A stretch of DNA of 64,000 nt from Sphaerisporangium album (GTDB lineage: Bacteria > Actinomycetota > Actinomycetes > Streptosporangiales > Streptosporangiaceae). Location of the stretch: positions 62,001 to 126,000 of the forward strand of contig NZ_QOIL01000022.1 in NCBI RefSeq assembly GCF_003323745.1, read 5' to 3'. This document shows positions 1 to 64,000 of this stretch, piece after piece. The notes under the pieces were generated by a model. It did no database searches and was not told where the DNA came from. It was given only the letters and a program-made list of their open reading frames with translations. A program made the position numbers and the translations under genes. Numbering within the stretch: the stretch's first letter is position 1; every line of letters begins with the position of its first letter.

Positions 1-1
1 C

Positions 2-172
2 CCCGCCGGCTCGGACGAGGGACTGTGCATCGGGCGCCACGGGCCGATCAGTGTACGGCCCGGCACGGACACCAAGCTGGCTCACCTGCAGCTTCGTCCG
101 ATGCGTCCCCTCGACCCTCCGGTGCTGCTCGCGCTGCGCGACCTGCTCGACGTTCCCCAGCTCACCCACTGA
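2..172 (+). CDS. C-terminal end of an unidentified protein (5' end outside window)
   Basis: An open frame enters at the left edge and runs 56 codons to a TGA at 170-172, ending ...LLDVPQLTH. Third codon positions are strongly G/C as in real genes here, and a hairpin follows about 30 bases after the stop, which supports a true gene end. I recognise no domain in this fragment, so I assign no function. It points away from the enediyne operon and converges with it, so it is probably a separate transcription unit. Confidence 0.5.
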   Translation, partial: PAGSDEGLCIGRHGPISVRPGTDTKLAHLQLRPMRPLDPPVLLALRDLLDVPQLTH

Positions 173-203
173 GCCGTCGCCGCGCGCGCGGCGCACGGCG
201 GCC

Positions 204-228
204 GGACGGGCCGCGGCCGGGCCCGTCC
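204..228 (+). terminator. hairpin terminator after the partial gene
   Basis: A perfect 9-bp stem (GGACGGGCC / GGCCCGTCC) with a 7-base loop lies 32 bases after the stop at 172, followed by a short pyrimidine run (TCTTCC). There is no long T tract, which is usual for actinomycete terminators. Confidence 0.55.
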
Positions 229-682
229 TCTTCCATGAGACGAGGGTTCAACGCTTATCCGTGAGACGGACCGTGCGGGAAGCCGGTCCCAGCAGGGCAG
301 CTCATATCCCTGCCATTCCGGGTAACGCGGGCGACACCCAGAGGCCACCCCTCATTTCATGGGCCGGCCCCCCAACAATTCCACCTTCACCCTTATTCAG
401 GCGTGCCGAGCCCCGCTTTCGCGCGCGCACGGCGTCCCCGTCGGTTAATGGGCTTCCCGCGCGAAACGGCGCCGTCCCATATGAATCGGGACGGCGCCGC
501 GGCGTGAATGCGTAATCGGCCGCGAAGCGCGCGGCAATGCGCCCCCTGAAGCCGCCGTGGAAAAGGGGCGACGTTCCCTGGAAAGCGCGAACAGACGGCG
601 GAAGCCGGCCGGAACAGGCTGGCAGACTCGGGAAGCGAATGCCCGCCTGAACCGTGCGGCGGCTCGGGCCGCGAGACGTGGA
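229..682. other. non-coding gap between convergent genes
   Basis: Apart from the hairpin at 467-499, I see no supportable gene here. Short open frames exist on both strands, but they lack ribosome binding sites and look like ordinary high-G+C background. Confidence 0.5.
467..499 (-). terminator. hairpin downstream of the enediyne operon
   Basis: A perfect 12-bp inverted repeat (CGGCGCCGTCCC / GGGACGGCGCCG) with a 9-base loop lies about 180 bases beyond the stop of the last enediyne operon gene at 683. It could act in both directions between the two convergent units. Confidence 0.55.
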
Positions 683-2092
683 TCAGGCCCCGGCGCCCCC
701 GGCGTCGCGGACGGGGTGGACGGTCATCGGCAGACCGCCGCGCACCCGCAGCGACAGCATGGGCTCGGGGACCACCTTGTACCCCCGCACCTTGGCCAGG
801 CGCAGGTCACGCGCGACCATGGCGATCACGAACGTGGCCTCCATCATGCCGAGGTGGTTGCCGACGCAGAACCGGGGCCCCGCGCCGAAGGGGATGTAGG
901 CGTACCGCGGCCGGCCGCTCGGCCGGTCGGGGTCGAAGCGCTCCGGGTCGAAGGCCTCGGGCCGGTCCCAGAAGTCGGGGTGCCGGTGCAGCGTGTAGGG
1001 GCTGATCAGGACGTCGGCGCCGGCCGGCACGTGGTAGCCGCCGACCTCGTCGTCACCCTGGGCCTCCCGGGGAAGCATCCACACCGGCGGGTAGAGGCGC
1101 ATGACCTCCTCCACCACCATCGCGGTGTACTTCAGCCGGTGCAGGTCCTCGTAGACCGGAAGCCGGTCGCCGAGCACCTCCACCGCCTCCGCGTGCAGCC
1201 GCTCGCGCACCTCGGGGTGGCCGTCCAGCAGGTGGAACGTCCACGACAGCGTGCTCGCCGTGGTCTCGTGCCCGGCGAGCAGCAGCGTGACCAGCTCGTC
1301 CCGCATGCGCAGCCGTCCCACGCGGGGGTCGGCCTCCTCGCGGGTCGAGGCGATCAGCCGGGAGACGACGTCGTCCCCGAGCTCGCCCGACTTCAGCCGC
1401 TCGGCCTCCAGATGGTCGACGATGCGCTGGAGGTCCTCGCGGGCCCGGCGGAACCTGATCTGCTTGGGCAGCGGCACCCACATCGGCACCTTGCTCAGCG
1501 TCACCAGCTCGAACATCGCCTGGTCCTGCACGGCCTCGAAGTCCTGCCCGATCGAGGTGAACTCCCCGAGGTCGGCGTCGAGCAGCGTGCGGCCGAGCAC
1601 GCCGAGGCTGAGCCACGTCATCTCCTGGACGACGTCGACCGGCCCCTCGGCCCCCTTGGCGCGGAGCCGTTCCACCAGGCCGGCCGCCTCCTTGGCGATG
1701 ACCCCGGCCTGCTGGGAGATGCGCTTGTTCTGGAAGACCGGCTGGATCATCCTGCGCTGCTTGCGCCACAGCTCGCCCTCGCTGGTCAGCAGGCCGTCGC
1801 CGATGGCCCGGCGCGCCTGGACCAGGCCGACTCCCTTGTGGTAGTTCCCGCTGTTGTCCGCCAGGACGTGCTTGGCGTGGTCGGGATGGTTGAAGAAATA
1901 GAGGGTCTTCGGGCCGATGGACAGCTTCGCCGCGTCGCCGTACGTGGCGGCCTGCTCCATCAGCGCCAGCCGGTCCTTCGCCAGTTTCTTGAAAAGGCCG
2001 GGCCCGGCCCACAAAGGCGGGCCGGGCGGCACCCGGCGGCCGTCCGAAGACGGCCGCTCGGATGCCGTGGCCTTGGGTCCGGTAAGCGTCAC
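683..2092 (-). CDS. cytochrome P450, enediyne E7-like
   Basis: A soluble P450 of 469 residues. The I-helix motif AGHETTAST lies near residue 273, the ExxR segment EEVMRLYPP near 326, and the haem-binding loop FGAGPRFCVG has its ligand Cys near 409, so all core residues are intact. I chose the GTG at 2092 because it overlaps the stop of the flavin reductase gene (GTGA), which implies translational coupling; the open frame extends 50 codons further upstream but only antisense of plausible sequence. It is the last gene of the enediyne operon. P450s in this position (called E7 in the C-1027 and neocarzinostatin clusters) are presumed to oxidise the polyene-derived warhead precursor; the exact reaction is not established and is inferred from context. 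Confidence 0.88.
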   Translation of the reverse strand: MTLTGPKATASERPSSDGRRVPPGPPLWAGPGLFKKLAKDRLALMEQAATYGDAAKLSIGPKTLYFFNHPDHAKHVLADNSGNYHKGVGLVQARRAIGDGLLTSEGELWRKQRRMIQPVFQNKRISQQAGVIAKEAAGLVERLRAKGAEGPVDVVQEMTWLSLGVLGRTLLDADLGEFTSIGQDFEAVQDQAMFELVTLSKVPMWVPLPKQIRFRRAREDLQRIVDHLEAERLKSGELGDDVVSRLIASTREEADPRVGRLRMRDELVTLLLAGHETTASTLSWTFHLLDGHPEVRERLHAEAVEVLGDRLPVYEDLHRLKYTAMVVEEVMRLYPPVWMLPREAQGDDEVGGYHVPAGADVLISPYTLHRHPDFWDRPEAFDPERFDPDRPSGRPRYAYIPFGAGPRFCVGNHLGMMEATFVIAMVARDLRLAKVRGYKVVPEPMLSLRVRGGLPMTVHPVRDAGGAGA

Positions 2093-2628
2093 GCCGGTAC
2101 CTCGCTCCAATCGGGACTCAGTTGTCGGAACTTGGCCTTGAACACGAGCAGCGCCTCTCTGTCGGTCGGCTGGTGCAGGTTCAGGACCTCGCCGATGAAG
2201 ATCGTGTGGTCCCCGCCGTCGTACGCCCGCCACATCTCGCACTCGAAGCCGGCGAGGGTGCCACTGAGCAGCGGGACGCCGCTCAGATGCCCCGGGTGCC
2301 AGTCGACGCGTTCGAACTGGGCGGCCCCGAGCGTCCGGTGGCGGTCCGCGAAGTGCAGGGCCTCCGCCTCCTGGTGCGAGGCGAGCACCGACACCCCGAA
2401 GTACCGCGACGCGCTGAGGTACTGGTGCATCAGCGCGCCGCGGTCGACGCAGACCAGCAGGAGCGGCGGATCGAGCGACACCGAGGTGAAGGAGTTGGCG
2501 GTCATGGCGTGCGGGACCTCACCGCCGGTCGTCACCACGGTGACGCCGGTGGCGAACGCCCCGAACGCTCGCCGCAGTGTCTTCGCCTCGGTCGCCGGGC
2601 GGGTTGGCGCGGAGTTGTCGACGTTCAC
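2089..2628 (-). CDS. flavin reductase (FMN-binding split barrel), enediyne E6-like
   Basis: A 179-residue protein with the flavin reductase-like fold: FATGVTVVTT near the N terminus, then the block TANSFTSVSLDPPLLLVCVD typical of NAD(P)H:flavin oxidoreductases that feed reduced flavin to two-component monooxygenases. It starts with GTG at 2628, preceded by a strong AGGAGG ribosome binding site six bases upstream. Its stop overlaps the P450 start by four bases. SgcE6-type reductases supply FADH2 to flavin monooxygenases in enediyne tailoring; the likely partner is a flavin-dependent hydroxylase not found among the core genes, possibly the FAD protein at 17224-18819 (inference). Confidence 0.87.
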   Translation of the reverse strand: MNVDNSAPTRPATEAKTLRRAFGAFATGVTVVTTGGEVPHAMTANSFTSVSLDPPLLLVCVDRGALMHQYLSASRYFGVSVLASHQEAEALHFADRHRTLGAAQFERVDWHPGHLSGVPLLSGTLAGFECEMWRAYDGGDHTIFIGEVLNLHQPTDREALLVFKAKFRQLSPDWSEVPA

Positions 2629-2661
2629 GCTTTCCTCCTGCTCAATCTCTAGAATCCGCGC

Positions 2662-3090
2662 CTAGGACGCATACGGTTCGAGCGCCTGCGCCAGAGCGTC
2701 GGGAACCCTGGCCGGGACCGTGCGGGTGTTGGGCCCGCGCATGCACGCCACCCGCTGCCGGCCGCGGGCGACGAGCGTCTCGCCGTCGCCCCCGTCCAGG
2801 CGGACGTAGTCGAAGCTGAACTCGACCTGTGTCTGCGCGAGCTCCACCAGCCGCATCCGGATCGAAAGCTCGTCGAAGGCGGTGATCTCGGCGAAGAACT
2901 CGCAGTCGACCTTCAGCGTGAACAGCTTCAGGTCGTCCTGCAGGTCCTTGAGCACCTCCGGCGCCCTCTGGTAGAGGAACAACTCGCGGCAGCGTCCCTG
3001 CCACCGCAGGTAGTTCACGTAGTACACGTTGCCGACGAGGTTGGTCTCCTCGAAGCCGACCGTGTGCTGGTACTCGAAGTACTTGCTCAT
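2662..3090 (-). CDS. tebC: enediyne hotdog thioesterase (E10/TebC family)
   Basis: A 142-residue single hotdog-fold protein. The N-terminal signature NVYYVNYLRWQGRCRELFL matches the enediyne thioesterases CalE7, DynE7 and SgcE10, which release the linear polyene from the PksE acyl carrier domain without a conventional acidic catalytic residue. An SD-like GGGAGG lies nine bases before the ATG, inside the 3' end of pksE, and only three bases separate the two genes. The gene order pksE then thioesterase is conserved in enediyne clusters. The product acts in the cytoplasm on ACP-bound substrate. Confidence 0.93.
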   Translation of the reverse strand: MSKYFEYQHTVGFEETNLVGNVYYVNYLRWQGRCRELFLYQRAPEVLKDLQDDLKLFTLKVDCEFFAEITAFDELSIRMRLVELAQTQVEFSFDYVRLDGGDGETLVARGRQRVACMRGPNTRTVPARVPDALAQALEPYAS

Positions 3091-3093
3091 GGC

Positions 3094-6000
3094 CTACGGC
3101 CTCCCTTCGGTGAGAACCGCGAGCGCCACCGGCTTCGCCGCGTCCCGCAGCGTCGTGACCAGCGTCGCGACGCGCACCCCGTCCGAGGCGAGCACCGCCC
3201 ACGCCTCCCCGCGCCCGGAGGCGAGGGTGAGCGGGGCGTCCGCGAGACCGGCGTCGCGCAGGCTCTGGACGGCGGCGAGCACGCGGGCCCCGGCCGTGTC
3301 GAGCTCCTCCCCCGTTTCGGCCGAGACCTGCTTGGCCAGCGGCAGGTGCTTGCCCAGCAGCTTCTTCCACTGGGTCGCGGTGTGGTGGGTGACCTCGGTG
3401 ACGCCGGTTCCGGTAGTCCCGTCCGCGACGACGCAGAGCGTGACTCCCGCCCCGTGCGCGGCCGACACCGCCGGGCCGCCGTCGGCGACCGGCTTGCCGC
3501 CGGGTCCGGCGGTCAGCGTGACCGGACGGCCGGCGGCGCGTCCCGCCGCCACCACCGTGCGGGCCTCGCGGGTGGCGTCGTCGTCGGCGCCCTCCGCGTA
3601 CGGCTCGACGGCGACGGCCACGCGGGTGCCGACCAGGTCCTCCACCGTGCGCTCGACGTAGGAGCCGAGCAGCGGGGTGACCCACGGGCCGCGGCCGTCC
3701 TTCTTGCGGACGGCCTGCAGGCGCAAACCCTCCCACCGCTCGACGACCTCACCGGCCGCGGTGCGGACGGCGATGTCGTATATATAGGTGTCGCCGTCGC
3801 GCAGCCGCTCGGTGGCGCAGTACCGCAGCTCGCCGGCCTGCGCGAGAGCGGCCCCGCCCGCGTACACCCGCTCGATGCCGGTCGGCAGCAGGGTGGCGTC
3901 CGGGACGCAGACCTGGTTGCCATGCATGAGCGCGTCGCGCATGCCCGGGTCGCCGAGCAGCAGCTCGCCGGGCAGGTAGCCGGCGAACCAGTCGGGCGCG
4001 GAGATCGCGGCGACGTCGGCGTCGACGTGGCGCGCGGCGGCCCGATGGTAGCGGCGCAGGCGGTGGAAGCGGCCGCCCTGGAACAGCGTGTCGCCGTACA
4101 TCTCCGTGGGCGGGTCGAGCGGGACGACCGGCAGGCCCTCGCCGATCTGGACGGGCGGGCCGTCCGGCACCGGCTCGCCGGTGAACTTCACCTTCGCGCG
4201 GAAGTGGTCGACCTCGAAGCCGGTCTCCGCGCTGCGGATCGCGACCTCGACCGTCGCCTCGCCGTCGTCGCCGCTGTCGGTGACGACCGCGGCGACACGG
4301 ATCGTCGTGCTGCCCTCCGGCGGCACGATGATCGGACGGCTGAACTCCGCGCCCTCGATGACCGGCGCGGTCGTGCGGCCGGTAACCGCCTGGGCGACCT
4401 GAGCCATCGCCTCCATGCCGAAGACGGCAGGGAACAGCAGGTTGCCGTCGAGCAGGTGGTCGGCGAGGTACAGGTCGGTGCCCGCGTTCATCTCCACCTC
4501 GGTGACGAGCTCGACACCGTGGTAGTGGACGAGGGGCTTGTCGACGAACCGCAGGAGCGGGAGCTCCGGCAGGTCGTAGCGCGCGGTGTCGATTCCCTGC
4601 GTGCGGCCGCTGATGACCACGGTGGCGGGCACGTCGGGGTCGGACACGAGCCGGCGCATGATCTCCACGCCCTGCTCGGGGGTGATGGCGGTGACGCCCA
4701 TGCGGCCGAGCGAGTCGACCACCGAGAGCTTCTCGCCCATGCCGACGTCGGACCAGACCGACCACTCCATGCAGATCGCCCGGCAGCCGGGGTGCGTCTC
4801 GCCCACTTCGCGGGTGAGCTCGGCCATCCAGTCGTTCGCGGTGGAGTAGTGCGCCTCGCCCTGCAGACCGGCCCGGCCGATGATGCTGCCGAACGACACC
4901 AGCAGGCGCAGCTTCCCGGGCTCGATCGCGTCGAGGACGTTGCGCAGGCCGTCGACCTTCGGGGCGAAGGTGCGGCGGAACGCGGCGGCGTCCAGGCCGG
5001 TGATCGCGGCCGGCTCGTTGCGGCCGGCGCCGTGCAGCACGGCGGTGACCGGCCCGAGCGCGGCCGACAGTTCGGCCACGGCGGCGGCGACCTTGGCGGC
5101 GTCGGTGACGTCGGCGCGGGCGTACCGCACCGTCACGCCGGAGTCCGCCATCCGCTTCAGGTTGTCGGCCAGTTCCTTGTCGTCCTCCGGGGCCGAGCGG
5201 CCGAGGACGGCCAGCTTGGCTCCGGTGTCGGTGGCCACGGCCAGGGCGCACTCGGCGGTGATGCCCTTGCCGCCGCCGGTGACCAGCAGCACGTCGCCCT
5301 CGCCCAGCGGGAGCTCGGTGCGGGCCGGACGGGTCGGCAGCGCGCGCAGCGTCGGCACGCGGCGCACACCCTGGTCGTCGTAGAAGACCTCGGAGAACCG
5401 GGTCGTCGCGGCGACCTCGTCCACGATCCGGGCGACGGCTTCGGGGCCCGGGGGGATGTGGACGACGGTGGTGCGCAGGTGCGGCGCCTCCAGTTGGAGG
5501 GTCTTGGCCAGGCCCGCGGCCCCGGCGCCGTGCTGGACGGCGACGAACCGCGTGCCCGGAGCGGCCGCGACGGCCGCCTGCGCGGCACGCAGCGCCTGCT
5601 CCAGATGAGCCTCGGCGCGCTCCTCGGGAAGGACGACCAGCAGGCCGGAGCCCACCTTGCCCTTCTCCAGGGCGTCGCGCAGCGGCGCGGCCAGCGGGGA
5701 GTCCCCCGGCGCGTAGAGCTGCCACGGGCCGTTCTCCTGGGGAGAAGCGCGCGCGGGCAGCGGCAGCTCGTCCAGGTCGACCGCGAACGGCCGCGACCAC
5801 GGGGCCGCGCCGGCGACGATCGCCGGCCCGGCGGGCGCGGCGGTCTTGGCGCTCTGCGCCAGCTCGTCGAGCGCCTCCGACAGCTCGCGCAGGCTCGCCG
5901 TGGCGAGGTTGGTCGGCGCGTGCGAGGCCGGGACGCCGAGCCGCTGGCTGGCCTGGTCGATGATGTGCATGACCGTGACCGAGCTGAGGTGCAGCTCGTC

Positions 6001-8904
6001 CAGCGGCCGCGCGTCCTCGCTGACCATCTCCAGCGGAAGCTCGGCCCGCTCCGCCGCGAGGCGGCGCAGCAGGTCGATGCTCGACTCCGTGGTCTCCCCG
6101 GCCTCCGTGGCCGCCGGCGCGGCGGCCTCGGCGACCGCGGGCTTCGCCGCGACGGCGTCCCTGCGGACGGTGCCGGTGATCTCGACCTTCGGCGCCTGCT
6201 CGACGGGACTCTGGAAGAACGAGAACTCGGCGCCGACCTCCAGCGGCCGCAGCAGCCGCCCGTGGAACAGCTCCTCGTGCACGACCGGGACGCCGACGAC
6301 GTACGCGGCGCCGGCCACGCGGAGCAGCCCGGTCAGCGACTCGTCGTCGGTGTCCAGCGGCACGGCCGGGACGTCGGTCACCGACGCCGCCAGCCCGCTG
6401 AGCACCCGGCCGGGGCCGACCTCGACGAACAGGTCGATGTCCTTGGCCGCGCGCTCGACCGCCTGCGTGAACAGCACCGGGTCGGTGATCTGCGTGCGCA
6501 GCAGCGCCCGGAGGTCGGTCCCCGACCGCAGCGTCTCCCCGGTGACCGTGGAGACGACCTGCCGTTCGATGGCGCCGAACTCCTCGTGCTCCAGCGCCGC
6601 GCCGAGCTCGTCGGCGGCCGGGGCCACCAGCGGCGAGTGGAAGGCGTGGGACACCGCGAGGCGGGTCCACTTCAGGCCCGCGGCCGTGGCCTTGGCCCCG
6701 AACGCCTCGATCGCCTCGACGGTGCCGGCGACCACGGTCTGCTCGGGCCCGTTGTACCCGGCGATGACGACGGGCAGGTCGCCGAGCAGCTCGATCACCG
6801 CGTCCGGCGTCGCGCGGACGCCGGCCATGGTGCCCGTGGCGCTGCTGTGCTCGGTCATCGCCCTGCCCCGGACGGTGGCCACGCGCAGCAGGACGTCCTC
6901 GTCCATCGCGCCGGCCCAGTGCAGCGCCGAGATCTCGCCGAGGCTGTGCCCGACGGCGACCTCGGCGTCCACGCCGATCAGGGACAAGGCACGCAGGCCC
7001 GCCATCGAGCCGGTGACGATGCGCGGCTGGGCGACGGCCGTCGCCACCATGTCACCGGCCGTGGGCAGGCCTGCCTGGACGTAGATCTCCTCGACCTCGG
7101 GGAAGCGGCGGCGCAGCGCGCCCCCGCTCGTCCCGCGTCCCGAACCCTGGCCGGGGAACAGGAAGCCGACCCGGCCCGGGCCGTCGGCGTGGCCGAGGAA
7201 CGCCCGGCCGTCCGGCGTGAACAGGCTGGTCTCGCCCGCGTCCAGCGCGTCGATCGCCCGCTGGAGCTGCCGCTCGGCGTCCTCCGGGGAGGTCGCCACG
7301 ATGGCGGCGCGGAAGGGCAGGTCGCGCAGCTCGCGCTGGAGCGTCGCGGCGAGGTCGCCCACCTGGCCGTAGGAGACCTGGGTGACGAAGCCGGCCAGCT
7401 CGGCGAGCCGGTCGCGCAGCGCCTGCGGCGTCGCGGCGTCCGCCAGCAGCAGTTCCGCGTCCTGCGAGGACGCGGCGAGCTGCCGGGTGCGCGTGGACAG
7501 CAGCCGCTTGCGCGGGCCGGTCTTCTCCAGCACGACGTGGGTGTTGATGCCGCCGAAGCCCATGGCCGTGATGCCGGCGCGCACGGGCGCGCCGGCGGGC
7601 CACGGCTCGGCCTTGCGCAGCGCGCGCAGGGTGGCCGAGTCGGAGGTCAGGATGTCGTGCGGGTCGACGCAGCCGATGGTCGGCGGCAGCACCTGCTCGT
7701 GCACGGCCATCGCGGCCTTGATGAGCCCGGCGACGCCGGCCGCCGCCTTGGCGTGGCCGATCATGCCCTTGATGGAGGTGACCACGGCGGGCCTGGCCGA
7801 GGCGTCCGCCTCGGCGCGCGCCTCCGACAGGGCGGTCAGCTCGGTCTTGTCGCCGACCGCCGTGCCGGTGCCGTGACCCTCGAACAGCTCGACGGTCTCG
7901 ATGCCGAACCCGGCCCGCTCGTAGGCCCGCTTGAGCGCCAGCTTGTAGCCGCTGACCTCGGGCCGGGTGATGCCGCCCTTGCCGTCGGAGGAGATCCCGA
8001 AGCCGGCGATGGTCGCGTAGACACGGTGGCGCGCCGCGAGGGCGTCCTCCTCGCGCATCAGCACGACCATGCCACAGCCCTCGCCCGGCCAGAAGCCGTT
8101 GGAGTGCCGGTCGTACAGGCGGAACTCGCCCTTGGCCAGGGCGCCGGTCTTGGCGAACCCGATGATCTCGAACGGGTCGATGGACAGGTCGACGCCGCCC
8201 GCGATGGCGACGTCGATGTCGCCGTCGATCAGGCTCTTGCAGGCGTTGGTCACCGACAGCAGCGACGAGGAGCACGCGCCGTCGACGGTGTAGCCGCCGC
8301 CGTGCAGGTCGAAGTGGTTGCAGATGCGCCCGGCGATGGTGTTGGACAGGCCACCCGCCAGGGTGTCCTCGTCGACGGGCGGGAACGGGTTCTTGTACGT
8401 GGTCTCCAGGTCGGCGAGGAACGTGGCGAGACGGTCGTCGTCCCAGCCCTGCTCCTTGAGGACCGCGGCCACGGTGCGGCGGACGTACGGCCAGCGCAGC
8501 CGCATGACGTTCGCCCGGGTGAACTCGCCTGTGAGGGTGTTGCCCACCACCACGCCGGTGCGTTCCCGGTTCAGGCCTTCCGCCCCGGGGAATCCCGCGT
8601 CCGCCAGTGCCTGGCCCGCCATGTCGAGGGCGAGCCAGTGGGTCAGATCTGTGGAGCGGTACGTGCTGCCGGCGATCTTGTAGCGGACCCGGTCGAACTC
8701 GTAGCCCTCGATGACCGCCGCCGTGCGCGCGTAGAAGGTGTCCGGGGTCGCCGGATCGGGATCCCAGTAGTCTTCGAGACGCATGCGCACGTCGGGCAGT
8801 CTTCGAAAGGCGCGGCGACCGGCGAGAGCGTTCTCCCAGAGCTCTCTCGGCGACGTGGCGTCCGGATATCGGCACGCCATGCCAACGATCGCGATCCTGG
8901 TCAT
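3094..8904 (-). CDS. pksE: iterative enediyne polyketide synthase PksE
   Basis: 1936 residues, the usual size for PksE, which builds the C15-C16 polyene precursor of the enediyne core. Domains in order: ketosynthase with active site GACSSS (Cys about 211) and later GHGTGT and IGHAKAAAG histidine blocks; acyltransferase with GHSLGE (Ser about 654); an acyl carrier domain with the enediyne-type LHLSS phosphopantetheine site near 974; ketoreductase with TGGGKGI near 1208 and catalytic YSTAND near 1352; dehydratase with DHLLDG near 1481 followed by FPAVFGMEAMAQ; and a C-terminal phosphopantetheinyl transferase-like region with VSAAHGAG near 1813. That the PKS carries its own transferase is characteristic of PksE. 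The ATG overlaps the unbU stop by four bases. No truncation or frameshift is visible. Whether the final enediyne is 9- or 10-membered cannot be read from this gene by eye. Confidence 0.97.
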   Translation of the reverse strand: MTRIAIVGMACRYPDATSPRELWENALAGRRAFRRLPDVRMRLEDYWDPDPATPDTFYARTAAVIEGYEFDRVRYKIAGSTYRSTDLTHWLALDMAGQALADAGFPGAEGLNRERTGVVVGNTLTGEFTRANVMRLRWPYVRRTVAAVLKEQGWDDDRLATFLADLETTYKNPFPPVDEDTLAGGLSNTIAGRICNHFDLHGGGYTVDGACSSSLLSVTNACKSLIDGDIDVAIAGGVDLSIDPFEIIGFAKTGALAKGEFRLYDRHSNGFWPGEGCGMVVLMREEDALAARHRVYATIAGFGISSDGKGGITRPEVSGYKLALKRAYERAGFGIETVELFEGHGTGTAVGDKTELTALSEARAEADASARPAVVTSIKGMIGHAKAAAGVAGLIKAAMAVHEQVLPPTIGCVDPHDILTSDSATLRALRKAEPWPAGAPVRAGITAMGFGGINTHVVLEKTGPRKRLLSTRTRQLAASSQDAELLLADAATPQALRDRLAELAGFVTQVSYGQVGDLAATLQRELRDLPFRAAIVATSPEDAERQLQRAIDALDAGETSLFTPDGRAFLGHADGPGRVGFLFPGQGSGRGTSGGALRRRFPEVEEIYVQAGLPTAGDMVATAVAQPRIVTGSMAGLRALSLIGVDAEVAVGHSLGEISALHWAGAMDEDVLLRVATVRGRAMTEHSSATGTMAGVRATPDAVIELLGDLPVVIAGYNGPEQTVVAGTVEAIEAFGAKATAAGLKWTRLAVSHAFHSPLVAPAADELGAALEHEEFGAIERQVVSTVTGETLRSGTDLRALLRTQITDPVLFTQAVERAAKDIDLFVEVGPGRVLSGLAASVTDVPAVPLDTDDESLTGLLRVAGAAYVVGVPVVHEELFHGRLLRPLEVGAEFSFFQSPVEQAPKVEITGTVRRDAVAAKPAVAEAAAPAATEAGETTESSIDLLRRLAAERAELPLEMVSEDARPLDELHLSSVTVMHIIDQASQRLGVPASHAPTNLATASLRELSEALDELAQSAKTAAPAGPAIVAGAAPWSRPFAVDLDELPLPARASPQENGPWQLYAPGDSPLAAPLRDALEKGKVGSGLLVVLPEERAEAHLEQALRAAQAAVAAAPGTRFVAVQHGAGAAGLAKTLQLEAPHLRTTVVHIPPGPEAVARIVDEVAATTRFSEVFYDDQGVRRVPTLRALPTRPARTELPLGEGDVLLVTGGGKGITAECALAVATDTGAKLAVLGRSAPEDDKELADNLKRMADSGVTVRYARADVTDAAKVAAAVAELSAALGPVTAVLHGAGRNEPAAITGLDAAAFRRTFAPKVDGLRNVLDAIEPGKLRLLVSFGSIIGRAGLQGEAHYSTANDWMAELTREVGETHPGCRAICMEWSVWSDVGMGEKLSVVDSLGRMGVTAITPEQGVEIMRRLVSDPDVPATVVISGRTQGIDTARYDLPELPLLRFVDKPLVHYHGVELVTEVEMNAGTDLYLADHLLDGNLLFPAVFGMEAMAQVAQAVTGRTTAPVIEGAEFSRPIIVPPEGSTTIRVAAVVTDSGDDGEATVEVAIRSAETGFEVDHFRAKVKFTGEPVPDGPPVQIGEGLPVVPLDPPTEMYGDTLFQGGRFHRLRRYHRAAARHVDADVAAISAPDWFAGYLPGELLLGDPGMRDALMHGNQVCVPDATLLPTGIERVYAGGAALAQAGELRYCATERLRDGDTYIYDIAVRTAAGEVVERWEGLRLQAVRKKDGRGPWVTPLLGSYVERTVEDLVGTRVAVAVEPYAEGADDDATREARTVVAAGRAAGRPVTLTAGPGGKPVADGGPAVSAAHGAGVTLCVVADGTTGTGVTEVTHHTATQWKKLLGKHLPLAKQVSAETGEELDTAGARVLAAVQSLRDAGLADAPLTLASGRGEAWAVLASDGVRVATLVTTLRDAAKPVALAVLTEGRP

Positions 8905-9896
8905 ACGGTGGCAACCTCTTTACCGTTGACCGAACCCGTGTCGACGGGCATCGGCGGAAGCGGCGTCGGAGCCTGAACCGCCTCACGCTGCTCGCGAGCC
9001 TTGTTGACGAAGTGGAGCGCCCAGAAGAACCCGCCGCGGATGGCGCAGACGCCGGCCGTGGCGAAGAAGAGCGCGTACGAGATGTGCACGGCCGTCAGCA
9101 GGCCGTACAGGAGGGCGACGCCGCCGCCGAACGCGACCTGCGAGGCCGGCCTGGACGGGCTCGTACCCGGGTCGGTGATCATGTAGTTGCTGAACAGGAC
9201 GAACGCGACACCGGTCATCATGGCGAGACCCGCCGAGATGGAGGTGCCGAAGAAGATTCCACGAAGGACGGCCTGGAGGGCGAAGACGCCGATCCAGCTC
9301 ATGATCAGCGGCATACGGCCGGTGAGCTTGCCGTTCAGCATCGTGCCGCCGACGATGATCAGGCCGGGGATCAGCCAGTCGGCCCACGTGTCGATGTTCT
9401 CCGTGAAGTGGTACGGCGGAGCGATGCTCGCCCAGGGGAACACCAGCAGGATGACGGCGATGCCGAAGTTCGACGGGTTCATGAAGTGCCGCATGCGGCC
9501 CTTCACCGGGGCCCGCAGCACCCACTTGGCGCCGACGGCCACGACCACGCCGAAGATCAGGACCCAGACCTGGTCGTTGACGTAGGTCAGCATGTTCATG
9601 GCAAGGCTGGTGATGTGCGCGGGGTACAGGAACTCGCGCAGGCCACGGATGCCGTTGCCCATGTAGCGCGGCGTGCGGCCCTCGACCCGCGCGCTGATGT
9701 ACTCAAGCCCGATCTCGGTCGCGTAACCGACCCCGATGGCGAGGAAGGGCCAGGTCCACGGCTGCTCGAACCCGAGGATCGTGTAACCGATGATGTTGAA
9801 GACGGTGATCGACATCGCGAAGTTGCGCAGGGCGATGACGACCTTGGGATCGTGACGCGGTGGCGCGGCGGGCTTCGTGTCTACCATTTCGATCAC
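8901..9896 (-). CDS. unbU: enediyne core membrane protein UnbU (E5)
   Basis: 331 residues with about eight hydrophobic segments, for example FAMSITVFNIIGYTILGF, VLIFGVVVAVGAKWVL and ALLYGLLTAVHISYALFF, so an integral membrane protein. The sequence MRHFMNPSNFGIAVILLVFPW resembles RnfD/NqrB-type flavin-transport subunits, the family to which UnbU/E5 proteins of enediyne clusters belong. The start is either GTG 9896 (GTGA overlap with unbV) or the ATG three codons in. E5 is one of the five conserved genes (E3, E4, E5, E, E10) that mark enediyne warhead cassettes; its biochemical role is not established. Confidence 0.92.
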   Translation of the reverse strand: MIEMVDTKPAAPPRHDPKVVIALRNFAMSITVFNIIGYTILGFEQPWTWPFLAIGVGYATEIGLEYISARVEGRTPRYMGNGIRGLREFLYPAHITSLAMNMLTYVNDQVWVLIFGVVVAVGAKWVLRAPVKGRMRHFMNPSNFGIAVILLVFPWASIAPPYHFTENIDTWADWLIPGLIIVGGTMLNGKLTGRMPLIMSWIGVFALQAVLRGIFFGTSISAGLAMMTGVAFVLFSNYMITDPGTSPSRPASQVAFGGGVALLYGLLTAVHISYALFFATAGVCAIRGGFFWALHFVNKAREQREAVQAPTPLPPMPVDTGSVNGKEVATV

Positions 9897-11857
9897 TTCT
9901 CCTTGGCCTGCTGGCCGAGCTCGAGCGAGTGCCAGCCGGTGGTCAGCTGGAGTTCCTGCTTGTGCTTCGCGCCCGCGCGGTCACGCCACTGGATCTCCGC
10001 CTTCAGCGGGCCGGTGATGTTCGGGCCGAGGCCGATGTGGACGTCGGTGCTGCGACGGCCGGAGTGGCCGCTGCTGCCGTCGACGCGGGCGATGAACTTC
10101 TTGCCGTCCGGGGTCATCACGCAGACCTGGGCGCCGGTGACCGGCGAGCCCGCGGCGGCCAGGGTGCCCTTCTCCGCCTTGGCGGGCGCGGCGGCGTGGG
10201 TGAGACGCAGGCCGACGAACGCGCCGGCGTCCGGGCTCTGGTTCTGGTAGAAGATCGGGGCCTCCCACTGGCGGGCGACCGCGAAGTCGAGGCGGCCGTC
10301 GCCGTCGGCGTCACCGGTGGCGATGCCGCGGGTCGGGATCGGGATGGCGAGGCCGAGCTCCTTGGCGAGGTCGACGTAGCGGCCCGAGGGGCCCTTCACG
10401 AAGAAGTGCAGGGTCTGGTTGCCGCCGATGTCGTCGCCGGCGGTCGCGTTCGGCCACCAGAACGGGTTCTGCAGCATTTCGTCGTTCGCCGTGGCGAGTT
10501 CCTGCAACTGCGGCCAGCGGTCGGTCTGGCCCTTGACGAAGCCGGTGGCCTGGGCGATCTGCATCTCGCCACCGTTGTTGAAGTCGTCGATCTTGACGTC
10601 CCAGCCCCAGCCGGACCAGGCCGTGCCCGACGGACCGCTCTTGTCCTCCCAGGGGGCGACGCCGTCACGCAGCTTGGCGCGCAGGTCCTCCTGGTTCTTG
10701 GCCGTGGAGACGAACTGGAAGTTGCTCTCCTCGATGCCCCACGAGGTGGTGATGTTGCTGACGAACATGTCGTAGATGCCGTCGTGGTTCAGGTCGCCGA
10801 AGTCGATGCCCATGCCCTTGAAGGAGTCGTGCCCGAGGGTCTTGGACTTGGGGATGATCGGCGAGCGGACGCCCTCGACGAGGGAGAGCTTGATCTGGCC
10901 GGGGGTGGACCGGTTGTAGTACATGCGGTCCGGGCCGAAGTCGTTGCCGAGGTACAGCTCGGGCAGCAGGTCGCCGTCCAGGTCGGTGGCGGCGGCGGCG
11001 AGCTCCCAGCCCTTGGCCTCGTCCTTGGGCAGGACGTCGTCCTGGCACTGGTAGGCGGGTGTGCCCCCGATGACGCCCGTCCAGCGGAAGAAGTAGTCCT
11101 CACCGCCGTTGTGCGCGGCCGACATCGAGTGGTTCATGTGCACGCCGCCCGCGACCTTCGGGTCCAGGACGGGGCCGTCGGCGAAGTAGTTGCCGATGAA
11201 GATGTCGTCGTGCCCGTCGCCGTCGAAGTCCGCGACGGTGGCGGCGTTGGTGTTCCACTGCGGGCCGGTGTACTTGCCGCCGGCCGCGTTCGGGCCCGGC
11301 ACCAGCTCGACGGACTTGTACGCGTCCGCGGTGAGCTTGGTCGCGCCCGGCTGGGCCAGGTAGATGATCGGCGTGCGGCCCCACATGTAGACCAGCAGGT
11401 CGATGTGGCCGTCCTCGTTGTAGTCACCGGGGACGCAGCCCATGGGCGCCATGACGTCGTTCATCGGCAGCGTGCTCTTCAGCGCGAACGGCTCGTACCG
11501 GTTCGCCTTCACGCCCGGGGTCGGGGTGATGACGACCTGGTCGATGCGCGTGTCCACGAGGCACAGGTCGTTGGACAGGCCGTCGCCGTCGAGGTCGTTC
11601 ATCGCGACGGCCGCACCGACCGAGGAGATCCACGCGTCGATGTGCTTGTAGTCCTTGTTCACCTGGCGGATCGACTTCTGGGTGTATCCGCTTGGCAGCG
11701 CGATGGACAAGGGCTTGAACGAGAACTTGCTCGCGACGGTCGCCGCTTCGGCGGCGGAGTAGCTGGGCAGGCGGGCGATCAAGAAGACGCTCGCGACCAG
11801 CACGAGAGCGACGATTCCCGGCAGCTGTCTGCGAAGCCAGCCAAAGGTCGCAGTCAC
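9893..11857 (-). CDS. unbV: enediyne core protein UnbV (E4), ASPIC/FG-GAP repeat
   Basis: 654 residues. One N-terminal hydrophobic segment (LPGIVALVLVASVFLIARL) suggests membrane anchoring or export. Six Asp-rich calcium-loop-like repeats follow (DLDGDGLSND, DYNEDGHIDLL, DFDGDGHDDIF, DLDGDLLPELY, DLNHDGIYDMF, DADGDGRLDFA), as in FG-GAP/VCBS propellers, then a C-terminal ASPIC/UnbV domain (GAQVCVMTPDG, DVHIGLGPN). This is the founding architecture of the UnbV family from enediyne clusters. The GTG start overlaps the upstream UnbL stop by four bases. The function in warhead formation is unknown in the family; extracytoplasmic location is inferred from the N terminus. Confidence 0.93.
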   Translation of the reverse strand: MTATFGWLRRQLPGIVALVLVASVFLIARLPSYSAAEAATVASKFSFKPLSIALPSGYTQKSIRQVNKDYKHIDAWISSVGAAVAMNDLDGDGLSNDLCLVDTRIDQVVITPTPGVKANRYEPFALKSTLPMNDVMAPMGCVPGDYNEDGHIDLLVYMWGRTPIIYLAQPGATKLTADAYKSVELVPGPNAAGGKYTGPQWNTNAATVADFDGDGHDDIFIGNYFADGPVLDPKVAGGVHMNHSMSAAHNGGEDYFFRWTGVIGGTPAYQCQDDVLPKDEAKGWELAAAATDLDGDLLPELYLGNDFGPDRMYYNRSTPGQIKLSLVEGVRSPIIPKSKTLGHDSFKGMGIDFGDLNHDGIYDMFVSNITTSWGIEESNFQFVSTAKNQEDLRAKLRDGVAPWEDKSGPSGTAWSGWGWDVKIDDFNNGGEMQIAQATGFVKGQTDRWPQLQELATANDEMLQNPFWWPNATAGDDIGGNQTLHFFVKGPSGRYVDLAKELGLAIPIPTRGIATGDADGDGRLDFAVARQWEAPIFYQNQSPDAGAFVGLRLTHAAAPAKAEKGTLAAAGSPVTGAQVCVMTPDGKKFIARVDGSSGHSGRRSTDVHIGLGPNITGPLKAEIQWRDRAGAKHKQELQLTTGWHSLELGQQAKEK

Positions 11858-12837
11858 GGGCTAACACCTCCAAGGGTTACAAGTTGATCGGCGATGCGCG
11901 TGCGCCACACTTCGTAGGCGGGCACATCGCCCTGGTCCGGCTGGTCGGGAATGGTCTCGTAGCAGACCATCGCCGCCTGCTCCGCCGTGGCCCCGCAGAA
12001 AACGCTGGTCGCGAGCTCCGTGGAGGGCACGACGAGACCCGGCCTGAAACGGGCCTCGGCGGCGAAGGCCGAGCCCTGGGCGAGCTGGGGACGGTACTGG
12101 CCGGCCCGCTCGCGGAACCTGCGCAGCTCGCCCTCCTCGACACCGCAGGCGTAGGTCGCCGCGAGGCCGGAGCCGGCGAACAGGTCGCCGCGGCGGTGCT
12201 CGGGGAAGGTCTCGATGAGGTCGGCCACGACGTCGACGTCGGTGCCCCCGACGAACCACATGGCCCGTCCGATGCCCTGGTCGATGACGCGGTTGGCGTA
12301 ACCGCGAGGGCTGCCGGCGGGCCACGGGAACGCGGGATCCTGGTACTGCCCGCGCACGTACTTGTCGGTGTGGAAGTACGCCTGGTGAAAGCCGTATCCG
12401 TCGAGCGCCAGCCACTTCAGCAGCGGGTCGGGCGCGTGGATCTTCGACCACAGGAACTTCGGCAGGCGGGCCATGGCCCACCCGACGCCGACGTAGATCA
12501 GGTCGGTCTGGTTCTGGCCCTGCGGGTCGGCCAGGAAGTCGGCGACCTTGCGCCCGCCGGAGAACGGCATGGCGTCGAGGATCGCGAAGCCCATGCCCGC
12601 GCCCTCGTAGGCGAACCCGCGGAAGCGCAGCGGGAGCATCTCCAGGCGCTCCACGGCGTCGGCCGGGGTGCGCGCCTCGGCGGCGTAGGCGAAGCCGGTG
12701 AGGAACATCTCACCGACCGTCTCCAGCAGCTCCCGAGATTGCGAGTCCTTCACGTGGAAACCACGCGTCGAGAGTTTCGTCTCCGAGACGTTCGGCGTGA
12801 GAATTCGACGCCTCAATGACCTTAGAAGGCTGGCCAA
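11854..12837 (-). CDS. unbL: enediyne core protein UnbL (E3), DUF1702 family
   Basis: 327 residues of the DUF1702/UnbL family, with the family blocks RGFAYEGAGMGFAILDAM, VGVGWAMARLPK, LALDGYGFHQAYFHT and DQGIGRAMWFVGG. The start is a TTG at 12837, directly after an in-frame TAA and with GGGAGAGG just upstream. The choice is supported by gapless alignment with its paralogue, which begins MPTLFGSLRR where this one begins MASLLRSLRR. The stop overlaps the unbV start. It is required in the conserved warhead cassette, but its reaction is not known. Confidence 0.9.
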   Translation of the reverse strand: MASLLRSLRRRILTPNVSETKLSTRGFHVKDSQSRELLETVGEMFLTGFAYAAEARTPADAVERLEMLPLRFRGFAYEGAGMGFAILDAMPFSGGRKVADFLADPQGQNQTDLIYVGVGWAMARLPKFLWSKIHAPDPLLKWLALDGYGFHQAYFHTDKYVRGQYQDPAFPWPAGSPRGYANRVIDQGIGRAMWFVGGTDVDVVADLIETFPEHRRGDLFAGSGLAATYACGVEEGELRRFRERAGQYRPQLAQGSAFAAEARFRPGLVVPSTELATSVFCGATAEQAAMVCYETIPDQPDQGDVPAYEVWRTRIADQLVTLGGVSP

Positions 12838-13060
12838 TTACCTCTCCCTCCCGCTGGAGTTCCCCTTCTCCAGGGGGCGATGTCTGGTTAACTGTAGACG
12901 TACGGGTTGATATCGGGTCCACTTCAAATGTGCTCATTCGGCCGTTCGAGCGCGTTTCAGGGCATGCCTGAGCAGGCCGTACGGCGAATTAATATCTCCG
13001 GCCCGCGCGATACCGCAGGCCGGGTGACCTTTTCCCGGAAGGTTTTCGGGAAGGGAGGAA

Positions 13061-14053
13061 TCAGCCCGCGACGGCGGCGTCCGTGGAAGCGAAACGCGCG
13101 CGCACGCCGCGCCGCCACAATTCATATGCCGGGACGTCCGAGGACGGGGCGCTCACGGCCGCGTCGTCCGCGAGCGCGACGGCGCCGCCGACGGTGAGCC
13201 CGGCGAGGACCGAGGTGGCCAGTTCGGTGTGGGGTGGTACGAATCCCGCGAAGTCGCGGGCCTTGGCCGCGAAGACGACGCCCTGGGCCAGCTCGGGGCG
13301 ATACTCGCCCGCCTCGGCGCGCAGGACGGCGAGGACCTCGGCCTCGGCGCCGCCGGCGAAGGTGGCGGCGAGCCCGACGCCGCTCCACAGGTCGGCCTGC
13401 CGGTGCGAGGCGAACGCGCGCACGTGGGCGGCGACGTCGGCTGCCTGGCCGCCGTGGATGAACCACAGCGCCCGGCCGATCCCCTGGTCCACCGCGCGCA
13501 GGAAGTAGTCCGGCGAGCCCTCCCAGGGGTACGCGACCGGCACCCGCTGCTCGTCCACCCAGCGCCTGGTCTCGAAGTAGGCGCGGTCGAACCCGTACCC
13601 GTCGACGGCGAGCCAGCTCATCGTCGGGTAGTACGCCGAGCCGGTCAGGTCGGGCATGACCTTCTTCCACAGCGGCCTCGGCAGGCGGGCCATGGCGAAA
13701 CCGATGCCGATATAGGTGAGGAAAATATGCGGCTGCCCGGGGCCCATCAAAAGGTCACGGGTGCGGTGACCGCGACCGCCCCCCATCGCGTCCACGACCG
13801 TGAAGGCCATCGTCGCGCCCTCGTAGGCGAACCCCCGGTACTCCGGGTCCACCAGGCTGAGGCGGCGCTCGACCTCCCACTGGTCACGCGCGTCGATTCC
13901 CCACTCGAAACCACAGATCACCGACTGTGGAATGGCCTCCAGCCGCCGTGTGGCATCCGTGGGGGTCACGGGAAAGCCGCGCTCGCCGAAAGTCACCTCG
14001 GCCAGCGACGGCGTCAACAAGAGTCTGCGCAGCGAACCGAACAGGGTAGGCAT
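13061..14053 (-). CDS. second DUF1702/UnbL-like enediyne protein
   Basis: 330 residues, clearly paralogous to the adjacent UnbL: YRGFAYEGATMAFTVVDAM, IGFAMARLPRPLW, LAVDGYGFDRAYF and DQGIGRALWFIHGG. The ATG at 14053 has GAGGAG four bases upstream and is preferred over an ATG four codons earlier. It lies 223 bases upstream of unbL in the same direction, so it is probably the first gene of the operon or has its own promoter. Enediyne clusters often carry a second DUF1702 protein (E2 in C-1027 nomenclature, from memory); I judge that the most likely identity but leave the symbol blank. Confidence 0.85.
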   Translation of the reverse strand: MPTLFGSLRRLLLTPSLAEVTFGERGFPVTPTDATRRLEAIPQSVICGFEWGIDARDQWEVERRLSLVDPEYRGFAYEGATMAFTVVDAMGGGRGHRTRDLLMGPGQPHIFLTYIGIGFAMARLPRPLWKKVMPDLTGSAYYPTMSWLAVDGYGFDRAYFETRRWVDEQRVPVAYPWEGSPDYFLRAVDQGIGRALWFIHGGQAADVAAHVRAFASHRQADLWSGVGLAATFAGGAEAEVLAVLRAEAGEYRPELAQGVVFAAKARDFAGFVPPHTELATSVLAGLTVGGAVALADDAAVSAPSSDVPAYELWRRGVRARFASTDAAVAG

Positions 14054-14229
14054 AATGCTCCTCACGTTTCACCGTCAGCCGATGACGGTTACTCACATCA
14101 GCTGGACCATTTCATGGTCATATAAGCTCTAGGAGAGATACATCTCCCGTATTGCGGGTGCTATGTGGTGATCCGTAATAACGTGCGGGAGCGATGCCCG
14201 GAACGGGGCAGGGGAATATACGGGGGCCG

Positions 14230-14442
14230 CTAACGGGCCCAGCCGCTGAGACGCCAGGCGCTGCCGCCGGCCTCCTGGCCCGGCCGCCCGGTGCGCGTGC
14301 GCTCCGTCCACTCCGAGGTCGCGGGCGGCGGATCCGCTGGGACCTCCTGGCCGGCGCGCACGACAAGCGCTACGATTAACGCCGCGAGCTCCTCCGGAGA
14401 CGGGTTGCCGCGGACGACTTCGAGCTTCGAGTCGCTCGCCAT
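14230..14442 (-). CDS. acyl-CoA carboxylase epsilon-like small subunit
   Basis: A 70-residue protein. Its N-terminal half, LEVVRGNPSPEELAALIVAL, is the signature of the epsilon subunit that stimulates actinobacterial acetyl/propionyl-CoA carboxylases, and its end (AWRLSGW) matches the usual C-terminal Trp-containing tail. The ATG at 14442 follows a GGGGG run at suitable distance. No beta (PccB/AccD) or biotinylated alpha subunit is adjacent, which is unusual because epsilon genes normally sit next to the beta gene. It may boost malonyl-CoA supply for PksE (inference). Confidence 0.75.
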   Translation of the reverse strand: MASDSKLEVVRGNPSPEELAALIVALVVRAGQEVPADPPPATSEWTERTRTGRPGQEAGGSAWRLSGWAR

Positions 14443-14678
14443 GGCATACCCCCGATCGATGTCTCTCCCGATCGTCTCCGGCGCCGGCCGCCGTCGGCAT
14501 CTTCTCGCTTGCGCAGCCCTGTCAGGGCCGCGGTGAAACTCCGGTCAAGGCTCTGACGTGGCAGCTAGCGGGCATCGCCCCGCAGCTTCATGAGCCCGCG
14601 GAACCTCGTTTTCCCGCTTCCCGGCGACGCAGAGTTGCAAATGCGCCGACACGGTGAGAAGACGAGAAGGGTTTCGAC

Positions 14679-15371
14679 ATGACGAACTCGGTGACATACC
14701 CGGAGCGGCCGGAAGCGACCGCCTCGGCGACGCCCGAGACCAAGGACGTGAAGACCCACCTGAAGTTGCCGCAACGCCTCCCGGCGGTGCCGCTCGGCGA
14801 ACGCAGGACCTCGGGGCCGCACATTCCCCTTGACAGCAACGAACCCGGGATTCGCGCGCTTTTCCGGTACCGCCCGGAAACGGCGCACCCGCTGATCCTC
14901 TTGTCGGAGGTGCTGCTGTGCGGGGAGAGCACGCTCACGCGCGGCGAGCGCGAGCTGATCGCGGCGTACGTGTCCGCGCGCAACAAGTGCCGGTTCTGCT
15001 TCTACACCCACGCGGCGTTCGCGGCGGTCCGCGCGCCCGAGGGGATGTCGCTGGTGGAACAGGTCTGCGAGGACCTGGACACGGCCCCGGTCCCGGAGAA
15101 ACTCCGGGCGCTCCTGCGCATCGCCGGAACGGTCCAGGAGGACGCGCGACAGGTCACCTCCGAGCAGGTGGACGCGGCGAGGGCGGCGGGGGCGACGGAC
15201 GTGGAGGTCCACGACACCGTCCTCATCGCGGCGGCGTTCTGCATGTACAACCGGTACGTCGACGGGCTCGCGACGTTCACGCCGGAGGACCCCGCCGTTT
15301 ATATGGCGCGGGCGGAAATGAGCGACGGATACGTCGCGGTGAACGGCACGCCGGAGCGCCTGGCGTCCTGA
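14679..15371 (+). CDS. AhpD/carboxymuconolactone decarboxylase-fold protein, copy 1
   Basis: 230 residues. The AhpD-like redox motif CRFCFYTH (CxxC plus His) follows a conserved ERELIAAYVSA helix, and AAFCMYNRYVDGLATF closes the domain. The family includes alkylhydroperoxidases and peroxidase-related proteins that use the CxxC cysteines as a disulfide redox centre. The N-terminal 50 residues are an extension absent from the second copy at 16286. It is divergent from the epsilon subunit gene, with a 236-base shared upstream region. A role in detoxifying thiol or peroxide chemistry linked to enediyne activation is possible but unproven. Confidence 0.82.
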   Translation: MTNSVTYPERPEATASATPETKDVKTHLKLPQRLPAVPLGERRTSGPHIPLDSNEPGIRALFRYRPETAHPLILLSEVLLCGESTLTRGERELIAAYVSARNKCRFCFYTHAAFAAVRAPEGMSLVEQVCEDLDTAPVPEKLRALLRIAGTVQEDARQVTSEQVDAARAAGATDVEVHDTVLIAAAFCMYNRYVDGLATFTPEDPAVYMARAEMSDGYVAVNGTPERLAS

Positions 15372-15424
15372 TCGGGAGCCGGTGGCGCCCGGAGTTCCAC
15401 GGCCGGAAAGGCCGCGTGTCAATA

Positions 15425-15457
15425 GATTCACCGCATTGATGGATTCACCGCATTGAT
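15425..15457. repeat. 17-bp tandem direct repeat
   Basis: GATTCACCGCATTGAT occurs twice with a 17-base period in the gap between the convergent AhpD copy 1 and SnoaL-like genes. No function is evident; it may be a slippage product. Confidence 0.6.
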
Positions 15458-15607
15458 CGGGAACCCGGCCCGCGTGTTTCCGCGCGACGGGCCGGGTGAC
15501 CCTCATGGAACCTTCAGGGGACGGGGCCCGGCGGCGCGGTCATCCCGCCACGACGCGGGGACGCCGTCGGCCCCGGCACGGGATCGCCGGCCGCGCGGGC
15601 ACGCGGC

Positions 15608-15997
15608 TCAGCTGAAGAACTCGTCGATGACGTAGGAGTCCTGCGGGAAGCTCCAGCGCTCCGCGATCTTCCCGTCGACGACGCGGAACACGTGCACGCC
15701 GCGCTCGTCGGGCGCCTTCCCCCCGCGCTCTCCCGTGATGCGCAGCATCACCGCGACGCGGTCCTCGGCGGTGAGGAACATGTCCGGCTCGTACCGCATG
15801 CTGCTGCCCGTGATGTCGATCAGCCGCGTGAGATAGCCGACCACGTCGGCCTTGCCGCGGTACTCTCCCGCCGGCTTGCCCTGGCCGGGCACGTGGAAGA
15901 CCACGTCGTCCGCGAGCAGGTCGCGGACCTGGTCGAGGTCCCCCTTGGTGATGGCCTCGTAGCCGGCCATGGCGGTGATGTCAGGTTGTGCGGACAT
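15608..15997 (-). CDS. SnoaL-like / NTF2-fold protein
   Basis: 129 residues from the ATG at 15997 (GAGG upstream). Blocks such as YEAITKGDLDQVRDLLADDVVFHVPGQ, YRGKADVVGYLTRL and HVFRVVDGKIAERW are typical of the NTF2-like superfamily that holds polyketide cyclases (SnoaL), ketosteroid isomerase-like proteins and many uncharacterised members. An upstream in-frame ATG exists, but the extension is Arg/Ser-rich and lacks a ribosome binding site. It lies between the two AhpD copies on the opposite strand. The substrate is unknown. Confidence 0.8.
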   Translation of the reverse strand: MSAQPDITAMAGYEAITKGDLDQVRDLLADDVVFHVPGQGKPAGEYRGKADVVGYLTRLIDITGSSMRYEPDMFLTAEDRVAVMLRITGERGGKAPDERGVHVFRVVDGKIAERWSFPQDSYVIDEFFS

Positions 15998-16285
15998 GAC
16001 GGCCTCGTCATGACGGTGCGGATCTTTCCGAGGGCGCGACGGCGAAGCTACGCGAGAAGATCGCACAGGACAAAAGGGAGTTACGACAGACTTACCAACC
16101 CGCCATGGGGGCCTAACGGAGGAGCCGATTAACCCCTATTTCAGACATCCCACACCGAAAATCCCGGCCATTGACACGTCGTCGTCCACTGGCGAACATG
16201 AGCGCGTCGGAGATGCGTTTTCGTCAGGGGGCCGCGAGGCGGAGTCCGCCTCCACCCGGCAAGGCACGGCACGGTAAGGAGCGTC

Positions 16286-16837
16286 ATGCCCCACATCACC
16301 CTCGATTCCGACGAGCCGGGGATCCGCGGGCTGTTCCGCTTCCGTCCGGAGACGGCACGTCCCCTGAACGAGCTGGTGGAAGTGCTGCTGCGCGACGACA
16401 GCACCCTCACCCGGGGCGAGCGCGAGCTGATCGCCGCGTACGTCTCGGCGCTCAACGAGTGCAAGTACTGCTACTCCGCCCACGCCGCCTACGCCGCGGC
16501 GCAGCTGCCCGAAGGCATGGACCTGGTCGAGCGGGTCCGCGACGACCTCGGCGCCGCTCCCGTGTCCGACAAGCTCCGCGCTCTGCTCGGCATCGCGGGT
16601 CACGTCCAGCAGAGCGGCAGGCGGGTCACCGAGGACGACGTCGCCGCCGCCCGCGCGACCGGCGCGACCGACCGGGAGATCCACGACGCCGTCCTGATCG
16701 CGGCGGCGTTCTGCATGTACAACCGCTACGTCGACGGACTGGCGACGTTCGCGCCCGACGACCCCGCGTCCTACGCCTCGCGCGCCGAGCGCATCGCCGC
16801 GGACGGCTATCTCGCCCTGCTGGCCGATTCGCAGTAG
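16286..16837 (+). CDS. AhpD/carboxymuconolactone decarboxylase-fold protein, copy 2
   Basis: 183 residues with the full AhpD motif: the conserved Glu of ERELIAAYVSA, then ECKYCYSAH with the CxxC and His. It aligns over its whole length with residues 48-225 of the protein at 14679, sharing HIxLDSxEPGIRxLFR, TLTRGERELIAAYVSA and AAAFCMYNRYVDGLATF, so the two arose by duplication. TAAGGAG lies before the ATG. It is probably a disulfide-relay peroxidase or reductase; no substrate is evident. Confidence 0.84.
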   Translation: MPHITLDSDEPGIRGLFRFRPETARPLNELVEVLLRDDSTLTRGERELIAAYVSALNECKYCYSAHAAYAAAQLPEGMDLVERVRDDLGAAPVSDKLRALLGIAGHVQQSGRRVTEDDVAAARATGATDREIHDAVLIAAAFCMYNRYVDGLATFAPDDPASYASRAERIAADGYLALLADSQ

Positions 16838-17223
16838 GGGTGACCCGTGGGCGTGGCCGGGATCCGACCGGATCGTCCCTGCTAGGGGGCACCCCTATCG
16901 AGCCGGTATCTTGCGACTGATCACCACTCGGGTGGAATGGCGCCGACCTAGAATTCGATCGTGTTCGCGCCCACGGCGGTGGCAACGGGGCCGCGCCGCA
17001 GGCCGAACGCCGCCGAGCGCGCCGCGATGACCTGCCGTCGCGCCGTCGCCCCGCGCAGGCAACGGCACCGAGGACGCCGGGTCGCGGACGCGGCGGCCCG
17101 TGACGTGGAGCTCGCCGGTGCGCCCCGGCACGCGACGACCGCCCCGCCCCCGGTGCCGGCCACCGGCGGGGCATGCCCATGCCGCGAGCGCGGCGTCCAC
17201 GTCCCCCCGCAGGAGGACCGTTC
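16838..17223. other. gap with inverted repeat 16883-16897
   Basis: This 386-base gap upstream of the FAD monooxygenase-like gene contains a perfect short palindrome TAGGGG-GCA-CCCCTA at 16883-16897, a candidate operator, and a strong ribosome binding site (AGGAGG) at about 17213. I see no supportable gene in it. Confidence 0.45.
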
Positions 17224-18819
17224 ATGCCCGAGAACAGCCCGGCGACGGATTCACGCGAGCACACGCACCGCTACCTCATCATCGGAGCCGGCCCCGCCGG
17301 ACTGCAGCTCAGTTACTTCCTCGACCGCGCAGGCGCCGACTATCTCACCCTCGAACGCGAGGACGCCCCGGGGGGCTTCTTCCGGCGTTTCCCCCGCCAT
17401 CGCCGGCTGATCTCGCTCAACAAGGTCAACACGACCGAGAAGGACCCGGAGATCCTGCTGCGCTGGGACTGGAACTCCCTGCTCAACGACTCCCCCGGCC
17501 TGCTGTTCCCCAACTACTCGCGCGAGTACTTCCCCGCCGCCGACGACCTGCTGCGCTACCTGGCCGATTTCCAGCGCGAGCACGCCCTCAACGTGCGCTA
17601 CTCCACCGCCGTCGACCGCGTGGAGAAGGTGGACGGGCGCTTCGTCGTCCACTCGGGGGACGAGGTGTTCCGCGCCGAGTGCCTCATCGTGGCGACCGGC
17701 TGGGGCGGGCCGCACATCCCGGACATCCCAGGCATCGAGCTGGCGTCCGGCTACGAGGACGTGACCACCTCGGGCGAGGAGTTCACGGGCAAGCGGGTGC
17801 TGATCATCGGCAAGGGCAACTCGGCGTTCGAGACGGCCCAGGCCCTGCTGCCGCACGCCGCGATCATCCACATGGCGAGCCCGAGCCCCGTCAAGCTGGC
17901 GTGGACGAGCAAGCACCCGGGCCACGTGCGCGGCCAGTACGGGTCCCTGCTGGACAGCTACTGGTTCAAGACCCTGCACGCCGTGCTGGAGTGCCAGATC
18001 GACCGCATCTGGCGGGAGGGCGACGTCTTCAAGACGTCCATCACCTACACCCTCGCCCAGGGCGAGCAGGCGCTGCTGGAGTACGACGCGGTGATCCGCT
18101 GCACCGGCTTCACCATGGACGGCGGCATCTTCGACGAGTCCTGCGCGCCCGAGCGGGCCCCCGGCGGCCGCATCCCCGCGATCCGCCCGGACTTCCAGTC
18201 GGCCAACGTCGACGGGCTGTACTTCGCCGGCACGCTGATGCAGGCCCGCGACTTCAAGAAGGCGTCCTCGGCGTTCATCGACGGGTTCCGCTACAACCTG
18301 CGCACGCTGGCCGCCCTGCTCGCCGAGCGCTACGAGGACGCCCCGCTCGCCCGGCACGTCGTCCCGGCCAACCCCGACGCGCTGGCCGCCACCATGCTGG
18401 AGCGGGCGAACCACAGCTCGGCGCTGTGGACGCAGTTCGAGTACCTCGCCGACGCGTACGTGCTGGAGAAGGCGTCCGGGAACTTCCAGCGGTACGAGGA
18501 CCTGCCGGAGGACTACGCGGCCGAGCGCTTCGCCGGCGAGGCGCTCATGTTCACCGTCACCCTGCGGTGGGGCCGCCAGGACTACGGCGACGTGTTCGCG
18601 ATCGAGCGGCACCCGACCCCGGACCGGGCGGAGGAGAGCGCGTTCCTGCACCCGGTGATCCGGGTGTGGCGCAACGGCGAGCAGGTCGCCGAGCGACACC
18701 TGCTGGAGGACCTGCAGGCGCGCTGGCTCGACCCCGTCCGGCACGTGGAGCCGCTGTGCCGGTTCCTGGGGGAACAACTGCGGCCCGGCGACGACCGGCT
18801 CCCGGCCGGCCACTCCTGA
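17224..18819 (+). CDS. FAD-dependent oxidoreductase, flavin monooxygenase-like
   Basis: 531 residues from the ATG at 17224, with AGGAGG seven bases upstream; an earlier in-frame ATG would add a Pro/Arg-rich stretch. An N-terminal FAD-binding Rossmann motif IIGAGPAGLQLSYFLDRAG (about residue 17) and a second nucleotide motif VLIIGKGNSAFETAQ (about 195) place it with flavin-containing monooxygenases and FOXRED2-like oxidoreductases. VIRCTGF and GLYFAGTLMQARDFKKA are typical later elements. The C-terminal 150 residues (after about 380) resemble nothing I can name. It may be the partner of the E6-like reductase or act independently with NADPH; in either case a hydroxylase or oxidase in enediyne tailoring is plausible from position only. 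Confidence 0.82.
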   Translation: MPENSPATDSREHTHRYLIIGAGPAGLQLSYFLDRAGADYLTLEREDAPGGFFRRFPRHRRLISLNKVNTTEKDPEILLRWDWNSLLNDSPGLLFPNYSREYFPAADDLLRYLADFQREHALNVRYSTAVDRVEKVDGRFVVHSGDEVFRAECLIVATGWGGPHIPDIPGIELASGYEDVTTSGEEFTGKRVLIIGKGNSAFETAQALLPHAAIIHMASPSPVKLAWTSKHPGHVRGQYGSLLDSYWFKTLHAVLECQIDRIWREGDVFKTSITYTLAQGEQALLEYDAVIRCTGFTMDGGIFDESCAPERAPGGRIPAIRPDFQSANVDGLYFAGTLMQARDFKKASSAFIDGFRYNLRTLAALLAERYEDAPLARHVVPANPDALAATMLERANHSSALWTQFEYLADAYVLEKASGNFQRYEDLPEDYAAERFAGEALMFTVTLRWGRQDYGDVFAIERHPTPDRAEESAFLHPVIRVWRNGEQVAERHLLEDLQARWLDPVRHVEPLCRFLGEQLRPGDDRLPAGHS

Positions 18820-18824
18820 CGGTC

Positions 18825-18868
18825 GCCGAGGCCGGTCACCCGGGCGCGCCTTGGTGACCGGCCTCGGC
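18825..18868. terminator. bidirectional terminator hairpin
   Basis: A perfect 16-bp stem (GCCGAGGCCGGTCACC / GGTGACCGGCCTCGGC) with a 12-base loop sits between the convergent FAD oxidoreductase and carboxylate-amine ligase genes, six bases after the first stop. It can serve both strands. Confidence 0.8.
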
Positions 18869-18889
18869 GTCCGCCGTCCTCGGGCTTCG

Positions 18890-20050
18890 TCAGGCGGGCC
18901 TTTCGGATTCGCCAGGGCCGGTGAAGTGGGCGATCAGATGGTCCACCACGTCGGACGGACGCCCGTGCACGGCGTGGGCGGCGCGCTGACGGGCCGCGCC
19001 GGTGCCGCCCGCGAGCAGCCGCTCCAGCCGCCGGCTCACCACGGACAGGTCGCCGGTGCGGACGAGTGACGGCCTGATGTGCGCGAGCAGCGTGTCGACC
19101 AGGTCCTCCGCGGGGCGCAGGCGGCCGGTCAGCGGGTCGATGCCGTGCCCGGCCAGGCCGTCGCGGGCGGCGCGCCAGTACGCGACGCGCAGCCGCTCGC
19201 CCGACAGGCGCGGGCCCGGGTCGCCCCGCTCGACCCGCTCCAGCGAGACCACGACGAGCGCGCGGACGATCGCCGCCAGCAGCGCGGACTCCTCCGCCGT
19301 GCCGGCGACGTCGGTCACCCGCACCTCCAGCGTGGGCAGGCGCGCCGAGGGCCGCACGTCCCAGAAGATCGTCCCCGGGTCGACCAGCGCGCCCGACTCG
19401 CCGAGCGCGGCGGCGAGCTCCTCGTACTCGGCGAGCGAGGAGAAGTACGGCGGCGGTCCGGCCACCGGCCACTTGCCCCAGCTCAGGGTGCGCCACGAGG
19501 CGTACTCGGTGTCGCGGCCCTGCCAGTAGGGCGAGTTGGCCATCAGGGCGATGAGCACGGGCAGCCACGGCCGCAGGTGGTTGCTCACCAGCACGGCGCG
19601 CTCGCGGTCGGGCAGGTGGACGTGGACGTGGGCCGCGCAGATGGCCTGCTCGTCGTGCAGCGACCGGTAGTTGCCGATGCCCACCGCGTACCGCGGGTCG
19701 TCGTGGATGAGCGGCGGCACGTAGTCGCCGAGCACGGGGGTGCCCGTCGCGACCGGCGCCAGGCCCTCCGCGCGGGCCGCGTCGGCGACCTCGGCGCGCA
19801 TGCGGCGCAGCTCGTGCTCCAGCTCGGGCAGCCGGGCGCAGGGCGGCGTCTTGGCCTCGACCTGGTACATGGTGATCTCCAGGCCGACCCGGTCGTGCAG
19901 CCGGTCCGCCGCGCGCCGGACCACCTCCGCCCCGCGCGGCGCCACCTCGCGCGTCGCCGGATCGACGACGAAGTACTCCTCCTCGACCCCCATCAGGGGG
20001 CAGATCGGGTCATGTGGCAATGTATCCGCCGACTCTGCGGTCGCCGTCAT
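18890..20050 (-). CDS. YbdK-family carboxylate-amine ligase (glutamate-cysteine ligase 2 fold)
   Basis: 386 residues. GVEEEYFVVDP at the N terminus carries the metal-binding glutamates of the GCS2 family. Further blocks are AHVHVHLPDRERAVLVSNHLRPWLPVLIALMANSPYWQG and FWDVRPSARLPTLEVRVTDV, both diagnostic for YbdK/GCS2 proteins that form an amide bond between a carboxylate (often gamma-Glu) and an amine at the cost of ATP. The ATG at 20050 has GGGGAG just upstream. It is 143 bases downstream of the MFS gene on the same strand and may be read from the scaffold-peptide operon. The substrate is unknown; glutamylation of a cluster product as protection is one option. Confidence 0.87.
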   Translation of the reverse strand: MTATAESADTLPHDPICPLMGVEEEYFVVDPATREVAPRGAEVVRRAADRLHDRVGLEITMYQVEAKTPPCARLPELEHELRRMRAEVADAARAEGLAPVATGTPVLGDYVPPLIHDDPRYAVGIGNYRSLHDEQAICAAHVHVHLPDRERAVLVSNHLRPWLPVLIALMANSPYWQGRDTEYASWRTLSWGKWPVAGPPPYFSSLAEYEELAAALGESGALVDPGTIFWDVRPSARLPTLEVRVTDVAGTAEESALLAAIVRALVVVSLERVERGDPGPRLSGERLRVAYWRAARDGLAGHGIDPLTGRLRPAEDLVDTLLAHIRPSLVRTGDLSVVSRRLERLLAGGTGAARQRAAHAVHGRPSDVVDHLIAHFTGPGESERPA

Positions 20051-20193
20051 CTTTCTCCCCACCTAACAAACGATCACACGGGACCCGCGGCCCGCGCACG
20101 GACCAGGCCACGCTACCGAGCCGTGCCTTGGCCGCACGGGCCACCGGCCGAACCGACCGGCGGACGAATCAGGACGAGACCGGAACGAGATCT

Positions 20194-21444
20194 CTAGGCC
20201 GCGGCCTGGGGCGCGGGGGCGGCCGGACGGCGCAACGCCGTCGTCAGCAGCGCCGCGACGACGGACATCCCGGCCGCGACCAGGAACCCCCCGCCCGGGT
20301 GGCCGCCGGAGGCCAGCGCCCCCGCGGCCGTCGCGGCCAGGGCGCCCCCGCCCTGCCCGAGGGCGTTCAGCCACGCGAACGACTCGGTCATCGAGTCCTC
20401 CGGCGCGACCTCCTCCATCGCCGTGTACTGCGCCGTGATCATCGGCGCCAGCGCCACGCCGGCCACCGCGAACACCAGCGCCAGGCCCCACAGGTTCGAG
20501 ACGGCGACCGCCACCGCGTACCCGGCGGCCAGCACGGCGAGGAACAGGCCGAGGTGCTGGGCGCTCGTGCCGCGCAGCTTCACCGCGCCGTAGGCGAACC
20601 CGCCGAACACGCTGCCCACCGAGAACGCGGCGATCAGCAGGCCGCCGACGTCCGCGTGGCCCTGCGCGTCGGCCGTGGCCAGCAGGGCGACCTCGACGCC
20701 GGTGATGCTGCCGGTGGCCAGCAGCCCGACCGGCAGCATCCAGCGCACGGGGGCGGCGCGCAACGGGCCGCGCCAGTCACGGGCCGCGCCCTCCGTCGGC
20801 CTCAGGGCGCCGATCGCCGGCGCGCCCGCCAGGGCCACGCAGCCCACCGCCGTGAACGCCGCCGTGACCGCGATCGCGACGCTGGAGTTCGCCACCGCCA
20901 GCAGCAGCGCGACGATCGACGGGCCGACGATGAACACCGCGTCCACGATGATCGACTCCAGCGCGAAGGCCGCCGAGCGCAGACCAGGGTCGGTCAGCGT
21001 GCGGCTCCACATCGTGCGCATGATGGGGCCGATCGGCGGCAGCACCGCGCCCACCAGGAAGGACAGCACCAGCGGCACGATCGTCGGCGCGCCGCCCGAC
21101 AGCGCCGCCAGCAACCCGAGGAACACCACGGCCTGGCCGATGCCCGAGACCAGCAGCACGCCGCGGGCGCCCCGCCGGTCCACCGCGCGTCCCCGCAGCG
21201 GGCCGGACACGCCCACGCCGACCGCGTAACAGGCGGCCGCCACGCCCGCCTGGGCGTAGGAGCCGTTGTTCTGGACGAAGCCGGTGACGAGCAGCAGGCC
21301 CGCCATGCCGCTCGGCAGCCGGCCCACCAGCGCGGCGAGCGACATCGGCACGGCACCGGGGGTCGCGGCGAGCCTCAGGTAGCGCGCCATGCCGGTGACG
21401 GGGGCCTCCTCGGGCCGTGCTCCGGTTTCGGCGTCGGTGCTCAT
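20194..21444 (-). CDS. MFS transporter, likely product exporter
   Basis: 416 residues with about twelve hydrophobic segments and the MFS loop motif GRAVDRRGAR between helices 2 and 3. It starts with ATG at 21444; if the upstream LanB-like gene is corrected for a one-base frameshift, that gene ends in a TGA overlapping this ATG, so the two would be translationally coupled. As the only transporter in the leftward arm it probably exports the scaffold-derived metabolite or confers self-protection (inference from position). Confidence 0.86.
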   Translation of the reverse strand: MSTDAETGARPEEAPVTGMARYLRLAATPGAVPMSLAALVGRLPSGMAGLLLVTGFVQNNGSYAQAGVAAACYAVGVGVSGPLRGRAVDRRGARGVLLVSGIGQAVVFLGLLAALSGGAPTIVPLVLSFLVGAVLPPIGPIMRTMWSRTLTDPGLRSAAFALESIIVDAVFIVGPSIVALLLAVANSSVAIAVTAAFTAVGCVALAGAPAIGALRPTEGAARDWRGPLRAAPVRWMLPVGLLATGSITGVEVALLATADAQGHADVGGLLIAAFSVGSVFGGFAYGAVKLRGTSAQHLGLFLAVLAAGYAVAVAVSNLWGLALVFAVAGVALAPMITAQYTAMEEVAPEDSMTESFAWLNALGQGGGALAATAAGALASGGHPGGGFLVAAGMSVVAALLTTALRRPAAPAPQAAA

Positions 21445-23743
21445 GGGGCTCCTCCTGGTCGCGTGACGGACGCGCGCTCCACCACACCAGGCAACTGGTG
21501 CGCAGCTCCGCGCAGACGGGATCGCCGTCGGGTCTCCACCACAGGTCTTCGTAGTCGGGCAGCATCTCGGTGACGATCACCTCGGCCGCCGGCAGCCGCA
21601 TCAGGTCGGCGACGGCGTGCACGTCGGCGAAGTCCACGAACAGCGGCTTGGGCTCGGCCGGGTGGCGCGCGAACACCCGGCGCGGCAGGCCGGCGTCGCG
21701 CCGGAGCCGCTGGGCCTGCGTCCATGCCGCGAGTCCTCGCAGGTCGCCGGGGGTGCTCAGCCGCCAGCGGGCCCGCTGCACGACCACGCCGTCCACGGTG
21801 ATCCTCGGGGTACGGCCGCCGGTCTCGACCGTCACAGGGTTCAGCGCGGGGACCGCCAGCGCCCGGTGCACCTGCGAGGGCAGCTCGCCGCTGTACAGGC
21901 GCAGCCTGCGGCCGGCGACCGTCACGGCCGTGCCGTCGGCGTCGATGGTGACCTCGGCGATCGGCACCGTGCGGGAACGCGGCTTGAGCGAGTACCCGCC
22001 GACCTCGACGCCCACGCCCGGCATCTCCGGCAGCAGGAACTTGTTGCGCCGCCGGGACACCACGGCCGCCATGCCCGCCGGGTCGAACACCTCGACCAGA
22101 CGGCGCTCGAAGTCGGCGCGCAGCGTCTCACCGTCCGGATGCAGGCGGGTCACCGCGCCCGCGTTGTAACCGCCGTCGTCGTGCAACTCGCTCAGCACCC
22201 AGGTGGCGTCTTCCAGCGACCCCGCCGCCATCAGGTCGGGCCCCGCGATGGCCGCCAGGTGATCACCGGCCTGTGGCTCGGGGGCGTGCGCGGCCACCAG
22301 AGCGGCGATGTCGGCACTGGTCAGAGCAGCGACACCCCCGAGCGCCGCACCTGCGCCGGCCGGGGCGGCGATGCCCGCGGAGGCCGTATCGGCGGCGGTC
22401 GGGGCGGCTACCCCCTCGGAGGCCGTGCCGGCGGCGGCGCCGTGGGCGGCCATACGCCTTGCGACCAGGGCGGCGAGGTCGGCGCGCAGGGCGTCAGAGC
22501 GGCGGGTGACCAGGGGGATCTCCAGCGTTCCCGCGCGGGCCAGCGGGATCGGACGGCCGCCGGTGGCCGCGCGCAGGGCCTCCCGGGCGTCCTCGCGGGC
22601 GACCAGCGCGGCGAGGTACGACAGCGGCAGGATCGCCTCCAGCGCGGACGCCATCCCCGCGACGGCCGGGCCGCCGAGCACCGTACGGCCGCTCAGCGGG
22701 TGTGCCCGCTCCTCGTGCAGCACGTAGCGGTCCATGTAATGGCGTCCCTCACCCCGCCGCGCCTCGGCGCCGAGCCCCTTGGCGATCGCCTCGGCCCGCT
22801 CGAACGCCACCCGACGCTCCGGCGACCTCGCCGCCACGTGATCAGCCGCCGCGGCACGTCCGTCCCCAGTCGCCGCCACCCGTCCATCGTGACCCACCGC
22901 GACGTGTCCGTCTTCTTCCGGCGTGGCGAATCCCAGGGCCACCCCCGTCGAGCGCCCTCCCAGCTCCATCCCCGCCGGAGGTCCTTCCACCTCCCCCTCC
23001 GAGCGCCCTCCCACCGCCGCCGACGGGGCGCTCCCATTCGGCGCCGTGGCGGTGAGGAGGGGGGACGGTGAATCCGGCGCCGCTGTACGGTGAGCGTCCC
23101 CGGAAACGTCCCGGGAGCCGCCGTGCTCGGGAGCGGCCGTGGTCGTGACGCGGGGGAGGCCGTGTTCGAAGAAGCTTTGGCTGGACAGGAAGACGGCGTG
23201 TCGCAGGCGGGGGTCGGAGAACAGGGCCGCGAGCCTTAGGTCGGCGCGGTGCCGGGCCTGCGCGTACAGGTCGGCGACGCGCTGATCGGCGGCGGCGAGG
23301 GCGTCCAGCAACGCGTTCCAGCGCGCGGGGAAGTCGGGGAACGCGCCGATGGCCGTCCAGGCGCCGAGTTCCTTGTCGCCGAGGACGCGCCCCGCCGCGA
23401 CCGCCCGCCGGACGGCCCGCAACCCGGCGGGCCCGTCGATGGCCGTCACGGTCGGCCAGATCGAAGCCGTGAACTCGCGGCGCAGCGTCTCGTGCTCGTC
23501 GCGCAGCCTGGCCGCCTGGTCCGTGGCGTCGAGCAGCTCGGGCGCGGCGAGCCCGGCGAGACCTTCGACGCCGAAGCCGGGGGTGCGCAACAGCGTCCAG
23601 GGGATCAGGTCCCACCGCAGCCGTCCGTCGCCGAACGCGACATCACCGTCGATGCGGACCTGCGGCAACGGCCGGCCCGGGTAGGACGCCGTGGCCGCCT
23701 CGGGCACGTCGACGGTCTCCATCGGATCCATGGACGTGGTCAC
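21441..23743 (-). CDS. degenerate LanB-like protein 1 (PEARL-like), probable 3' frameshift
   Basis: A LanB-like protein recognised by EARRGEGRHYMDRYVLHEE, SRRRNKFLLPEMPG, RTPRITVDGVVVQRARW and ...VTEMLPDYEDLWW. Unlike its five paralogues it lacks the KNExxSxFGP block: after FLSSQSFFEHGLPRV there is a Gly/Ala/Pro/Ser-rich low-complexity stretch of about 110 residues, and a second Ala/Gly repeat region lies near residue 430. As written the frame has no stop until 20777, 667 bases inside the MFS gene. One extra base near 21494-21500 would change ELRTSCLVWW to ELRTQLPGVV and give a stop at 21441 overlapping the MFS ATG, matching the ELRxQL ends of paralogues. The GTG at 23743 overlaps the preceding small frame and has GGTGGAGG upstream. 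It is likely non-catalytic, perhaps a partner subunit of another copy. Confidence 0.75.
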
Positions 23744-24078
23744 CCGGCCTCCACCAGATCGAACACGTCCCTGAGACCGTGCTTCCGAACGCGCACCGGG
23801 GGCCTCGCCGTAAGAAGGCGCCGAAACCGCCGCCGCCCCTTCCCACCGACCCGGCGCCTGATACGACCCCCCACCCACCCGGAGCAGTAGATCCCCCGCC
23901 GCGAGAAGACCACCACCACACCGGAACCGACCACCCCTGCCGACTCGCCTCCGACAGTAGGCGGGGTCTCAACAGTGCCAGCTGCGCGAAAAGCAGGTCC
24001 GGAACCGACCACCCCTGCCGTCTCGCCTCCGAGGGTGGGCGGGATCGCGGGCGGCTGAAGCGAGGGGGGCCCGTTCAT
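23740..24078 (-). CDS. small repeat-bearing ORF coupled on both sides
   Basis: A 112-codon frame whose ATG overlaps the stop of LanB-like protein 2 (ATGA) and whose TGA overlaps the GTG of LanB-like protein 1 (GTGA), just as the real genes of this operon join. It has two copies of PPTxGGExAGVVGSG 26 residues apart, then a very Arg-rich middle and the tail VFDLVEAG. It has no ribosome binding site of its own and resembles no family I know. It may be a small coupled protein, a second substrate peptide, or a spacer kept open by chance in G+C-rich DNA. Confidence 0.35.
   Translation of the reverse strand: MNGPPSLQPPAIPPTLGGETAGVVGSGPAFRAAGTVETPPTVGGESAGVVGSGVVVVFSRRGIYCSGWVGGRIRRRVGGKGRRRFRRLLTARPPVRVRKHGLRDVFDLVEAG
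23921..24044. repeat. imperfect 46-bp direct repeat, 78-bp period
   Basis: The block beginning CCGGAACCGACCACCCCTGC occurs at 23921-23966 and 23999-24044 with about five mismatches. The period is a multiple of three, so the repeat is in frame within the small ORF at 23740-24078 and encodes its duplicated Gly-rich motif. Confidence 0.8.
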
Positions 24079-26465
24079 CGAGCGTCCGCGTAAGTCGGAG
24101 ACTGGACGGACGCGGCGCCGGCAGGGGTGGAGCGGGTCAGTTGCATGCGGAGTTCGCAGGTGTAGCGGCCCGAGCCGTCGCGGAGCCACAGTTCTCCGGG
24201 GCCGGGGTACATCTCCTCCACCAGCACCTCGCGGGCCTCGGGGTCGTCGCCGCGCAGGTGTCCGAGCAGTTCGGCGGCGAACGGTGAGGCCATGTCGACG
24301 AGGATGGGCTTGCGCTCGGCCTCGACCCGCGCGAACACGAACCGGGGCAGCCCGTGGCGGCGGGCGAGGCGGCGCAGGGCGAGCAGCGCCGCGGGCCCGC
24401 GCCCGCCCGAGGGCAGCGCCGCCGGGTCGAGGATCCAGCGTTCGCGCTGGTAGCAGGCGTCACCGATGGTCACACGGCCAAGGTGCCCGTACGCCCCGCG
24501 CACCGGCGCGTGCAGCACGGACGGCGGCGACAGCGCCGCGAACGGCGGATAGGTGGTGAGGTCGTTGAGCACCGGATACAGCTCGCGGACCCGTCCGGTG
24601 GAGTCCCGCAGCACCGGCCTGCCGTCCTCCAGCTCGACCGTGCAGTCGGTGGCGGACAGGTTGTCGTCGCGCCCGTCCGGGTCGGCGGCGTTGAAGACGA
24701 GCCGGGGGCCGGGGAACCGGTAGAAGCCCTTGTTGCGGCGGCTGGTGGCGAGGGCGACCAGGTCGCGGCCGTCGCGGTCCAGCCAGTCGGCGGCGGCGCG
24801 GTCGAACGCCCCGGCGTCGGGGTGGAAGGTGGCCAGCCAGCTGCTGAGGAGCAGGTGGTGGTGCACCCGGGCGAGCAGCACCCGCCACGTCCCGTCGGCG
24901 GCCTCCTCCGGCCCGGCCATGGCGAGGCAGACGTCGGGCAGCGCGTACCGGGGGCCGGGTTCGGCCTCCCCCAGCGCGTCCGCGCCGAGCCGCACGGGCT
25001 CGCCGTCCCCGGCCGGGACGAGCACGGGCCGTACCGGTGAGAACCGGCTGCCTTCCTGGTGCTCGGGACGGGCCTTCGCCGCGTACGCCGCGAAGCCGAG
25101 CGCGCCGCCCGCCTCCTCGACGATCTTCGCCATCTCCGCCCGGTGGCCCCGCTGCACCTGGTCGCCGAAGGCGGCGGACAGCTCCAGCGCCGGGGTGAGG
25201 GCCGCTTCGAGCCGGGCGGCGGCGTCGCGTCCGACCACGAGCCGGAACGGGGACGCGGCCTCCTCGAACAGCACCAGCCGGTCGGCGTACACCGCGCCCG
25301 CGCCGCGCCGGGCGGGCACGCCGGTGATCTCGGTGAACGCGGACTCCAGCTCGGCGAGCACGCCGCGCCGGGCGTCGACGTCGCCCCCGGCCGCGGCGAA
25401 CCGCCCGCACAGGGACGCCAGCCTGTCGAGGCGGCGCAGCCATCCGTCGCGGGATTCGGAGGCGGGCAGCGCGCACAGCGACGCGCGCAGCCCCGGCAGC
25501 GGGTCCACCTGCTCGCCGGGCACGTCCAGCGACCTCACCAGCGCGCCCGCGGCCAGCAGCGGGCGCAGCGCCTCGACGACGGCGCGGGCGGGGACCTTCG
25601 CGGCCTTCGCCAGCCCGGCGAACCCGGCCGGGCCGTCCTGGAGGAGGTCCACCAGCCGCAGCGCCTCGGGGCCGGGGCGCAGGACCTCGTCGCGGCCGTC
25701 CACCTCGATGCCGTCGCCGGCGCGCCGGGCCAGCAGGCTCAGGCGGACGGGGACGTGCGGGGCGAGGGCCTTGTCGCGGGCCGCCGCGCGGGCGAGCTCG
25801 GTGACGGCCCAGTGGGCGAGGAAGGCGCGGCGCACGGGGTTCTCCACCCGCTCGACGGCGAAGCCGTCGCCCTCGGTGACCTGCCCGTACCCCATGGGCC
25901 CGTACGCGCTGGCGGTCTCGTTCTTGCCGCAGAAGCGCTGGAGGTAGGTGTAGAGCTGGCGCTCCACGCGGCGGTGCTTGGCGGTGTCGGGCACCTCGCC
26001 GAGAGCCAGGTAGCCGGTCACCATGCCCTCGTACATGCCGGGATTGGAGGTGAACACCGCGTCCCTGTAGGACGGCGTGGCGGCGTGCTCGCGCAGCCGG
26101 GCGCGCAGGCCGGGCAGGTCCGCCCCGTGCGCGGCTGCCAGCCGGTCGAACGCGGCGCGCCAGCGCCTGACGGTCTCGCGGGCGCGCTGCGGCACCGGCG
26201 GCGCGCCCCCGGCGGCCAGGGTGGCGACGGCTCCGGCCGCCGCCTCCCCGAGCAGGGCTTCGAGCTCGTCCTCGACGTCCAGGACCTCCTCGCAGGCCGC
26301 GAGGACCGCCGGCGCGGCGCCGAGCGACTCCACCCAGTCGAAGGGCAGGCCCGCGTGCCTGAGCACGAAGACGGGCGCGAGCGTCCACGGGGACGCGCCG
26401 CCGGGTTGGTTCACCTGTTCGGCTCCTTCCGAGTCCCGCGCCCGGTCGGCGCCGGTGATCGTCAT
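24075..26465 (-). CDS. LanB-like protein 2 (putative peptide aminoacyl-tRNA ligase)
   Basis: 796 residues of the lantibiotic dehydratase N-terminal (glutamylation) family: WTLAPVFVLRHAGLPFDW near the start, YTYLQRFCGKNETASAYGP near 170, PARRGAGAVYADRLVLFEE near 380, SRRNKGFYRFPGPRLVF near 580, GDACYQRERWIL, and a C-terminal EEMYPGPGELWLRDGSGRYTCELR. The length fits the tRNA-dependent transfer part alone; I see no SpaB_C-type elimination domain. Proteins of this build add an amino acid from aminoacyl-tRNA to the C terminus of a scaffold peptide (AmmB, BhaB, TglB type, established knowledge). It is 18 bases downstream of the RRE/radical-SAM-like gene and ends in the ATGA overlap with the small repeat ORF. 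The amino acid used cannot be predicted. Confidence 0.85.
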   Translation of the reverse strand: MTITGADRARDSEGAEQVNQPGGASPWTLAPVFVLRHAGLPFDWVESLGAAPAVLAACEEVLDVEDELEALLGEAAAGAVATLAAGGAPPVPQRARETVRRWRAAFDRLAAAHGADLPGLRARLREHAATPSYRDAVFTSNPGMYEGMVTGYLALGEVPDTAKHRRVERQLYTYLQRFCGKNETASAYGPMGYGQVTEGDGFAVERVENPVRRAFLAHWAVTELARAAARDKALAPHVPVRLSLLARRAGDGIEVDGRDEVLRPGPEALRLVDLLQDGPAGFAGLAKAAKVPARAVVEALRPLLAAGALVRSLDVPGEQVDPLPGLRASLCALPASESRDGWLRRLDRLASLCGRFAAAGGDVDARRGVLAELESAFTEITGVPARRGAGAVYADRLVLFEEAASPFRLVVGRDAAARLEAALTPALELSAAFGDQVQRGHRAEMAKIVEEAGGALGFAAYAAKARPEHQEGSRFSPVRPVLVPAGDGEPVRLGADALGEAEPGPRYALPDVCLAMAGPEEAADGTWRVLLARVHHHLLLSSWLATFHPDAGAFDRAAADWLDRDGRDLVALATSRRNKGFYRFPGPRLVFNAADPDGRDDNLSATDCTVELEDGRPVLRDSTGRVRELYPVLNDLTTYPPFAALSPPSVLHAPVRGAYGHLGRVTIGDACYQRERWILDPAALPSGGRGPAALLALRRLARRHGLPRFVFARVEAERKPILVDMASPFAAELLGHLRGDDPEAREVLVEEMYPGPGELWLRDGSGRYTCELRMQLTRSTPAGAASVQSPTYADAR

Positions 26466-26483
26466 CGGTCGGTCATCGCCCCG

Positions 26484-28688
26484 TCACCGCCGGACCAGCA
26501 GGCCGCTGCCGGCGAGGGCCTCAAGGACGCGCGTGCGGGTCGCGGCCGCGACCCCGGGCAGCGCCTCGGCCTCGGGGACGGGCCTGCGTCCGGCGCGCAG
26601 CCGGCTCGCGATGCGCGGGTCGAGCCGGACGATCCGACCGGCGCGCAGATCGACCGCGTACCACTGCCCGCCTTCGACCGGCCCGGCCACGAGCACGGTG
26701 TCCGGCGCGAGCGCGACCGTCGTACCGGCCGGCGCCTCAGTGCCCGCCGGGGCGGTCACGACCTCAGTGCCCGCCGGGGCGGTCGCGGCCCCGGGGCGAG
26801 CCGTGGCGGTCACTACCTCGGGGTCCGCCGTGGCCGTCGCGGCGTTGACGCCATTGACGCCGTGCGCACCTTCCGCGTCGTTCGTGCCGTTAGGGCCGCT
26901 GCCTCCATTCGAGGCGCTCACGACGTCGACGTCGTTGGTGCCGTTCGCCGCACCGGGCACGGTCGCCTCCAGGGGCGGGTCCGCGACCAGGTACGCCGCC
27001 GCCACGCGGGCCGGGATGAGCACGCCGTCGCGGGCGAGGGCGGGGCCGATCTCGGCCACCAGATCCTGGACCTGCTCGCGGCTCAGTGTGCCGTCCGCGC
27101 GGAAGGCGCGGTGGCGCGCGAGGTCGAGGGCGGACGGAAGCCGGTCCACTCCCGTGCCTCCCCACCGGGGGTCGAGCCAGTGCGCGGGCCAGTCGAACGG
27201 ACGCAGCCCGGCGATGCGGTCGACGGGAGCGTCAGGAGCCGCGAGGGCGGCGACGGCGGCGCGCGAACGGTCCGCCGAGATGCCCGGCGCGCCCAGCCAC
27301 AGCTCGGCGAGCACCGTGATCCCGGCCGCGCGCAGGGTGCCGAGGGCGGCGCGCGCCTTCTCCGCGGGCCACACCGACCCCCCGCGGCCGACGAACTCCT
27401 CGTCGGCGGCGCACAGTCCGAGCACGGCCGTCAGGCAACCGGAGGCGATCAGCTCGCCGGGCGCCTCCACGGCCGCGCGCAGGCTCACCCGGCCCGCCCA
27501 TGGCCCCGGCGGCACGGGATCCCCCGCCCGCTCCCGCCAGCGGACCCTCGGCTCCTCGGCCCGGAACTCCGCGACCTGGGACCCCGTGAGCTGGGACCCC
27601 ACGACCTGGGAATCTGTGGCCTGGGACGAGGTCCGTGGCGGCCCGGAACTCCCGGCGCCCGCCCGCACTCCTTGTCTCAGGCCGGTTTCCGTCAGGGCGG
27701 CGGCCTCCGGCAGGCCGACGACCCTCCAGTAGAGAGGCGCCGGAGGGTTCGCCAGGTGGGCGTGGCGCAGGGGCTCCAGGCGGCTCAGTACGGGCCAGTT
27801 CTGGCGGGCGTAGCGGCCGGTCACGCGGATCGGGCCGGGGAGGCGGGCGGCGAGGGTGAGCACGGCGGGAAGCTGCTGGTCGCGTTCGAGGATCAGCCAG
27901 ACGTCGTCGCCGGGGGTGACGGAGGCCAGGGTCTCCTCCAGCTCCGCGTCGTACGGGGCCGGGCCGAGAGCCGCGCGCAGCGCCGAGGCGGAGTCCTCCG
28001 TGGTCCCGTCCCGGAGCTCCAGGTCGTCGAGGACGAGGTCGACCGCCGAGCCCGGGTGCCCCTCGGTGACGGCCGGGACCAGCAGCGCGGCGGCGCGCAG
28101 CCGCGCCATCGGCCCGGCCGGATCGGCCAGCACCGCCACCCCGGCCCGCAACCGCACGACGCGCTCGCCGTCACCCGCGGACCCGGCGGACCCACCACCA
28201 TCGCCTGTGCGGGAGGTGCCCTCGACGTGACCGGCATGGGCGGAGCCGTCGGGGGTGCTCGTGGGCTCGCCGGACGCCAGGACAGGGGCCGTGGCGAGTA
28301 CGCGCGCGACAAAGCGGCGACCCGGGTCGAGCACGCGGTGCGGGCCCGCCGTCCACTCGGGGACCAGCGTGACGTCCCCGAGCGGTGGCACGATGACCAC
28401 CGTCGCCGGCGTCACGATGCCGCCAGAACCGGCGGTCTGTTCGTCCGGGACGGCGTCCGAGCCCGCGCACGACCGCGGCACATCCGGTCCCGCGCTCGCC
28501 CCCGTCCCACTTTCGTCCGATTCCGCGCTCTCCAGCGCTGCGGCGCTGACGTCCGGTTCCGCGCTCTCCAGCCCTGCGCCGACGTCCACGGCCGGGCGCT
28601 CCGCCATGGTGGCCGGGCGTGCGGGTGAGGGGCGGCTCCCGGGGTGCGGGTCGTCCGGTGACGTCGGGGGTGTCTGGTCGTCTGTCAT
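26484..28688 (-). CDS. radical-SAM-like protein without Fe-S cysteines, with C-terminal RRE/PqqD-like domain
   Basis: 734 residues from the ATG at 28688, which overlaps the stop of LanB-like protein 3; the frame extends further upstream only through that gene. The N-terminal 60 residues are acidic and low in complexity. A later region, VRWRERAGDP...GRVSLRAAVEAP, then AALGTLRAAGITVLAELWLGAPG and DRIAGLRPFDWPAHW, recalls the TIM barrel of radical SAM/B12-type enzymes, but no CxxxCxxC cluster motif exists anywhere. The last 80 residues (QWYAVDLRAGRIVRLDPRIA...VLEALAGSGLLVRR) look like a winged-helix PqqD-like RiPP recognition element. Asn/Gly and Ala/Pro/Thr repeat inserts interrupt it. I infer a peptide-binding scaffold rather than an active radical enzyme; confidence in the radical SAM relation is modest. 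Confidence 0.65.
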   Translation of the reverse strand: MTDDQTPPTSPDDPHPGSRPSPARPATMAERPAVDVGAGLESAEPDVSAAALESAESDESGTGASAGPDVPRSCAGSDAVPDEQTAGSGGIVTPATVVIVPPLGDVTLVPEWTAGPHRVLDPGRRFVARVLATAPVLASGEPTSTPDGSAHAGHVEGTSRTGDGGGSAGSAGDGERVVRLRAGVAVLADPAGPMARLRAAALLVPAVTEGHPGSAVDLVLDDLELRDGTTEDSASALRAALGPAPYDAELEETLASVTPGDDVWLILERDQQLPAVLTLAARLPGPIRVTGRYARQNWPVLSRLEPLRHAHLANPPAPLYWRVVGLPEAAALTETGLRQGVRAGAGSSGPPRTSSQATDSQVVGSQLTGSQVAEFRAEEPRVRWRERAGDPVPPGPWAGRVSLRAAVEAPGELIASGCLTAVLGLCAADEEFVGRGGSVWPAEKARAALGTLRAAGITVLAELWLGAPGISADRSRAAVAALAAPDAPVDRIAGLRPFDWPAHWLDPRWGGTGVDRLPSALDLARHRAFRADGTLSREQVQDLVAEIGPALARDGVLIPARVAAAYLVADPPLEATVPGAANGTNDVDVVSASNGGSGPNGTNDAEGAHGVNGVNAATATADPEVVTATARPGAATAPAGTEVVTAPAGTEAPAGTTVALAPDTVLVAGPVEGGQWYAVDLRAGRIVRLDPRIASRLRAGRRPVPEAEALPGVAAATRTRVLEALAGSGLLVRR
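26735..26784. repeat. 27-bp in-frame direct repeat in the RRE protein gene
   Basis: The block CTCAGTGCCCGCCGGGGCGG occurs twice with a 27-base period, encoding the repeated TAPAGTE motif of a linker just before the RRE-like domain. Confidence 0.75.
27572..27630. repeat. 15-bp minisatellite in the RRE protein gene
   Basis: Four degenerate 15-base units built on GACCTGGGACCCCGT encode the pentapeptide series SQATD, SQVVG, SQLTG, SQVAE. This is a recent-looking linker expansion between two conserved regions of the protein. Confidence 0.75.
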
Positions 28689-31090
28689 GGTCGGGCCTGG
28701 ACGCGGCCGACGAGGGCCACGCGGAACTCGCTGGTGTGGTGGCCGTCCGAGCGGTGGAGCCAGAGCCGGCCAGGGCCGGGGAGCATCTCGGACACCGCCA
28801 GCGGGCCGGCCGCCGCGAGCAGGCGCAGCTGCTCCTGGGCCTGGGGAACGTCGAGGTCGAGGTACACCGGCTTGGTCTCGGTGGGGCTGAGCGCGAAGAC
28901 GTGCCTCGGCCAGCCGCGGCGCTCGCGCTCGGTGACGACCGCGCGGAACAGCTCCAGCCGTCCCTCGGCCGCGATGATCCCGGCCAGCGCCCCGGCGGGC
29001 AGGTCCCAGCGCTCCCGCTGGACGACGAGGTCGCCGAGCACCAGCCGCGGGGTGTGCCCGCCGGTGCGCAGCCGGGGGAAGTCCACCGGGACGGGGGCGA
29101 AGACGCGCAGGTGAGGGTGGTCGTCCTCGCCGACGTACAGCGAGATCGGCCCGTGCGGCGAGACGAGCTCGGGCTCGCCGTCGCGAAGCACCGCCCGCAG
29201 GTCGCCCACGGCCAGCCGCCGCTCGGAGCCGACGCCCGCGCGCCCGGCGACCTCGATGAAGCGGCCGGGGTAGGCCTCGCCGACCAGGCCCTTGTGCTGG
29301 CGGCGGTGCAGGACGGTCGCGGCGCGCGCGGTCCCGCCCCACACGTCCAGGACGGGGGCGATGTCGGCGGCGAGCCGGGCGGGGTCGGGCGCGAAGACGC
29401 CCTGGAGGCCCCAGGCGAAGACGTACGGGTGGATCTCGCCGAGCACGAGCGGCGCGTCGTCGTCCCCCTGGACCATGACGTCCGGGCTGACGAAGAAGGA
29501 GCCCTCGGGCGGGTCGGCGAGGTCCTCGATCTCGTAGGGCGCGAGGTGGGCCACGCGCCCGTCGGAGGCGGTGAGGAAGCGGTCGAGCAGCGTGGTGCGC
29601 CACCGGCCCCAGACGTCGAGCACCGGCTCGAACGCCCCCTGGCTGAGGCGGGCGGCGAGGGCGTCGGCGAAGTCCAGGAACGGCATCGAGCCGCCGCCCT
29701 CGGCCAGCACCTCGGCGGCGATGGCGCGCAGCCCGTCGCGCTGGATCCGGCCTCCGGTGAGGCCGAGCCGCAGCACCGGGTCCAGGGCGTTCTCGACGCG
29801 CCGGGCGACGGCGGCGGGCCAGATCAGCGGCTCGTCGTCGGCGCGGCAGTCCTCGAACAGGATGAAGCGGTCGGCGTAGGTGCGGCCCTGGTTGCGCCGG
29901 GCGGGCACCCCCGTGACGGACTCGAACAGCTCCTCGGCGGCGGCGAGGAGCTTGGTGCGCCGCGGGACGGCGGTCTCCTCGGCGAAGCGCTCCAGCAGCG
30001 TGCCCATGTCGGCGGCGGCGGACGTGAAGCGCCGCGCCTCGGGCACGTCGGGCAGGCGGGACACGACGTCGCGCAGCGGGTGGACGGTGGTGGAGCTGGG
30101 TTCGAGGTCGCGGCGCAGCAGCAGCGCGCGTTCCAGGGCGCCGATCCGGCGCGCGGTCTCCTCGGGCGAGAGGCCGAGCTCGGCGGCGAGCTGTGCCGGG
30201 GCGCGGGTGCCGTCGGCGGCGCGTAGCAGCGCGACCGCGGTGGCGTCCAGCTCGACGGGCGGGCGGCCGGGGATGGTCGCCCGCGTGTCCTCGATCACCG
30301 CGACGGGCAGGCGTCGCGGCGGCAGGTGGCGGCGGATGGCGGGGACGGCCGCGGCCGCCTTGCCCCAGGCCGCGGCCGCCCAGAACGCGAAGAACGCCTC
30401 CCGGTGGACGACCCCGGCAGGCGTCTCGGGGCCGCGGCCGACGGCGTCCGCCTCGGCGTCCACGCGGCCGAAGCAGATGGGGCCGAAGAAGCTGGTGGTC
30501 TCGTTCTTGGCGGCGAGCCGCTGGAGGAACGCGTAGACGCGGCGTTCCAGCGCGCGGTCCCGCGCCGTGCGGGCGCCGTCGGAGTTCCCGTCTCCGCGCA
30601 GGTCCCTGCGCAGCAGGGTTTCCAGGAAGTCGGGCGAGAGGAGGAAGATCGCCTCCCGGACGTCGGCGCGTCCGGTGAGGGCGAGCAGCCGGGCCGCCGC
30701 CTCGGGCTCCTCCTCGCCGAGGAGCTTCCCGGCGAGGGCGGTCTCGCGGTCGGCGGCGTCCAGCGCGGCCGTCCAGGCCATGTGCGCGGCCGCGAGCGCC
30801 GGCGACCAGTCGCCCACCGGCAGCTCGGCGCGGGTACGCCGGCCGAGCCGGCTCCGCAGCCGGGACAGGGCGCGCAGAGACGCCTTGTCACCGGCCTCGC
30901 GGAGCCGGGTCACCTCGGCCGGGATCGCCTGTCCCAGCAGTTCGGAGCGGACCGCCTCGGCGCATTCGTCCCACTTGTGGGCCTCACGCAGCGCGGCCGC
31001 GGTGCGGGGGCAGCCGAGGCCGGCGATCAGGCTCAAGGCGAACCCCGCGCGCCGCAGCACGAAGGAGTCCAGCATCCGGAACACGGTCAT
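28685..31090 (-). CDS. LanB-like protein 3 (putative peptide aminoacyl-tRNA ligase)
   Basis: 801 residues. It has the complete family series: LDSFVLRRAGFALSLI at the N terminus, YAFLQRLAAKNETTSFFGP near 200, PARRNQGRTYADRFILFED near 400, VLHRRQHKGLVGEAYPGRF, HTPRLVLGDLVVQRERWDL and SEMLPGPGRLWLHRSDGHHTSEFR at the end. The ATG at 31090 overlaps the stop of the helical-repeat gene (ATGA). It is the first LanB-like gene read after the scaffold peptide in the leftward arm, so it is a candidate for the first extension step (inference). No elimination domain is present. Confidence 0.86.
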   Translation of the reverse strand: MTVFRMLDSFVLRRAGFALSLIAGLGCPRTAAALREAHKWDECAEAVRSELLGQAIPAEVTRLREAGDKASLRALSRLRSRLGRRTRAELPVGDWSPALAAAHMAWTAALDAADRETALAGKLLGEEEPEAAARLLALTGRADVREAIFLLSPDFLETLLRRDLRGDGNSDGARTARDRALERRVYAFLQRLAAKNETTSFFGPICFGRVDAEADAVGRGPETPAGVVHREAFFAFWAAAAWGKAAAAVPAIRRHLPPRRLPVAVIEDTRATIPGRPPVELDATAVALLRAADGTRAPAQLAAELGLSPEETARRIGALERALLLRRDLEPSSTTVHPLRDVVSRLPDVPEARRFTSAAADMGTLLERFAEETAVPRRTKLLAAAEELFESVTGVPARRNQGRTYADRFILFEDCRADDEPLIWPAAVARRVENALDPVLRLGLTGGRIQRDGLRAIAAEVLAEGGGSMPFLDFADALAARLSQGAFEPVLDVWGRWRTTLLDRFLTASDGRVAHLAPYEIEDLADPPEGSFFVSPDVMVQGDDDAPLVLGEIHPYVFAWGLQGVFAPDPARLAADIAPVLDVWGGTARAATVLHRRQHKGLVGEAYPGRFIEVAGRAGVGSERRLAVGDLRAVLRDGEPELVSPHGPISLYVGEDDHPHLRVFAPVPVDFPRLRTGGHTPRLVLGDLVVQRERWDLPAGALAGIIAAEGRLELFRAVVTERERRGWPRHVFALSPTETKPVYLDLDVPQAQEQLRLLAAAGPLAVSEMLPGPGRLWLHRSDGHHTSEFRVALVGRVQARP

Positions 31091-32979
31091 GCCGACGGGG
31101 CCAGGTCGAGCGCGATGAGCCGGAACGGACGGTTCAGTTTGGATGTGGGCTTGGGCAGAGCGGCCGGCAGGGCGGCGTCGTCGCCCCCCGCGGCCGCGTC
31201 CAGCGCGGCGATCAGCTTGGCGGCCTCCGGGCGGAAGGCGAGGCTGCGGGAGGCGAGCTCCTTGACGTCCGCGCCGGGCGCCTCGCCGGCCGCGAGCGCG
31301 CGTCCCGTCTTGGCCAGCGCCAGGTAGTACGGGTCGCCCATGACGACCGCCGCGGCCTCGGCGCGCTCGTACCACTCGGCGGCGCGGTCGAGCTCGCCCT
31401 GGCCGAGCAGCATGCCGCCCACCTCGGTGGCGACGATCTGCTGATGGAAATGGTCGTCCAGCTTGCACGCCAGGTCGTACACCGAGTGGAAGCCGATGAG
31501 CGCGTGGTCGGCGTCCCCGGACAGGTAGCTGAGCCCGGCCGCGCGGTAGTGGTGGTGCTTGAAGAAGCTGTCGCCCCAGTTCGAGCTGATCTTCGCGAAG
31601 TGGTCCCAGGTCGCGGACGCCAGCTCGTACTTCTTGCCCATCTCCTGCAGCACGCTGATGTTGGAGATCAGGTTGATCTTGAGGTGGGTGGCGTCGGCGG
31701 AGTGCAGCTTGGAGATGAGCCCCACGGCCAGCTTCTCCTCGCGCATGGCCTGCGGGTACTCTTTGGCGCGCACGTGGGCGAGCGCCCGCACGTTGCGCAG
31801 CCAGGCCTGCTCCACGGACGAGACCGGGCTGGGCACCTTGGCCAGCTCGGCGAGGCCGTGCTCGATGTCGGCGATGCCCTCCTCCAGCGTGCCCGTCCTC
31901 TTGACGGCGAGCAGCGCGCGCAGCAGCAGGATGCGGGCCTCGCTGACCGCGTCGGGGGCCTCGGCGAGCGCGCGGCCGAACTCCTCGCGGGCGCCTTCGA
32001 GGTCCTGGACGAGCGCGCGGACGACGCCGACGCAGCGCAGCGCGAGCGCGCGCAGGTGCGCGGGGGACTCGGCGACCTCGGCGTAGATGCCGATGGCGGG
32101 GGTGCCGTCGCCGGGGTCCATGGCGGCGAAGTGCTCGGCGACCCGCGCGGTGTCGAGGGCCGGGGCCGCGTCGAGCCGCTCCAGAAGCAGCTCGGCGGCG
32201 AGGATTCCCCCCTCGTAGTTGGCGTTGAAGAAGCAGGAGCGGATCGCCAGCAGCGCGGCGGCGACGGCCCGCTCGTGCTCGACGTCGGGGGCCTCGAATG
32301 CCTCGGTGAGCTGGCGGTGCTCGGCGACGTCCTGTGCGACGGGCCCGGCGAGCGTGCCGGGGGTGTAGGCGCCCGGACGGGCGGCGGGGGCCGCGTCCAG
32401 GCCGAGCCTGTCCAGGACGGCGGCCAGCGTGCGGCGGCGGATGTCGCCGGCCAGCGCGGACGGCCGCGTCGAGTCGGGGGCGAGGTCGGCGAGCATCACC
32501 CGCACCCCGGCGGGCGGCGCGCTCAACGTGAGCCGCTCGACCAGGCGGGGCAGGGCGCGCAGGCTGACGATGTCGGCGTGCCCGACGCCGCGCAGCAGCA
32601 GGGGACGCCCGGTGGCGACCAGCGCGGCGGCGATCGCCTCCGCGGCGGTGTCCAGCACCCGGAACACCTGCTCGGACTCGGCGTGCAGGCGCCGCTCGGA
32701 CGGGGTGCCGGCGAGGTCGGCCAGCAGCGGCGCGTCCGGGAAGGTGCCGGGGAACAGCCAGTTCCACTCGGGCCTGCGGCGCCGCGCGACCTCGTCCACC
32801 GTTTCGGGGACGAGGTCGGCCAGCGCGGCGATCACGGCCCGCAGGGACGAGAACGCGACGGGAAGCCGGGTGCCGACGTCCACGGCGACGGGCGCCGGGC
32901 CGGCCGGCGGAGACGACGGGTCATCGGCATGGATCACTACCGTGTCCTGCGGCAACTCCACCAGTGTGTTCGCGGCCAT
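31087..32979 (-). CDS. helical-repeat (TPR-like) protein of the scaffold operon
   Basis: About 630 residues. The second half is a chain of helix pairs such as ALRCVGVVRALVQDLEGAREEFGRAL, VEQAWLRNVRALAHVRAKEYPQAMREEKLAV and YLALAKTGRALAAGEAP, which read as tetratricopeptide-type repeats. The first half (SESEQVFRVLDTAAEAIAAAL, PLLLRGVGHADIVSLRALPRL) recalls AAA-like regulatory ATPases, but I find no Walker A motif. The start is uncertain: ATG 32979, GTG 32985 or TTG 32988, with GGGAG upstream. It lies 73 bases after the peptide gene. It may bring scaffold peptide, tRNA or ligases together; nothing in the sequence proves this. Confidence 0.68.
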   Translation of the reverse strand: MAANTLVELPQDTVVIHADDPSSPPAGPAPVAVDVGTRLPVAFSSLRAVIAALADLVPETVDEVARRRRPEWNWLFPGTFPDAPLLADLAGTPSERRLHAESEQVFRVLDTAAEAIAAALVATGRPLLLRGVGHADIVSLRALPRLVERLTLSAPPAGVRVMLADLAPDSTRPSALAGDIRRRTLAAVLDRLGLDAAPAARPGAYTPGTLAGPVAQDVAEHRQLTEAFEAPDVEHERAVAAALLAIRSCFFNANYEGGILAAELLLERLDAAPALDTARVAEHFAAMDPGDGTPAIGIYAEVAESPAHLRALALRCVGVVRALVQDLEGAREEFGRALAEAPDAVSEARILLLRALLAVKRTGTLEEGIADIEHGLAELAKVPSPVSSVEQAWLRNVRALAHVRAKEYPQAMREEKLAVGLISKLHSADATHLKINLISNISVLQEMGKKYELASATWDHFAKISSNWGDSFFKHHHYRAAGLSYLSGDADHALIGFHSVYDLACKLDDHFHQQIVATEVGGMLLGQGELDRAAEWYERAEAAAVVMGDPYYLALAKTGRALAAGEAPGADVKELASRSLAFRPEAAKLIAALDAAAGGDDAALPAALPKPTSKLNRPFRLIALDLAPSA

Positions 32980-33052
32980 TCGCACCAAGCTCCCATCGAT
33001 CCCGTCGGATTGGTTGTGTTAAGGGAATCCGCTGCCGCCCGGCTGACGGGCG

Positions 33053-33187
33053 TCAGGCGAGGGGGGCGATGCGGTTCTCGATCTCTTCGAGCAGGAACTC
33101 CATGTCGTCGAGGTCGCCGAGCTCCTCGCCGTCGTCGTACTCGTTCTCCTCCGCCGCGGGCTCCGCGACGATCTCTTCGTCGGCCAT
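33053..33187 (-). CDS. 44-residue acidic scaffold (precursor) peptide
   Basis: ATG 33187 with GAGGAG seven bases upstream, 44 codons, TGA at 33053. The product is very acidic (18 Asp/Glu), contains no Ser, Thr or Cys, and ends LLEEIENRIAPLA. A leader-like segment GDLDDMEFL precedes the end. It sits at the head of the leftward operon and is divergent from the rightward LanB-like operon. Because there is nothing to dehydrate or cyclise, it cannot be a lanthipeptide core; instead it fits a PEARL scaffold whose C-terminal Ala is extended by aminoacyl-tRNA-derived residues. The ends of ammosamide- and Bha-type scaffolds look similar from memory, which I could not check. A small CTGAC/GTCAG hairpin overlaps the stop codon and may limit read-through into the downstream genes. 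Confidence 0.85.
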   Translation of the reverse strand: MADEEIVAEPAAEENEYDDGEELGDLDDMEFLLEEIENRIAPLA

Positions 33188-33733
33188 CCAGGTTCTCCTC
33201 TCGAAAGGCACCCGATGACACGCGAGAACGTGTCACGCGCGCTTTCCTCGTCTCCGCCGTGCCGTACACTCGGCGACCTGGAACGTCCGCGCCGAACCGG
33301 GAGGCACGACGGACACGCGCCGGTGATCACAGAGGTTTCGGCCCTGCTGTCGCGCACCGATCCTGCAACAGCACGAAACCGGTTGTCTTCTTCGGACGTG
33401 CTGAACTTCGCGGGCCCCGCGCGCACGCTGGGAGAAATCCGCGCCCGCCTCGTGAACGGCCGCGCGGCGCGTGGGAAGGCATCTGATCAGGGGCTACTCC
33501 CGGGGACGCCCGCCGGGGCCGTCCTCACCCCGCCGGCGGCCCTGCCCCGCGGGAACCGGTCCGCCGCATACTCGGCATTCTGGAAGATGGCCGATCCGGT
33601 TCCGGTGATTACCTTGAGCGTCGATCCTGTGCCGGTTCGGGAAGGGACGCACGTCGATGCGCATCGCCACCCTCGCAGTGCCCCTTTCCTCCGCCCAGGT
33701 CACCGCCCCTGTCCCGTGCCGACGCGCGGTCTC
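33188..33733. other. divergent control region between the two scaffold-pathway operons
   Basis: This 546-base region separates the leftward peptide gene from the rightward LanB-like gene 4. It is open in the frame of gene 4 but that stretch does not resemble the N terminus of any paralogue, so I treat it as non-coding. It holds the palindrome at 33216-33235; I cannot pick reliable -35/-10 elements for either direction. Confidence 0.5.
33216..33235. promoter_or_regulatory. inverted repeat upstream of the scaffold peptide gene
   Basis: A perfect palindrome TGACACG-6-CGTGTCA ends 29 bases before the peptide ATG, within the expected promoter or leader of the leftward operon. It is a plausible repressor or activator site; no adjacent regulator gene is obvious. 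Confidence 0.45.
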
Positions 33734-36193
33734 ATGACGGGGGCGGCGAGCCGCTGGCGGGCCGCGCCGCTGGCGCTGCTGCGACGTACCGGGTTTCCGT
33801 TCGAGCTGCTCGGAGGGCTCACCCGGCCCGAGGTGGCGGCGGCGCTGGCTCCGTATCGGGTGGCCGAAAACGGGGTGGCCGGGCTCTGCGCCGAGTTCGC
33901 CGACGACGTGTTTCCGCGCGCGGTGGCCGAGCAGGAGGCCGCGGGGGCTCCGGCCGCGGTGTTCAAGGCCCTGTACCGGGTGCGCAGGGCGGCCGCGCGC
34001 GGCGAGGTGCCGCCCGAGCAGGCGCTGTCGGCCGTCGAGGCGCTCGACCCGGGCACGGCTTCCTGGGCCGCACGCCTGCGCGCCGCCGCGTCCGCGCTCG
34101 CCACGCGCCGCGCCGAGCTGGACGACGCCACCGGTCGCGCCCTCGCACACGCCCGCGCGTCGCTGTGGGAGGCCGCCGCCGGTCCGGCGTTCCGCGAGGC
34201 CGTCCTGCTGTCCAACCCCGGCGCGTACGAGCGGGTGCTGCACCGCGCGACCGGCGCACCTCCCCCCTCCCGCAACGCCAAGGCGCGGCGCGAGGAAGGG
34301 CTGCTGTACGCGTACCTGCAGCGGTTCTGCGCCAAGAACGAGTCCGTCAGCTTCTTCGGCCCCGTCGACCCGATCCGGATCGAGCCGGACTCCCCCGAGC
34401 CGCTGAGGCTGGAACGCCGTCCCGGCACGCTGCAAGGACGGTGGCTGCGCGCGGCGCACTGGGCGGCCGAGACGCTGGCGGCGCGGCTCGCCGCCGACCC
34501 GGAGATCGCGGCCCGGCTGCCGCTGCGGCTGGCCCCCGGCTTCTCGGCGTCGAAGGACGGGCGCGTGCTCAGCCTGCCCGACGGCCGCCGCGCCCGCCTG
34601 GACGCCGCGTCCGGGGCCGCGTTACGCGCCTGCGAGGCCGGGCTGACCCTGGCCCGGTTCGAGGAGAAGGCGCCCCCGGAGGAGGCCGCCGCGGCGGGGC
34701 GGCTGCTCGCGCGGGGTGTGATCCGGCGCGACCTGCCGATCCCGACCGCCGTGGACGACCCGCTCGGACGGCTGAAGGACGCCGTCACGGCGCTCTTCGA
34801 CCCTTCCGAGGAGGCTGCCGGGGGTATGGCCGAGGTCGAGCGGTTCGAGCGGGCTCTGACGGCGTTCGCGGAGGCCGCCCCGGGCGAGCGCGCGCACGCG
34901 CTCCAGGAGGCCGAGCGGTGCTTCAGCCAGATCGGCGGCGTCGAGGCCCGGCGCGCGGCCGGCACGATCTACGCCGACCGGCTGATCGCCACCGAGGACT
35001 GCCGGGGCGACATCGTGGACGCGGCCGTCGGCGGGCCGCTGCTCGCCGACCTGTCCCAACGGCTCGACCCCGTGCTACGGCTGTCGGCGAGCTACGGGCT
35101 GACGGTCGCCGAGGCCGTCCGCGAACGGGCCCTCGCGCTGCACGCCGAGCTGTCCGGGAAGGGCCCCGCCGGTTTCCTGGCGTTCATCGCCGAGCTTGAC
35201 CGGCGCGTCCAGGTGGACGAGCTCACGTCCACCGCCCCCGCCGTAACCGGCTTCCTCGACCGCCTGGCGAGCCTCGTCCACGACCAGCACCACGGCCACG
35301 GGGACGGCGTCGGCCTCGACGCCGGCGACCTGGCGCCGCTGCTGCGGCCGCTTCCGTCCGGGCTGAGCGTCTCCCCCGACCTCTTCCTGTCCGCGCCGGA
35401 CGAGGACGCGCTGCGCCGGGGCGACTTCGAGCTGATCGTCGGGGAGATCCACCACGGCGTCCAGGTCTGGACCCACCTGACCGCGCTCGCCCCCGGCCGC
35501 GACGCCTACGCCGCGAAGCTGTCCGCGCTGCTGGAGCTGGACGGACGCCCGCCCGCCGCCCTCGTGCACCGCCGCACCCAGGGCAAGGCGTTCGAGCGGG
35601 ACCTTCCCGGCTATGACATCGAGGTGCTCGGCCGCTCGGCCAAGCCGGACGACCACCGGCTGCGCGCCGCCGACCTGTCCGTCGTCCTCGGCGCGGACGG
35701 GCGGCTGCGGCTGCGCCACCCCGAGGCCGGAGAGCTGTTCCTGCGCCCCCGCGACCCGCGCGCCGCGTCCAGCTGGCTGTTCGGCCCGCCACCGGTCGTT
35801 CTGCCGCCGCTGCGGCTGCCCGGCGGGCACCCGCGCGTGCGTCTCGGCGACGCCGTCGTCTGGCGCCGGACCTGGGAACTCCCCCGGGACGCCTTCGACG
35901 CCCTGCTGCGCGCCGAAGGCCCGTCCGAGGCCGTCCTCGCCGCCGACCGGCTGCGCGCGGCGCACGGGCTGCCGTCCCGGGTCTTCGCCCGTGTGCCCGG
36001 CGAGCGCAAGCCCTTCTACGCGGACCTCGCCGAGCCGCTGAGCCTCGAACACCTGACGCACATGGTCCGGGCGTCGACCGGCGGGCCGCTGCGGCTGAGC
36101 GAGCTGCTGCCCGGCCCGGCCGGATGGTGGCTGGCCGACGACCGCGGCACCTACAGCTCCGAGTTACGGATGACCTACATCACCGGCCCCTAG
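33734..36193 (+). CDS. LanB-like protein 4 (putative peptide aminoacyl-tRNA ligase)
   Basis: 819 residues from the ATG at 33734, chosen because the family motif LALLRRTGFPFELL then begins about 15 residues in, as in paralogues. The ribosome binding site is weak and the frame is open upstream, so the start is not certain. Motifs: YLQRFCAKNESVSFFGP near 200, EARRAAGTIYADRLIATED near 410, VHRRTQGKAFERDLPGYDIE, a variant WRRTWEL in place of QRERW, and SELLPGPAGWWLADDRGTYSSELR at the end. It is the first gene of the rightward operon. The altered QRERW block marks it as one of the more divergent copies, perhaps with a different tRNA or amino acid (inference). Confidence 0.84.
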   Translation: MTGAASRWRAAPLALLRRTGFPFELLGGLTRPEVAAALAPYRVAENGVAGLCAEFADDVFPRAVAEQEAAGAPAAVFKALYRVRRAAARGEVPPEQALSAVEALDPGTASWAARLRAAASALATRRAELDDATGRALAHARASLWEAAAGPAFREAVLLSNPGAYERVLHRATGAPPPSRNAKARREEGLLYAYLQRFCAKNESVSFFGPVDPIRIEPDSPEPLRLERRPGTLQGRWLRAAHWAAETLAARLAADPEIAARLPLRLAPGFSASKDGRVLSLPDGRRARLDAASGAALRACEAGLTLARFEEKAPPEEAAAAGRLLARGVIRRDLPIPTAVDDPLGRLKDAVTALFDPSEEAAGGMAEVERFERALTAFAEAAPGERAHALQEAERCFSQIGGVEARRAAGTIYADRLIATEDCRGDIVDAAVGGPLLADLSQRLDPVLRLSASYGLTVAEAVRERALALHAELSGKGPAGFLAFIAELDRRVQVDELTSTAPAVTGFLDRLASLVHDQHHGHGDGVGLDAGDLAPLLRPLPSGLSVSPDLFLSAPDEDALRRGDFELIVGEIHHGVQVWTHLTALAPGRDAYAAKLSALLELDGRPPAALVHRRTQGKAFERDLPGYDIEVLGRSAKPDDHRLRAADLSVVLGADGRLRLRHPEAGELFLRPRDPRAASSWLFGPPPVVLPPLRLPGGHPRVRLGDAVVWRRTWELPRDAFDALLRAEGPSEAVLAADRLRAAHGLPSRVFARVPGERKPFYADLAEPLSLEHLTHMVRASTGGPLRLSELLPGPAGWWLADDRGTYSSELRMTYITGP

Positions 36194-36217
36194 GGCGCAG
36201 CACCGGAAGGAACACCC

Positions 36218-37312
36218 ATGGCACCTCGATACGACATCGCCGTCATCGGCGCCGGAGTCGTCGGCGCTTCCACGGCCCGGCGTCTCGCCGCGCAGGGCGC
36301 CTCCGTCGTGGCGCTGGACGCCCACGGGGTCGGCGGCCGCGGCTCGCGCGCGGCGGCGGGCGTGGGGGTCCCGTCGGTGCGGCTGCTCGCCGACCCGCTG
36401 ATGCTCTCCTTCGCCGAGGCGGGGCGCAAGCAGCTCTTCGCCGACCTCGACGAGATCACCGGCGGCGACCCGGGACGGCTGCGCACCGAGGCGGGCGTCA
36501 TCCGGCTCGTCCGCACCCCGCAGCAGCGCGAGGAGCTGGAGACCGCCGCCACGGCCCACCCCGGGTACCTCGGCACCTGGTACGACGGCCCCGGGCTCGC
36601 CGCGGTCGAGCCGCTGCTGTCCACCGACAAGCTGCACGGCGCGTACTTCGACCCGTCGGGCCTGGTGATGGACGCCGACGGGTACGTCAGCATGCTCCAG
36701 CAGGCCGCCACCGCGGCCGGGGCCAGGATCCGCCTCGCCACCCCCGTGCTCGGCGTCGAGCGGACCGCCGACGGCGTCGAGCTGGCCACCCACGACGGCC
36801 CCGTCTCGGCCGATCGGGTCGTGCTGGCGGCGGGCGCGTGGTCGGGCAACATCCCCGGGCTGCCCACCCTGCCGATCCGGCCCCTGCGCGGCCAGATGCT
36901 CCGGGTCGACGCGCCCGTGACCCTGCGCCACGTCGTCTCCGGTTCGCTGTACGCGGCGCCCAGCAGGTCCGGCACCGTCGTCGTAGGCGCGACGGAGGAG
37001 AAGACCGGCTTCACCGAGACCGTCACCCCCGAGGGGCTCATGGTGCTGACCGCGTTCCTCAGCAGGACGCTGCCCCGCCTCGGCGCCGGCGCCCTGCGCG
37101 ACGTCTGGAGCGGGCTGCGCGCCGCCGCCCCCGGAGGACGGCCGCTGCTCGGCGTCCTGCCCGGCGACGACCGCGTCGTCGTCGCCACCGGGCACGGCGG
37201 GCAGGGCATCCTCACCGGCGGGCTCACCGGCCTCGCCGTCTCCGCCCTCGTCGCCGGCGAGGACGACGAGTGGGCCACCGCGTTCGCCCCGAAGGCCGAG
37301 CCGGCACGATGA
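36218..37312 (+). CDS. glycine/D-amino-acid oxidase-like FAD enzyme (DAO family)
   Basis: 364 residues. IAVIGAGVVGASTARRLAAQGASVVALDA near the N terminus is the FAD-binding Rossmann motif of the DAO family. The block VLAAGAWSGNIPGLPTLPIRPLRGQM and the C-terminal GLRAAAPGGRPLLGVLPG...GHGGQGILTGGLTG are typical of glycine oxidase (ThiO), sarcosine oxidase and D-amino-acid oxidases. GGAAGG lies upstream of the ATG, and its stop overlaps the next LanB-like gene. In PEARL pathways that use glycyl-tRNA as nitrogen donor, a glycine-oxidase-like flavoenzyme removes the glycine carbons as glyoxylate and leaves an amine (from memory). A similar role here is a specific, testable inference. Primary alternatives are imine formation on the added residue. 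Confidence 0.87.
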   Translation: MAPRYDIAVIGAGVVGASTARRLAAQGASVVALDAHGVGGRGSRAAAGVGVPSVRLLADPLMLSFAEAGRKQLFADLDEITGGDPGRLRTEAGVIRLVRTPQQREELETAATAHPGYLGTWYDGPGLAAVEPLLSTDKLHGAYFDPSGLVMDADGYVSMLQQAATAAGARIRLATPVLGVERTADGVELATHDGPVSADRVVLAAGAWSGNIPGLPTLPIRPLRGQMLRVDAPVTLRHVVSGSLYAAPSRSGTVVVGATEEKTGFTETVTPEGLMVLTAFLSRTLPRLGAGALRDVWSGLRAAAPGGRPLLGVLPGDDRVVVATGHGGQGILTGGLTGLAVSALVAGEDDEWATAFAPKAEPAR

Positions 37313-39834
37313 CCGCGCGGCCCGCGCGCTGGGAACTGCACCCCCAGTTCATCCTCCGCAGCACCGGATTCCCGTTCGCACTGCTGGAGCGGATCTCCTT
37401 CCCGCTGACGTCGGCCAGGATCGACGCCCTGCTCGACGCGGAGGAAGCGCTCACAACGGCCGCCGACGCCGCCATCGCCCACCTCAAGGACTCCGACCAC
37501 GTCACGGACGGCCGCCTCCGCCGCAAACTCTGGAAGATCCTCTCGCGCCACCGCCCCCTCTCCACCCCCGCCGAAGCGTCGCCCGTCTCCGTCGGCGAGC
37601 TGCCGGCGGAGACGCGGGCCCTGCTGGACCGGTACGGGCGGACGCTGGAGCGGCTGGCGGAGGCCGAGCGGGACGCCCGCGCCGAGTTCGGAGCCGAGCT
37701 CCCGGTTCGGCGCAGGGCGTTGCGCGACCTCGTGGCGGACGAGCGCTTCCAGGAGGCCGTGTGGCTGTCGAGCCCGCAGATGTACGAACGCGGGCTGCGC
37801 GGCTACCTGGCCGCGGGATTCGAAGAGACGCGCACGGGCCGCGTCCGCTCGCTGGAACGCCAACTGGCCGGCTACCTCCAACGCGTAGCCGCCAAGAACG
37901 AGACCGCCTCGTTCTTCGGCCCCATCAACTACGGCACCTTCACCCCTCGCCCCACCCCCGCCAGCTCACCCGTGCCCCCTGCGGACCTCCCCGAGCCCGA
38001 GGCGCAGCGGACAGAACCCGCTACGGCCGATGCGCCAAGGGCCGGGGTCGTGACGCGGCGGCATGCGTACGTCGCGTATTGGGTGGTGCAGGCGTTGGCG
38101 GCGAGGTTGGGGGCGGACGCGGAGGTGCGGCCGCATCTGCGGCCGCGGGTGTCCACGCTGGCCAGGCCGGCCGCCGACGGCTCGTCGGTGACGCTGGCCC
38201 GTACCCGCAAGGTCGCGCTCAGGGGCCGCGCCGCCGAGCTGCTGCCGCTCGTGGACGGCAAGCGCACCGCGACCACGCTCGCGCAGGAGGTCGGCGCGCC
38301 GGTCGGCGAGGTGGTCGCCGAGCTGGAACGGCTGGCCCGCGCCCGGATCGTGGCGTACGGCGTCGACCTGCCTGTCACCGAGCCCCGCGCGCTCGAAGCC
38401 CTGCGCGACCGCGTCGCCGAGCTTCCTGACGACTGCCCCGCGCGCGAGACGTGGCTGAGGCGGCTGGACAGGCTGCGCGACCTGCAGGAGGAGTTCGCGT
38501 CCGCGGACTTCGGCAGGCGGCGCGAGCTGCTGGATGTGCTCGAACGGGAGACCGGTGAGCTCACGGGCCTGGAGGCGCGCCGCGCGGGCGGTCAGCTGTA
38601 CGCCGACCGGCTGGTGATCACCGAGGAGTGCCTGGGCGCGGCCACCCCCCTACAGCTCGGCGAGGACGTGCTGCGCCTGCTGACCGCCGAGCTGGGCCCG
38701 GTGCTGGACCTGCTCGCCGCCGAAGCCGTCACCACACACGCCGACCTCACCGCCGCCGCGCTGAAGTCACTGAACCTGAAGGAAGGCGACCGCCTCCCCC
38801 TCCCGACCTACCTGACCCGCCCCTGGCCCGCCACCACATCGGACCGGACCGCCGTCGAGGCCCGTCCCCTCTGGCGGGCCGAGATCGAGGACCGGCTGCT
38901 CGGGGACGGCCGGCCCGTAGCGCTCGGCGCCGCCGACGTCGCCGTGGATCCCGGCACGCTGGCCGGCCGGGCGCTGATCTGCTCGCCCGACGTCATGATC
39001 GTGGCCCGCGACCTGGACGCCGTCCGCGCCGGAGACTTCACCCTCGTGCTGGCCGAGTCGCACGACACGGTGCTGCTGTGGGGCTGGGCCCTGCAGTTCC
39101 TGGACGACCCGGCCGCGGCGCAGGACGAGATCGGAGCCCTGCTGACCAGGGTCGACAGCGAACACCCCCTCGCGAACATGCTCACCTCCAAGCGGGCCAA
39201 GATCGTCCCGTTCGAGTTCCCCGGCGCGACCGTCGAGGCGTCCCAGCCGAGCCACCGCGCCGGCGGGCGCACCATCCCGGTCGGCGAGGTGGACGTCGTC
39301 GTCCGCGACGGCCGGCTGATGCTGTCGGCGCCGGGACACGACGGTTTCCTGCTATACAACGGCGAGCTGGACTCCCCCGCGCACAACGTCCTCGCCCCCC
39401 CGCGGGTACGGCCGGTGGCGTTCGGGCGGGGCGGCCCGCGCCACACCCCGCGCGTCTCGATCGGCCGTACGGTCGTCCAGCGCGAGCGGTGGGTCGTGGC
39501 ACGCGACGAGCTGGCGCCCGAGCCCGCGCGGGGAGCCGCCGGCGAGGACACGTCCTTCGCCCTCCTGGTCGCGCTGCGCAGAGCCGCGCGCCGCCACGGC
39601 CTGCCCCGCTGGGTGTTCGCGAAGATCCCGGGGGAGCGCAAGCCCGTCCTCCTGGACACCGAGGGGCTGTTCCTGGCCGAACTGCTCGCCCACCTCAGCG
39701 AGCCGGGCACGGACCTGACCCTGTCGGAGATGCTGCCCGGCCCGGGCCACCTCTGGCTCGAAGGCCCCGAGGGCGCGCACTGCACCGAACTGCGCCTGAG
39801 CGCCGTCCGCACCACCACGGACCCCGTCCCATGA
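37309..39834 (+). CDS. LanB-like protein 5 (putative peptide aminoacyl-tRNA ligase)
   Basis: 841 residues, starting ATGA on the stop of the flavoenzyme gene. Motifs: WELHPQFILRSTGFPFALLE at the N terminus, GYLQRVAAKNETASFFGPINYG near 190, EARRAGGQLYADRLVITEE near 430, KRAKIVPFEFPGATVE, HTPRVSIGRTVVQRERWVV and SEMLPGPGHLWLEGPEGAHCTELR. It is the longest copy; the extra length is mostly loop sequence, for example a Pro/Glu-rich insert after the FGP motif. Overlap with the oxidase gene suggests the two act in consecutive steps (inference). Confidence 0.86.
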   Translation: MTARPARWELHPQFILRSTGFPFALLERISFPLTSARIDALLDAEEALTTAADAAIAHLKDSDHVTDGRLRRKLWKILSRHRPLSTPAEASPVSVGELPAETRALLDRYGRTLERLAEAERDARAEFGAELPVRRRALRDLVADERFQEAVWLSSPQMYERGLRGYLAAGFEETRTGRVRSLERQLAGYLQRVAAKNETASFFGPINYGTFTPRPTPASSPVPPADLPEPEAQRTEPATADAPRAGVVTRRHAYVAYWVVQALAARLGADAEVRPHLRPRVSTLARPAADGSSVTLARTRKVALRGRAAELLPLVDGKRTATTLAQEVGAPVGEVVAELERLARARIVAYGVDLPVTEPRALEALRDRVAELPDDCPARETWLRRLDRLRDLQEEFASADFGRRRELLDVLERETGELTGLEARRAGGQLYADRLVITEECLGAATPLQLGEDVLRLLTAELGPVLDLLAAEAVTTHADLTAAALKSLNLKEGDRLPLPTYLTRPWPATTSDRTAVEARPLWRAEIEDRLLGDGRPVALGAADVAVDPGTLAGRALICSPDVMIVARDLDAVRAGDFTLVLAESHDTVLLWGWALQFLDDPAAAQDEIGALLTRVDSEHPLANMLTSKRAKIVPFEFPGATVEASQPSHRAGGRTIPVGEVDVVVRDGRLMLSAPGHDGFLLYNGELDSPAHNVLAPPRVRPVAFGRGGPRHTPRVSIGRTVVQRERWVVARDELAPEPARGAAGEDTSFALLVALRRAARRHGLPRWVFAKIPGERKPVLLDTEGLFLAELLAHLSEPGTDLTLSEMLPGPGHLWLEGPEGAHCTELRLSAVRTTTDPVP

Positions 39835-39935
39835 AACCGCCCTTCCCGCCTCACCCCGGGCCGCGGACGAGCCACCTCCCCGAGGCGGCCTCCCGCACCC
39901 GCGTACGTCTGATCGACCCGAGAGAAGACCTATGA
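39831..39935 (+). CDS. 34-codon ORF coupled between LanB-like 5 and TldD
   Basis: ATG 39831 overlaps the stop of LanB-like protein 5 and its TGA overlaps the TldD ATG, so a ribosome could pass through all three in ATGA steps. The product, beginning MKPPFPPHPGPRT and ending RLIDPREDL, is Pro- and Arg-rich with no known relatives. It is either a coupling device or a very small protein; chance openness in G+C-rich DNA is also possible. Confidence 0.3.
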   Translation: MKPPFPPHPGPRTSHLPEAASRTRVRLIDPREDL

Positions 39936-41389
39936 GCGCCCCCCCGACACACCGGGCACCACGGACGAGTCCCGCCACGGCACAAGAGATGCCCACCGTC
40001 GCTCCCCTCATCGACCCGGACGCCGCGCTGCGGACGGCGGCCGACGGAGCCGGGCCGGGGCGGCGGGCCGAGGTCTTCGCCGAGTCGTGGGTGCTGTCGC
40101 GGGCGGTCGCCGACCCGCTCGGGCTGCGGCTCGCGCAGCGCCGCCGCGAGGGCGTCGGGCTGTCGCTGGTCACGGCGGACGGCGTCCGTCACCGCCACCT
40201 GCCCTACCTGGACGCGGACCACCTGCGCACGCTGCTCGCCGGCGACGCGCCCGGCCGTCCACTCCCGCCCACGGCGCCGGCGGACCCGACGCTCTCCGGC
40301 GCGGCCCAGGGCACGCCCGGGGACGCCGGCCTCGCCACCGCCGAGGTACTGTCCCGGATGGTCGCGCTCGCCGCCGACGAGGTCGGCGCCGCCTTCCCCG
40401 GCCTCGTGACCCCCCGGGTGACCGGCGAGTTCGTCGAGCGCGCCACGCTGGTCGCCCGCGAGGACGGCCTGCTGCGCCACGGCCTGCACCGGCACCTGGA
40501 GCTGCGGATCCACGCCACGGCGCGGCGCGACGGCGCCATGGCCCGTACCCTGCGCGTGGCCGGAGCCGAGGTGGACGGCCCGCTCGGCGACGCGCCCGGT
40601 GAGGACGCCATCCGCGCCGCCGCCCGCGCCGCCGCCGAGCACGCCGTCCGTGACCTGGACGCGGTCGATCCGCCGGTCGGCGAGATCCCCGTCGTCCTCG
40701 CGGCGGGCGGCCCCGGCGCGCTGCTGCACGAGGTGTGCGGGCACGGGCTGGAGGCGGACGTCGCCCTCCAGCCCGGCGCCGCGTACGGGCGCCTGCTCGG
40801 CCACGCCTTGTCCCCCGCACGGCTCACCCTGCTGGACTCGCCTCGGGCCCCGCACGGCGCGGGCCTCTACCACTTCGACGACGAGGGCGAGCCCGCCGGG
40901 GAGGTCGCGCTGCTCGAGGACGGCGTCCTGCGCTCCTACCTGCACGACCGGCGCACCTCGGGGGCCGCGGGGCTCCCGCCGCACGGCCACGGGCGGCGGC
41001 TCGGCTACGCCTACCCGGCGCTGCCCCGCATGAGCTGCACCTACGTCGCCCCCGGCACGACGCCGCCCGAGGAGATCATCGCGGCCACGGCGTTCGGGCT
41101 GTACGTCGAGTCCATCGTGTCCGGCGAGACGGACATGAGCTCGGGCCGGTTCAGCGTGCGGATGACGTCCGGCCGGCTGATCGAGAACGGCAGGCTCACC
41201 GCGCCCGTACGCGAGGCCACCCTCGCGGGCACCGGCCTCGGAGTGCTGCGCGACATCGACCTGATCGGCGACGACCTGCGCTTCATGCCCTACGGCTACC
41301 AGTGCAACAAGCTGGGCCAGTTCCCGGTGACGGTGTCGGTCGGCCAGCCCACCCTGCGAGTAGCGCGAATGACGGTGACCGGCCCGTGA
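39932..41389 (+). CDS. tldD: TldD-type metalloprotease subunit
   Basis: 485 residues. The zinc motif HExxxH is present as LLHEVCGHGLEAD near residue 266, and the C-terminal GYQCNKLGQFPVTVSVGQPTLRVARM carries the conserved Cys and Gly-Gln-Pro block of TldD. TldD works with TldE as a heterodimeric protease that trims unfolded peptides, for example in microcin B17, PQQ-like and PEARL pathways. Its stop overlaps the TldE GTG, consistent with a 1:1 complex. A GAGAGAAG ribosome binding site precedes the ATG. The likely job is to degrade the modified scaffold peptide from its end and free the small-molecule product (inference). Confidence 0.9.
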   Translation: MSAPPTHRAPRTSPATAQEMPTVAPLIDPDAALRTAADGAGPGRRAEVFAESWVLSRAVADPLGLRLAQRRREGVGLSLVTADGVRHRHLPYLDADHLRTLLAGDAPGRPLPPTAPADPTLSGAAQGTPGDAGLATAEVLSRMVALAADEVGAAFPGLVTPRVTGEFVERATLVAREDGLLRHGLHRHLELRIHATARRDGAMARTLRVAGAEVDGPLGDAPGEDAIRAAARAAAEHAVRDLDAVDPPVGEIPVVLAAGGPGALLHEVCGHGLEADVALQPGAAYGRLLGHALSPARLTLLDSPRAPHGAGLYHFDDEGEPAGEVALLEDGVLRSYLHDRRTSGAAGLPPHGHGRRLGYAYPALPRMSCTYVAPGTTPPEEIIAATAFGLYVESIVSGETDMSSGRFSVRMTSGRLIENGRLTAPVREATLAGTGLGVLRDIDLIGDDLRFMPYGYQCNKLGQFPVTVSVGQPTLRVARMTVTGP

Positions 41390-42750
41390 ACCCCCCTGCC
41401 CTCACGACCCCGCCCGCCGCCCCGGAGTCCTCTGGCACCACGGCCTCGGTGGGGGCCGAGGAGCTGCTCCACGGCTGCCGGGCGTTGCTGGACGCCGTCG
41501 CGGCGGAGGGCGGGGACGCCGCCGACGTGCAGTGCGTGTCCACGTCCGTGCGCGCGGTCCAGGCCTTCGCCGACGGCGCCCATGCCGGACGCCAGGGCGT
41601 GACCGTCACCACCGGCCTGCGGGTTCGCGCCGGAGAGGGGGCCGCCACGCTGCTGCTGGGCGCCCCGCCCGCGTCGCCCGGAGACGTCGCGCGTCTCGCG
41701 GTGGCGCTGGCCCGCCGCTCGCACGGCGAAGGCGACCGGCCCCTGGCCCCCATCGGGGTGGGCGCGGCCGTCCATCCCGCCGTGCCGGAGCCCGAAGCTC
41801 CGTTCGAGGTCTCCCGCCGGTTCCTCGCCGAGCTGCTGACCCCGCCCGAGGCCGGGCCCGTGGCCCTCGGCGCGGAGCACGTCCACACGCGGAGCTGGAC
41901 CGTGGTCGCCGACGGCGTGGGCTCGGCCGTGGCCTACGAGCAGGCGGGGCATCACGCCTGGCACTGGCTCGAAGGTCTCGGCGGCCACATGGTCGACGGC
42001 CTGGCCGCCTCCCGGTTCGACGAGCTGCGCTGGGACGCGCTGGCGGCGCGCGCCCGCGAGTTCCGCGCGGTGCACCTGGCGGGGCCTCGCCCCCTGGACC
42101 ACGACGGGGCACTGCCGGTCCTGCTGCACCCGGACGTCGCCGCGCACCTCGTCCGCAGCCTGGGGTTCCTGCTCTGCGCGGGGAACGTGCTGTCGGGCAT
42201 GCGGCCGCTGCTGGAGCGCGTCGGACGCCGCATCGCCTCCCCCGCCGTCACGCTCGCCGACGACCCCGTCAGCCCCGTGGACGCCGAGGGCACCCCGGCG
42301 CGCCGTCAGGTGTTGCTGGAGCGCGGGGTGCTGAAAGGCTTCCTGACCGGCCGCGCGAACGCGTCCGAGCTGGGCGTGACCCCCTCGGGCGCCGCCCGCC
42401 GCTCCGCGCCCGACCAGCCCGCCGTCGAAAGCCCGTCCCACATCTCACTCGCGGCCGGTGAGGACTCGCGCGACGCGCTGCGCGCCCGGCTCGGCGACGG
42501 CATCGAGGCGGTCGGCGTCGTCCAGCCCGGCCGTATCCGGGGGCGGCGCGGCACGTTCACCACGGTCGTGCTCGGCTGGAGGGTACGGGACGGCCGCCGC
42601 ACCGAGGCCCTCGGGCCCGTGCGCGTCTCCCTCGGCGTCTTCGAACTTCTCCGCTCGATCCAGGCCACCGCCGACGACCCGGCCCACTCCTACCTCGCCG
42701 CGGGCGCCCGATCCCCCAGCATCTTGCTCAGCCACATGCGAACCGGCTGA
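41386..42750 (+). CDS. tldE: TldE/PmbA-type protease partner subunit
   Basis: 454 residues from the GTG at 41386 overlapping the TldD stop. Recognisable by DAADVQCVSTSVRAVQAFADGAHAGRQGV-type N-terminal fold, then PLLERVGRRIASPAVTLADDP, GTPARRQVLLERGVLKGFLTGRANA and FELLRSIQATADDPAH near the end. TldE lacks the HExxxH motif, as expected, and completes the TldD2-TldE2 or TldD-TldE protease. This pair is common in clusters where a peptide scaffold must be cut away from its added residues. Confidence 0.87.
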   Translation: MNPPALTTPPAAPESSGTTASVGAEELLHGCRALLDAVAAEGGDAADVQCVSTSVRAVQAFADGAHAGRQGVTVTTGLRVRAGEGAATLLLGAPPASPGDVARLAVALARRSHGEGDRPLAPIGVGAAVHPAVPEPEAPFEVSRRFLAELLTPPEAGPVALGAEHVHTRSWTVVADGVGSAVAYEQAGHHAWHWLEGLGGHMVDGLAASRFDELRWDALAARAREFRAVHLAGPRPLDHDGALPVLLHPDVAAHLVRSLGFLLCAGNVLSGMRPLLERVGRRIASPAVTLADDPVSPVDAEGTPARRQVLLERGVLKGFLTGRANASELGVTPSGAARRSAPDQPAVESPSHISLAAGEDSRDALRARLGDGIEAVGVVQPGRIRGRRGTFTTVVLGWRVRDGRRTEALGPVRVSLGVFELLRSIQATADDPAHSYLAAGARSPSILLSHMRTG

Positions 42751-43053
42751 CCGCGGAACCTCACCCGTCTGCCGGCAAAGCCGGCGGCACACCCACGACG
42801 ACGAAGCGCCCGCCCTCCTGTCAGAAAGGCCCCTTCGCATGCCATGTTCGCCCTGTGCGGCGCCCGGCCCCGGTGAGCGTACGGGAGAAGCGGATGCCCC
42901 CGGCAACTCGCCGCATCGCGTTTCCCTGGTTCGGAGGACACGGAAAGCAGCGAGTTTCTCGTGCGACCCGAGTAATCCACGGCACGACGAAGAGGCCGGA
43001 GAAATGGCGAACGCAATGGCGTCATCCACCCCGCGCGTCCGGGGAGCGCTCCG
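42751..43053. other. gap before LanB-like 6, with possible short coupled ORF
   Basis: The 303-base gap has a short palindrome (GCCGGC-AAA-GCCGGC at 42771-42785). A frame from ATG 43004 (GAGG upstream, 17 codons, MANAMASSTPRVRGALR) ends in a TGA overlapping the ATG of LanB-like protein 6; the same frame extends upstream to ATG 42839 (72 codons, Cys- and Pro-containing). I regard it as a possible leader or coupling peptide, not a proven gene. Confidence 0.35.
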
Positions 43054-45600
43054 ATGAGCTGGCTTCTGCACGACCAGCTCGTGGTACGCACGACAGGATT
43101 CCCCTACGAGGTGCTCGAGGAGATCCGGCTCCCCCGTACCGCCGCCGACATAGACGCGGTCCTGGCCGCCGAACGCGCCGCCGAGGCGCACCGGGACCGG
43201 CTGCTGCGCGAGGTGTTCCCCGAGGCCGTGCGCGCGGCCCGTGACGCCTCCGGTGACGGCGACCCGGCGACGGGACGGCTGCTGAGCAAGCAGCGCGCCG
43301 CGGTGGGCCGCCGCGTCCCGGCGCCCCGGCCCGAGGCCGCCCCCGACCCGGCCCTCGTAGGCCTTCTCCAGGATTGGAACCGGCTCCTGGCCGAGGCCGC
43401 CGAGCTGGCCGCGGGGGCGTCGGCCGAGCATCCCGCCGAGCTGGAGCTGTGCCGCAAGCGCCTCGGGGAGCGCGCGAAGGACCCCGTGCTGCGGGACGCG
43501 GTGCTCCTGCTCAGCCCCGCCTTCCACGAGGGGCTGCGCCGCTACGCCGAGAGCCCCGACGGCAGGGGTGGCCGCGAGAGCCGCCAGATCGAGCGCAGGC
43601 TCGTCACCTACCTGCAACGGCTCGCCGCCAAGAACGAGACCAACAGCCATTTCGGCCCGGTCAACTACGGCACGCTGGACCCGGACCTGCCCGCCGCCGT
43701 CCGGATCGAGCGCGATCCGTCGGTAGTCACCCGCACCGTCTTCGCCTCCGCGCGCCTGGCCGAGGCCGTGTCCGACGGCGTGCGCGCCGACCCGAGGATG
43801 CGCGCCCACCTGCGCCCCCGCCCCTCGGTCGCCCACCGGTTCACCGACGGGCGGGCGGTCAGCGCCCTTACCGGAAAGCCGGTCGCCCTGGACGCCACGG
43901 ACGCGCGGCTGATCGCCCTGTCCGAGACCGGCCTGACCGTCAGGGAGCTGGCCCGCGAACTGGCCGATACGGTCACCCCCGAGGACGACGGGCAGGCCGT
44001 CGCCGGCCGCGTGGACGCCCTGGTCCGCAGGCGCCTGCTCGCCTACGCCCCGCTCGCGGCCCCGGACACCGCCCGGCCGCTGGACGCCGTCGCCGCCTGG
44101 CTGGACGCGCTGCCGGACCCCGACGACGCCGTCCGCGTGTGGCGGGCGACGACCGCCGAGCTCACGGCGCTGGTCGAGGCGTGCGGCGCCGGCTCGCGCG
44201 CGGACGGGGTGACGGCGACGAAGCTGCTGGAGGAGCGCTACGAGGCGCTCACCGGCGAGGCCGCGCGGCGCGGCGCGGGCCGCATGTACGTGGACCGCAC
44301 GCTCGTCTTCGAGGAGTGCCGCGGCGACCTGACCCGGTTCGAGCTGGGCGGACCCGTGGCCGCCCGGGTGGGCGACGGCCTCGTCCCCGTCCTCGACCTG
44401 TGGCGCACGGCCGCGCTGCTGCGCCGCCACGACCAGCAGGTACGCGCCCGGACCGTCCTCGACGCCGTCGCCGCGGAGGCGTCGGTCCCGCTGCTCACCT
44501 ACCTGCGCGCGTCGGCGGAGCACCGGCCCGCCGCCCAGACGTCCGCGGACGAGGGCACGGCGCTGGCCCGCTTCGAGGGCCTGGTCCGCGGGCTGCTTGA
44601 GGGCCGCGAGAGCGAGGCCCGGGTGGACCTGCGCGGCGAGGAGGTCGCCGCCCTGGCCGCCCGCGCGCGTACGGAGTTCGTGGACGTCGCCGTGCCCGGC
44701 GCCGACTCCCCCGCGTTCACCTCCGTCGACCTGCTCATCGCGGCACGCGACGAGCACGCGCCGGCCGAGGGCGACTTCCAGATCGTCGTCGGCGAGGGGC
44801 ACGCCCCGGCGCTGCTGTCGGTGTTCCCGACCGACCACTTCCGCCGCGAGGAGGGCAGGCCTGACCGCATCGCCGCGCTGATGGACAACGTGTTCGCCGA
44901 CGCGGGCGTACGCGTGGCCCAGGTGGTGATCGGGCGCGGTACGAAGATCTTCCCGTACCGGGTGGCGGACATCCTGGTCGAGCTGCGCCCGCACCTGCCC
45001 CGGGCGGGCGAGGCGGTCCCGGCCGCCGCGCTCCGCGTGCTCCGCGACGGCGCGGGGGTGGCGCTGCACGACGACGACGGCCCGCTGCTGCTGCACCCGC
45101 AGCTCAAGCGCGCCCCCGGGTTCGACCCGCTGGCCGCGTTCACGCTGCCCGCCGTCGAGGACCACCCGTTCCTGCTGCCGGGCCACACGCCCCGGCTTAC
45201 CGTGGACGGCGTCGTTTACCAGCGGGAACGCTGGCAGGAGCCGGGCCTGCCGTGGGACGCGTCGCTCAGCGGCTGGCCCTTGCTGAGGGCGGCACGCGAG
45301 TGGCGGCACCGCGCCGGGATGCCCGAGCAGGTCTACTACCGGACTCCCGAGGAGCCCAAGCCGCTGCTTCTGGACTTCACCAGCCGCCATCTGATCGAGG
45401 TGTTCCACCGCCACGTCGCCCGCAGCACGGGCCCCGTGACGGTCACCGAAATGCTCCCGTCCCCCGACGGCATCTGGCTCCCGGCCCCCGACGGCCGCCA
45501 CACCTTCGAACTCCGCGCCTTCGCCATCCACCCGGGCGAGAAGGCGACGACGCCCTCCGGCCCCGGCTGGCGGATCGACCGCGGCCACGCCCCTCGCTGA
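43054..45600 (+). CDS. LanB-like protein 6 (putative peptide aminoacyl-tRNA ligase)
   Basis: 848 residues. Motifs: WLLHDQLVVRTTGFPYEVLE at the N terminus, TYLQRLAAKNETNSHFGPVNYG near 195, AARRGAGRMYVDRTLVFEE near 405, GRGTKIFPYRVADILVE, HTPRLTVDGVVYQRERWQE and TEMLPSPDGIWLPAPDGRHTFELR near the end, followed by a 25-residue tail absent from the others. The central FFGP is HFGP here. It is the last gene of the rightward operon. Like the other copies it lacks a visible elimination domain, so tRNA-dependent amino acid addition rather than dehydration is favoured. Confidence 0.85.
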   Translation: MSWLLHDQLVVRTTGFPYEVLEEIRLPRTAADIDAVLAAERAAEAHRDRLLREVFPEAVRAARDASGDGDPATGRLLSKQRAAVGRRVPAPRPEAAPDPALVGLLQDWNRLLAEAAELAAGASAEHPAELELCRKRLGERAKDPVLRDAVLLLSPAFHEGLRRYAESPDGRGGRESRQIERRLVTYLQRLAAKNETNSHFGPVNYGTLDPDLPAAVRIERDPSVVTRTVFASARLAEAVSDGVRADPRMRAHLRPRPSVAHRFTDGRAVSALTGKPVALDATDARLIALSETGLTVRELARELADTVTPEDDGQAVAGRVDALVRRRLLAYAPLAAPDTARPLDAVAAWLDALPDPDDAVRVWRATTAELTALVEACGAGSRADGVTATKLLEERYEALTGEAARRGAGRMYVDRTLVFEECRGDLTRFELGGPVAARVGDGLVPVLDLWRTAALLRRHDQQVRARTVLDAVAAEASVPLLTYLRASAEHRPAAQTSADEGTALARFEGLVRGLLEGRESEARVDLRGEEVAALAARARTEFVDVAVPGADSPAFTSVDLLIAARDEHAPAEGDFQIVVGEGHAPALLSVFPTDHFRREEGRPDRIAALMDNVFADAGVRVAQVVIGRGTKIFPYRVADILVELRPHLPRAGEAVPAAALRVLRDGAGVALHDDDGPLLLHPQLKRAPGFDPLAAFTLPAVEDHPFLLPGHTPRLTVDGVVYQRERWQEPGLPWDASLSGWPLLRAAREWRHRAGMPEQVYYRTPEEPKPLLLDFTSRHLIEVFHRHVARSTGPVTVTEMLPSPDGIWLPAPDGRHTFELRAFAIHPGEKATTPSGPGWRIDRGHAPR

Positions 45601-45626
45601 CCGGTTCCTCCCTAGGCGGAAACGTC

Positions 45627-45666
45627 TCGCGTCAGGCCACCTTGACGTCAAGGTGGCCTGACGCGA
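45627..45666. promoter_or_regulatory. perfect 40-bp palindrome
   Basis: A perfect inverted repeat with no spacer, centred on CCACCTTGACGTCAAGGTGG, lies 26 bases after the stop of LanB-like protein 6 and ten bases before the ATG of the next gene. It could form a long terminator hairpin for the rightward operon or be an operator for the 45677 gene; the TTGACGTCAA centre resembles MerR-type operators. No T tract follows. Confidence 0.75.
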
Positions 45667-45676
45667 CACTCGGGAC

Positions 45677-46162
45677 ATGGCTACTCCTGACGACCTTGAG
45701 AAGCGATTCACGCTCCTGACAGCCACCGCGCGGTACGACAACCTCCGCGCCCGCGAGGCGCTCGCGTCCTGGGCGCGGGACGAGTCCGGCGAAGCCGATC
45801 CGTACGCGCCACCTCCCCTCACGAAGGAGGAGGCACTGGAGGCGCTCGCGCTCGGAGAGGTGATCGCGCGGAAGGCCGCGTACGGGCGGCAGCTCGCCGT
45901 GCGGTCGGCACGGGCGGCGGGAGCGTCCTGGTCACAGATCGGGGCGGCCCTCGGGACGAGCAAGCAGGCCGCCTGGGAGGCGCACAGCCGATGGATCGAC
46001 GACCAGGCCGAACGCCATCGCCGTGACGGCTACTCCGGCATGGACGAGCGGTACACCGCGGCCGCGCGCGTCCTCGCCGGCAAGCCCGAAACCGACTCCA
46101 ACGTGGACCTGAACGGTCGCCATGCCCACGCCCCACACCGCGACACCGACCGCGAGGAATAG
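45677..46162 (+). CDS. small protein with sigma-like helix-turn-helix
   Basis: 161 residues. GASWSQIGAALGTSKQAAWEAHSRW (about 92-116) reads as a helix-turn-helix of the sigma-70 region 4/transposase type. The N-terminal 60 residues are helical and acidic, and the end is His/Asp-rich and probably disordered. The ribosome binding site is weak and the 40-bp palindrome sits directly upstream, which suggests control by that site. It may be the regulator for the scaffold cluster or an unrelated DNA-binding protein. Confidence 0.65.
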   Translation: MATPDDLEKRFTLLTATARYDNLRAREALASWARDESGEADPYAPPPLTKEEALEALALGEVIARKAAYGRQLAVRSARAAGASWSQIGAALGTSKQAAWEAHSRWIDDQAERHRRDGYSGMDERYTAAARVLAGKPETDSNVDLNGRHAHAPHRDTDREE

Positions 46163-46742
46163 CCACGAAGGAAGACCCTTCGGGAGGAGGCATCGTAATC
46201 GAAGACGGTCGACGATCGCGCCCCTTCCGCGTCGACATTGCGGCGCCTGAAAACCGACGTACGGCGCCCAGGACGACGACCGAGGGCACGTGATCACCGG
46301 GAGCTCGACGTCAATGATGGCGGGCATGTCGCCGGCCTCCACCTCACCACCTTGCGACGGAGGAACCGCACCTGTTCACCGAGGATGTCCGCGTGTTCCC
46401 GGCCGCTTCTAGTGTGCCCGCCCTCCTACGCCCTCGCGGTACGCACCTGCACCGTGGGTGGCATGGCCGAGAGCCGGATCAACAATCCTTTTTGGGGCAA
46501 ATAGCCCCAATCATCCCCTCAATGAGGGGATGACACCCGGCGCTCCACCGATTACTACGCCAACGCCGCCAAGACGCTATCTGTTCACCCCGAAACCGGC
46601 CGTCCTATATTGCAGTTAGGAAGGCGCACATATCGAACGGGAGCCGCTTACCTATACTGGAGACTCCGCAGGAGATGGCAGTAGGGTTGATGCTCCCGAC
46701 CACGGTGCTCGGTCACCATTCCATACGTCGAAAGGCGAACAG
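46163..46742. other. gap with tandem hairpins
   Basis: The 580-base gap contains two adjacent hairpins: TTGGGGC-AAATA-GCCCCAA at 46492-46510 and TCATCCCCTCA-A-TGAGGGGATGA at 46511-46533. The local base composition is less G+C-rich than the flanking genes. Short open frames here lack support. The hairpins may end the upstream transcript or be a regulatory site for the NB-ARC gene. Confidence 0.5.
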
Positions 46743-49049
46743 GTGCGTCGGCGTCACACATGGGTGACCTTCGCCTCCGTCATAGCGATCCTCCTTCTTC
46801 CCATCACGACGAACGTGGCGGCGAACAGCCTTCCCGACGCATGGCGGTCCATTCTCTGGATTTCCTGGCCGATCTCGCTGCTCCTGGCCGTCCCGGTGTT
46901 CGCGCTGGAGATGAAAGCGCGTCGCCGCTCCTCCGACAGCGCCGTCCCCTACCATGCCGCTCCCCCCAAGGAGATCGAGAAGGAAATATGGAACATTCCA
47001 TCGCCGGTGCGGCATTTCAGCAACAGGAAACAGGACTTCGAGCGGATCGGAAGCCTGCTGATGCGTGGCGCCGGAAGAACGCTGCTCATCCACGGGATGG
47101 GGGGAATCGGCAAGACACAGATGGCCCTGGAGTACGCCCGGCGGCAACGCCCAGACGCGACCATGGGCTGGTTCGTCCCGTCCCGGAGCCGCGTGGCCAT
47201 CATGACGGCCCTGACGGATCTCGGCAGGCGCCTCGGAATCGACACCTCCAACCAGGAGGCCACGTCGATGCTGGTGGTCGAGTACCTCAACGAGCATACG
47301 GGCTGGCTCCTTGTCTTCGATGACGCCCACGACGTCAAGGACCTCTCCGGGCTGCTCCCCATCACCGAGAAGGGCAAGGTCCTGATCACGTCCAGGAACC
47401 CCCAGTTCGAGCAACTCGCCGAGGCACTGCTCCTGGAGCCGTTTCCGGACGAGGACGCGGCCAAGTTCCTGAAGGGCCGCAGCGGCGACTTCAGTGACCT
47501 CTTCGCGCGGCGGCTGGCCACGAACCTGGCGGGGCTGCCTCTGGCACTGGAGCAGGCCGGAGCCTACTGTCGGGATACGGGCATTGGCCTGGACGAGTAC
47601 CTCCACCGCTTCCAGGTGAACAAGGGGAAACTTCTGGACCGGGGAACCTCGGGCGATCGGCTCGGAGTCGAGGCGACGTTCAGGCTGTCCTTCGACCGAG
47701 CCGCGGAGCTGAACCTCGCCGCGTCCCAGTGGTTGCGACTGTGCTCGTTCATGGCGCCGGCGGACATACCCCGGGATCTGCTGGCCGGTTCATCCGACCT
47801 GCTACCTCGCCCGCTCGCGCGAGCCGTCCTCGACGACCTCGCCTTCGACGAGGTCGTCTCGGCGTTGCGCCAGACCTCGCTCATCACCTCAGCGGCGCCA
47901 AGTCACCTGCGCATCCACCAGCTCGTCTCCGACATCATGCGAGACCATGTGGCACGCCGTCGCGACGTGTGGCGGCGGACGACGCGCCTACTGCTCGGCG
48001 TGGTCCGCTGGCCGAGGGCGGATCCGGCCGCCCATTGGTCGCCGGGCCGCTGGACCAAGACCGGCCTGGCCGTCCTAGCACGCAATCTCCCTTTGGAAGA
48101 TCCCCGTGATCACGAGAGCTGGACCAGAGCGTCATCCCTGCTTCCACACCTGCAGGCCCTGCTCGAAGGGCTCGACGAACTCGATGCTCCCCTGAACGCG
48201 GCAGAGATCAGGACCTTCTCGGGAGTCGAGGCCGAGATCGGCATACGCATGTTCCGCAGAGGTGATTACCTGGTCGGCGAGCATTTGTGCCGGCACGCGT
48301 TCGACATGTGCCGCCAGAAGCTCGCCAAAGACGACGCGCACACGCAGCTCATCATGAACTATCTGGCGATGACGCTGCACGGTTTGGGACGTCTCGAAGA
48401 GGCACGGGACCTCTACGACGAGATCGTGCCCCTCAGGACGGCCAAGCTCGGGCCCGACCACCCCGACACGCTGAAGGCGATGAACGACCTCGGCGGCGTC
48501 ATGATGGACCTCGAAGCCGGACTCGGGCGGGCTCAGGAACTGTACGAGCATGTACTCGCCGTATACACCCGAGTCCTCGGCGAACGTCACATATCCACGA
48601 TCATCGCCACGAACAACCTGGGAAAGGTCCTGCGCAGAAGGGGAGATCTCGAAGGCGCGCTTCGCCTGGCCGAGAAGTCCGTGCGGTTGGGAACCGCTGC
48701 CCTGGGTCCCGACCATCCCGATGTGTTCGTATGGACGAACAATCTGGGAGAAGTCCACCGGCTCCTCGGTGATCTCGCCACCGGGCGGAGCATTCATGAG
48801 GACAACCTGGAGCGGCGAACCCGCGTCCTGGGCGCCACGCATCCGGCAACGTTGATCTCGACGAACAACCTGGCCCGCATATTGCTCCAGCAAGGCGACG
48901 TGACGGAGGCGGAACGGCTGTACGGCCTCTCGCTGGAGTTGTCCTCGCGGTATGTGGGCAGCGACAGTCCCACCGCGAAGGCCGCGAGAAACGGCCTGCT
49001 GGCGACGGCCACAGCGCGTGAGGCCTCCGAGGAGGGGCCGGCGCCATGA
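46743..49049 (+). CDS. NB-ARC ATPase with kinesin-light-chain-type TPRs and two N-terminal TM segments
   Basis: 768 residues, GTG start. Two hydrophobic N-terminal segments (FASVIAILLLPITTNV and ILWISWPISLLLAVPVFAL) anchor it in the membrane. A P-loop GMGGIGKT near 119, a Walker B-like LLVFDDAHD near 190 and the GLPLAL motif near 265 define an NB-ARC domain of the STAND class. From about 540 on, repeats such as HTQLIMNYLAMTLHGLGRLEEARDLYDEIV and TNNLGKVLRRRGDLEGALRLAEKSV are TPRs of the kinesin light-chain type. Such proteins are signalling or defence ATPases whose repeats sense a ligand. Nothing nearby shows its effector. Confidence 0.84.
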   Translation: MRRRHTWVTFASVIAILLLPITTNVAANSLPDAWRSILWISWPISLLLAVPVFALEMKARRRSSDSAVPYHAAPPKEIEKEIWNIPSPVRHFSNRKQDFERIGSLLMRGAGRTLLIHGMGGIGKTQMALEYARRQRPDATMGWFVPSRSRVAIMTALTDLGRRLGIDTSNQEATSMLVVEYLNEHTGWLLVFDDAHDVKDLSGLLPITEKGKVLITSRNPQFEQLAEALLLEPFPDEDAAKFLKGRSGDFSDLFARRLATNLAGLPLALEQAGAYCRDTGIGLDEYLHRFQVNKGKLLDRGTSGDRLGVEATFRLSFDRAAELNLAASQWLRLCSFMAPADIPRDLLAGSSDLLPRPLARAVLDDLAFDEVVSALRQTSLITSAAPSHLRIHQLVSDIMRDHVARRRDVWRRTTRLLLGVVRWPRADPAAHWSPGRWTKTGLAVLARNLPLEDPRDHESWTRASSLLPHLQALLEGLDELDAPLNAAEIRTFSGVEAEIGIRMFRRGDYLVGEHLCRHAFDMCRQKLAKDDAHTQLIMNYLAMTLHGLGRLEEARDLYDEIVPLRTAKLGPDHPDTLKAMNDLGGVMMDLEAGLGRAQELYEHVLAVYTRVLGERHISTIIATNNLGKVLRRRGDLEGALRLAEKSVRLGTAALGPDHPDVFVWTNNLGEVHRLLGDLATGRSIHEDNLERRTRVLGATHPATLISTNNLARILLQQGDVTEAERLYGLSLELSSRYVGSDSPTAKAARNGLLATATAREASEEGPAP

Positions 49050-49104
49050 GCGTGAGGCGAGGGCGACGCGCTGTTCTGGTTGCCACCGCCCTCTGGCCGC
49101 ATGG

Positions 49105-49839
49105 TCACATGCGATTAGCCAGGTGGCGTGGTGCCGCGGAGAAGACTTTGTGGGTCACAGTCGTGAAGAGGGCGGTCACATCGGTGACGAAGACCTTCGC
49201 CGGGACGCCGAGGCGGCGCAGCGCGGGGCCGTGGTCGAGGGCGACGACCGCGCAGACGCCGAGCGTGAGCACCCACCAACCGTAGCGGACGACCGCCCGC
49301 GCCGGCCGGGGCAGGTCACGGAAGCCGTCGCGCAGCCGGTCGCAGTGGAAGGGGACGTGCCGCCGCTCGTCGTCGAAGATCCGGCCCGCGACCTCCGCGG
49401 TGAGCCGATCGCCGCTCCCGTCGCGCAGCGCCCGGTAGTAGCGCAGGGCGACGACCTCGGCGATCATGAGCACCATCAGTTCGAGCCGGAGCCCCAGCAT
49501 GCGGCGCAACCGGACGAAGACCGCGTCGCTCCAGTGCCCGCTGATGATCGGCGCGCCGGCGGCGGCCAGCAGGCGCGCGAGCAGCCGCGCGTGATCACGC
49601 TCCTCGGCGACGAACAGGCGCACCGCCCGCGTGTAGCGGTCGTCGCCGGCCGCGACCGCCTTGGCGACTAGGTTGGCGCCGTCGCCGTCCTCGCCGACCT
49701 GGAAGCGTTGCAGGCTGCGCAGCACCGAGCCGTGCAGGCGCGCGCCCGCCGTCCAGTCAGGATCGCCGCGCAGTTCGCGCCGCCGCGCCTCGGCCTCGAA
49801 GTCGCGCAGCCAGTCGTCGAAATCATGCCTGTCCGCCAT
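49105..49839 (-). CDS. ferritin-like (di-iron fold) protein
   Basis: 244 residues from the ATG at 49839. Two carboxylate/His helices, FVAEERDHARLLARLL and FDDERRHVPFHCDRL, form the ExxH pairs of a ferritin-like four-helix bundle. Long Arg-rich helices and a hydrophobic segment (YGWWVLTLGVCAVVALD) follow, so it may associate with membrane. It is probably an iron/oxygen enzyme or oxidative-stress protein; no substrate evident. It faces away from the NB-ARC gene, with a 55-base convergent gap. Confidence 0.72.
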   Translation of the reverse strand: MADRHDFDDWLRDFEAEARRRELRGDPDWTAGARLHGSVLRSLQRFQVGEDGDGANLVAKAVAAGDDRYTRAVRLFVAEERDHARLLARLLAAAGAPIISGHWSDAVFVRLRRMLGLRLELMVLMIAEVVALRYYRALRDGSGDRLTAEVAGRIFDDERRHVPFHCDRLRDGFRDLPRPARAVVRYGWWVLTLGVCAVVALDHGPALRRLGVPAKVFVTDVTALFTTVTHKVFSAAPRHLANRM

Positions 49840-49923
49840 GTCAGCGAACGTACGGGGCGCCTGTGCAGAAACAGCGCAGCCGTTGTGGGGGCTTTGCCGG
49901 AGCCTTGTGCGAGTACGCCGCGC

Positions 49924-50037
49924 CGCGACGCTCACCGGCCCGCGACGCTCACCGGCCCGCGACGGCACGGTCCCGACGGCCGCGCCGCGGAGAAGAGGCC
50001 CCGCCGAGGAGAAACGGCCGCGAGCGGAGAAACGGCC
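49924..50037. repeat. short tandem repeats between two genes
   Basis: CGCGACGCTCACCGGCC is repeated 2.4 times with a 17-base period (49924-49965), and GGAGAAACGGCC recurs with an 18-base period near 50008-50037, both in the gap upstream of the ferritin-like gene. They look like slippage-derived minisatellites. Confidence 0.65.
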
Positions 50038-50054
50038 ATGGCGCGGAGGACCCG

Positions 50055-50597
50055 TCAGCCGGGGAAGCGGATGTACTCGGCCGGGACGTGCCCGGCCAGC
50101 CACACCCCGTTGGCGCTGACCCGGAACTCGTGTCCCGCCGCGTGCATCGCCCCCGAGTCCACGACCAGCACCACGGGCCTGCCGCGCCGGGCTCCCACGC
50201 GGGTGGCGGTCTCGCGGTCCGGCGACAGGTGGACGTCGTGGCGGCTCATCGGCTTGAGTCCCTCGGTGCGGATCGCGTCGAGGCTGCCCGCGACGGTGCC
50301 GTGGTACAGCAGCGCGGGCGGCGTCGTGACGGGAAGGGCGAGGTCGACCAGCACGGAGTGGCCCTGGCTGGCGCGGATGCGGTCCCCGTCGATGGCGTAC
50401 CGCCACTTGTCGTTGGCGGCGACGACCCGTTCCAGTTCGTCGCGCGAGATCGGGAAGCCGTGGGCGGCGGCGGCCGCGAGCAGCGTGTCGACGGGCACCC
50501 AGCCGTGGGCGTCCAGCTCGATCCCGATGCGCTCGGGCGCGTGCCGCAGGTGTTTGGACAGGTATTTGGAGACCCTCACCAGCCGCCGCTCGTCCAT
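50055..50597 (-). CDS. kptA: RNA 2'-phosphotransferase, KptA/Tpt1 family
   Basis: 180 residues from the ATG at 50597, with GGGAGG five bases upstream. VRVSKYLSKHLRHAPE, KWRYAIDGDRIRASQGHS, LLYHGTV, PMSRHDVHLSPD and FRVSANGVWLAGHVPAEYI are the family blocks, including the Arg, His and Asn residues used to bind NAD+ and 2'-phospho-RNA. The enzyme transfers a 2'-phosphate from RNA to NAD+. In bacteria it has no universal role and is thought to take part in RNA repair or NAD-linked RNA/DNA modification. It lies next to the apoprotein gene, but a link to enediyne protection is only speculation. Confidence 0.88.
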   Translation of the reverse strand: MDERRLVRVSKYLSKHLRHAPERIGIELDAHGWVPVDTLLAAAAAHGFPISRDELERVVAANDKWRYAIDGDRIRASQGHSVLVDLALPVTTPPALLYHGTVAGSLDAIRTEGLKPMSRHDVHLSPDRETATRVGARRGRPVVLVVDSGAMHAAGHEFRVSANGVWLAGHVPAEYIRFPG

Positions 50598-50892
50598 CAG
50601 GGCCTCCCTCGAAGCCGCCGCCGCGCGGGTGCGGTTCCCGGCGGCCACGCCCGTCCGCCCGGCGGAGTGTGCTCCCCAGGCGCGTGACCGTCTTTCCGGT
50701 GGGTCTTGACAAGAGGTTGACAGGTATATTCACAGTGGATTGTCCGAGACTGTGAAATGGCCCCCGCACCCGCCCCCCACGACGCCCGCCGAAAGATCAC
50801 CGTACACCAGCATAAACGCGGGGATTCCCCGGCGCATTCCATATTCCTGGGTTCCTGGGTTCCCGGCTCCGGCCCGCCCCCGGACATGACGA

Positions 50893-50952
50893 GGCCGTGC
50901 CGGGCGCGCCGCCTCCCCCGCCACTATGAGGGATGGCGCGCCCGGCACGGCC
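50893..50952 (-). terminator. 18-bp stem hairpin
   Basis: A perfect 18-bp inverted repeat (GGCCGTGCCGGGCGCGCC and its complement) flanks a 24-base loop, about 80 bases after the apoprotein stop. It is probably a back-up terminator. Confidence 0.6.
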
Positions 50953-50965
50953 GGACCAGGTCACC

Positions 50966-50989
50966 GCCGGCCGCGCTGGGGCGGCCGGC
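50966..50989 (-). terminator. terminator of the apoprotein gene
   Basis: A perfect 9-bp stem (GCCGGCCGC / GCGGCCGGC) with a six-base loop begins 43 bases after the apoprotein stop at 51032. Confidence 0.6.
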
Positions 50990-51031
50990 GGCGGGCGGAC
51001 TCCTCGCGGGTCAGGCGAAGGAGAGCGCGAC

Positions 51032-51445
51032 CTACCCGAGGACCAGGTCGTTGTTGCCGGCCCCGAGGTAGCAGCCGTCAACCTTGCAGTTCACCTTGCC
51101 CACGGGCACGCCCTCGTAGGTCACCGCGTCGAAGGAGGCGCGCACGGTCAACGGGAACGTCGCGGCGCCACCGGCGTCGGTGGTGAAAGTGGTGCCGGTC
51201 CCGGCGTCACAGGCGAGCACACCGGCGGCCAGGTGGGCGTACTCGGCGATGCTGTAGGCCGTGTTGGCGGCCGCGCCGGTGACGGTCACGGTGACCACGG
51301 AGCCGTCGCTGAGCCCCGTGGTGGGCGCCGCGGTGAACGACGGCGCGGCGGCCGCGTGGGCGCCGGGCTGCACGGCGGCGGCCACTCCGAACACCAGGGC
51401 GGCGCCGACACCGAGCTTGGCGAGAATTCCGGCCTTGTTCCTCAT
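51032..51445 (-). CDS. neocarzinostatin-family apoprotein (secreted enediyne-binding protein)
   Basis: 137 residues. A Sec signal peptide (MRNKAGILAKLGVGAALVFGV..., cleavage near AHA-AAAP) precedes a mature domain of about 106 residues that follows neocarzinostatin apoprotein: APSFTAAPTTGLSDGSVVTVTV, NTAYSIAEYAHLAAGVLACD, FPLTVRASFDAVTYEGVPVGKVNC and the C-terminal glycine-rich end. Members bind and stabilise 9-membered enediyne chromophores outside the cell. The second disulfide pair is present (CKVDGC), but the first Cys of the other pair, QCAW in neocarzinostatin, is EYAH here, so that disulfide cannot form and Cys in VLACD is unpaired. RBS AAGGAG lies six bases before the ATG. It is a stand-alone gene 42 kb from pksE. 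Confidence 0.9.
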   Translation of the reverse strand: MRNKAGILAKLGVGAALVFGVAAAVQPGAHAAAAPSFTAAPTTGLSDGSVVTVTVTGAAANTAYSIAEYAHLAAGVLACDAGTGTTFTTDAGGAATFPLTVRASFDAVTYEGVPVGKVNCKVDGCYLGAGNNDLVLG

Positions 51446-51767
51446 TACTAACTCCTTTTCCTGGTTGGGATTGCTGACTGCACAGCAAACTCCGAGTCAT
51501 TTCGCCTGTCCGGGTACAGGGGAATCGAAGTCATCATGTTGTCAGGCGCACGGCAACTAATTGTCAAGAACGGGGTGGCGGACATTGGTGGTGATGGTGT
51601 ATGAGCTACTGAGGGTGCCGGAGCGCTCACTGGGCCTGGACGGACGGCGCCGGACGCCCGGCGGAACGCGCGTGGCCCGCGCCTCCGGGCGGAGGCGCGG
51701 GCCACAGGGGTGGAGCTACGGGCGTACCGTCAGGCGCCGCCGGACGCGGCGCCGGCGGACGTGCCCG
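51446..51767. other. gap upstream of the apoprotein gene
   Basis: The 322-base gap holds the likely promoter of the apoprotein gene on its right-hand side (a TTGACA box read leftward at 51562-51567, no convincing -10) and the terminator of the amidase gene at 51672-51705. No gene is seen. Confidence 0.45.
51672..51705 (-). terminator. terminator of the amidase gene
   Basis: A perfect 15-bp stem (GTGGCCCGCGCCTCC / GGAGGCGCGGGCCAC) with a GGGC loop lies 63 bases after the amidase stop at 51768. Confidence 0.8.
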
Positions 51768-53294
51768 TCAGACGCGCGAGATGCGGATCGCGTCGGCGAT
51801 GACGTAGCCGACGCCCGAGGTCCAGCGGCTCACGGCGACCGCGTTGTAGTCGCCGGCGTTGAGCGCGAAGGTGCCGATGTTGCGCCAGCCTCCGCCGCCC
51901 GATCGCTGGTCGACGTACACGGTCTGGTTGCCGCTCGATGTGGCGACGATGTAGGGCGCCGAGCTGTTGTAGCCGGGGTCGGAGGCGTACCAGACCTCCA
52001 CCCTGTAGTTGCCGGCGCTGGGGATGGCCGCCTTGTACCAGGCGGGGTCGCTCGACGCGACGGGGTTGGCGAACCGGTAGTCGGCGCCGTACCGCTGGGC
52101 GGAGTAGGTGGACGTGCCCCAGTTCGCGCTCGCGGTGAACCGCCCGGCGGTGGTGTTGTCGAGGGTCGTGGACCAGGACGGGGTGCCGCCGCCGGTCACG
52201 TACGACATGTAGGTGGTCCAGTTCCAGTGCGGGCCCGGGTCGGTGTGCGTCGCGCCCGGCACCTCGACGTGCCCGATGATGTGGGCGCGGTCCTTGGGGA
52301 TGCCGTACTTGTCGCAGATGTAGCGGGTCAGCGCCGCCGAGCCGCGGTACATCGCGTCGGTGAACCACGAGGGGTTGTCGACGTAGCCCTCGTGCTCGAT
52401 GCCGATGGACCGGGTGTTGTAGCTCCAGTTGCCGGCGTGCCAGGCGACGTCCTTGTCACGCACCATCTGCGTGACGGCGCCGTCGGAGGAGCGGACGACG
52501 TAGTGCGCCGACACCTGGGCGCTCGGGTTCTGGAACCACGAGATGGTGCCGGCGTACGAGCCCTGGGTGACGTGGATGACGACCCGGTCGATGGCGTAGC
52601 TCGACGGGCGGCTGGAGGCGGTGTAGTTGCTGCTGCTCGCCGCGACCCACGATCCGTTCGGGTAGTCGGGGCTGGCGGCGAGGGACGCGTTGAGGTCCCG
52701 CGTGCGGGCGTAGGAGCCGCGGTCGGCGGTGACCTCCTGCGGGGCGACCGTCACCCCGGCCGCCCGGAACCCGGTGCCGAGGAGCTGGTACACGGTGTCG
52801 GCGTAGAGCCGGGCGATCTCGGGCGACGACGCGTTGGCGTACGCGGCGACGGCCTGGTACCACCGGCCGGCGTCCTTCCGTGCCTCGGCGTCGAGTCCGG
52901 CCTTGTCGGCGTACGCGCGAAGCACGGCGGCGCCGCCGAGGATGTTGGCGTCGGTGTCGGCGCGCAGCGCGTCCACCGAGAGGCCGGTGAGCTCGGCCGC
53001 GCGTTCGAGGGTGTGGGTGGTGGGGTTGCTGACGAGGTGCATCACGCCGTACCCGCCGCTGGCGCTCGGCTTGCCGCCGTGGCCGTCGAGGTGGGTCTCG
53101 GAGTAGGCGAGCGCGACGAGCAGGTCGCGGGGCACCTCCTGGGCGGCCGCGGCGCGGGCGAACGCGTCGGGCAGGGGCGCGGCCGCCGTGGCGTGGGCCG
53201 GGCGGACGGCGAAGACCAGGACGGAGCAGGAGATGAGCAGGGCGGTGAGCAGGCGGTGTGCGGCCGTGGCCGGCCTGACGACGGGGGGTGTCAT
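51768..53294 (-). CDS. secreted N-acetylmuramoyl-L-alanine amidase with golvesin-type C-terminal domain
   Basis: 508 residues from the ATG at 53294 (GAGGAG upstream). A signal peptide (LLTALLISCSVLVFAVRPAHA) is followed by a helical domain with ALAYSETHLDGHGGKPSASGGYGVMHLV like transglycosylase-type regions. The amidase_2 (PGRP) domain has IDRVVIHVTQGSYAGTISWF, SAHYVV and HIIGHVEVPGATHTDPGPHWNW, which carry the zinc-binding His residues. The last 120 residues (WGTSTYSAQRYGADYRFA...VIADAIRISRV) are a golvesin/xanthan-lyase-like beta domain, probably for carbohydrate or wall binding. The enzyme cuts the amide between MurNAc and the peptide stem outside the cell. Confidence 0.9.
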   Translation of the reverse strand: MTPPVVRPATAAHRLLTALLISCSVLVFAVRPAHATAAAPLPDAFARAAAAQEVPRDLLVALAYSETHLDGHGGKPSASGGYGVMHLVSNPTTHTLERAAELTGLSVDALRADTDANILGGAAVLRAYADKAGLDAEARKDAGRWYQAVAAYANASSPEIARLYADTVYQLLGTGFRAAGVTVAPQEVTADRGSYARTRDLNASLAASPDYPNGSWVAASSSNYTASSRPSSYAIDRVVIHVTQGSYAGTISWFQNPSAQVSAHYVVRSSDGAVTQMVRDKDVAWHAGNWSYNTRSIGIEHEGYVDNPSWFTDAMYRGSAALTRYICDKYGIPKDRAHIIGHVEVPGATHTDPGPHWNWTTYMSYVTGGGTPSWSTTLDNTTAGRFTASANWGTSTYSAQRYGADYRFANPVASSDPAWYKAAIPSAGNYRVEVWYASDPGYNSSAPYIVATSSGNQTVYVDQRSGGGGWRNIGTFALNAGDYNAVAVSRWTSGVGYVIADAIRISRV

Positions 53295-53327
53295 GGGAAC
53301 TCCTCGGTAGAGGGTGCCAACGGCTGC

Positions 53328-53356
53328 ACAGTAGGAACTTTGGTGACAAATGTCGA
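53328..53356 (-). promoter_or_regulatory. promoter candidate for the amidase gene
   Basis: Read leftward, TCGACA (53351-53356) and TACTGT (53328-53333) are separated by 17 bases, a good sigma-70-type spacing, and lie 34 bases before the ATG. An inverted repeat AATGTC-7-GACATT (53349-53367) overlaps the -35, a possible operator. Confidence 0.45.
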
Positions 53357-53479
53357 TAATTGACATTACTTTCCATTTGACCGAAGATTTCTGTCCGCCT
53401 CGACCGCAGGTCAAGATCGATCTGACTGATCGCGTGAAGACTATTGCGTTCCGTCGGCCTGACACTGAAGATTCTTTAC

Positions 53480-55612
53480 ATGACCACACCCGGAGCGGGC
53501 CGCACGTGCCGGCTCACCGCCGCACCCCCGGTCAACACCCCCCGCAGCGCCACCCCTCGCAGCGTCACACCCCGCGCCGTCACCACGCCTCGGAGACGAC
53601 TCGCCTCCCTGGTCCGCGCCGCCGCCCTGGGCATCCCCCTCCTGCTGCTCGGCGCGCTCGTCCCGTCCACGGCGTCCGCGAGCGCCTCCCCCGTCCCCGC
53701 GACGGTGCCGGCCGTCTCCGGCCCCCCGATGACCTCCGCCGCCTGCGTCACCGACCCGGCGACCCCCAAGCGCCAGCTGCGCGCCATGTGGATCGCGAGC
53801 GTCGCCAACATCGACTGGCCGAGCCGTACCGGCCTCACCGCGCAGGCGCAGCAGTCCGAGTTCCGCGCGTGGCTCGACCTCGCGGTCCGGAACAAGATGA
53901 ACGCCGTCGTCGTGCAGGTCAGGCCGACGGCCGACGCGTTCTGGCCCTCGCCGTACGAGCCGTGGTCGGAATGGCTCACCGGCACCCAGGGGACCAACCC
54001 CGGCTACGACCCGCTCGCCTTCATGGTCGCCGAGGCGCACGCCCGTGACCTGGAGTTCCACGCGTGGTTCAACCCGTACCGCGTCGCCAACCACGAGGAC
54101 CCGAACCGGCTGGTGGCGACCCACCCCGCGCGCAGGAACCCGTCCTGGCGGTTCGCCTACGGCGGCAAGATGTACTACAACCCGGGCATCCCCGCCGTGC
54201 GGACGTTCATCGAGGACGCCATCATGGACGCCGTCACCCGCTACGACGTCGACGGCGTGCACCTGGACGACTACTTCTACCCGTATCCGGTCAGCGGCCA
54301 GACGATCCCGGACGCCGACACCTACGCGCAGTACGGCGGCGGCTTCGCGAACATCGCCGACTGGCGGCGCGACAACGTCAACCTGATGATCAAGGAGACG
54401 GGCCGGCGCGTCCACCAGGCCAAGCCGTGGGTGCGGTTCGGCGTGAGCCCGTTCGGCATCTGGCGCAACGCCTCGACCGACCCGCTCGGCTCGCGCACCT
54501 CCGGCCTGCAGTCCTACGACGCCATCTACGCCGACACGCGGCTGTGGGTGAAGCAGGGCTGGATCGACTACATCGCCCCGCAGATCTACTGGCACATCGG
54601 CTTCGCCGCCGCCGACTACGCCGCCCTCACCTCGTGGTGGTCGGACACGGTACGGGGTACGGCCGTCCAGCTCTTCGTCGGCCAGGCCGCCTACCGCGCG
54701 GGCGCGTCCGGCCAGGACCCGGCATGGCAGCAGCCGGGCGAGCTGTCCAGCCACCTGTTCGACAACCGGGGGCATCCGGAGGTCGCGGGCGACATCTACT
54801 TCAGCGCCAAGGACGTCCGCGCCGACCGCATCGGCGCGTTCACCCGGGTGATGACCGACCACTACTCCAGGCCCGCGCTGGTCCCGGCGTACGGCTCGGC
54901 GGCCGCGCCCCAGGCGCCGTCGATCACGTCGGCGACGCGCGGCGCGGGCGGCGTCGCCCTGGCGTGGCGCGGCGGCTCGGGCGCGCCGGTGTCCTACGCC
55001 GTCTACCGGGTCGACGGATCCCCGAGCGCCGACCCGTGCCAGTTCGCCGACGCGCGCAACCTGCTCACCACGACCCGCGCGACGTCGTTCACCGACGCGA
55101 CCGCATCGCCCTCCGGCGCGTACACCTACTACGTGACGGCGTCCGAGCGCACGCACCACGAGAGCGCGCCGAGCGCGGGCAAGGCGGTGCCCGGCACCGG
55201 CGGCGGGTTCAGCGTCGTCGTGGACAACGCCGAGGCCAGCTTCTCCGCGAGCACGGCCTGGGGCACGTCCGCGTACTCGTCCCAGCGGTACGGCGCCGAC
55301 TATCGGTTCGCGAGCCCCGTCGCGGCGAGCGACCCCGCGTGGTTCGCGGTCGCCGTGCCCGAGGCCGGCTCCTACCGGGTCGAGGTCCGGTACCCGTCCG
55401 ACCCCGGCTACAACTCCTCCACGCCGTACCTCGTCGCCACGACCACGGGCAACCAGACCGTCATCGTGGACCAGCGCACGGGCGGCGGCCAGTGGCGCGA
55501 CCTCGGCACGTTCACGCTCGCGGCCGGCGCCCACAACGTGGTCGGCGTGAGCCGATGGACCTCGGCCACCGGCTACGTCATCGCGGACGCCGTGCGCGTC
55601 ACCCGGCTGTGA
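53480..55612 (+). CDS. secreted glycosyl hydrolase-like protein (GHL10/DUF187) with Fn3 and golvesin-type domains
   Basis: 710 residues from the ATG at 53480; two earlier in-frame starts are possible. After a Thr/Arg-rich N terminus and a hydrophobic signal (LGIPLLLLGALVPSTASA) comes the GHL10 (DUF187) barrel: LRAMWIASVANIDWPSRTG, AVVVQVRPTADAFWPSPYEPWSEWLTG, DLEFHAWFNPYRV and DGVHLDDYFYPYP, as in YngK-like glycosidases of cell-wall or exopolysaccharide. A fibronectin-III-like segment (SITSATRGAGGVALAWRGG) and a golvesin-type domain nearly identical to that of the divergent amidase end the protein. The two genes share a 185-base promoter region and probably act on the same wall polymer. Confidence 0.86.
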   Translation: MTTPGAGRTCRLTAAPPVNTPRSATPRSVTPRAVTTPRRRLASLVRAAALGIPLLLLGALVPSTASASASPVPATVPAVSGPPMTSAACVTDPATPKRQLRAMWIASVANIDWPSRTGLTAQAQQSEFRAWLDLAVRNKMNAVVVQVRPTADAFWPSPYEPWSEWLTGTQGTNPGYDPLAFMVAEAHARDLEFHAWFNPYRVANHEDPNRLVATHPARRNPSWRFAYGGKMYYNPGIPAVRTFIEDAIMDAVTRYDVDGVHLDDYFYPYPVSGQTIPDADTYAQYGGGFANIADWRRDNVNLMIKETGRRVHQAKPWVRFGVSPFGIWRNASTDPLGSRTSGLQSYDAIYADTRLWVKQGWIDYIAPQIYWHIGFAAADYAALTSWWSDTVRGTAVQLFVGQAAYRAGASGQDPAWQQPGELSSHLFDNRGHPEVAGDIYFSAKDVRADRIGAFTRVMTDHYSRPALVPAYGSAAAPQAPSITSATRGAGGVALAWRGGSGAPVSYAVYRVDGSPSADPCQFADARNLLTTTRATSFTDATASPSGAYTYYVTASERTHHESAPSAGKAVPGTGGGFSVVVDNAEASFSASTAWGTSAYSSQRYGADYRFASPVAASDPAWFAVAVPEAGSYRVEVRYPSDPGYNSSTPYLVATTTGNQTVIVDQRTGGGQWRDLGTFTLAAGAHNVVGVSRWTSATGYVIADAVRVTRL

Positions 55613-55637
55613 CGCGCACCGGCGACCGCGCCGGCGG

Positions 55638-56234
55638 CTAGGCGCGCTTCGGCATGCGCATCATCGGGTACATGGGCGGCCCGTCCGGCAGCACCATCGG
55701 GTCGCCCACGTCGCGGTAGCCGTGCCGCAGGTAGAGCTCACGACTGCGGGCGTTGCTGGCCTCCAGGTAGGCGGGGACGCCCGCCGCGTCGAGCGCGCGG
55801 TGATGTTCGCGCAGCAGGTCGCTTCCGATGCCCCGGCCCTGGTGCTCGGGCAGCACGGCGAGGTAGGCCAGGTAGTGGTGTGGCAGGTGCAGGTGGTGCT
55901 CGTCCATCTGCTCGGCGAGCGTCGCGAAGCGGTCGGCGTAGACGTCCTTGAGCGTCATCACCCATTCGTCCAGGCCGGGCGCCGGGGGCAGGGGAGACCC
56001 GTCGTTGTGGAACCAGACGGCCACCGCCGCCCCGTCGGCCGTCGCGTGGATCTCGCCGCAGGCGAAGGCGTGCCCGGCGTGCCGGGAGAAGAAGCCCGGC
56101 AGGATCTGGCGGCGGTCGTCCTCCGGCGGGACGATCCAGGCCGACACCTCCAGGTCGTGGAACGCGGTGCCGATGACGCCACCGACCATCTCGGCGGCCC
56201 CAGGTGCATCGTGAACGCGGATGATCTCGGTCAT
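55638..56234 (-). CDS. GNAT-family N-acetyltransferase
   Basis: 198 residues from the ATG at 56234, overlapping the permease stop (ATGA). YLAYLAVLPEHQGRGIGSDLLREHHRALD carries the acetyl-CoA-binding Q/RxxGxG motif, and PAYLEASNARSRELYLRHGYRDVGDP is the usual end of the GNAT fold. It transfers an acetyl group to an unknown amine; coupling to the amino acid permease suggests a small amine or amino acid substrate. Confidence 0.87.
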   Translation of the reverse strand: MTEIIRVHDAPGAAEMVGGVIGTAFHDLEVSAWIVPPEDDRRQILPGFFSRHAGHAFACGEIHATADGAAVAVWFHNDGSPLPPAPGLDEWVMTLKDVYADRFATLAEQMDEHHLHLPHHYLAYLAVLPEHQGRGIGSDLLREHHRALDAAGVPAYLEASNARSRELYLRHGYRDVGDPMVLPDGPPMYPMMRMPKRA

Positions 56235-57703
56235 TTGTCTCCTCCGATCGCCGCCTGGGCGCCCAGGCCGATGTTGGCGTAAACGCGAGGCCGGGTCGCC
56301 CGCAGCGTCAGCCCCCACGCCACCCCGAAGACGATGGCGGCGAGGTAGACGGCGGGAAGGATCCAGCGGAGCGGTGAGCCGGGCTCGACGCCGAGCACGG
56401 TGTCGAAGTTGACGAGGGCGAGCCCCAGCACGATGAGCAGCAGGACCGACGCGAGGCCGGGCGCGATCCGGGTGCGCCAGGCGTTCTCCAGGCCGGGTTC
56501 GCGGGTGAAGAAGAACAGCACCGCGACCGAGGTGCCCGCCAGCAGCAGCAATACCCCGAACCCGCCGAACGATCCGACCGTGAAGAACAGGTGCACGAGC
56601 GGGTCCAGGCCGGAGACCGCGTAGATCACGATCACGACCAGCCCGGTGACGCTCTGCGCCACCGAACCGCTGACGGGGGCGCCGGTCGGCGGGGACGTGC
56701 GGCCGAAGATCGAGGGCAGCACGCGCTCCCTGCCGAGGGCGAAGATGTAGCGGGAGATGGTGTTGTGGAAGGCGATCATCGCCGCGAGGATGCTCGTCAC
56801 GAACAGCACCGAGCCCACGGTGGCGGCGGTCGTCCCGAGGTGCCGCCCGGCCAGCTCGAAGATCAGGCCCGGCCCCTGCGCGCGGGACGCCTCGACCACC
56901 TTGTCCGAGCCCACCGCGACGGTGACCGTCCAGGACGAGATCGCGTAGAGCCCGGAGATGACGGCGAGCGCGATGTACGTGGCGATCGGCACCGTGCGCC
57001 GGGGGTCCTTGGTCTCCTCGGAGAAGACCACAGAGGACTCGAACCCGGCGAAGGCCGCGACGCAGACCGCGATCACCGCCCCCATGCCGGGAACGAGCAG
57101 GCTCGAAGGGGCGAAGGCCTCGGGGCTGTAGCCGGAGGCGGCGGGATGCGCGAGGCCGGCGAGGTCGAACACGACGACGACGGCGATCTCCGCCAGCAGC
57201 AGCACGGCCAGGACCTTGCCGTTCACGTCGACCCGCATGAGCCCGAGGGCGCCGGTCAGCAGCCAGGCGGCCAGCGCGACGGCCCACCAGTCCGGGGTGA
57301 CGCCGAACCAGTCGGTGAGCAGCGGGGTGGCCGCCGAGGCGATGACCCCGTACAGGCCGACCTGCACCGCGTTGTACGCCAGCAGCGCCACCCACGCGGT
57401 CGCCACGCCCGCCGGGCGTCCCAGCCCTCTGGCCGTGTAGGCGTAGAACGCGCCGGCGTTGACGACGTGGCGCGCCATCGTCACGTAGCCGACCGCGAAG
57501 ACGGCCAGGATGGCTCCGAGCAGCACGAACGCCAAGGGCACGCCGACGACGCCGGTCACGGCGTAGGCGGTGCTCACCACGCCCGCGACGACGGTCAGCG
57601 GCGCCGCCGCCGAGATGACGAAGAAGACCACGGACGGCACGCCGAGGCGGTCTTCGGCCAGCGCCGCCGTGACGGCGCCGGTTCTCTGTTCTGTCAGGGA
57701 CAA
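56231..57703 (-). CDS. APC-family amino acid permease
   Basis: 490 residues with about twelve hydrophobic segments. The N-terminal block VPSVVFFVISAAAPLTVVAGVV and the helix-4/5 region GAFYAYTARGLGRPAGVATAWVALLAYN are typical of amino acid/polyamine (APC) transporters. FVTSILAAMIAFHNTISRYIFALGRE matches the family's later conserved loop. It probably imports an amino acid, coupled to the acetyltransferase downstream. The annotated start is ATG 57703. Confidence 0.9.
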   Translation of the reverse strand: MSLTEQRTGAVTAALAEDRLGVPSVVFFVISAAAPLTVVAGVVSTAYAVTGVVGVPLAFVLLGAILAVFAVGYVTMARHVVNAGAFYAYTARGLGRPAGVATAWVALLAYNAVQVGLYGVIASAATPLLTDWFGVTPDWWAVALAAWLLTGALGLMRVDVNGKVLAVLLLAEIAVVVVFDLAGLAHPAASGYSPEAFAPSSLLVPGMGAVIAVCVAAFAGFESSVVFSEETKDPRRTVPIATYIALAVISGLYAISSWTVTVAVGSDKVVEASRAQGPGLIFELAGRHLGTTAATVGSVLFVTSILAAMIAFHNTISRYIFALGRERVLPSIFGRTSPPTGAPVSGSVAQSVTGLVVIVIYAVSGLDPLVHLFFTVGSFGGFGVLLLLAGTSVAVLFFFTREPGLENAWRTRIAPGLASVLLLIVLGLALVNFDTVLGVEPGSPLRWILPAVYLAAIVFGVAWGLTLRATRPRVYANIGLGAQAAIGGDK

Positions 57704-57743
57704 CCGGGGGCTCCTTCAGGGGAAGGGAGGGGCGGGGGGCAGG

Positions 57744-58409
57744 TCACCGGCGGCTGATGACGGCGTCCCCGACGGCCGCCTCCGTCTGGGCGAGCAGTTC
57801 CTGGAGCCGGGGCGCAAGGCCCTCCACCGCGCCGGCCAGGTAGGTGGTGTTCCGCTCCCACAGGACGAGCCTGGCGACGCCGGTCGCGTTCAGCAGGCCG
57901 AGCAGGACGCGGTCCCGGGCGCCGAGCGGCTCGCGGCGCCGGACGGCGATGTTGAGCCGTCCGACCGGCCACGCCGCCTGGTTCGTGTCCACCGGCAGGT
58001 GCCTGGACCCCAGAAGCCCGCGGTGCGGGCGCAGCAGCCCGTCCGCGGTCATCCGGGACGCGACGTCGGCGCGCGCGGTGCGGGCGAGGAAGCGGAGCCA
58101 GGTGCGGACGGTGTGGGACGGTTCGGCGACGATGTGGGCGAGAACGACCCGGGCCAGAGGGTCCCGGCCGGACGTCCCGGCCCCCTCGGACTCCTCCGAA
58201 GACGGTTCCTGGACCGGCTCCAGCCGTGTCCCTCCCGGGGCCGCTCGCATGGTGATCCGATCGGCGAGCATCAACTCCCCCAAGAGGGCGGCCGCCAGCC
58301 CGATGCCGGTCAGCGGGGCGTGCAGTCGCGTTCGGCCGGTGATGTCGTAGTGCATGGCGAAGAACAGATCATCGGCCAGCCGAAGATCCGGCAGAGCGAC
58401 TCCAGTCAC
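57744..58409 (-). CDS. GPP34 (GOLPH3/VPS74)-family protein
   Basis: 221 residues. LPDLRLADDLFFAMHYDITGRTRLHAPLTGIGLAAALLGELMLADRI is the conserved N-terminal part of the GPP34 family, and LLGLLNATGVARLVLW its central hydrophobic hairpin. The eukaryotic relatives bind phosphoinositide at the Golgi; actinobacterial members are common but without known function. The GTG start at 58409 has no ribosome binding site and lies close to a promoter, so it may be translated from a leaderless mRNA. Confidence 0.82.
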   Translation of the reverse strand: MTGVALPDLRLADDLFFAMHYDITGRTRLHAPLTGIGLAAALLGELMLADRITMRAAPGGTRLEPVQEPSSEESEGAGTSGRDPLARVVLAHIVAEPSHTVRTWLRFLARTARADVASRMTADGLLRPHRGLLGSRHLPVDTNQAAWPVGRLNIAVRRREPLGARDRVLLGLLNATGVARLVLWERNTTYLAGAVEGLAPRLQELLAQTEAAVGDAVISRR

Positions 58410-58993
58410 GATGCGCGATCTTATATGCGTTTTGTCAAATTTGTCATTACTAACACCGAACTAGATGATCTAGTCAGACCGACAGTGGCCTCGCGCTTAC
58501 GAAATCGTGATGTTCTTTCTCTCTCAAATCCCGTAACACCCGTTCGGCCGACGCGTCCTCGCCCTCGAGACCACCGAATCCGGCTCACACCTGAGCCGGT
58601 GACCGTCCCACGCCCGCCCTCGCACATGGTCGGACCCCCCTGACCGGTTACGGATGCCCGGCCGAAACAAACCGGCCCGACCATTTCCAGGTGACCTGGT
58701 AAATCCTTGACTATGGCGCTGTGACTCGACGCTATGCAAGGCCGCCGAAATCCGCGCCTCCTCACCGCCTGCACATAGCAGCCCACGATTCTCCGAGCCC
58801 CCGGTGAACGCCCCACACCCCTCTGTGTGACCACGGCGTCGCGATATGCGATGGCAGGCGGCCGTCCGGACATGTCACTGTATGAAGGTGTCCGAGACCC
58901 TCAGCCTCGTCTACTCCGTAGAAGACGCCATCGCCGCCGAGCGCTCAGGCCGGCGCCTGCGTCAGCTGTTCTTCTGCCTGGTCGAGGCCGGCG
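58410..58993. other. gap between the GPP34 and CoA-transferase genes
   Basis: This 584-base gap is A+T-richer than its surroundings near the GPP34 promoter. A frame on the plus strand from ATG 58882 (MKVSETLSLVYSVEDAIAAE...) runs into the antisense of the CoA-transferase gene; it has no good ribosome binding site and I do not call it. Nothing else is seen. Confidence 0.45.
58420..58447 (-). promoter_or_regulatory. promoter candidate for the GPP34 gene
   Basis: Read leftward, ATGACA (58442-58447) and TATAAG (58420-58425) are 16 bases apart, with transcription expected to begin close to the GTG at 58409. This fits leaderless expression. Confidence 0.45.
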
Positions 58994-60253
58994 TCAGCGC
59001 AGAAGACCCGCGTGGTGGGCCTCGTGGTGAAGGCGTTCGCGGTGGGCCGGGTGGGCGATGCGGACGAGGGACGCGGCCCGCTCGGCGACCGTACGGCCGC
59101 GCAGTTCCGCGACGCCGTACTCCGTGACGACGTTGTCCACCGTGTTCTTGAGCGTGGTCACCACACTGCCCGGCGTCAGCCGCAGGTTGATCCGGCTGGT
59201 GCCGTCGCGGGTGGTCGCGTGCAGCACCAGGAAGCCCTGGCCGCCCTCGGAGTACATCGCGCCGTGCGCGAAATCGCTCTGCCCGCCCGAGCCGGACCAG
59301 TAGCGCCCGGCGATGGTCTCGCTGGCGACCTGGCCGAGCAGGTCGACCTCGCTGGTGGCGTTGACCGACACCATGCCGGGCTCGCGCGCGACGGTGCGGG
59401 GACTGTTCACCCAGGCCGCCGGCATCATCGAGACGGCGCCGTTGTGGTCCAGCCAGTCGTACAGCCGCCGGCTGCCGAGGCAGAACGTGGCGACGTGCTT
59501 GTTCCTGAAGTGCCGCTTGCGTGCGCCGGTGACCGCGCCCTTCTCGACCAGGTCCATGATGCCGTCCGACAGCACCTCGGTGTGCACGCCGAGGTCGCGG
59601 TGCCCGGCCAGCGCGTCCGGCAGCGCGCTCGGGACGTGCCCGATGCCGATCTGCAGGCAGGCCCCGTCGGGCACGCGCTCGGCGATGTAGCCGGCGATGG
59701 CCCGGTCCCGCTGGTCCGGCTGGATCCGCCGCGGTTCCGGCAGCGGCGTGTCGGAGTCGCACCAGCCGGCGACGTCGCCGAGGTGGATGAGGTTCTCGCC
59801 CGACGTGTACGGCATGTGCGGGTTCACCTCGACGAAGAATGGGATGTCCCCGATGAACGAGGCGGTGTAGTCCGCGTTGGTGCCCAGGCTGACGTACCCC
59901 TGCCGGTCGGGCGGGCTGACCGCGGCCAGCGCGAGCGTGCACTTGGTGGTCGCCCGCATCAGCATGGCCGCCTCGCTGAAGTGGACGGGCACCAGGTCGC
60001 AGTGTCCCGCCCAGTACGCCGCGCGCGAGCCCGGGCCGAGGAAGTAGTCGACGTGCCGGAGCCGGTCGCCGAACTCGCCGCGGATGTAGGCGCGCTCGCG
60101 CTGCGGGTCCATGCGGTGGACGCGCACGTCCTGGAGCCGGTCGGCGTGCGCCTCCAGCGTGTCGAGCAGCCGGACGGGCTCCCCGGCGCCGAGCGGGACG
60201 ATCAGGTCAGCGCCCGGCGGGACGTGACCGAGCACGTCCTCAGGGTCGTTCAT
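58994..60253 (-). CDS. acetyl-CoA hydrolase / 4-hydroxybutyrate CoA-transferase-like enzyme
   Basis: 419 residues of the family I CoA-transferase-like acetyl-CoA hydrolase group. LQIGIGHVPSALPDALAGH, LGVHTEVLSDGIMDLVEKGAVTG (with the catalytic Glu) and YWSGSGGQSDFAHGAMYSEGGQGF are family blocks, ending VVTEYGVAELRGRTV. It moves CoA between acetyl-CoA and a short-chain acid. Its start overlaps the upstream MaoC-like gene by 14 bases, so the two form a small operon for acyl-CoA metabolism, not obviously tied to the nearby clusters. Confidence 0.9.
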   Translation of the reverse strand: MNDPEDVLGHVPPGADLIVPLGAGEPVRLLDTLEAHADRLQDVRVHRMDPQRERAYIRGEFGDRLRHVDYFLGPGSRAAYWAGHCDLVPVHFSEAAMLMRATTKCTLALAAVSPPDRQGYVSLGTNADYTASFIGDIPFFVEVNPHMPYTSGENLIHLGDVAGWCDSDTPLPEPRRIQPDQRDRAIAGYIAERVPDGACLQIGIGHVPSALPDALAGHRDLGVHTEVLSDGIMDLVEKGAVTGARKRHFRNKHVATFCLGSRRLYDWLDHNGAVSMMPAAWVNSPRTVAREPGMVSVNATSEVDLLGQVASETIAGRYWSGSGGQSDFAHGAMYSEGGQGFLVLHATTRDGTSRINLRLTPGSVVTTLKNTVDNVVTEYGVAELRGRTVAERAASLVRIAHPAHRERLHHEAHHAGLLR

Positions 60254-60809
60254 CGCGGTCCCCCAGGGCGCGCTCGGCGCGGGCGTCCCAGACCGGGGTG
60301 ACGGCGGTGACGTCCGGGCCGTGCCCGCGCCGGTAGACCATGACGGTGCGCTCGAAGACGATGACGATCACGCCGTCCTGGTTGAAGCCGACGGTGCGGA
60401 CGGTGACGATGCCGACCCCCGGCCGCGAGGTGGAGCCCCGGGCGGCGAGCACCTCGGACTCGGAGTAGATGGTGTCGCCCTCGAACACGGGGTTGGGCAT
60501 CCGCACCCTGTCCCAGCCGAGGTTCGCCATGGCGTGCTGGGAGACGTCGGTGACGCTCTGGCCGGTGACCAGGGCGAGCGTGAACGTCGAGTCGACCAGC
60601 CGCCGCCCGAACTCGGTCTGCGCGGCGTAGTGGGAGTCGAAGTGCACGGGCATGGTGTTCTGGGTCAGCAGGGTCAGCCACACGTTGTCGGCGGAGGTGA
60701 CGGTGCGGCCGAGCGGATGCCGGTAGACGTCACCGACCTTGAAGTCCTCGAAGTAGCGGCCGTGCCACGACACCTGCCCCGAGCCGTCCCGCGCCGATCG
60801 TTCGTCCAT
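60240..60809 (-). CDS. MaoC-like hotdog hydratase
   Basis: 189 residues. WHGRYFEDFKVGDVYRHPLGRTVT, LLTQNTMPVHFDSHYAAQTEFGRRLVDSTFTLALVTGQSV and NLGWDRVRMPNPVFEGDTIYSESEVL match MaoC-type (R)-specific enoyl-CoA hydratases such as mesaconyl-CoA hydratase relatives. The catalytic Asp...His motif appears as N...PVH, with Asn in place of Asp, so activity may differ. It is co-transcribed with the CoA-transferase. Confidence 0.87.
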   Translation of the reverse strand: MDERSARDGSGQVSWHGRYFEDFKVGDVYRHPLGRTVTSADNVWLTLLTQNTMPVHFDSHYAAQTEFGRRLVDSTFTLALVTGQSVTDVSQHAMANLGWDRVRMPNPVFEGDTIYSESEVLAARGSTSRPGVGIVTVRTVGFNQDGVIVIVFERTVMVYRRGHGPDVTAVTPVWDARAERALGDRDERP

Positions 60810-60883
60810 GGTGATCTCCCCCGGGATGTGGTGGAAACGCGCATCAGGCGTTTCCTACCCACGCGAGGTCGGGCCCTCGGGGC

Positions 60884-61267
60884 TCAGGAGGAGAACAGGC
60901 AGAACTCGTTGCCCTCGGGGTCGGCGAGCGTGGTCCAGCCCTCGCGGACGGCGATCACACGCCCACCGAGCGCCACGAGGCGCGCGGCTTCGGCCTCGAC
61001 GTCGTCGCAGGTCAGGTCCAGGTGCAGGCGGTTCTTGACGGTCTTGGGCTCGGGGACCAGCACGAAGAAGAACCGCGGGCCGCGGCCGGGCGCCTCGACC
61101 AGCACGGTGGGATCGTCCTCGGGGTCCTCGACGCCCATGCCCCGCAGCCGTTCCAGCTCGGCCTCGTCGTACGGGGCGACCTCGTACCCGTCCAGAGCCG
61201 CCGCCCAGAACCGGGCGACCGGCGCGGGATGACGGCAGTCGACCACGACGTCCTTGATCCGGGCCAT
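60884..61267 (-). CDS. VOC/glyoxalase-fold protein
   Basis: 127 residues from the ATG at 61267; earlier in-frame ATGs have no better ribosome binding site. IKDVVVDCRHPAPVARFWAAALDGYEV and RLHLDLTCDDVEAEAARLVALGGRVIAVREGWTTLADPEGNEFCLF are the two half-repeats of glyoxalase-like VOC proteins. His and Glu metal ligands are present in the second half. The family covers lyases, dioxygenases and antibiotic-binding resistance proteins, so no function is assigned. Confidence 0.84.
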   Translation of the reverse strand: MARIKDVVVDCRHPAPVARFWAAALDGYEVAPYDEAELERLRGMGVEDPEDDPTVLVEAPGRGPRFFFVLVPEPKTVKNRLHLDLTCDDVEAEAARLVALGGRVIAVREGWTTLADPEGNEFCLFSS

Positions 61268-61450
61268 GGCGCCATGATGCATCCGCCCCCGTCCGATGAT
61301 CCACCCGTTTTCGGGCGCGCGGAGCACGACACCCACGTGTGGTGCATGGGCATCGACGCGGACCTCGGCGCCGCGCTGCGCGTCGCGGTGCGCCAGGCGT
61401 CGCCTACCTCGTCGGCGTCACCGAGGGAGCCCTGACGACGGCGGGCGCGG

Positions 61451-62377
61451 CTAGGCCGGGTACAGCCGCTCCAGCGCCGCGAGGCTCTTGTCCAGGTAGA
61501 CGTCCCGCCCCGGCTCCAGCCCGTACGCCAGGTCCTCCAGGAGCGCGCACCTGGCGTAGAAGGCGGCGCGCGCGGCCAGCGCCTCACGGCGGCCGTCGTC
61601 CGGGTGGCCGCTCAGGGCGCGGTCGAGCGCGGCGGGGCCGAGATCGCGGTAGAGAAGCCCGAAGTCGTAGGCCGGATCGCAGATCGCCGCATCGCTCCAG
61701 TCGATGACGCCGGTCACCGTCCCCGTGGCCGGGTCGACCAGGACGTGCTCGACGCCCAGGTCGTTGTGGGAGAACACCAGGTCATCGGGGTCGGGCGGCG
61801 GCGGCGCCCCCAGGAAGTCCTCGACGACCGGGCGGTGCGCCGCGGGCACGCGCGCCGCGACCGTCGCGTAGGTCTGCGCGGCCTCGTCCAGCCACTCCCG
61901 GGCCGGCCGGTGGTCGGTCTCGACCAGAGGGGCCAGGCGATCGGCCGGAGCGCCGTGCAGCGCGGCGAGCAGCTCGCCGGCGGCGGCGCCGACCGTGGCG
62001 GCGTACTCGGGCCACCGCGGCAGGGGAACGCCGGTCAGCGGCACGCCGGGAAGCTTGTGGTACGCCAGGCAGCCCCGCTCCGCGTCGGTGAACCGCGGCT
62101 CGGGAACCGGCAGCGGCGAGAGGCCCGCGACCGCGGCGAGCAGCCGGGCCTCGCCCTCGGTCCGCGCGGCCCTGACCGCCGGGTCCGGATCCTTGGCGAA
62201 GCGGACGATCAGCTCGCCGTTCACCTCGTAGGCGACGTTGTCCTCGCCCTCGCCGAGCAGCGCCACGGAGGTGATCCGGTACCCCGGAAGGCGCGCCGCC
62301 ACGACGTCACGGACGTCCCCCGCCCGCCCGGCTTCGCGGATCCCCGCTGTGTCGTCATCCATGCTCCCATTTGCCAT
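61451..62377 (-). CDS. aminoglycoside phosphotransferase-family kinase
   Basis: 308 residues from the ATG at 62377 (ATG 62362 is an alternative). LGEGEDNVAYEVNGELIVRFAKDPD holds the nucleotide loop and Lys; FSHNDLGVEHVLVDPATGTVTGVIDWSDAAICDPAYDFG contains the catalytic Asp and metal-binding Asp of APH-type kinases. Members phosphorylate aminoglycosides, macrolides or metabolites; the substrate cannot be told. It is divergent from the flavoprotein gene, and a TTTGCCA-3-TGGCAAA palindrome overlaps its start. Confidence 0.87.
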   Translation of the reverse strand: MANGSMDDDTAGIREAGRAGDVRDVVAARLPGYRITSVALLGEGEDNVAYEVNGELIVRFAKDPDPAVRAARTEGEARLLAAVAGLSPLPVPEPRFTDAERGCLAYHKLPGVPLTGVPLPRWPEYAATVGAAAGELLAALHGAPADRLAPLVETDHRPAREWLDEAAQTYATVAARVPAAHRPVVEDFLGAPPPPDPDDLVFSHNDLGVEHVLVDPATGTVTGVIDWSDAAICDPAYDFGLLYRDLGPAALDRALSGHPDDGRREALAARAAFYARCALLEDLAYGLEPGRDVYLDKSLAALERLYPA

Positions 62378-62386
62378 CCTGGCAAA
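62370..62386. promoter_or_regulatory. operator-like palindrome between divergent genes
   Basis: TTTGCCA-TCC-TGGCAAA is a perfect 7-bp inverted repeat overlapping the ATG of the phosphotransferase and about 60 bases before the flavoprotein gene, well placed to control both. A second, weaker repeat TTGTC-5-GACAA follows. Confidence 0.5.
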
Positions 62387-62446
62387 GATGTTTGTCAAGC
62401 CGACAAGGGTCGCCGCATCATCTGCCGTGGAACGGAGGTAACGCAC

Positions 62447-63514
62447 ATGAGCAAGCGATCAACGGGACACGTGAACGGCCTGCGGGCCGACGGCGATCGG
62501 CGTTATGACGTGGTGGTGATCGGGGGCGGCGCCGCGGGCCTGGGCGGGGCACTCACGCTGGGACGGGCACGTCGGTCGGTGATCGTCGTCGACGGCGGCC
62601 GGCCGCGAAACGCCCCGGCCGACGGGGTCCACGCCTACCTGGGCCGCGAGGGCGTCGCGCCCGCCGAGCTGCTGGCCGCCGGACGCGACGAGGTGCGCGC
62701 CTACGGCGGGGTGATCAGGGAGGGCACCGTCGCGGCCGTCGAGCGGGACGCGGCGGGCTTCACCGCGCGCCTCGACGACGGAGGCGAGGTCCATGGCAGA
62801 CGACTGCTGGTGACCACGGGGCTGGTCGACGAGCTGCCCGACGTGCCCGGCGTGGCCGAGCTGTGGGGCGAGGACGTGCTGCACTGCCCGTACTGCCACG
62901 GATGGGAGGTACGCGACCAGGCGATCGGGATCCTGGGTACCGGCCCCCTGGCGGCGCACCAGGCCCTGATGTGGCGGCAGTGGAGCGAGGACGTCACGCT
63001 CTTCCTGCACACCGCCCCCAAGCCGGGCGACGAGGAGTTCGAGCAGCTCGAAGCGCGCGGCGTCACCGTGGTGGACGGGGAAGTGAGCGCGCTGGAACGG
63101 AGCGGCGGCCGGCTGGCCGGCGTGCGCCTGACCGACGGCACGGTGGTCCCACGCCAGGCCATGGTCGTGACGCCGCGCTTCACCGCCCGCAGCGGCCTGC
63201 TGGGCGCCCTCGGCCTGGAACCGGTCGAGCAGGAGATGGGCGGAACGGTGGTCGGCACGTACATCGCCGCCGACCCCACGGGGAAGACCGCGGTACCGGG
63301 AGTCTGGGTGGCCGGCAACATCGCCGGGCTGTTCGAGCAGGTCATCGGCTCCGCCGCCGGGGGCACCCGTGCCGCCGGTGCCATCAACGCCGACCTGATC
63401 GCCGAGGACACCCGCCTCGCCGTCACCGCCCGCCGCGCCGCCACCCCGTTCTCCCCGGAGATGGAACACCAGGCGGGCGAGCGTGTGCGGGGCGACCGTG
63501 GCCACGGCCTCTGA
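62447..63514 (+). CDS. thioredoxin-reductase-like flavoprotein
   Basis: 355 residues. FAD-binding VVVIGGGAAGLGGALTLGRARRSVIVVDGG, the redox motif CPYCHGWE (CxxC), NAD(P)-binding IGILGTGPLAAHQALMW, and GVWVAGNIAGLFEQVIGSAAGG near the end are those of actinobacterial thioredoxin-reductase-like NAD(P)/FAD oxidoreductases. GGAGG lies eight bases before the ATG. It probably reduces a disulfide or serves as an oxidase; the last 30 residues are charged and unlikely to be structured. Confidence 0.9.
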   Translation: MSKRSTGHVNGLRADGDRRYDVVVIGGGAAGLGGALTLGRARRSVIVVDGGRPRNAPADGVHAYLGREGVAPAELLAAGRDEVRAYGGVIREGTVAAVERDAAGFTARLDDGGEVHGRRLLVTTGLVDELPDVPGVAELWGEDVLHCPYCHGWEVRDQAIGILGTGPLAAHQALMWRQWSEDVTLFLHTAPKPGDEEFEQLEARGVTVVDGEVSALERSGGRLAGVRLTDGTVVPRQAMVVTPRFTARSGLLGALGLEPVEQEMGGTVVGTYIAADPTGKTAVPGVWVAGNIAGLFEQVIGSAAGGTRAAGAINADLIAEDTRLAVTARRAATPFSPEMEHQAGERVRGDRGHGL

Positions 63515-63622
63515 CCCCTCGCCTCGTGTTTGCCGAACCATGAACCCCGCGGATGAGGGGAGACCGGTTCCGGACGGGTAGGCGGTAGGAGTCGCACCCG
63601 CGGCCGGATTACGGGGGAAACC

Positions 63623-63925
63623 ATGACGACCTCTACCGAGCACCGTCAGCACGCCGATCATGCCCATGTCCACGAGCCCGGGTGCGGGCATGTCGCCGTG
63701 CCCCATGGTGATCACGTGGACTATGTCCACGACGGCTGCCTGCACCGCGTTCACGAGGACCACGTGGACGAGTGCGAGCAGGCCGGGCACGTCGCCCATC
63801 AAGATCATCCCCATCGGCATCAGCCCGGGTGCGGGCACGTGGCGGTGCCGCACGGCGATCACACCGATTACGTCCACGACGGACACCGCCACGCCGGCCA
63901 CGAGGGCCACTGGGACGAGCACTGA
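63623..63925 (+). CDS. His-rich metal-binding repeat protein
   Basis: 100 residues of which about a quarter are His, built as two halves that repeat EPGCGHVAVPHGDHVDYVHDG / QPGCGHVAVPHGDHTDYVHDG, with CGHxxxxHGDH clusters. The pattern suggests binding of zinc or a similar metal, perhaps as storage or delivery protein. GGGGGAAACC precedes the ATG. Similar small proteins are common in actinomycetes but, as far as I know, uncharacterised. Confidence 0.82.
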   Translation: MTTSTEHRQHADHAHVHEPGCGHVAVPHGDHVDYVHDGCLHRVHEDHVDECEQAGHVAHQDHPHRHQPGCGHVAVPHGDHTDYVHDGHRHAGHEGHWDEH

Positions 63926-64000
63926 CGCCCCGGGAGTGTGCCCCGGCCGGCCCAGGGCTCGCCCGGAGCATCCCCGCACAGCGCGTCGGCCCTGGTGAAG

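What the first reader, a model, noticed from the sequence alone, without database searches (positions are those of the whole stretch)
20194..45600. Scaffold-peptide (PEARL-like) pathway with six LanB paralogues around one 44-residue peptide
Seen: six LanB-type proteins of about 770-850 residues in two divergent operons, an acidic peptide with no Ser/Thr/Cys, a glycine-oxidase-like flavoenzyme, TldD/TldE and an exporter. Known: PEARLs (AmmB, BhaB, TglB) add amino acids from aminoacyl-tRNA to a scaffold peptide, after which proteases release the product. Inferred: this is a pathway of that kind with five intact ligases and one degenerate one, hence possibly up to five additions, which I have not seen described in this arrangement.
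Basis: partly seen in the sequence, partly recalled or inferred. Interest (0 to 1): 0.95.

Follow-up and report, generated by a model that had tools for sequence, protein, structure and literature searches.

The report
Ammosamide-type scaffold-peptide pathway, shortened scaffold
These bacterial genes form a relative of the pathway that builds ammosamide-like pigments on the end of a small carrier peptide using amino acids borrowed from tRNAs, and here the carrier is made two residues too short, which suggests that two of the enzymes first rebuild its tip.

Summary
In detail: six LanB-type proteins, one 44-residue acidic peptide without Ser/Thr/Cys, a glycine-oxidase-like flavoenzyme, TldD/TldE and an MFS exporter lie in two divergent operons. 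The peptide passes NCBI's ammosamide/lymphostin leader model (43.9 bits, cut-off 30). This is a pyrroloiminoquinone-type pearlin pathway. Many PEARLs in one cluster is not new (amm has 4, bha 7).

Five ligases keep the PEARL catalytic residues. The sixth, orthologous to Amm18 (AmmB4, the Arg ligase, by gene order), has lost its tRNA-end-binding helix and its own stop; across six relatives it is full-length in two, damaged in one (the window), absent in three.

New: in all six members of this clade the scaffold stops at ...NRIAPLA, whereas 20 of 20 other precursors read ...IAPLALA. In published tests BhaC1 needed that Leu-Ala before Trp, and in bha the missing Ala is added by a PEARL. Relative to amm without the Arg ligase, this clade has two extra PEARLs for two missing residues. 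I propose that they rebuild Leu-Ala before Trp is added. This is untested; extra PEARLs also occur in two clusters with complete scaffolds.

The parts
20194..21444 (-). MFS exporter
   Evidence: PF07690 71.7 bits; conserved next to the cluster in G216, G219, G221, Streptomyces huiliensis and G730
21445..23731 (-). LanB6: degenerate PEARL, orthologue of Amm18 (AmmB4 by gene order); start uncertain, no stop of its own
   Evidence: groups with Amm18 orthologues, 100/100; tRNA-end helix with the Arg208 equivalent missing; central part replaced by low-complexity sequence compared with G216; frame runs into the exporter gene; full-length in G216 and S. huiliensis, absent in G219, G221, G730
24075..26465 (-). 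LanB5: PEARL, orthologue of Amm11 (AmmB3 by gene order; predicted Gly donor to the indole ring)
   Evidence: PF04738 63.9 bits; clade with Amm11 orthologues 100/100; catalytic residues kept, with Arg in place of the Glu575 equivalent in all nine orthologues shown
26484..28157 (-). Amm10-like protein: weak radical-SAM-like similarity without the Cys motif
   Evidence: TIGR04479 at E 0.064 only; two Cys, no CxxxCxxC; phmmer 45 bits to the S. uncialis gene that lies before the Amm11-type ligase; Amm10 described in these terms in PMC12715798
28685..31090 (-). LanB4: PEARL, orthologue of Amm8 (AmmB1 by gene order; predicted Leu-derived amino donor)
   Evidence: PF04738 68.3 bits; clade with Amm8 orthologues 100/100; catalytic residues kept, Phe at the Tyr205 equivalent
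31087..32979 (-). TPR protein, homologue of the FMN-dependent indole trihydroxylases AmmC1/BhaC1
   Evidence: 35-39% identity to the neighbour of the precursor gene in amm/lym-type clusters incl. the ammosester producer S. uncialis; Lys360, Asn440, Lys614 match the Lys/Asn/Lys proposed for substrate binding in AmmC1
33053..33187 (-). scaffold (precursor) peptide, 44 aa, ending EEIENRIAPLA then TGA
   Evidence: NF033737 43.9 bits, cut-off 30; TGA straight after APLA in all six relatives
33734..36193 (+). LanB1: PEARL without orthologue in amm; candidate scaffold-rebuilding ligase
   Evidence: PF04738 78 bits (shorter start used); catalytic residues kept; own clade; ATG at 33734
36218..37312 (+). 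glycine-oxidase-like FAD enzyme (BhaG/Amm14-like)
   Evidence: DAO PF01266 203 bits; best NCBIfam ThiO 172 bits, below its cut-off 250.8; homologue in the related clusters
37309..39834 (+). LanB2: PEARL; one of two candidates for the Trp-adding ligase (AmmB2 = Amm9)
   Evidence: PF04738 56.1 bits; clade with Amm9 orthologues and LanB3, 95/96; shares the stretch HD(T/A)xLxxxWALQF with Amm9 orthologues
39932..41389 (+). TldD-like metalloprotease subunit
   Evidence: PF19289 184 bits; HEVCGH motif at residue 266 of the frame scanned
41449..42750 (+). TldE-like partner subunit
   Evidence: PF19289 131 bits; no HExxxH
43054..45600 (+). LanB3: PEARL in the Amm9 superclade; candidate Trp-adding or scaffold-rebuilding ligase
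   Evidence: no Pfam hit but 33-34% identity to LanB2 over 876 alignment columns, E 4e-77; catalytic residues kept; clade position

Best explanation
This is a pearlin (scaffold-peptide) gene cluster of the pyrroloiminoquinone kind, related to the amm and lym clusters. Shown by sequence: a scaffold peptide of the Amm/Lym family; five LanB-type ligases with the PEARL catalytic residues and one decayed ligase; homologues of the TPR indole trihydroxylase, the glycine oxidase, TldD/TldE, Amm10 and an exporter. Inferred mechanism: ligases extend the scaffold's C-terminus from aminoacyl-tRNAs; Trp is added (LanB2 or LanB3, relatives of AmmB2); the TPR protein oxidises the terminal indole to a hydroxyquinone; LanB5 condenses Gly onto the ring and the glycine oxidase leaves the amine; LanB4 brings a second amine, from Leu in amm; TldD/E cuts the modified end off, the scaffold is reused and the exporter removes the product. 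The expected product is an aminoquinone or pyrroloiminoquinone amino acid without chlorine, methyl or amide decoration, since no halogenase, methyltransferase or amide synthetase family was hit in the window genes scanned. Proposed special step (less certain, see the section on the most novel reading): because the translated scaffold lacks the last Leu-Ala, two ligases add these first.
For: Leader model NF033737 over cut-off. PF04738 without PF14028 on the contig. Tree: LanB4 with Amm8, LanB5 with Amm11, LanB6 with Amm18, each 100/100; LanB2 and LanB3 with Amm9 95/96. Amm9 = AmmB2 is in print (PMC8210675). ATP- and tRNA-site residues kept in LanB1-5, several of them tested by mutation in TglB or BhaB7 (PMC11962472). 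TPR homologue with the Lys/Asn/Lys set. Same gene order (exporter, [LanB6], LanB5, Amm10-like, LanB4, TPR, peptide, then divergent LanB1, glycine oxidase, LanB2, TldD, TldE, LanB3) in six species, the most distant (G730) at 37-51% protein identity; only exceptions seen: LanB6 missing in three, the peptide on the LanB1 strand and one extra flavoprotein gene in S. huiliensis.
Against: No activity is known for any of these proteins. Pfam on 38 of the 40 genes called in the window (plus LanB6 and one antisense frame) hit no M20 peptidase (Amm19), no FMN quinone-reductase family (Amm17) and no tryptophan halogenase; I had no Amm17 or Amm19 sequence to search with, and the rest of the genome was not searched for them. 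The Arg ligase that amm needs for TldD/E release is decayed here. Except for Amm9 = AmmB2, the equations Amm8 = AmmB1, Amm11 = AmmB3 and Amm18 = AmmB4 rest on gene order, not on a printed table that I saw. BhaB sequences could not be reached for the tree.
Confidence: 0.87

Rival explanations
1. Trp is added straight onto ...APLA, the TPR enzyme of this clade has adapted to a shorter reach, and the two extra ligases do other jobs: a new release tag in place of the decaying Arg ligase, or another amino donor or cap.
For: The Arg ligase orthologue is full-length in only two of six species, so TldD/E release may need another tag. LanB1 groups (88/92) with extra ligases of S. xanthophaeus and Actinoplanes, whose scaffolds are complete LALA, so LanB1-type ligases need not rebuild scaffolds. 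The TPR protein is only 35-39% identical to the amm-type enzymes.
Against: BhaC1 accepted none of the four variants with Ala19, Leu18/Ala19 or more deleted and none of four Leu18 variants; of the replacements of the Ala, only Ser and Gly were partly accepted (PMC9850906). The truncation is exactly these two residues in six of six species.
Confidence: 0.45
2. The LanB proteins are glutamylating dehydratases of a class I lanthipeptide or thiopeptide pathway.
For: PF04738 homology; the best-scoring solved structures by sequence are a lantibiotic dehydratase domain protein (6ec7/6ec8, TbtB according to PMC11117183) and a goadsporin protein (9jhq).
Against: No PF14028 on the contig, no Ser/Thr/Cys in the peptide, no LanC-like family among the window genes scanned; the Asp558 and Arg815 equivalents, which PMC11117183 says are Tyr and Leu in split LanBs, are Asp and Arg in all six.
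Confidence: 0.02
3. The scaffold pathway is real but the product is not a quinone: the TPR protein and the flavoenzyme do other chemistry on a PEARL-added residue.
For: TPR identity to AmmC1-type proteins is 35-39%; the glycine oxidase scores below the ThiO model's own cut-off; no further gene lies between exporter and LanB3 in the window or G219 that could be a quinone reductase; S. huiliensis carries an extra PNPOx-like flavoprotein there.
Against: TPR gene adjacent to the scaffold gene as in amm, with the substrate-binding Lys/Asn/Lys kept; Amm8-, Amm9- and Amm11-type ligases and the Amm10-like gene kept together.
Confidence: 0.1
4. The cluster makes a peripheral group for the enediyne encoded around it.
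For: In the window, G216 and G221 it lies between enediyne core genes and, on its other side, an enediyne chromoprotein gene (NF040680 107.5 bits, cut-off 86, in the window).
Against: In G219 the enediyne marker DUF1702 is over 2 Mb away from the pearlin cluster; S. huiliensis and G730 have the same pearlin cluster and no DUF1702 match at E 1e-10.
Confidence: 0.04

Closest known systems
Ammosamide (amm) and ammosester (ame) clusters, Streptomyces
   Same: Scaffold family, TPR trihydroxylase, Amm8/Amm9/Amm11/Amm18-type ligases, Amm10, glycine oxidase, TldD/E (compared through S. uncialis, and the papers)
   Different: Scaffold two residues shorter and without C-terminal extension; two ligases more; the Amm18-type ligase decayed or absent; two divergent operons; no halogenase, methyltransferase, amide synthetase or M20 dipeptidase family hit in the window
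Lymphostin (lym) clusters, Salinispora
   Same: Scaffold family, TPR protein, four orthologous ligases
   Different: Lym scaffold is LALA plus a tail, four ligases; no NRPS module hit in this window (the PKS here is the enediyne type)
bha cluster, Bacillus (Alkalihalobacillus) halodurans C-125
   Same: Many ligases (seven); a scaffold whose tip is completed by a PEARL (Ala by BhaB1) before Trp is added
   Different: One missing residue (Ala) in bha, two (Leu-Ala) here; direct sequence comparison was not possible
S. xanthophaeus NRRL B-5414 and Actinoplanes siamensis clusters (this work)
   Same: Amm8/9/11/18-type ligases plus extra ones (seven in all)
   Different: Scaffold complete (...IAPLALA); different extra ligases

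Membership tests
Pyrroloiminoquinone-type pearlin pathway | scaffold peptide of the Amm/Lym family | tested here: met
   NF033737 43.9 bits, cut-off 30
Pyrroloiminoquinone-type pearlin pathway | PEARL orthologous to the Trp-adding AmmB2 (Amm9) | tested here: inconclusive
   LanB2 and LanB3 join the Amm9 clade (95/96), but which one is the orthologue is unresolved: LanB3 77/70; LanB2 not rejected, AU p 0.325
Pyrroloiminoquinone-type pearlin pathway | TPR-domain FMN indole trihydroxylase (BhaC1/AmmC1) | tested here: met
   homology, gene position and Lys/Asn/Lys kept; activity and FMN not tested
Pyrroloiminoquinone-type pearlin pathway | glycine oxidase (BhaG/Amm14) | tested here: met
   DAO 203 bits, homologue in related clusters; below the ThiO equivalog cut-off
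Pyrroloiminoquinone-type pearlin pathway | TldD/E heterodimer | tested here: met
   PF19289 in both, HExxxH in TldD only
Pyrroloiminoquinone-type pearlin pathway | scaffold ending or passing through PLALA before Trp | tested here: not met
   encoded peptide stops at APLA in six of six; 20 of 20 others read APLALA. The bha scaffold lacks the last Ala and is completed by a PEARL, so this does not exclude membership
Pyrroloiminoquinone-type pearlin pathway | pyrroloiminoquinone product | not testable with these tools
   needs metabolite or peptide mass data
PEARL (LanB1-5) | Lant_dehydr_N domain without SpaB_C; Asp558, Glu813, Arg815, Arg208 equivalents (BhaB7 numbering) | tested here: met
   LanB3 by BLAST only
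PEARL (LanB6) | tRNA-end binding helix with the Arg208 equivalent | tested here: not met
   gap at these columns in the window copy; kept in the G216 and S. huiliensis copies
Class I lanthipeptide | elimination domain and Ser/Thr/Cys-rich precursor | tested here: not met

The most novel reading that the evidence does not exclude
The ribosome makes the scaffold two residues short, and two PEARLs (LanB1 and one of LanB2/LanB3) first rebuild the Leu-Ala tip that the TPR trihydroxylase requires; the encoded tip ...APLA would then be the point to which TldD/E returns the scaffold after each round, so that the released unit could be Leu-Ala-(modified Trp). A scaffold peptide would thus have two consecutive residues of its own recognition sequence written by tRNA ligases instead of by its gene.
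Probability: 0.38. Interest if true: 0.75.

Novelty: new variant of a known kind. Interest (0 to 1): 0.55.

Why it matters
PEARL specificity could not be predicted from sequence as of the papers seen, and why related clusters carry between two and seven ligases is not explained there. This clade gives a simple, directly testable rule: compare the encoded scaffold tip with the tip that the trihydroxylase needs, and the difference names amino acids that some of the ligases should add. If true, Leu- and Ala-adding chain-end PEARLs would be in hand, useful for C-terminal labelling, and part of a genetic message would be shown to be replaced by template-free ligation.

Tried and rejected
Nearest relative by single protein in genome contigs (LanB4) found nothing; a profile of the TPR protein gave 22 loci. 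PDB by LanB4 alone found nothing; by profile, 6ec7/6ec8 and a goadsporin protein 9jhq (plus weak unrelated hits), and for the TPR protein only repeat-type matches. Plasmids: one distant TPR homologue in a Kitasatospora record, not followed. A draw of 394 genomes of the class gave no leader hit beyond the window's own genome. Assigning Arg specificity to LanB6 through AmmB4 Glu581 was tried and dropped, because numbering could not be fixed on the S. uncialis orthologue. Whether LanB2 or LanB3 is the Trp ligase was not resolved; the third test, LanB1 with Amm9, did not finish and was not repeated. In one search my column for the Arg715 equivalent was set one residue off; I use the invariant Arg669 of alignment A2 instead. 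A precursor for the Citreicoccus (L059) and MAG (L051) loci was not found with the motifs tried. A lanthipeptide reading was rejected. Small frames in the intergenic gaps gave no convincing second precursor by eye. One Pfam query was the wrong strand of a gene already scanned.
Full report
What is there. Two divergent operons meet at about 33.2-33.7 kb. Leftwards (minus strand): the 44-residue peptide (33053-33187), a TPR protein (31087-32979), LanB4 (28685-31090), an Amm10-like protein (26484-28157), LanB5 (24075-26465), LanB6 (21445 to about 23731) and an MFS exporter (20194-21444). Rightwards: LanB1 (33734-36193), a glycine-oxidase-like FAD enzyme (36218-37312), LanB2 (37309-39834), TldD (39932-41389), TldE (41449-42750) and LanB3 (43054-45600). 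The names LanB1-6 are mine.

Family. The peptide matches NCBIfam NF033737, 'ammosamide/lymphostin RiPP family protein', at 43.9 bits against a curated cut-off of 30. That model, run over 341 genomes of the window's family, rang in 11, four of them in the window's own genus, itself included; in a draw of 394 genomes of the class, only in the window's own genome; and in 2 of 101 genomes of the genus of Streptomyces huiliensis, itself included. LanB1, 2, 4 and 5 pass Pfam PF04738; LanB3 and LanB6 do not hit Pfam but are homologous to the rest by BLAST. The elimination domain PF14028 has eight matches in the genome, none on this contig.

The missed diagnostic gene. BhaC1/AmmC1, which hydroxylates the C-terminal Trp three times, is described as a TPR-domain protein that bioinformatics did not predict to be a flavoprotein (PMC11117183, sections 3 and 4 read; PMC9850906, sections 2, 8 and 19 read). 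The TPR protein here is 35-39% identical to the protein encoded next to the scaffold gene in amm/lym-type clusters, including the ammosester producer S. uncialis DCA2648 and five Salinispora records. The AmmC1 residues proposed to hold the substrate (Lys350, Asn432, Lys602) correspond to Lys360, Asn440 and Lys614 here; in the S. uncialis protein, counted from the Met that I take as its start, the same three are 349, 431 and 599. The protein at 26484-28157 fits the published description of Amm10: partial radical-SAM-like similarity without the cysteine motif (PMC12715798, sections 5, 6 and 13 read). The C-terminal recognition-element part of that description I did not test.

Ligases. I collected 72 PEARL-like proteins from 17 regions and built trees (72 rows; 57 rows with bootstraps, leaving out the rows of five genomes close to others that were kept). 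LanB4 joins the Amm8 orthologues, LanB5 the Amm11 orthologues and LanB6 the Amm18 orthologues, each with 100/100 support; LanB2 and LanB3 join the Amm9 orthologues as a group (95/96). LanB1 stands apart, loosely (88/92) with extra ligases of S. xanthophaeus and Actinoplanes. The ligases are named Amm8, 9, 11 and 18 here from their order after the scaffold gene in S. uncialis. PMC8210675 (passages) names Amm8, 9, 11 and 18 as LanB-like proteins and states that Amm9 is AmmB2, the Trp ligase. I infer AmmB1 = Amm8 (Leu), AmmB3 = Amm11 (Gly) and AmmB4 = Amm18 (Arg) from the order. Which of LanB2 and LanB3 is the Trp ligase is not resolved: LanB3 with Amm9 77/70; LanB2 with Amm9 not rejected, AU p 0.325. 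LanB2 shares the stretch HD(T/A)xLxxxWALQF with Amm9 orthologues.

Active sites. Residues shown by others to matter in TglB or BhaB7 (Asp558, Glu813, Arg815 for ATP; Arg208 and Tyr205 for the tRNA end; PMC11962472, section 4, parts 1 and 2 of 3 read) are present in LanB1-5, except that the Tyr205 equivalent is Phe in LanB4; Arg429 was not mapped. In the window's LanB6 the ATP residues remain, but the helix with the Arg208 equivalent and most of the central domain are replaced by low-complexity sequence, and the frame lacks its own stop. The orthologue is full-length in G216 and S. huiliensis, and absent in G219, G221 and G730. The Arg ligase, which in amm makes the substrate fit for TldD/E (PMC12715798), therefore looks dispensable in this clade, if the equation with AmmB4 is right.

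Conservation. The gene order is the same in six species: window, G216, G219, G221, S. huiliensis and G730. Exceptions seen: LanB6 as above; in S. huiliensis the peptide lies on the LanB1 strand and an extra PNPOx-like flavoprotein gene sits between the glycine oxidase and LanB2. G730 is far (37-51% protein identity) and has just the five ligases.

The shortened scaffold. The six members encode a scaffold ending EIENRIAPLA followed at once by TGA. Each of the 20 other precursors recovered reads ...IAPLALA, with or without a tail (counted after removing the same genome seen twice); for two further loci (L051, L059) no precursor was found. The motifs used to pick precursors did not ask for the last Leu-Ala. 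The six are one clade of the TPR tree with 100/100 support (the program warns that G730 is a long branch), so this counts as one inherited change, not six. It was not selected for: S. huiliensis came through the TPR profile and G730 through the leader model. For BhaC1, deleting Ala19, Leu18/Ala19 or more, or changing Leu18, gave no product, and the Ala missing from BhaA is put on by the PEARL BhaB1 (PMC9850906). The window's clade lacks both residues. Its five conserved ligases are the Amm8, Amm9 and Amm11 types plus two more. I therefore propose that these two add Leu and Ala.

Limits of that proposal. S. xanthophaeus and Actinoplanes carry seven ligases with a complete LALA scaffold, so extra ligases do not by themselves mean scaffold repair, and LanB1 is loosely their relative. 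The loss of the Arg ligase leaves a vacancy that one of the extra ligases could fill. The TPR enzyme of the clade may have adapted. BhaB1 itself was out of reach. I give the proposal 0.38.

What is in print. Searches for pearlin/PEARL papers and for the scaffold strings (12 of 14 papers listed, none with 'NRIAPLA') showed no report of an APLA-ended scaffold in the held open-access library; supplements and subscription papers were not seen, and only the papers named here were opened. Clusters with four (amm) and seven (bha, by my count) PEARLs are published, so the ligase number as such is not new. Other papers used: PMC12550832 (abstract and part of one section), PMC12945691, PMC9505594 and PMC9303977 (passages).

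Neighbourhood. To the left lie enediyne-type genes (a KS-AT-KR-DH synthase, two DUF1702 proteins, an UnbV-like protein), to the right an enediyne chromoprotein gene (NF040680 107.5 bits, cut-off 86). That these are enediyne core genes is my knowledge of the families. G216 and G221 share the arrangement, as far as their fetched stretches reach; in G219 the DUF1702 pair is elsewhere on the chromosome, and S. huiliensis and G730 have no match. The pearlin cluster is thus a separate unit that has come to sit inside an enediyne locus in three species.

Noticed in passing
window 683-13921 (-) and 51032-51445 (-): Enediyne-type PKS genes on one side and an enediyne chromoprotein (neocarzinostatin family) gene on the other side of the pearlin cluster; same layout in G216 and G221, but separate in G219 and no DUF1702 match in S. 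huiliensis and G730.
   Followed up: partly
L043 / L066-L067 (S. xanthophaeus NRRL B-5414) and L053 / L070-L071 (Actinoplanes siamensis): Clusters with seven PEARLs each and a scaffold that ends exactly at LALA; three pairs of extra ligases orthologous between the two.
   Followed up: partly
   Followed up: no
L059, L064-L065 (Citreicoccus inhibens, a myxobacterium by my knowledge): TPR trihydroxylase homologue, glycine oxidase, Amm10-like protein and two PEARLs; branches next to the window's clade in the TPR tree; no scaffold gene recognised.
   Followed up: partly
window 24075-26465 and its orthologues: All nine Amm11-type ligases shown have Arg in place of the Mg-binding Glu575 equivalent: a possible mark of ligases that act on the indole ring.
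   Followed up: no
L060-L061, S. huiliensis: The scaffold gene lies on the LanB1 strand, opposite to its position in the other five members of the clade.
   Followed up: no
window 50055-50648 (-): KptA/Tpt1 RNA 2'-phosphotransferase gene near the cluster, conserved in G216 and G221; no link shown.
   Followed up: no
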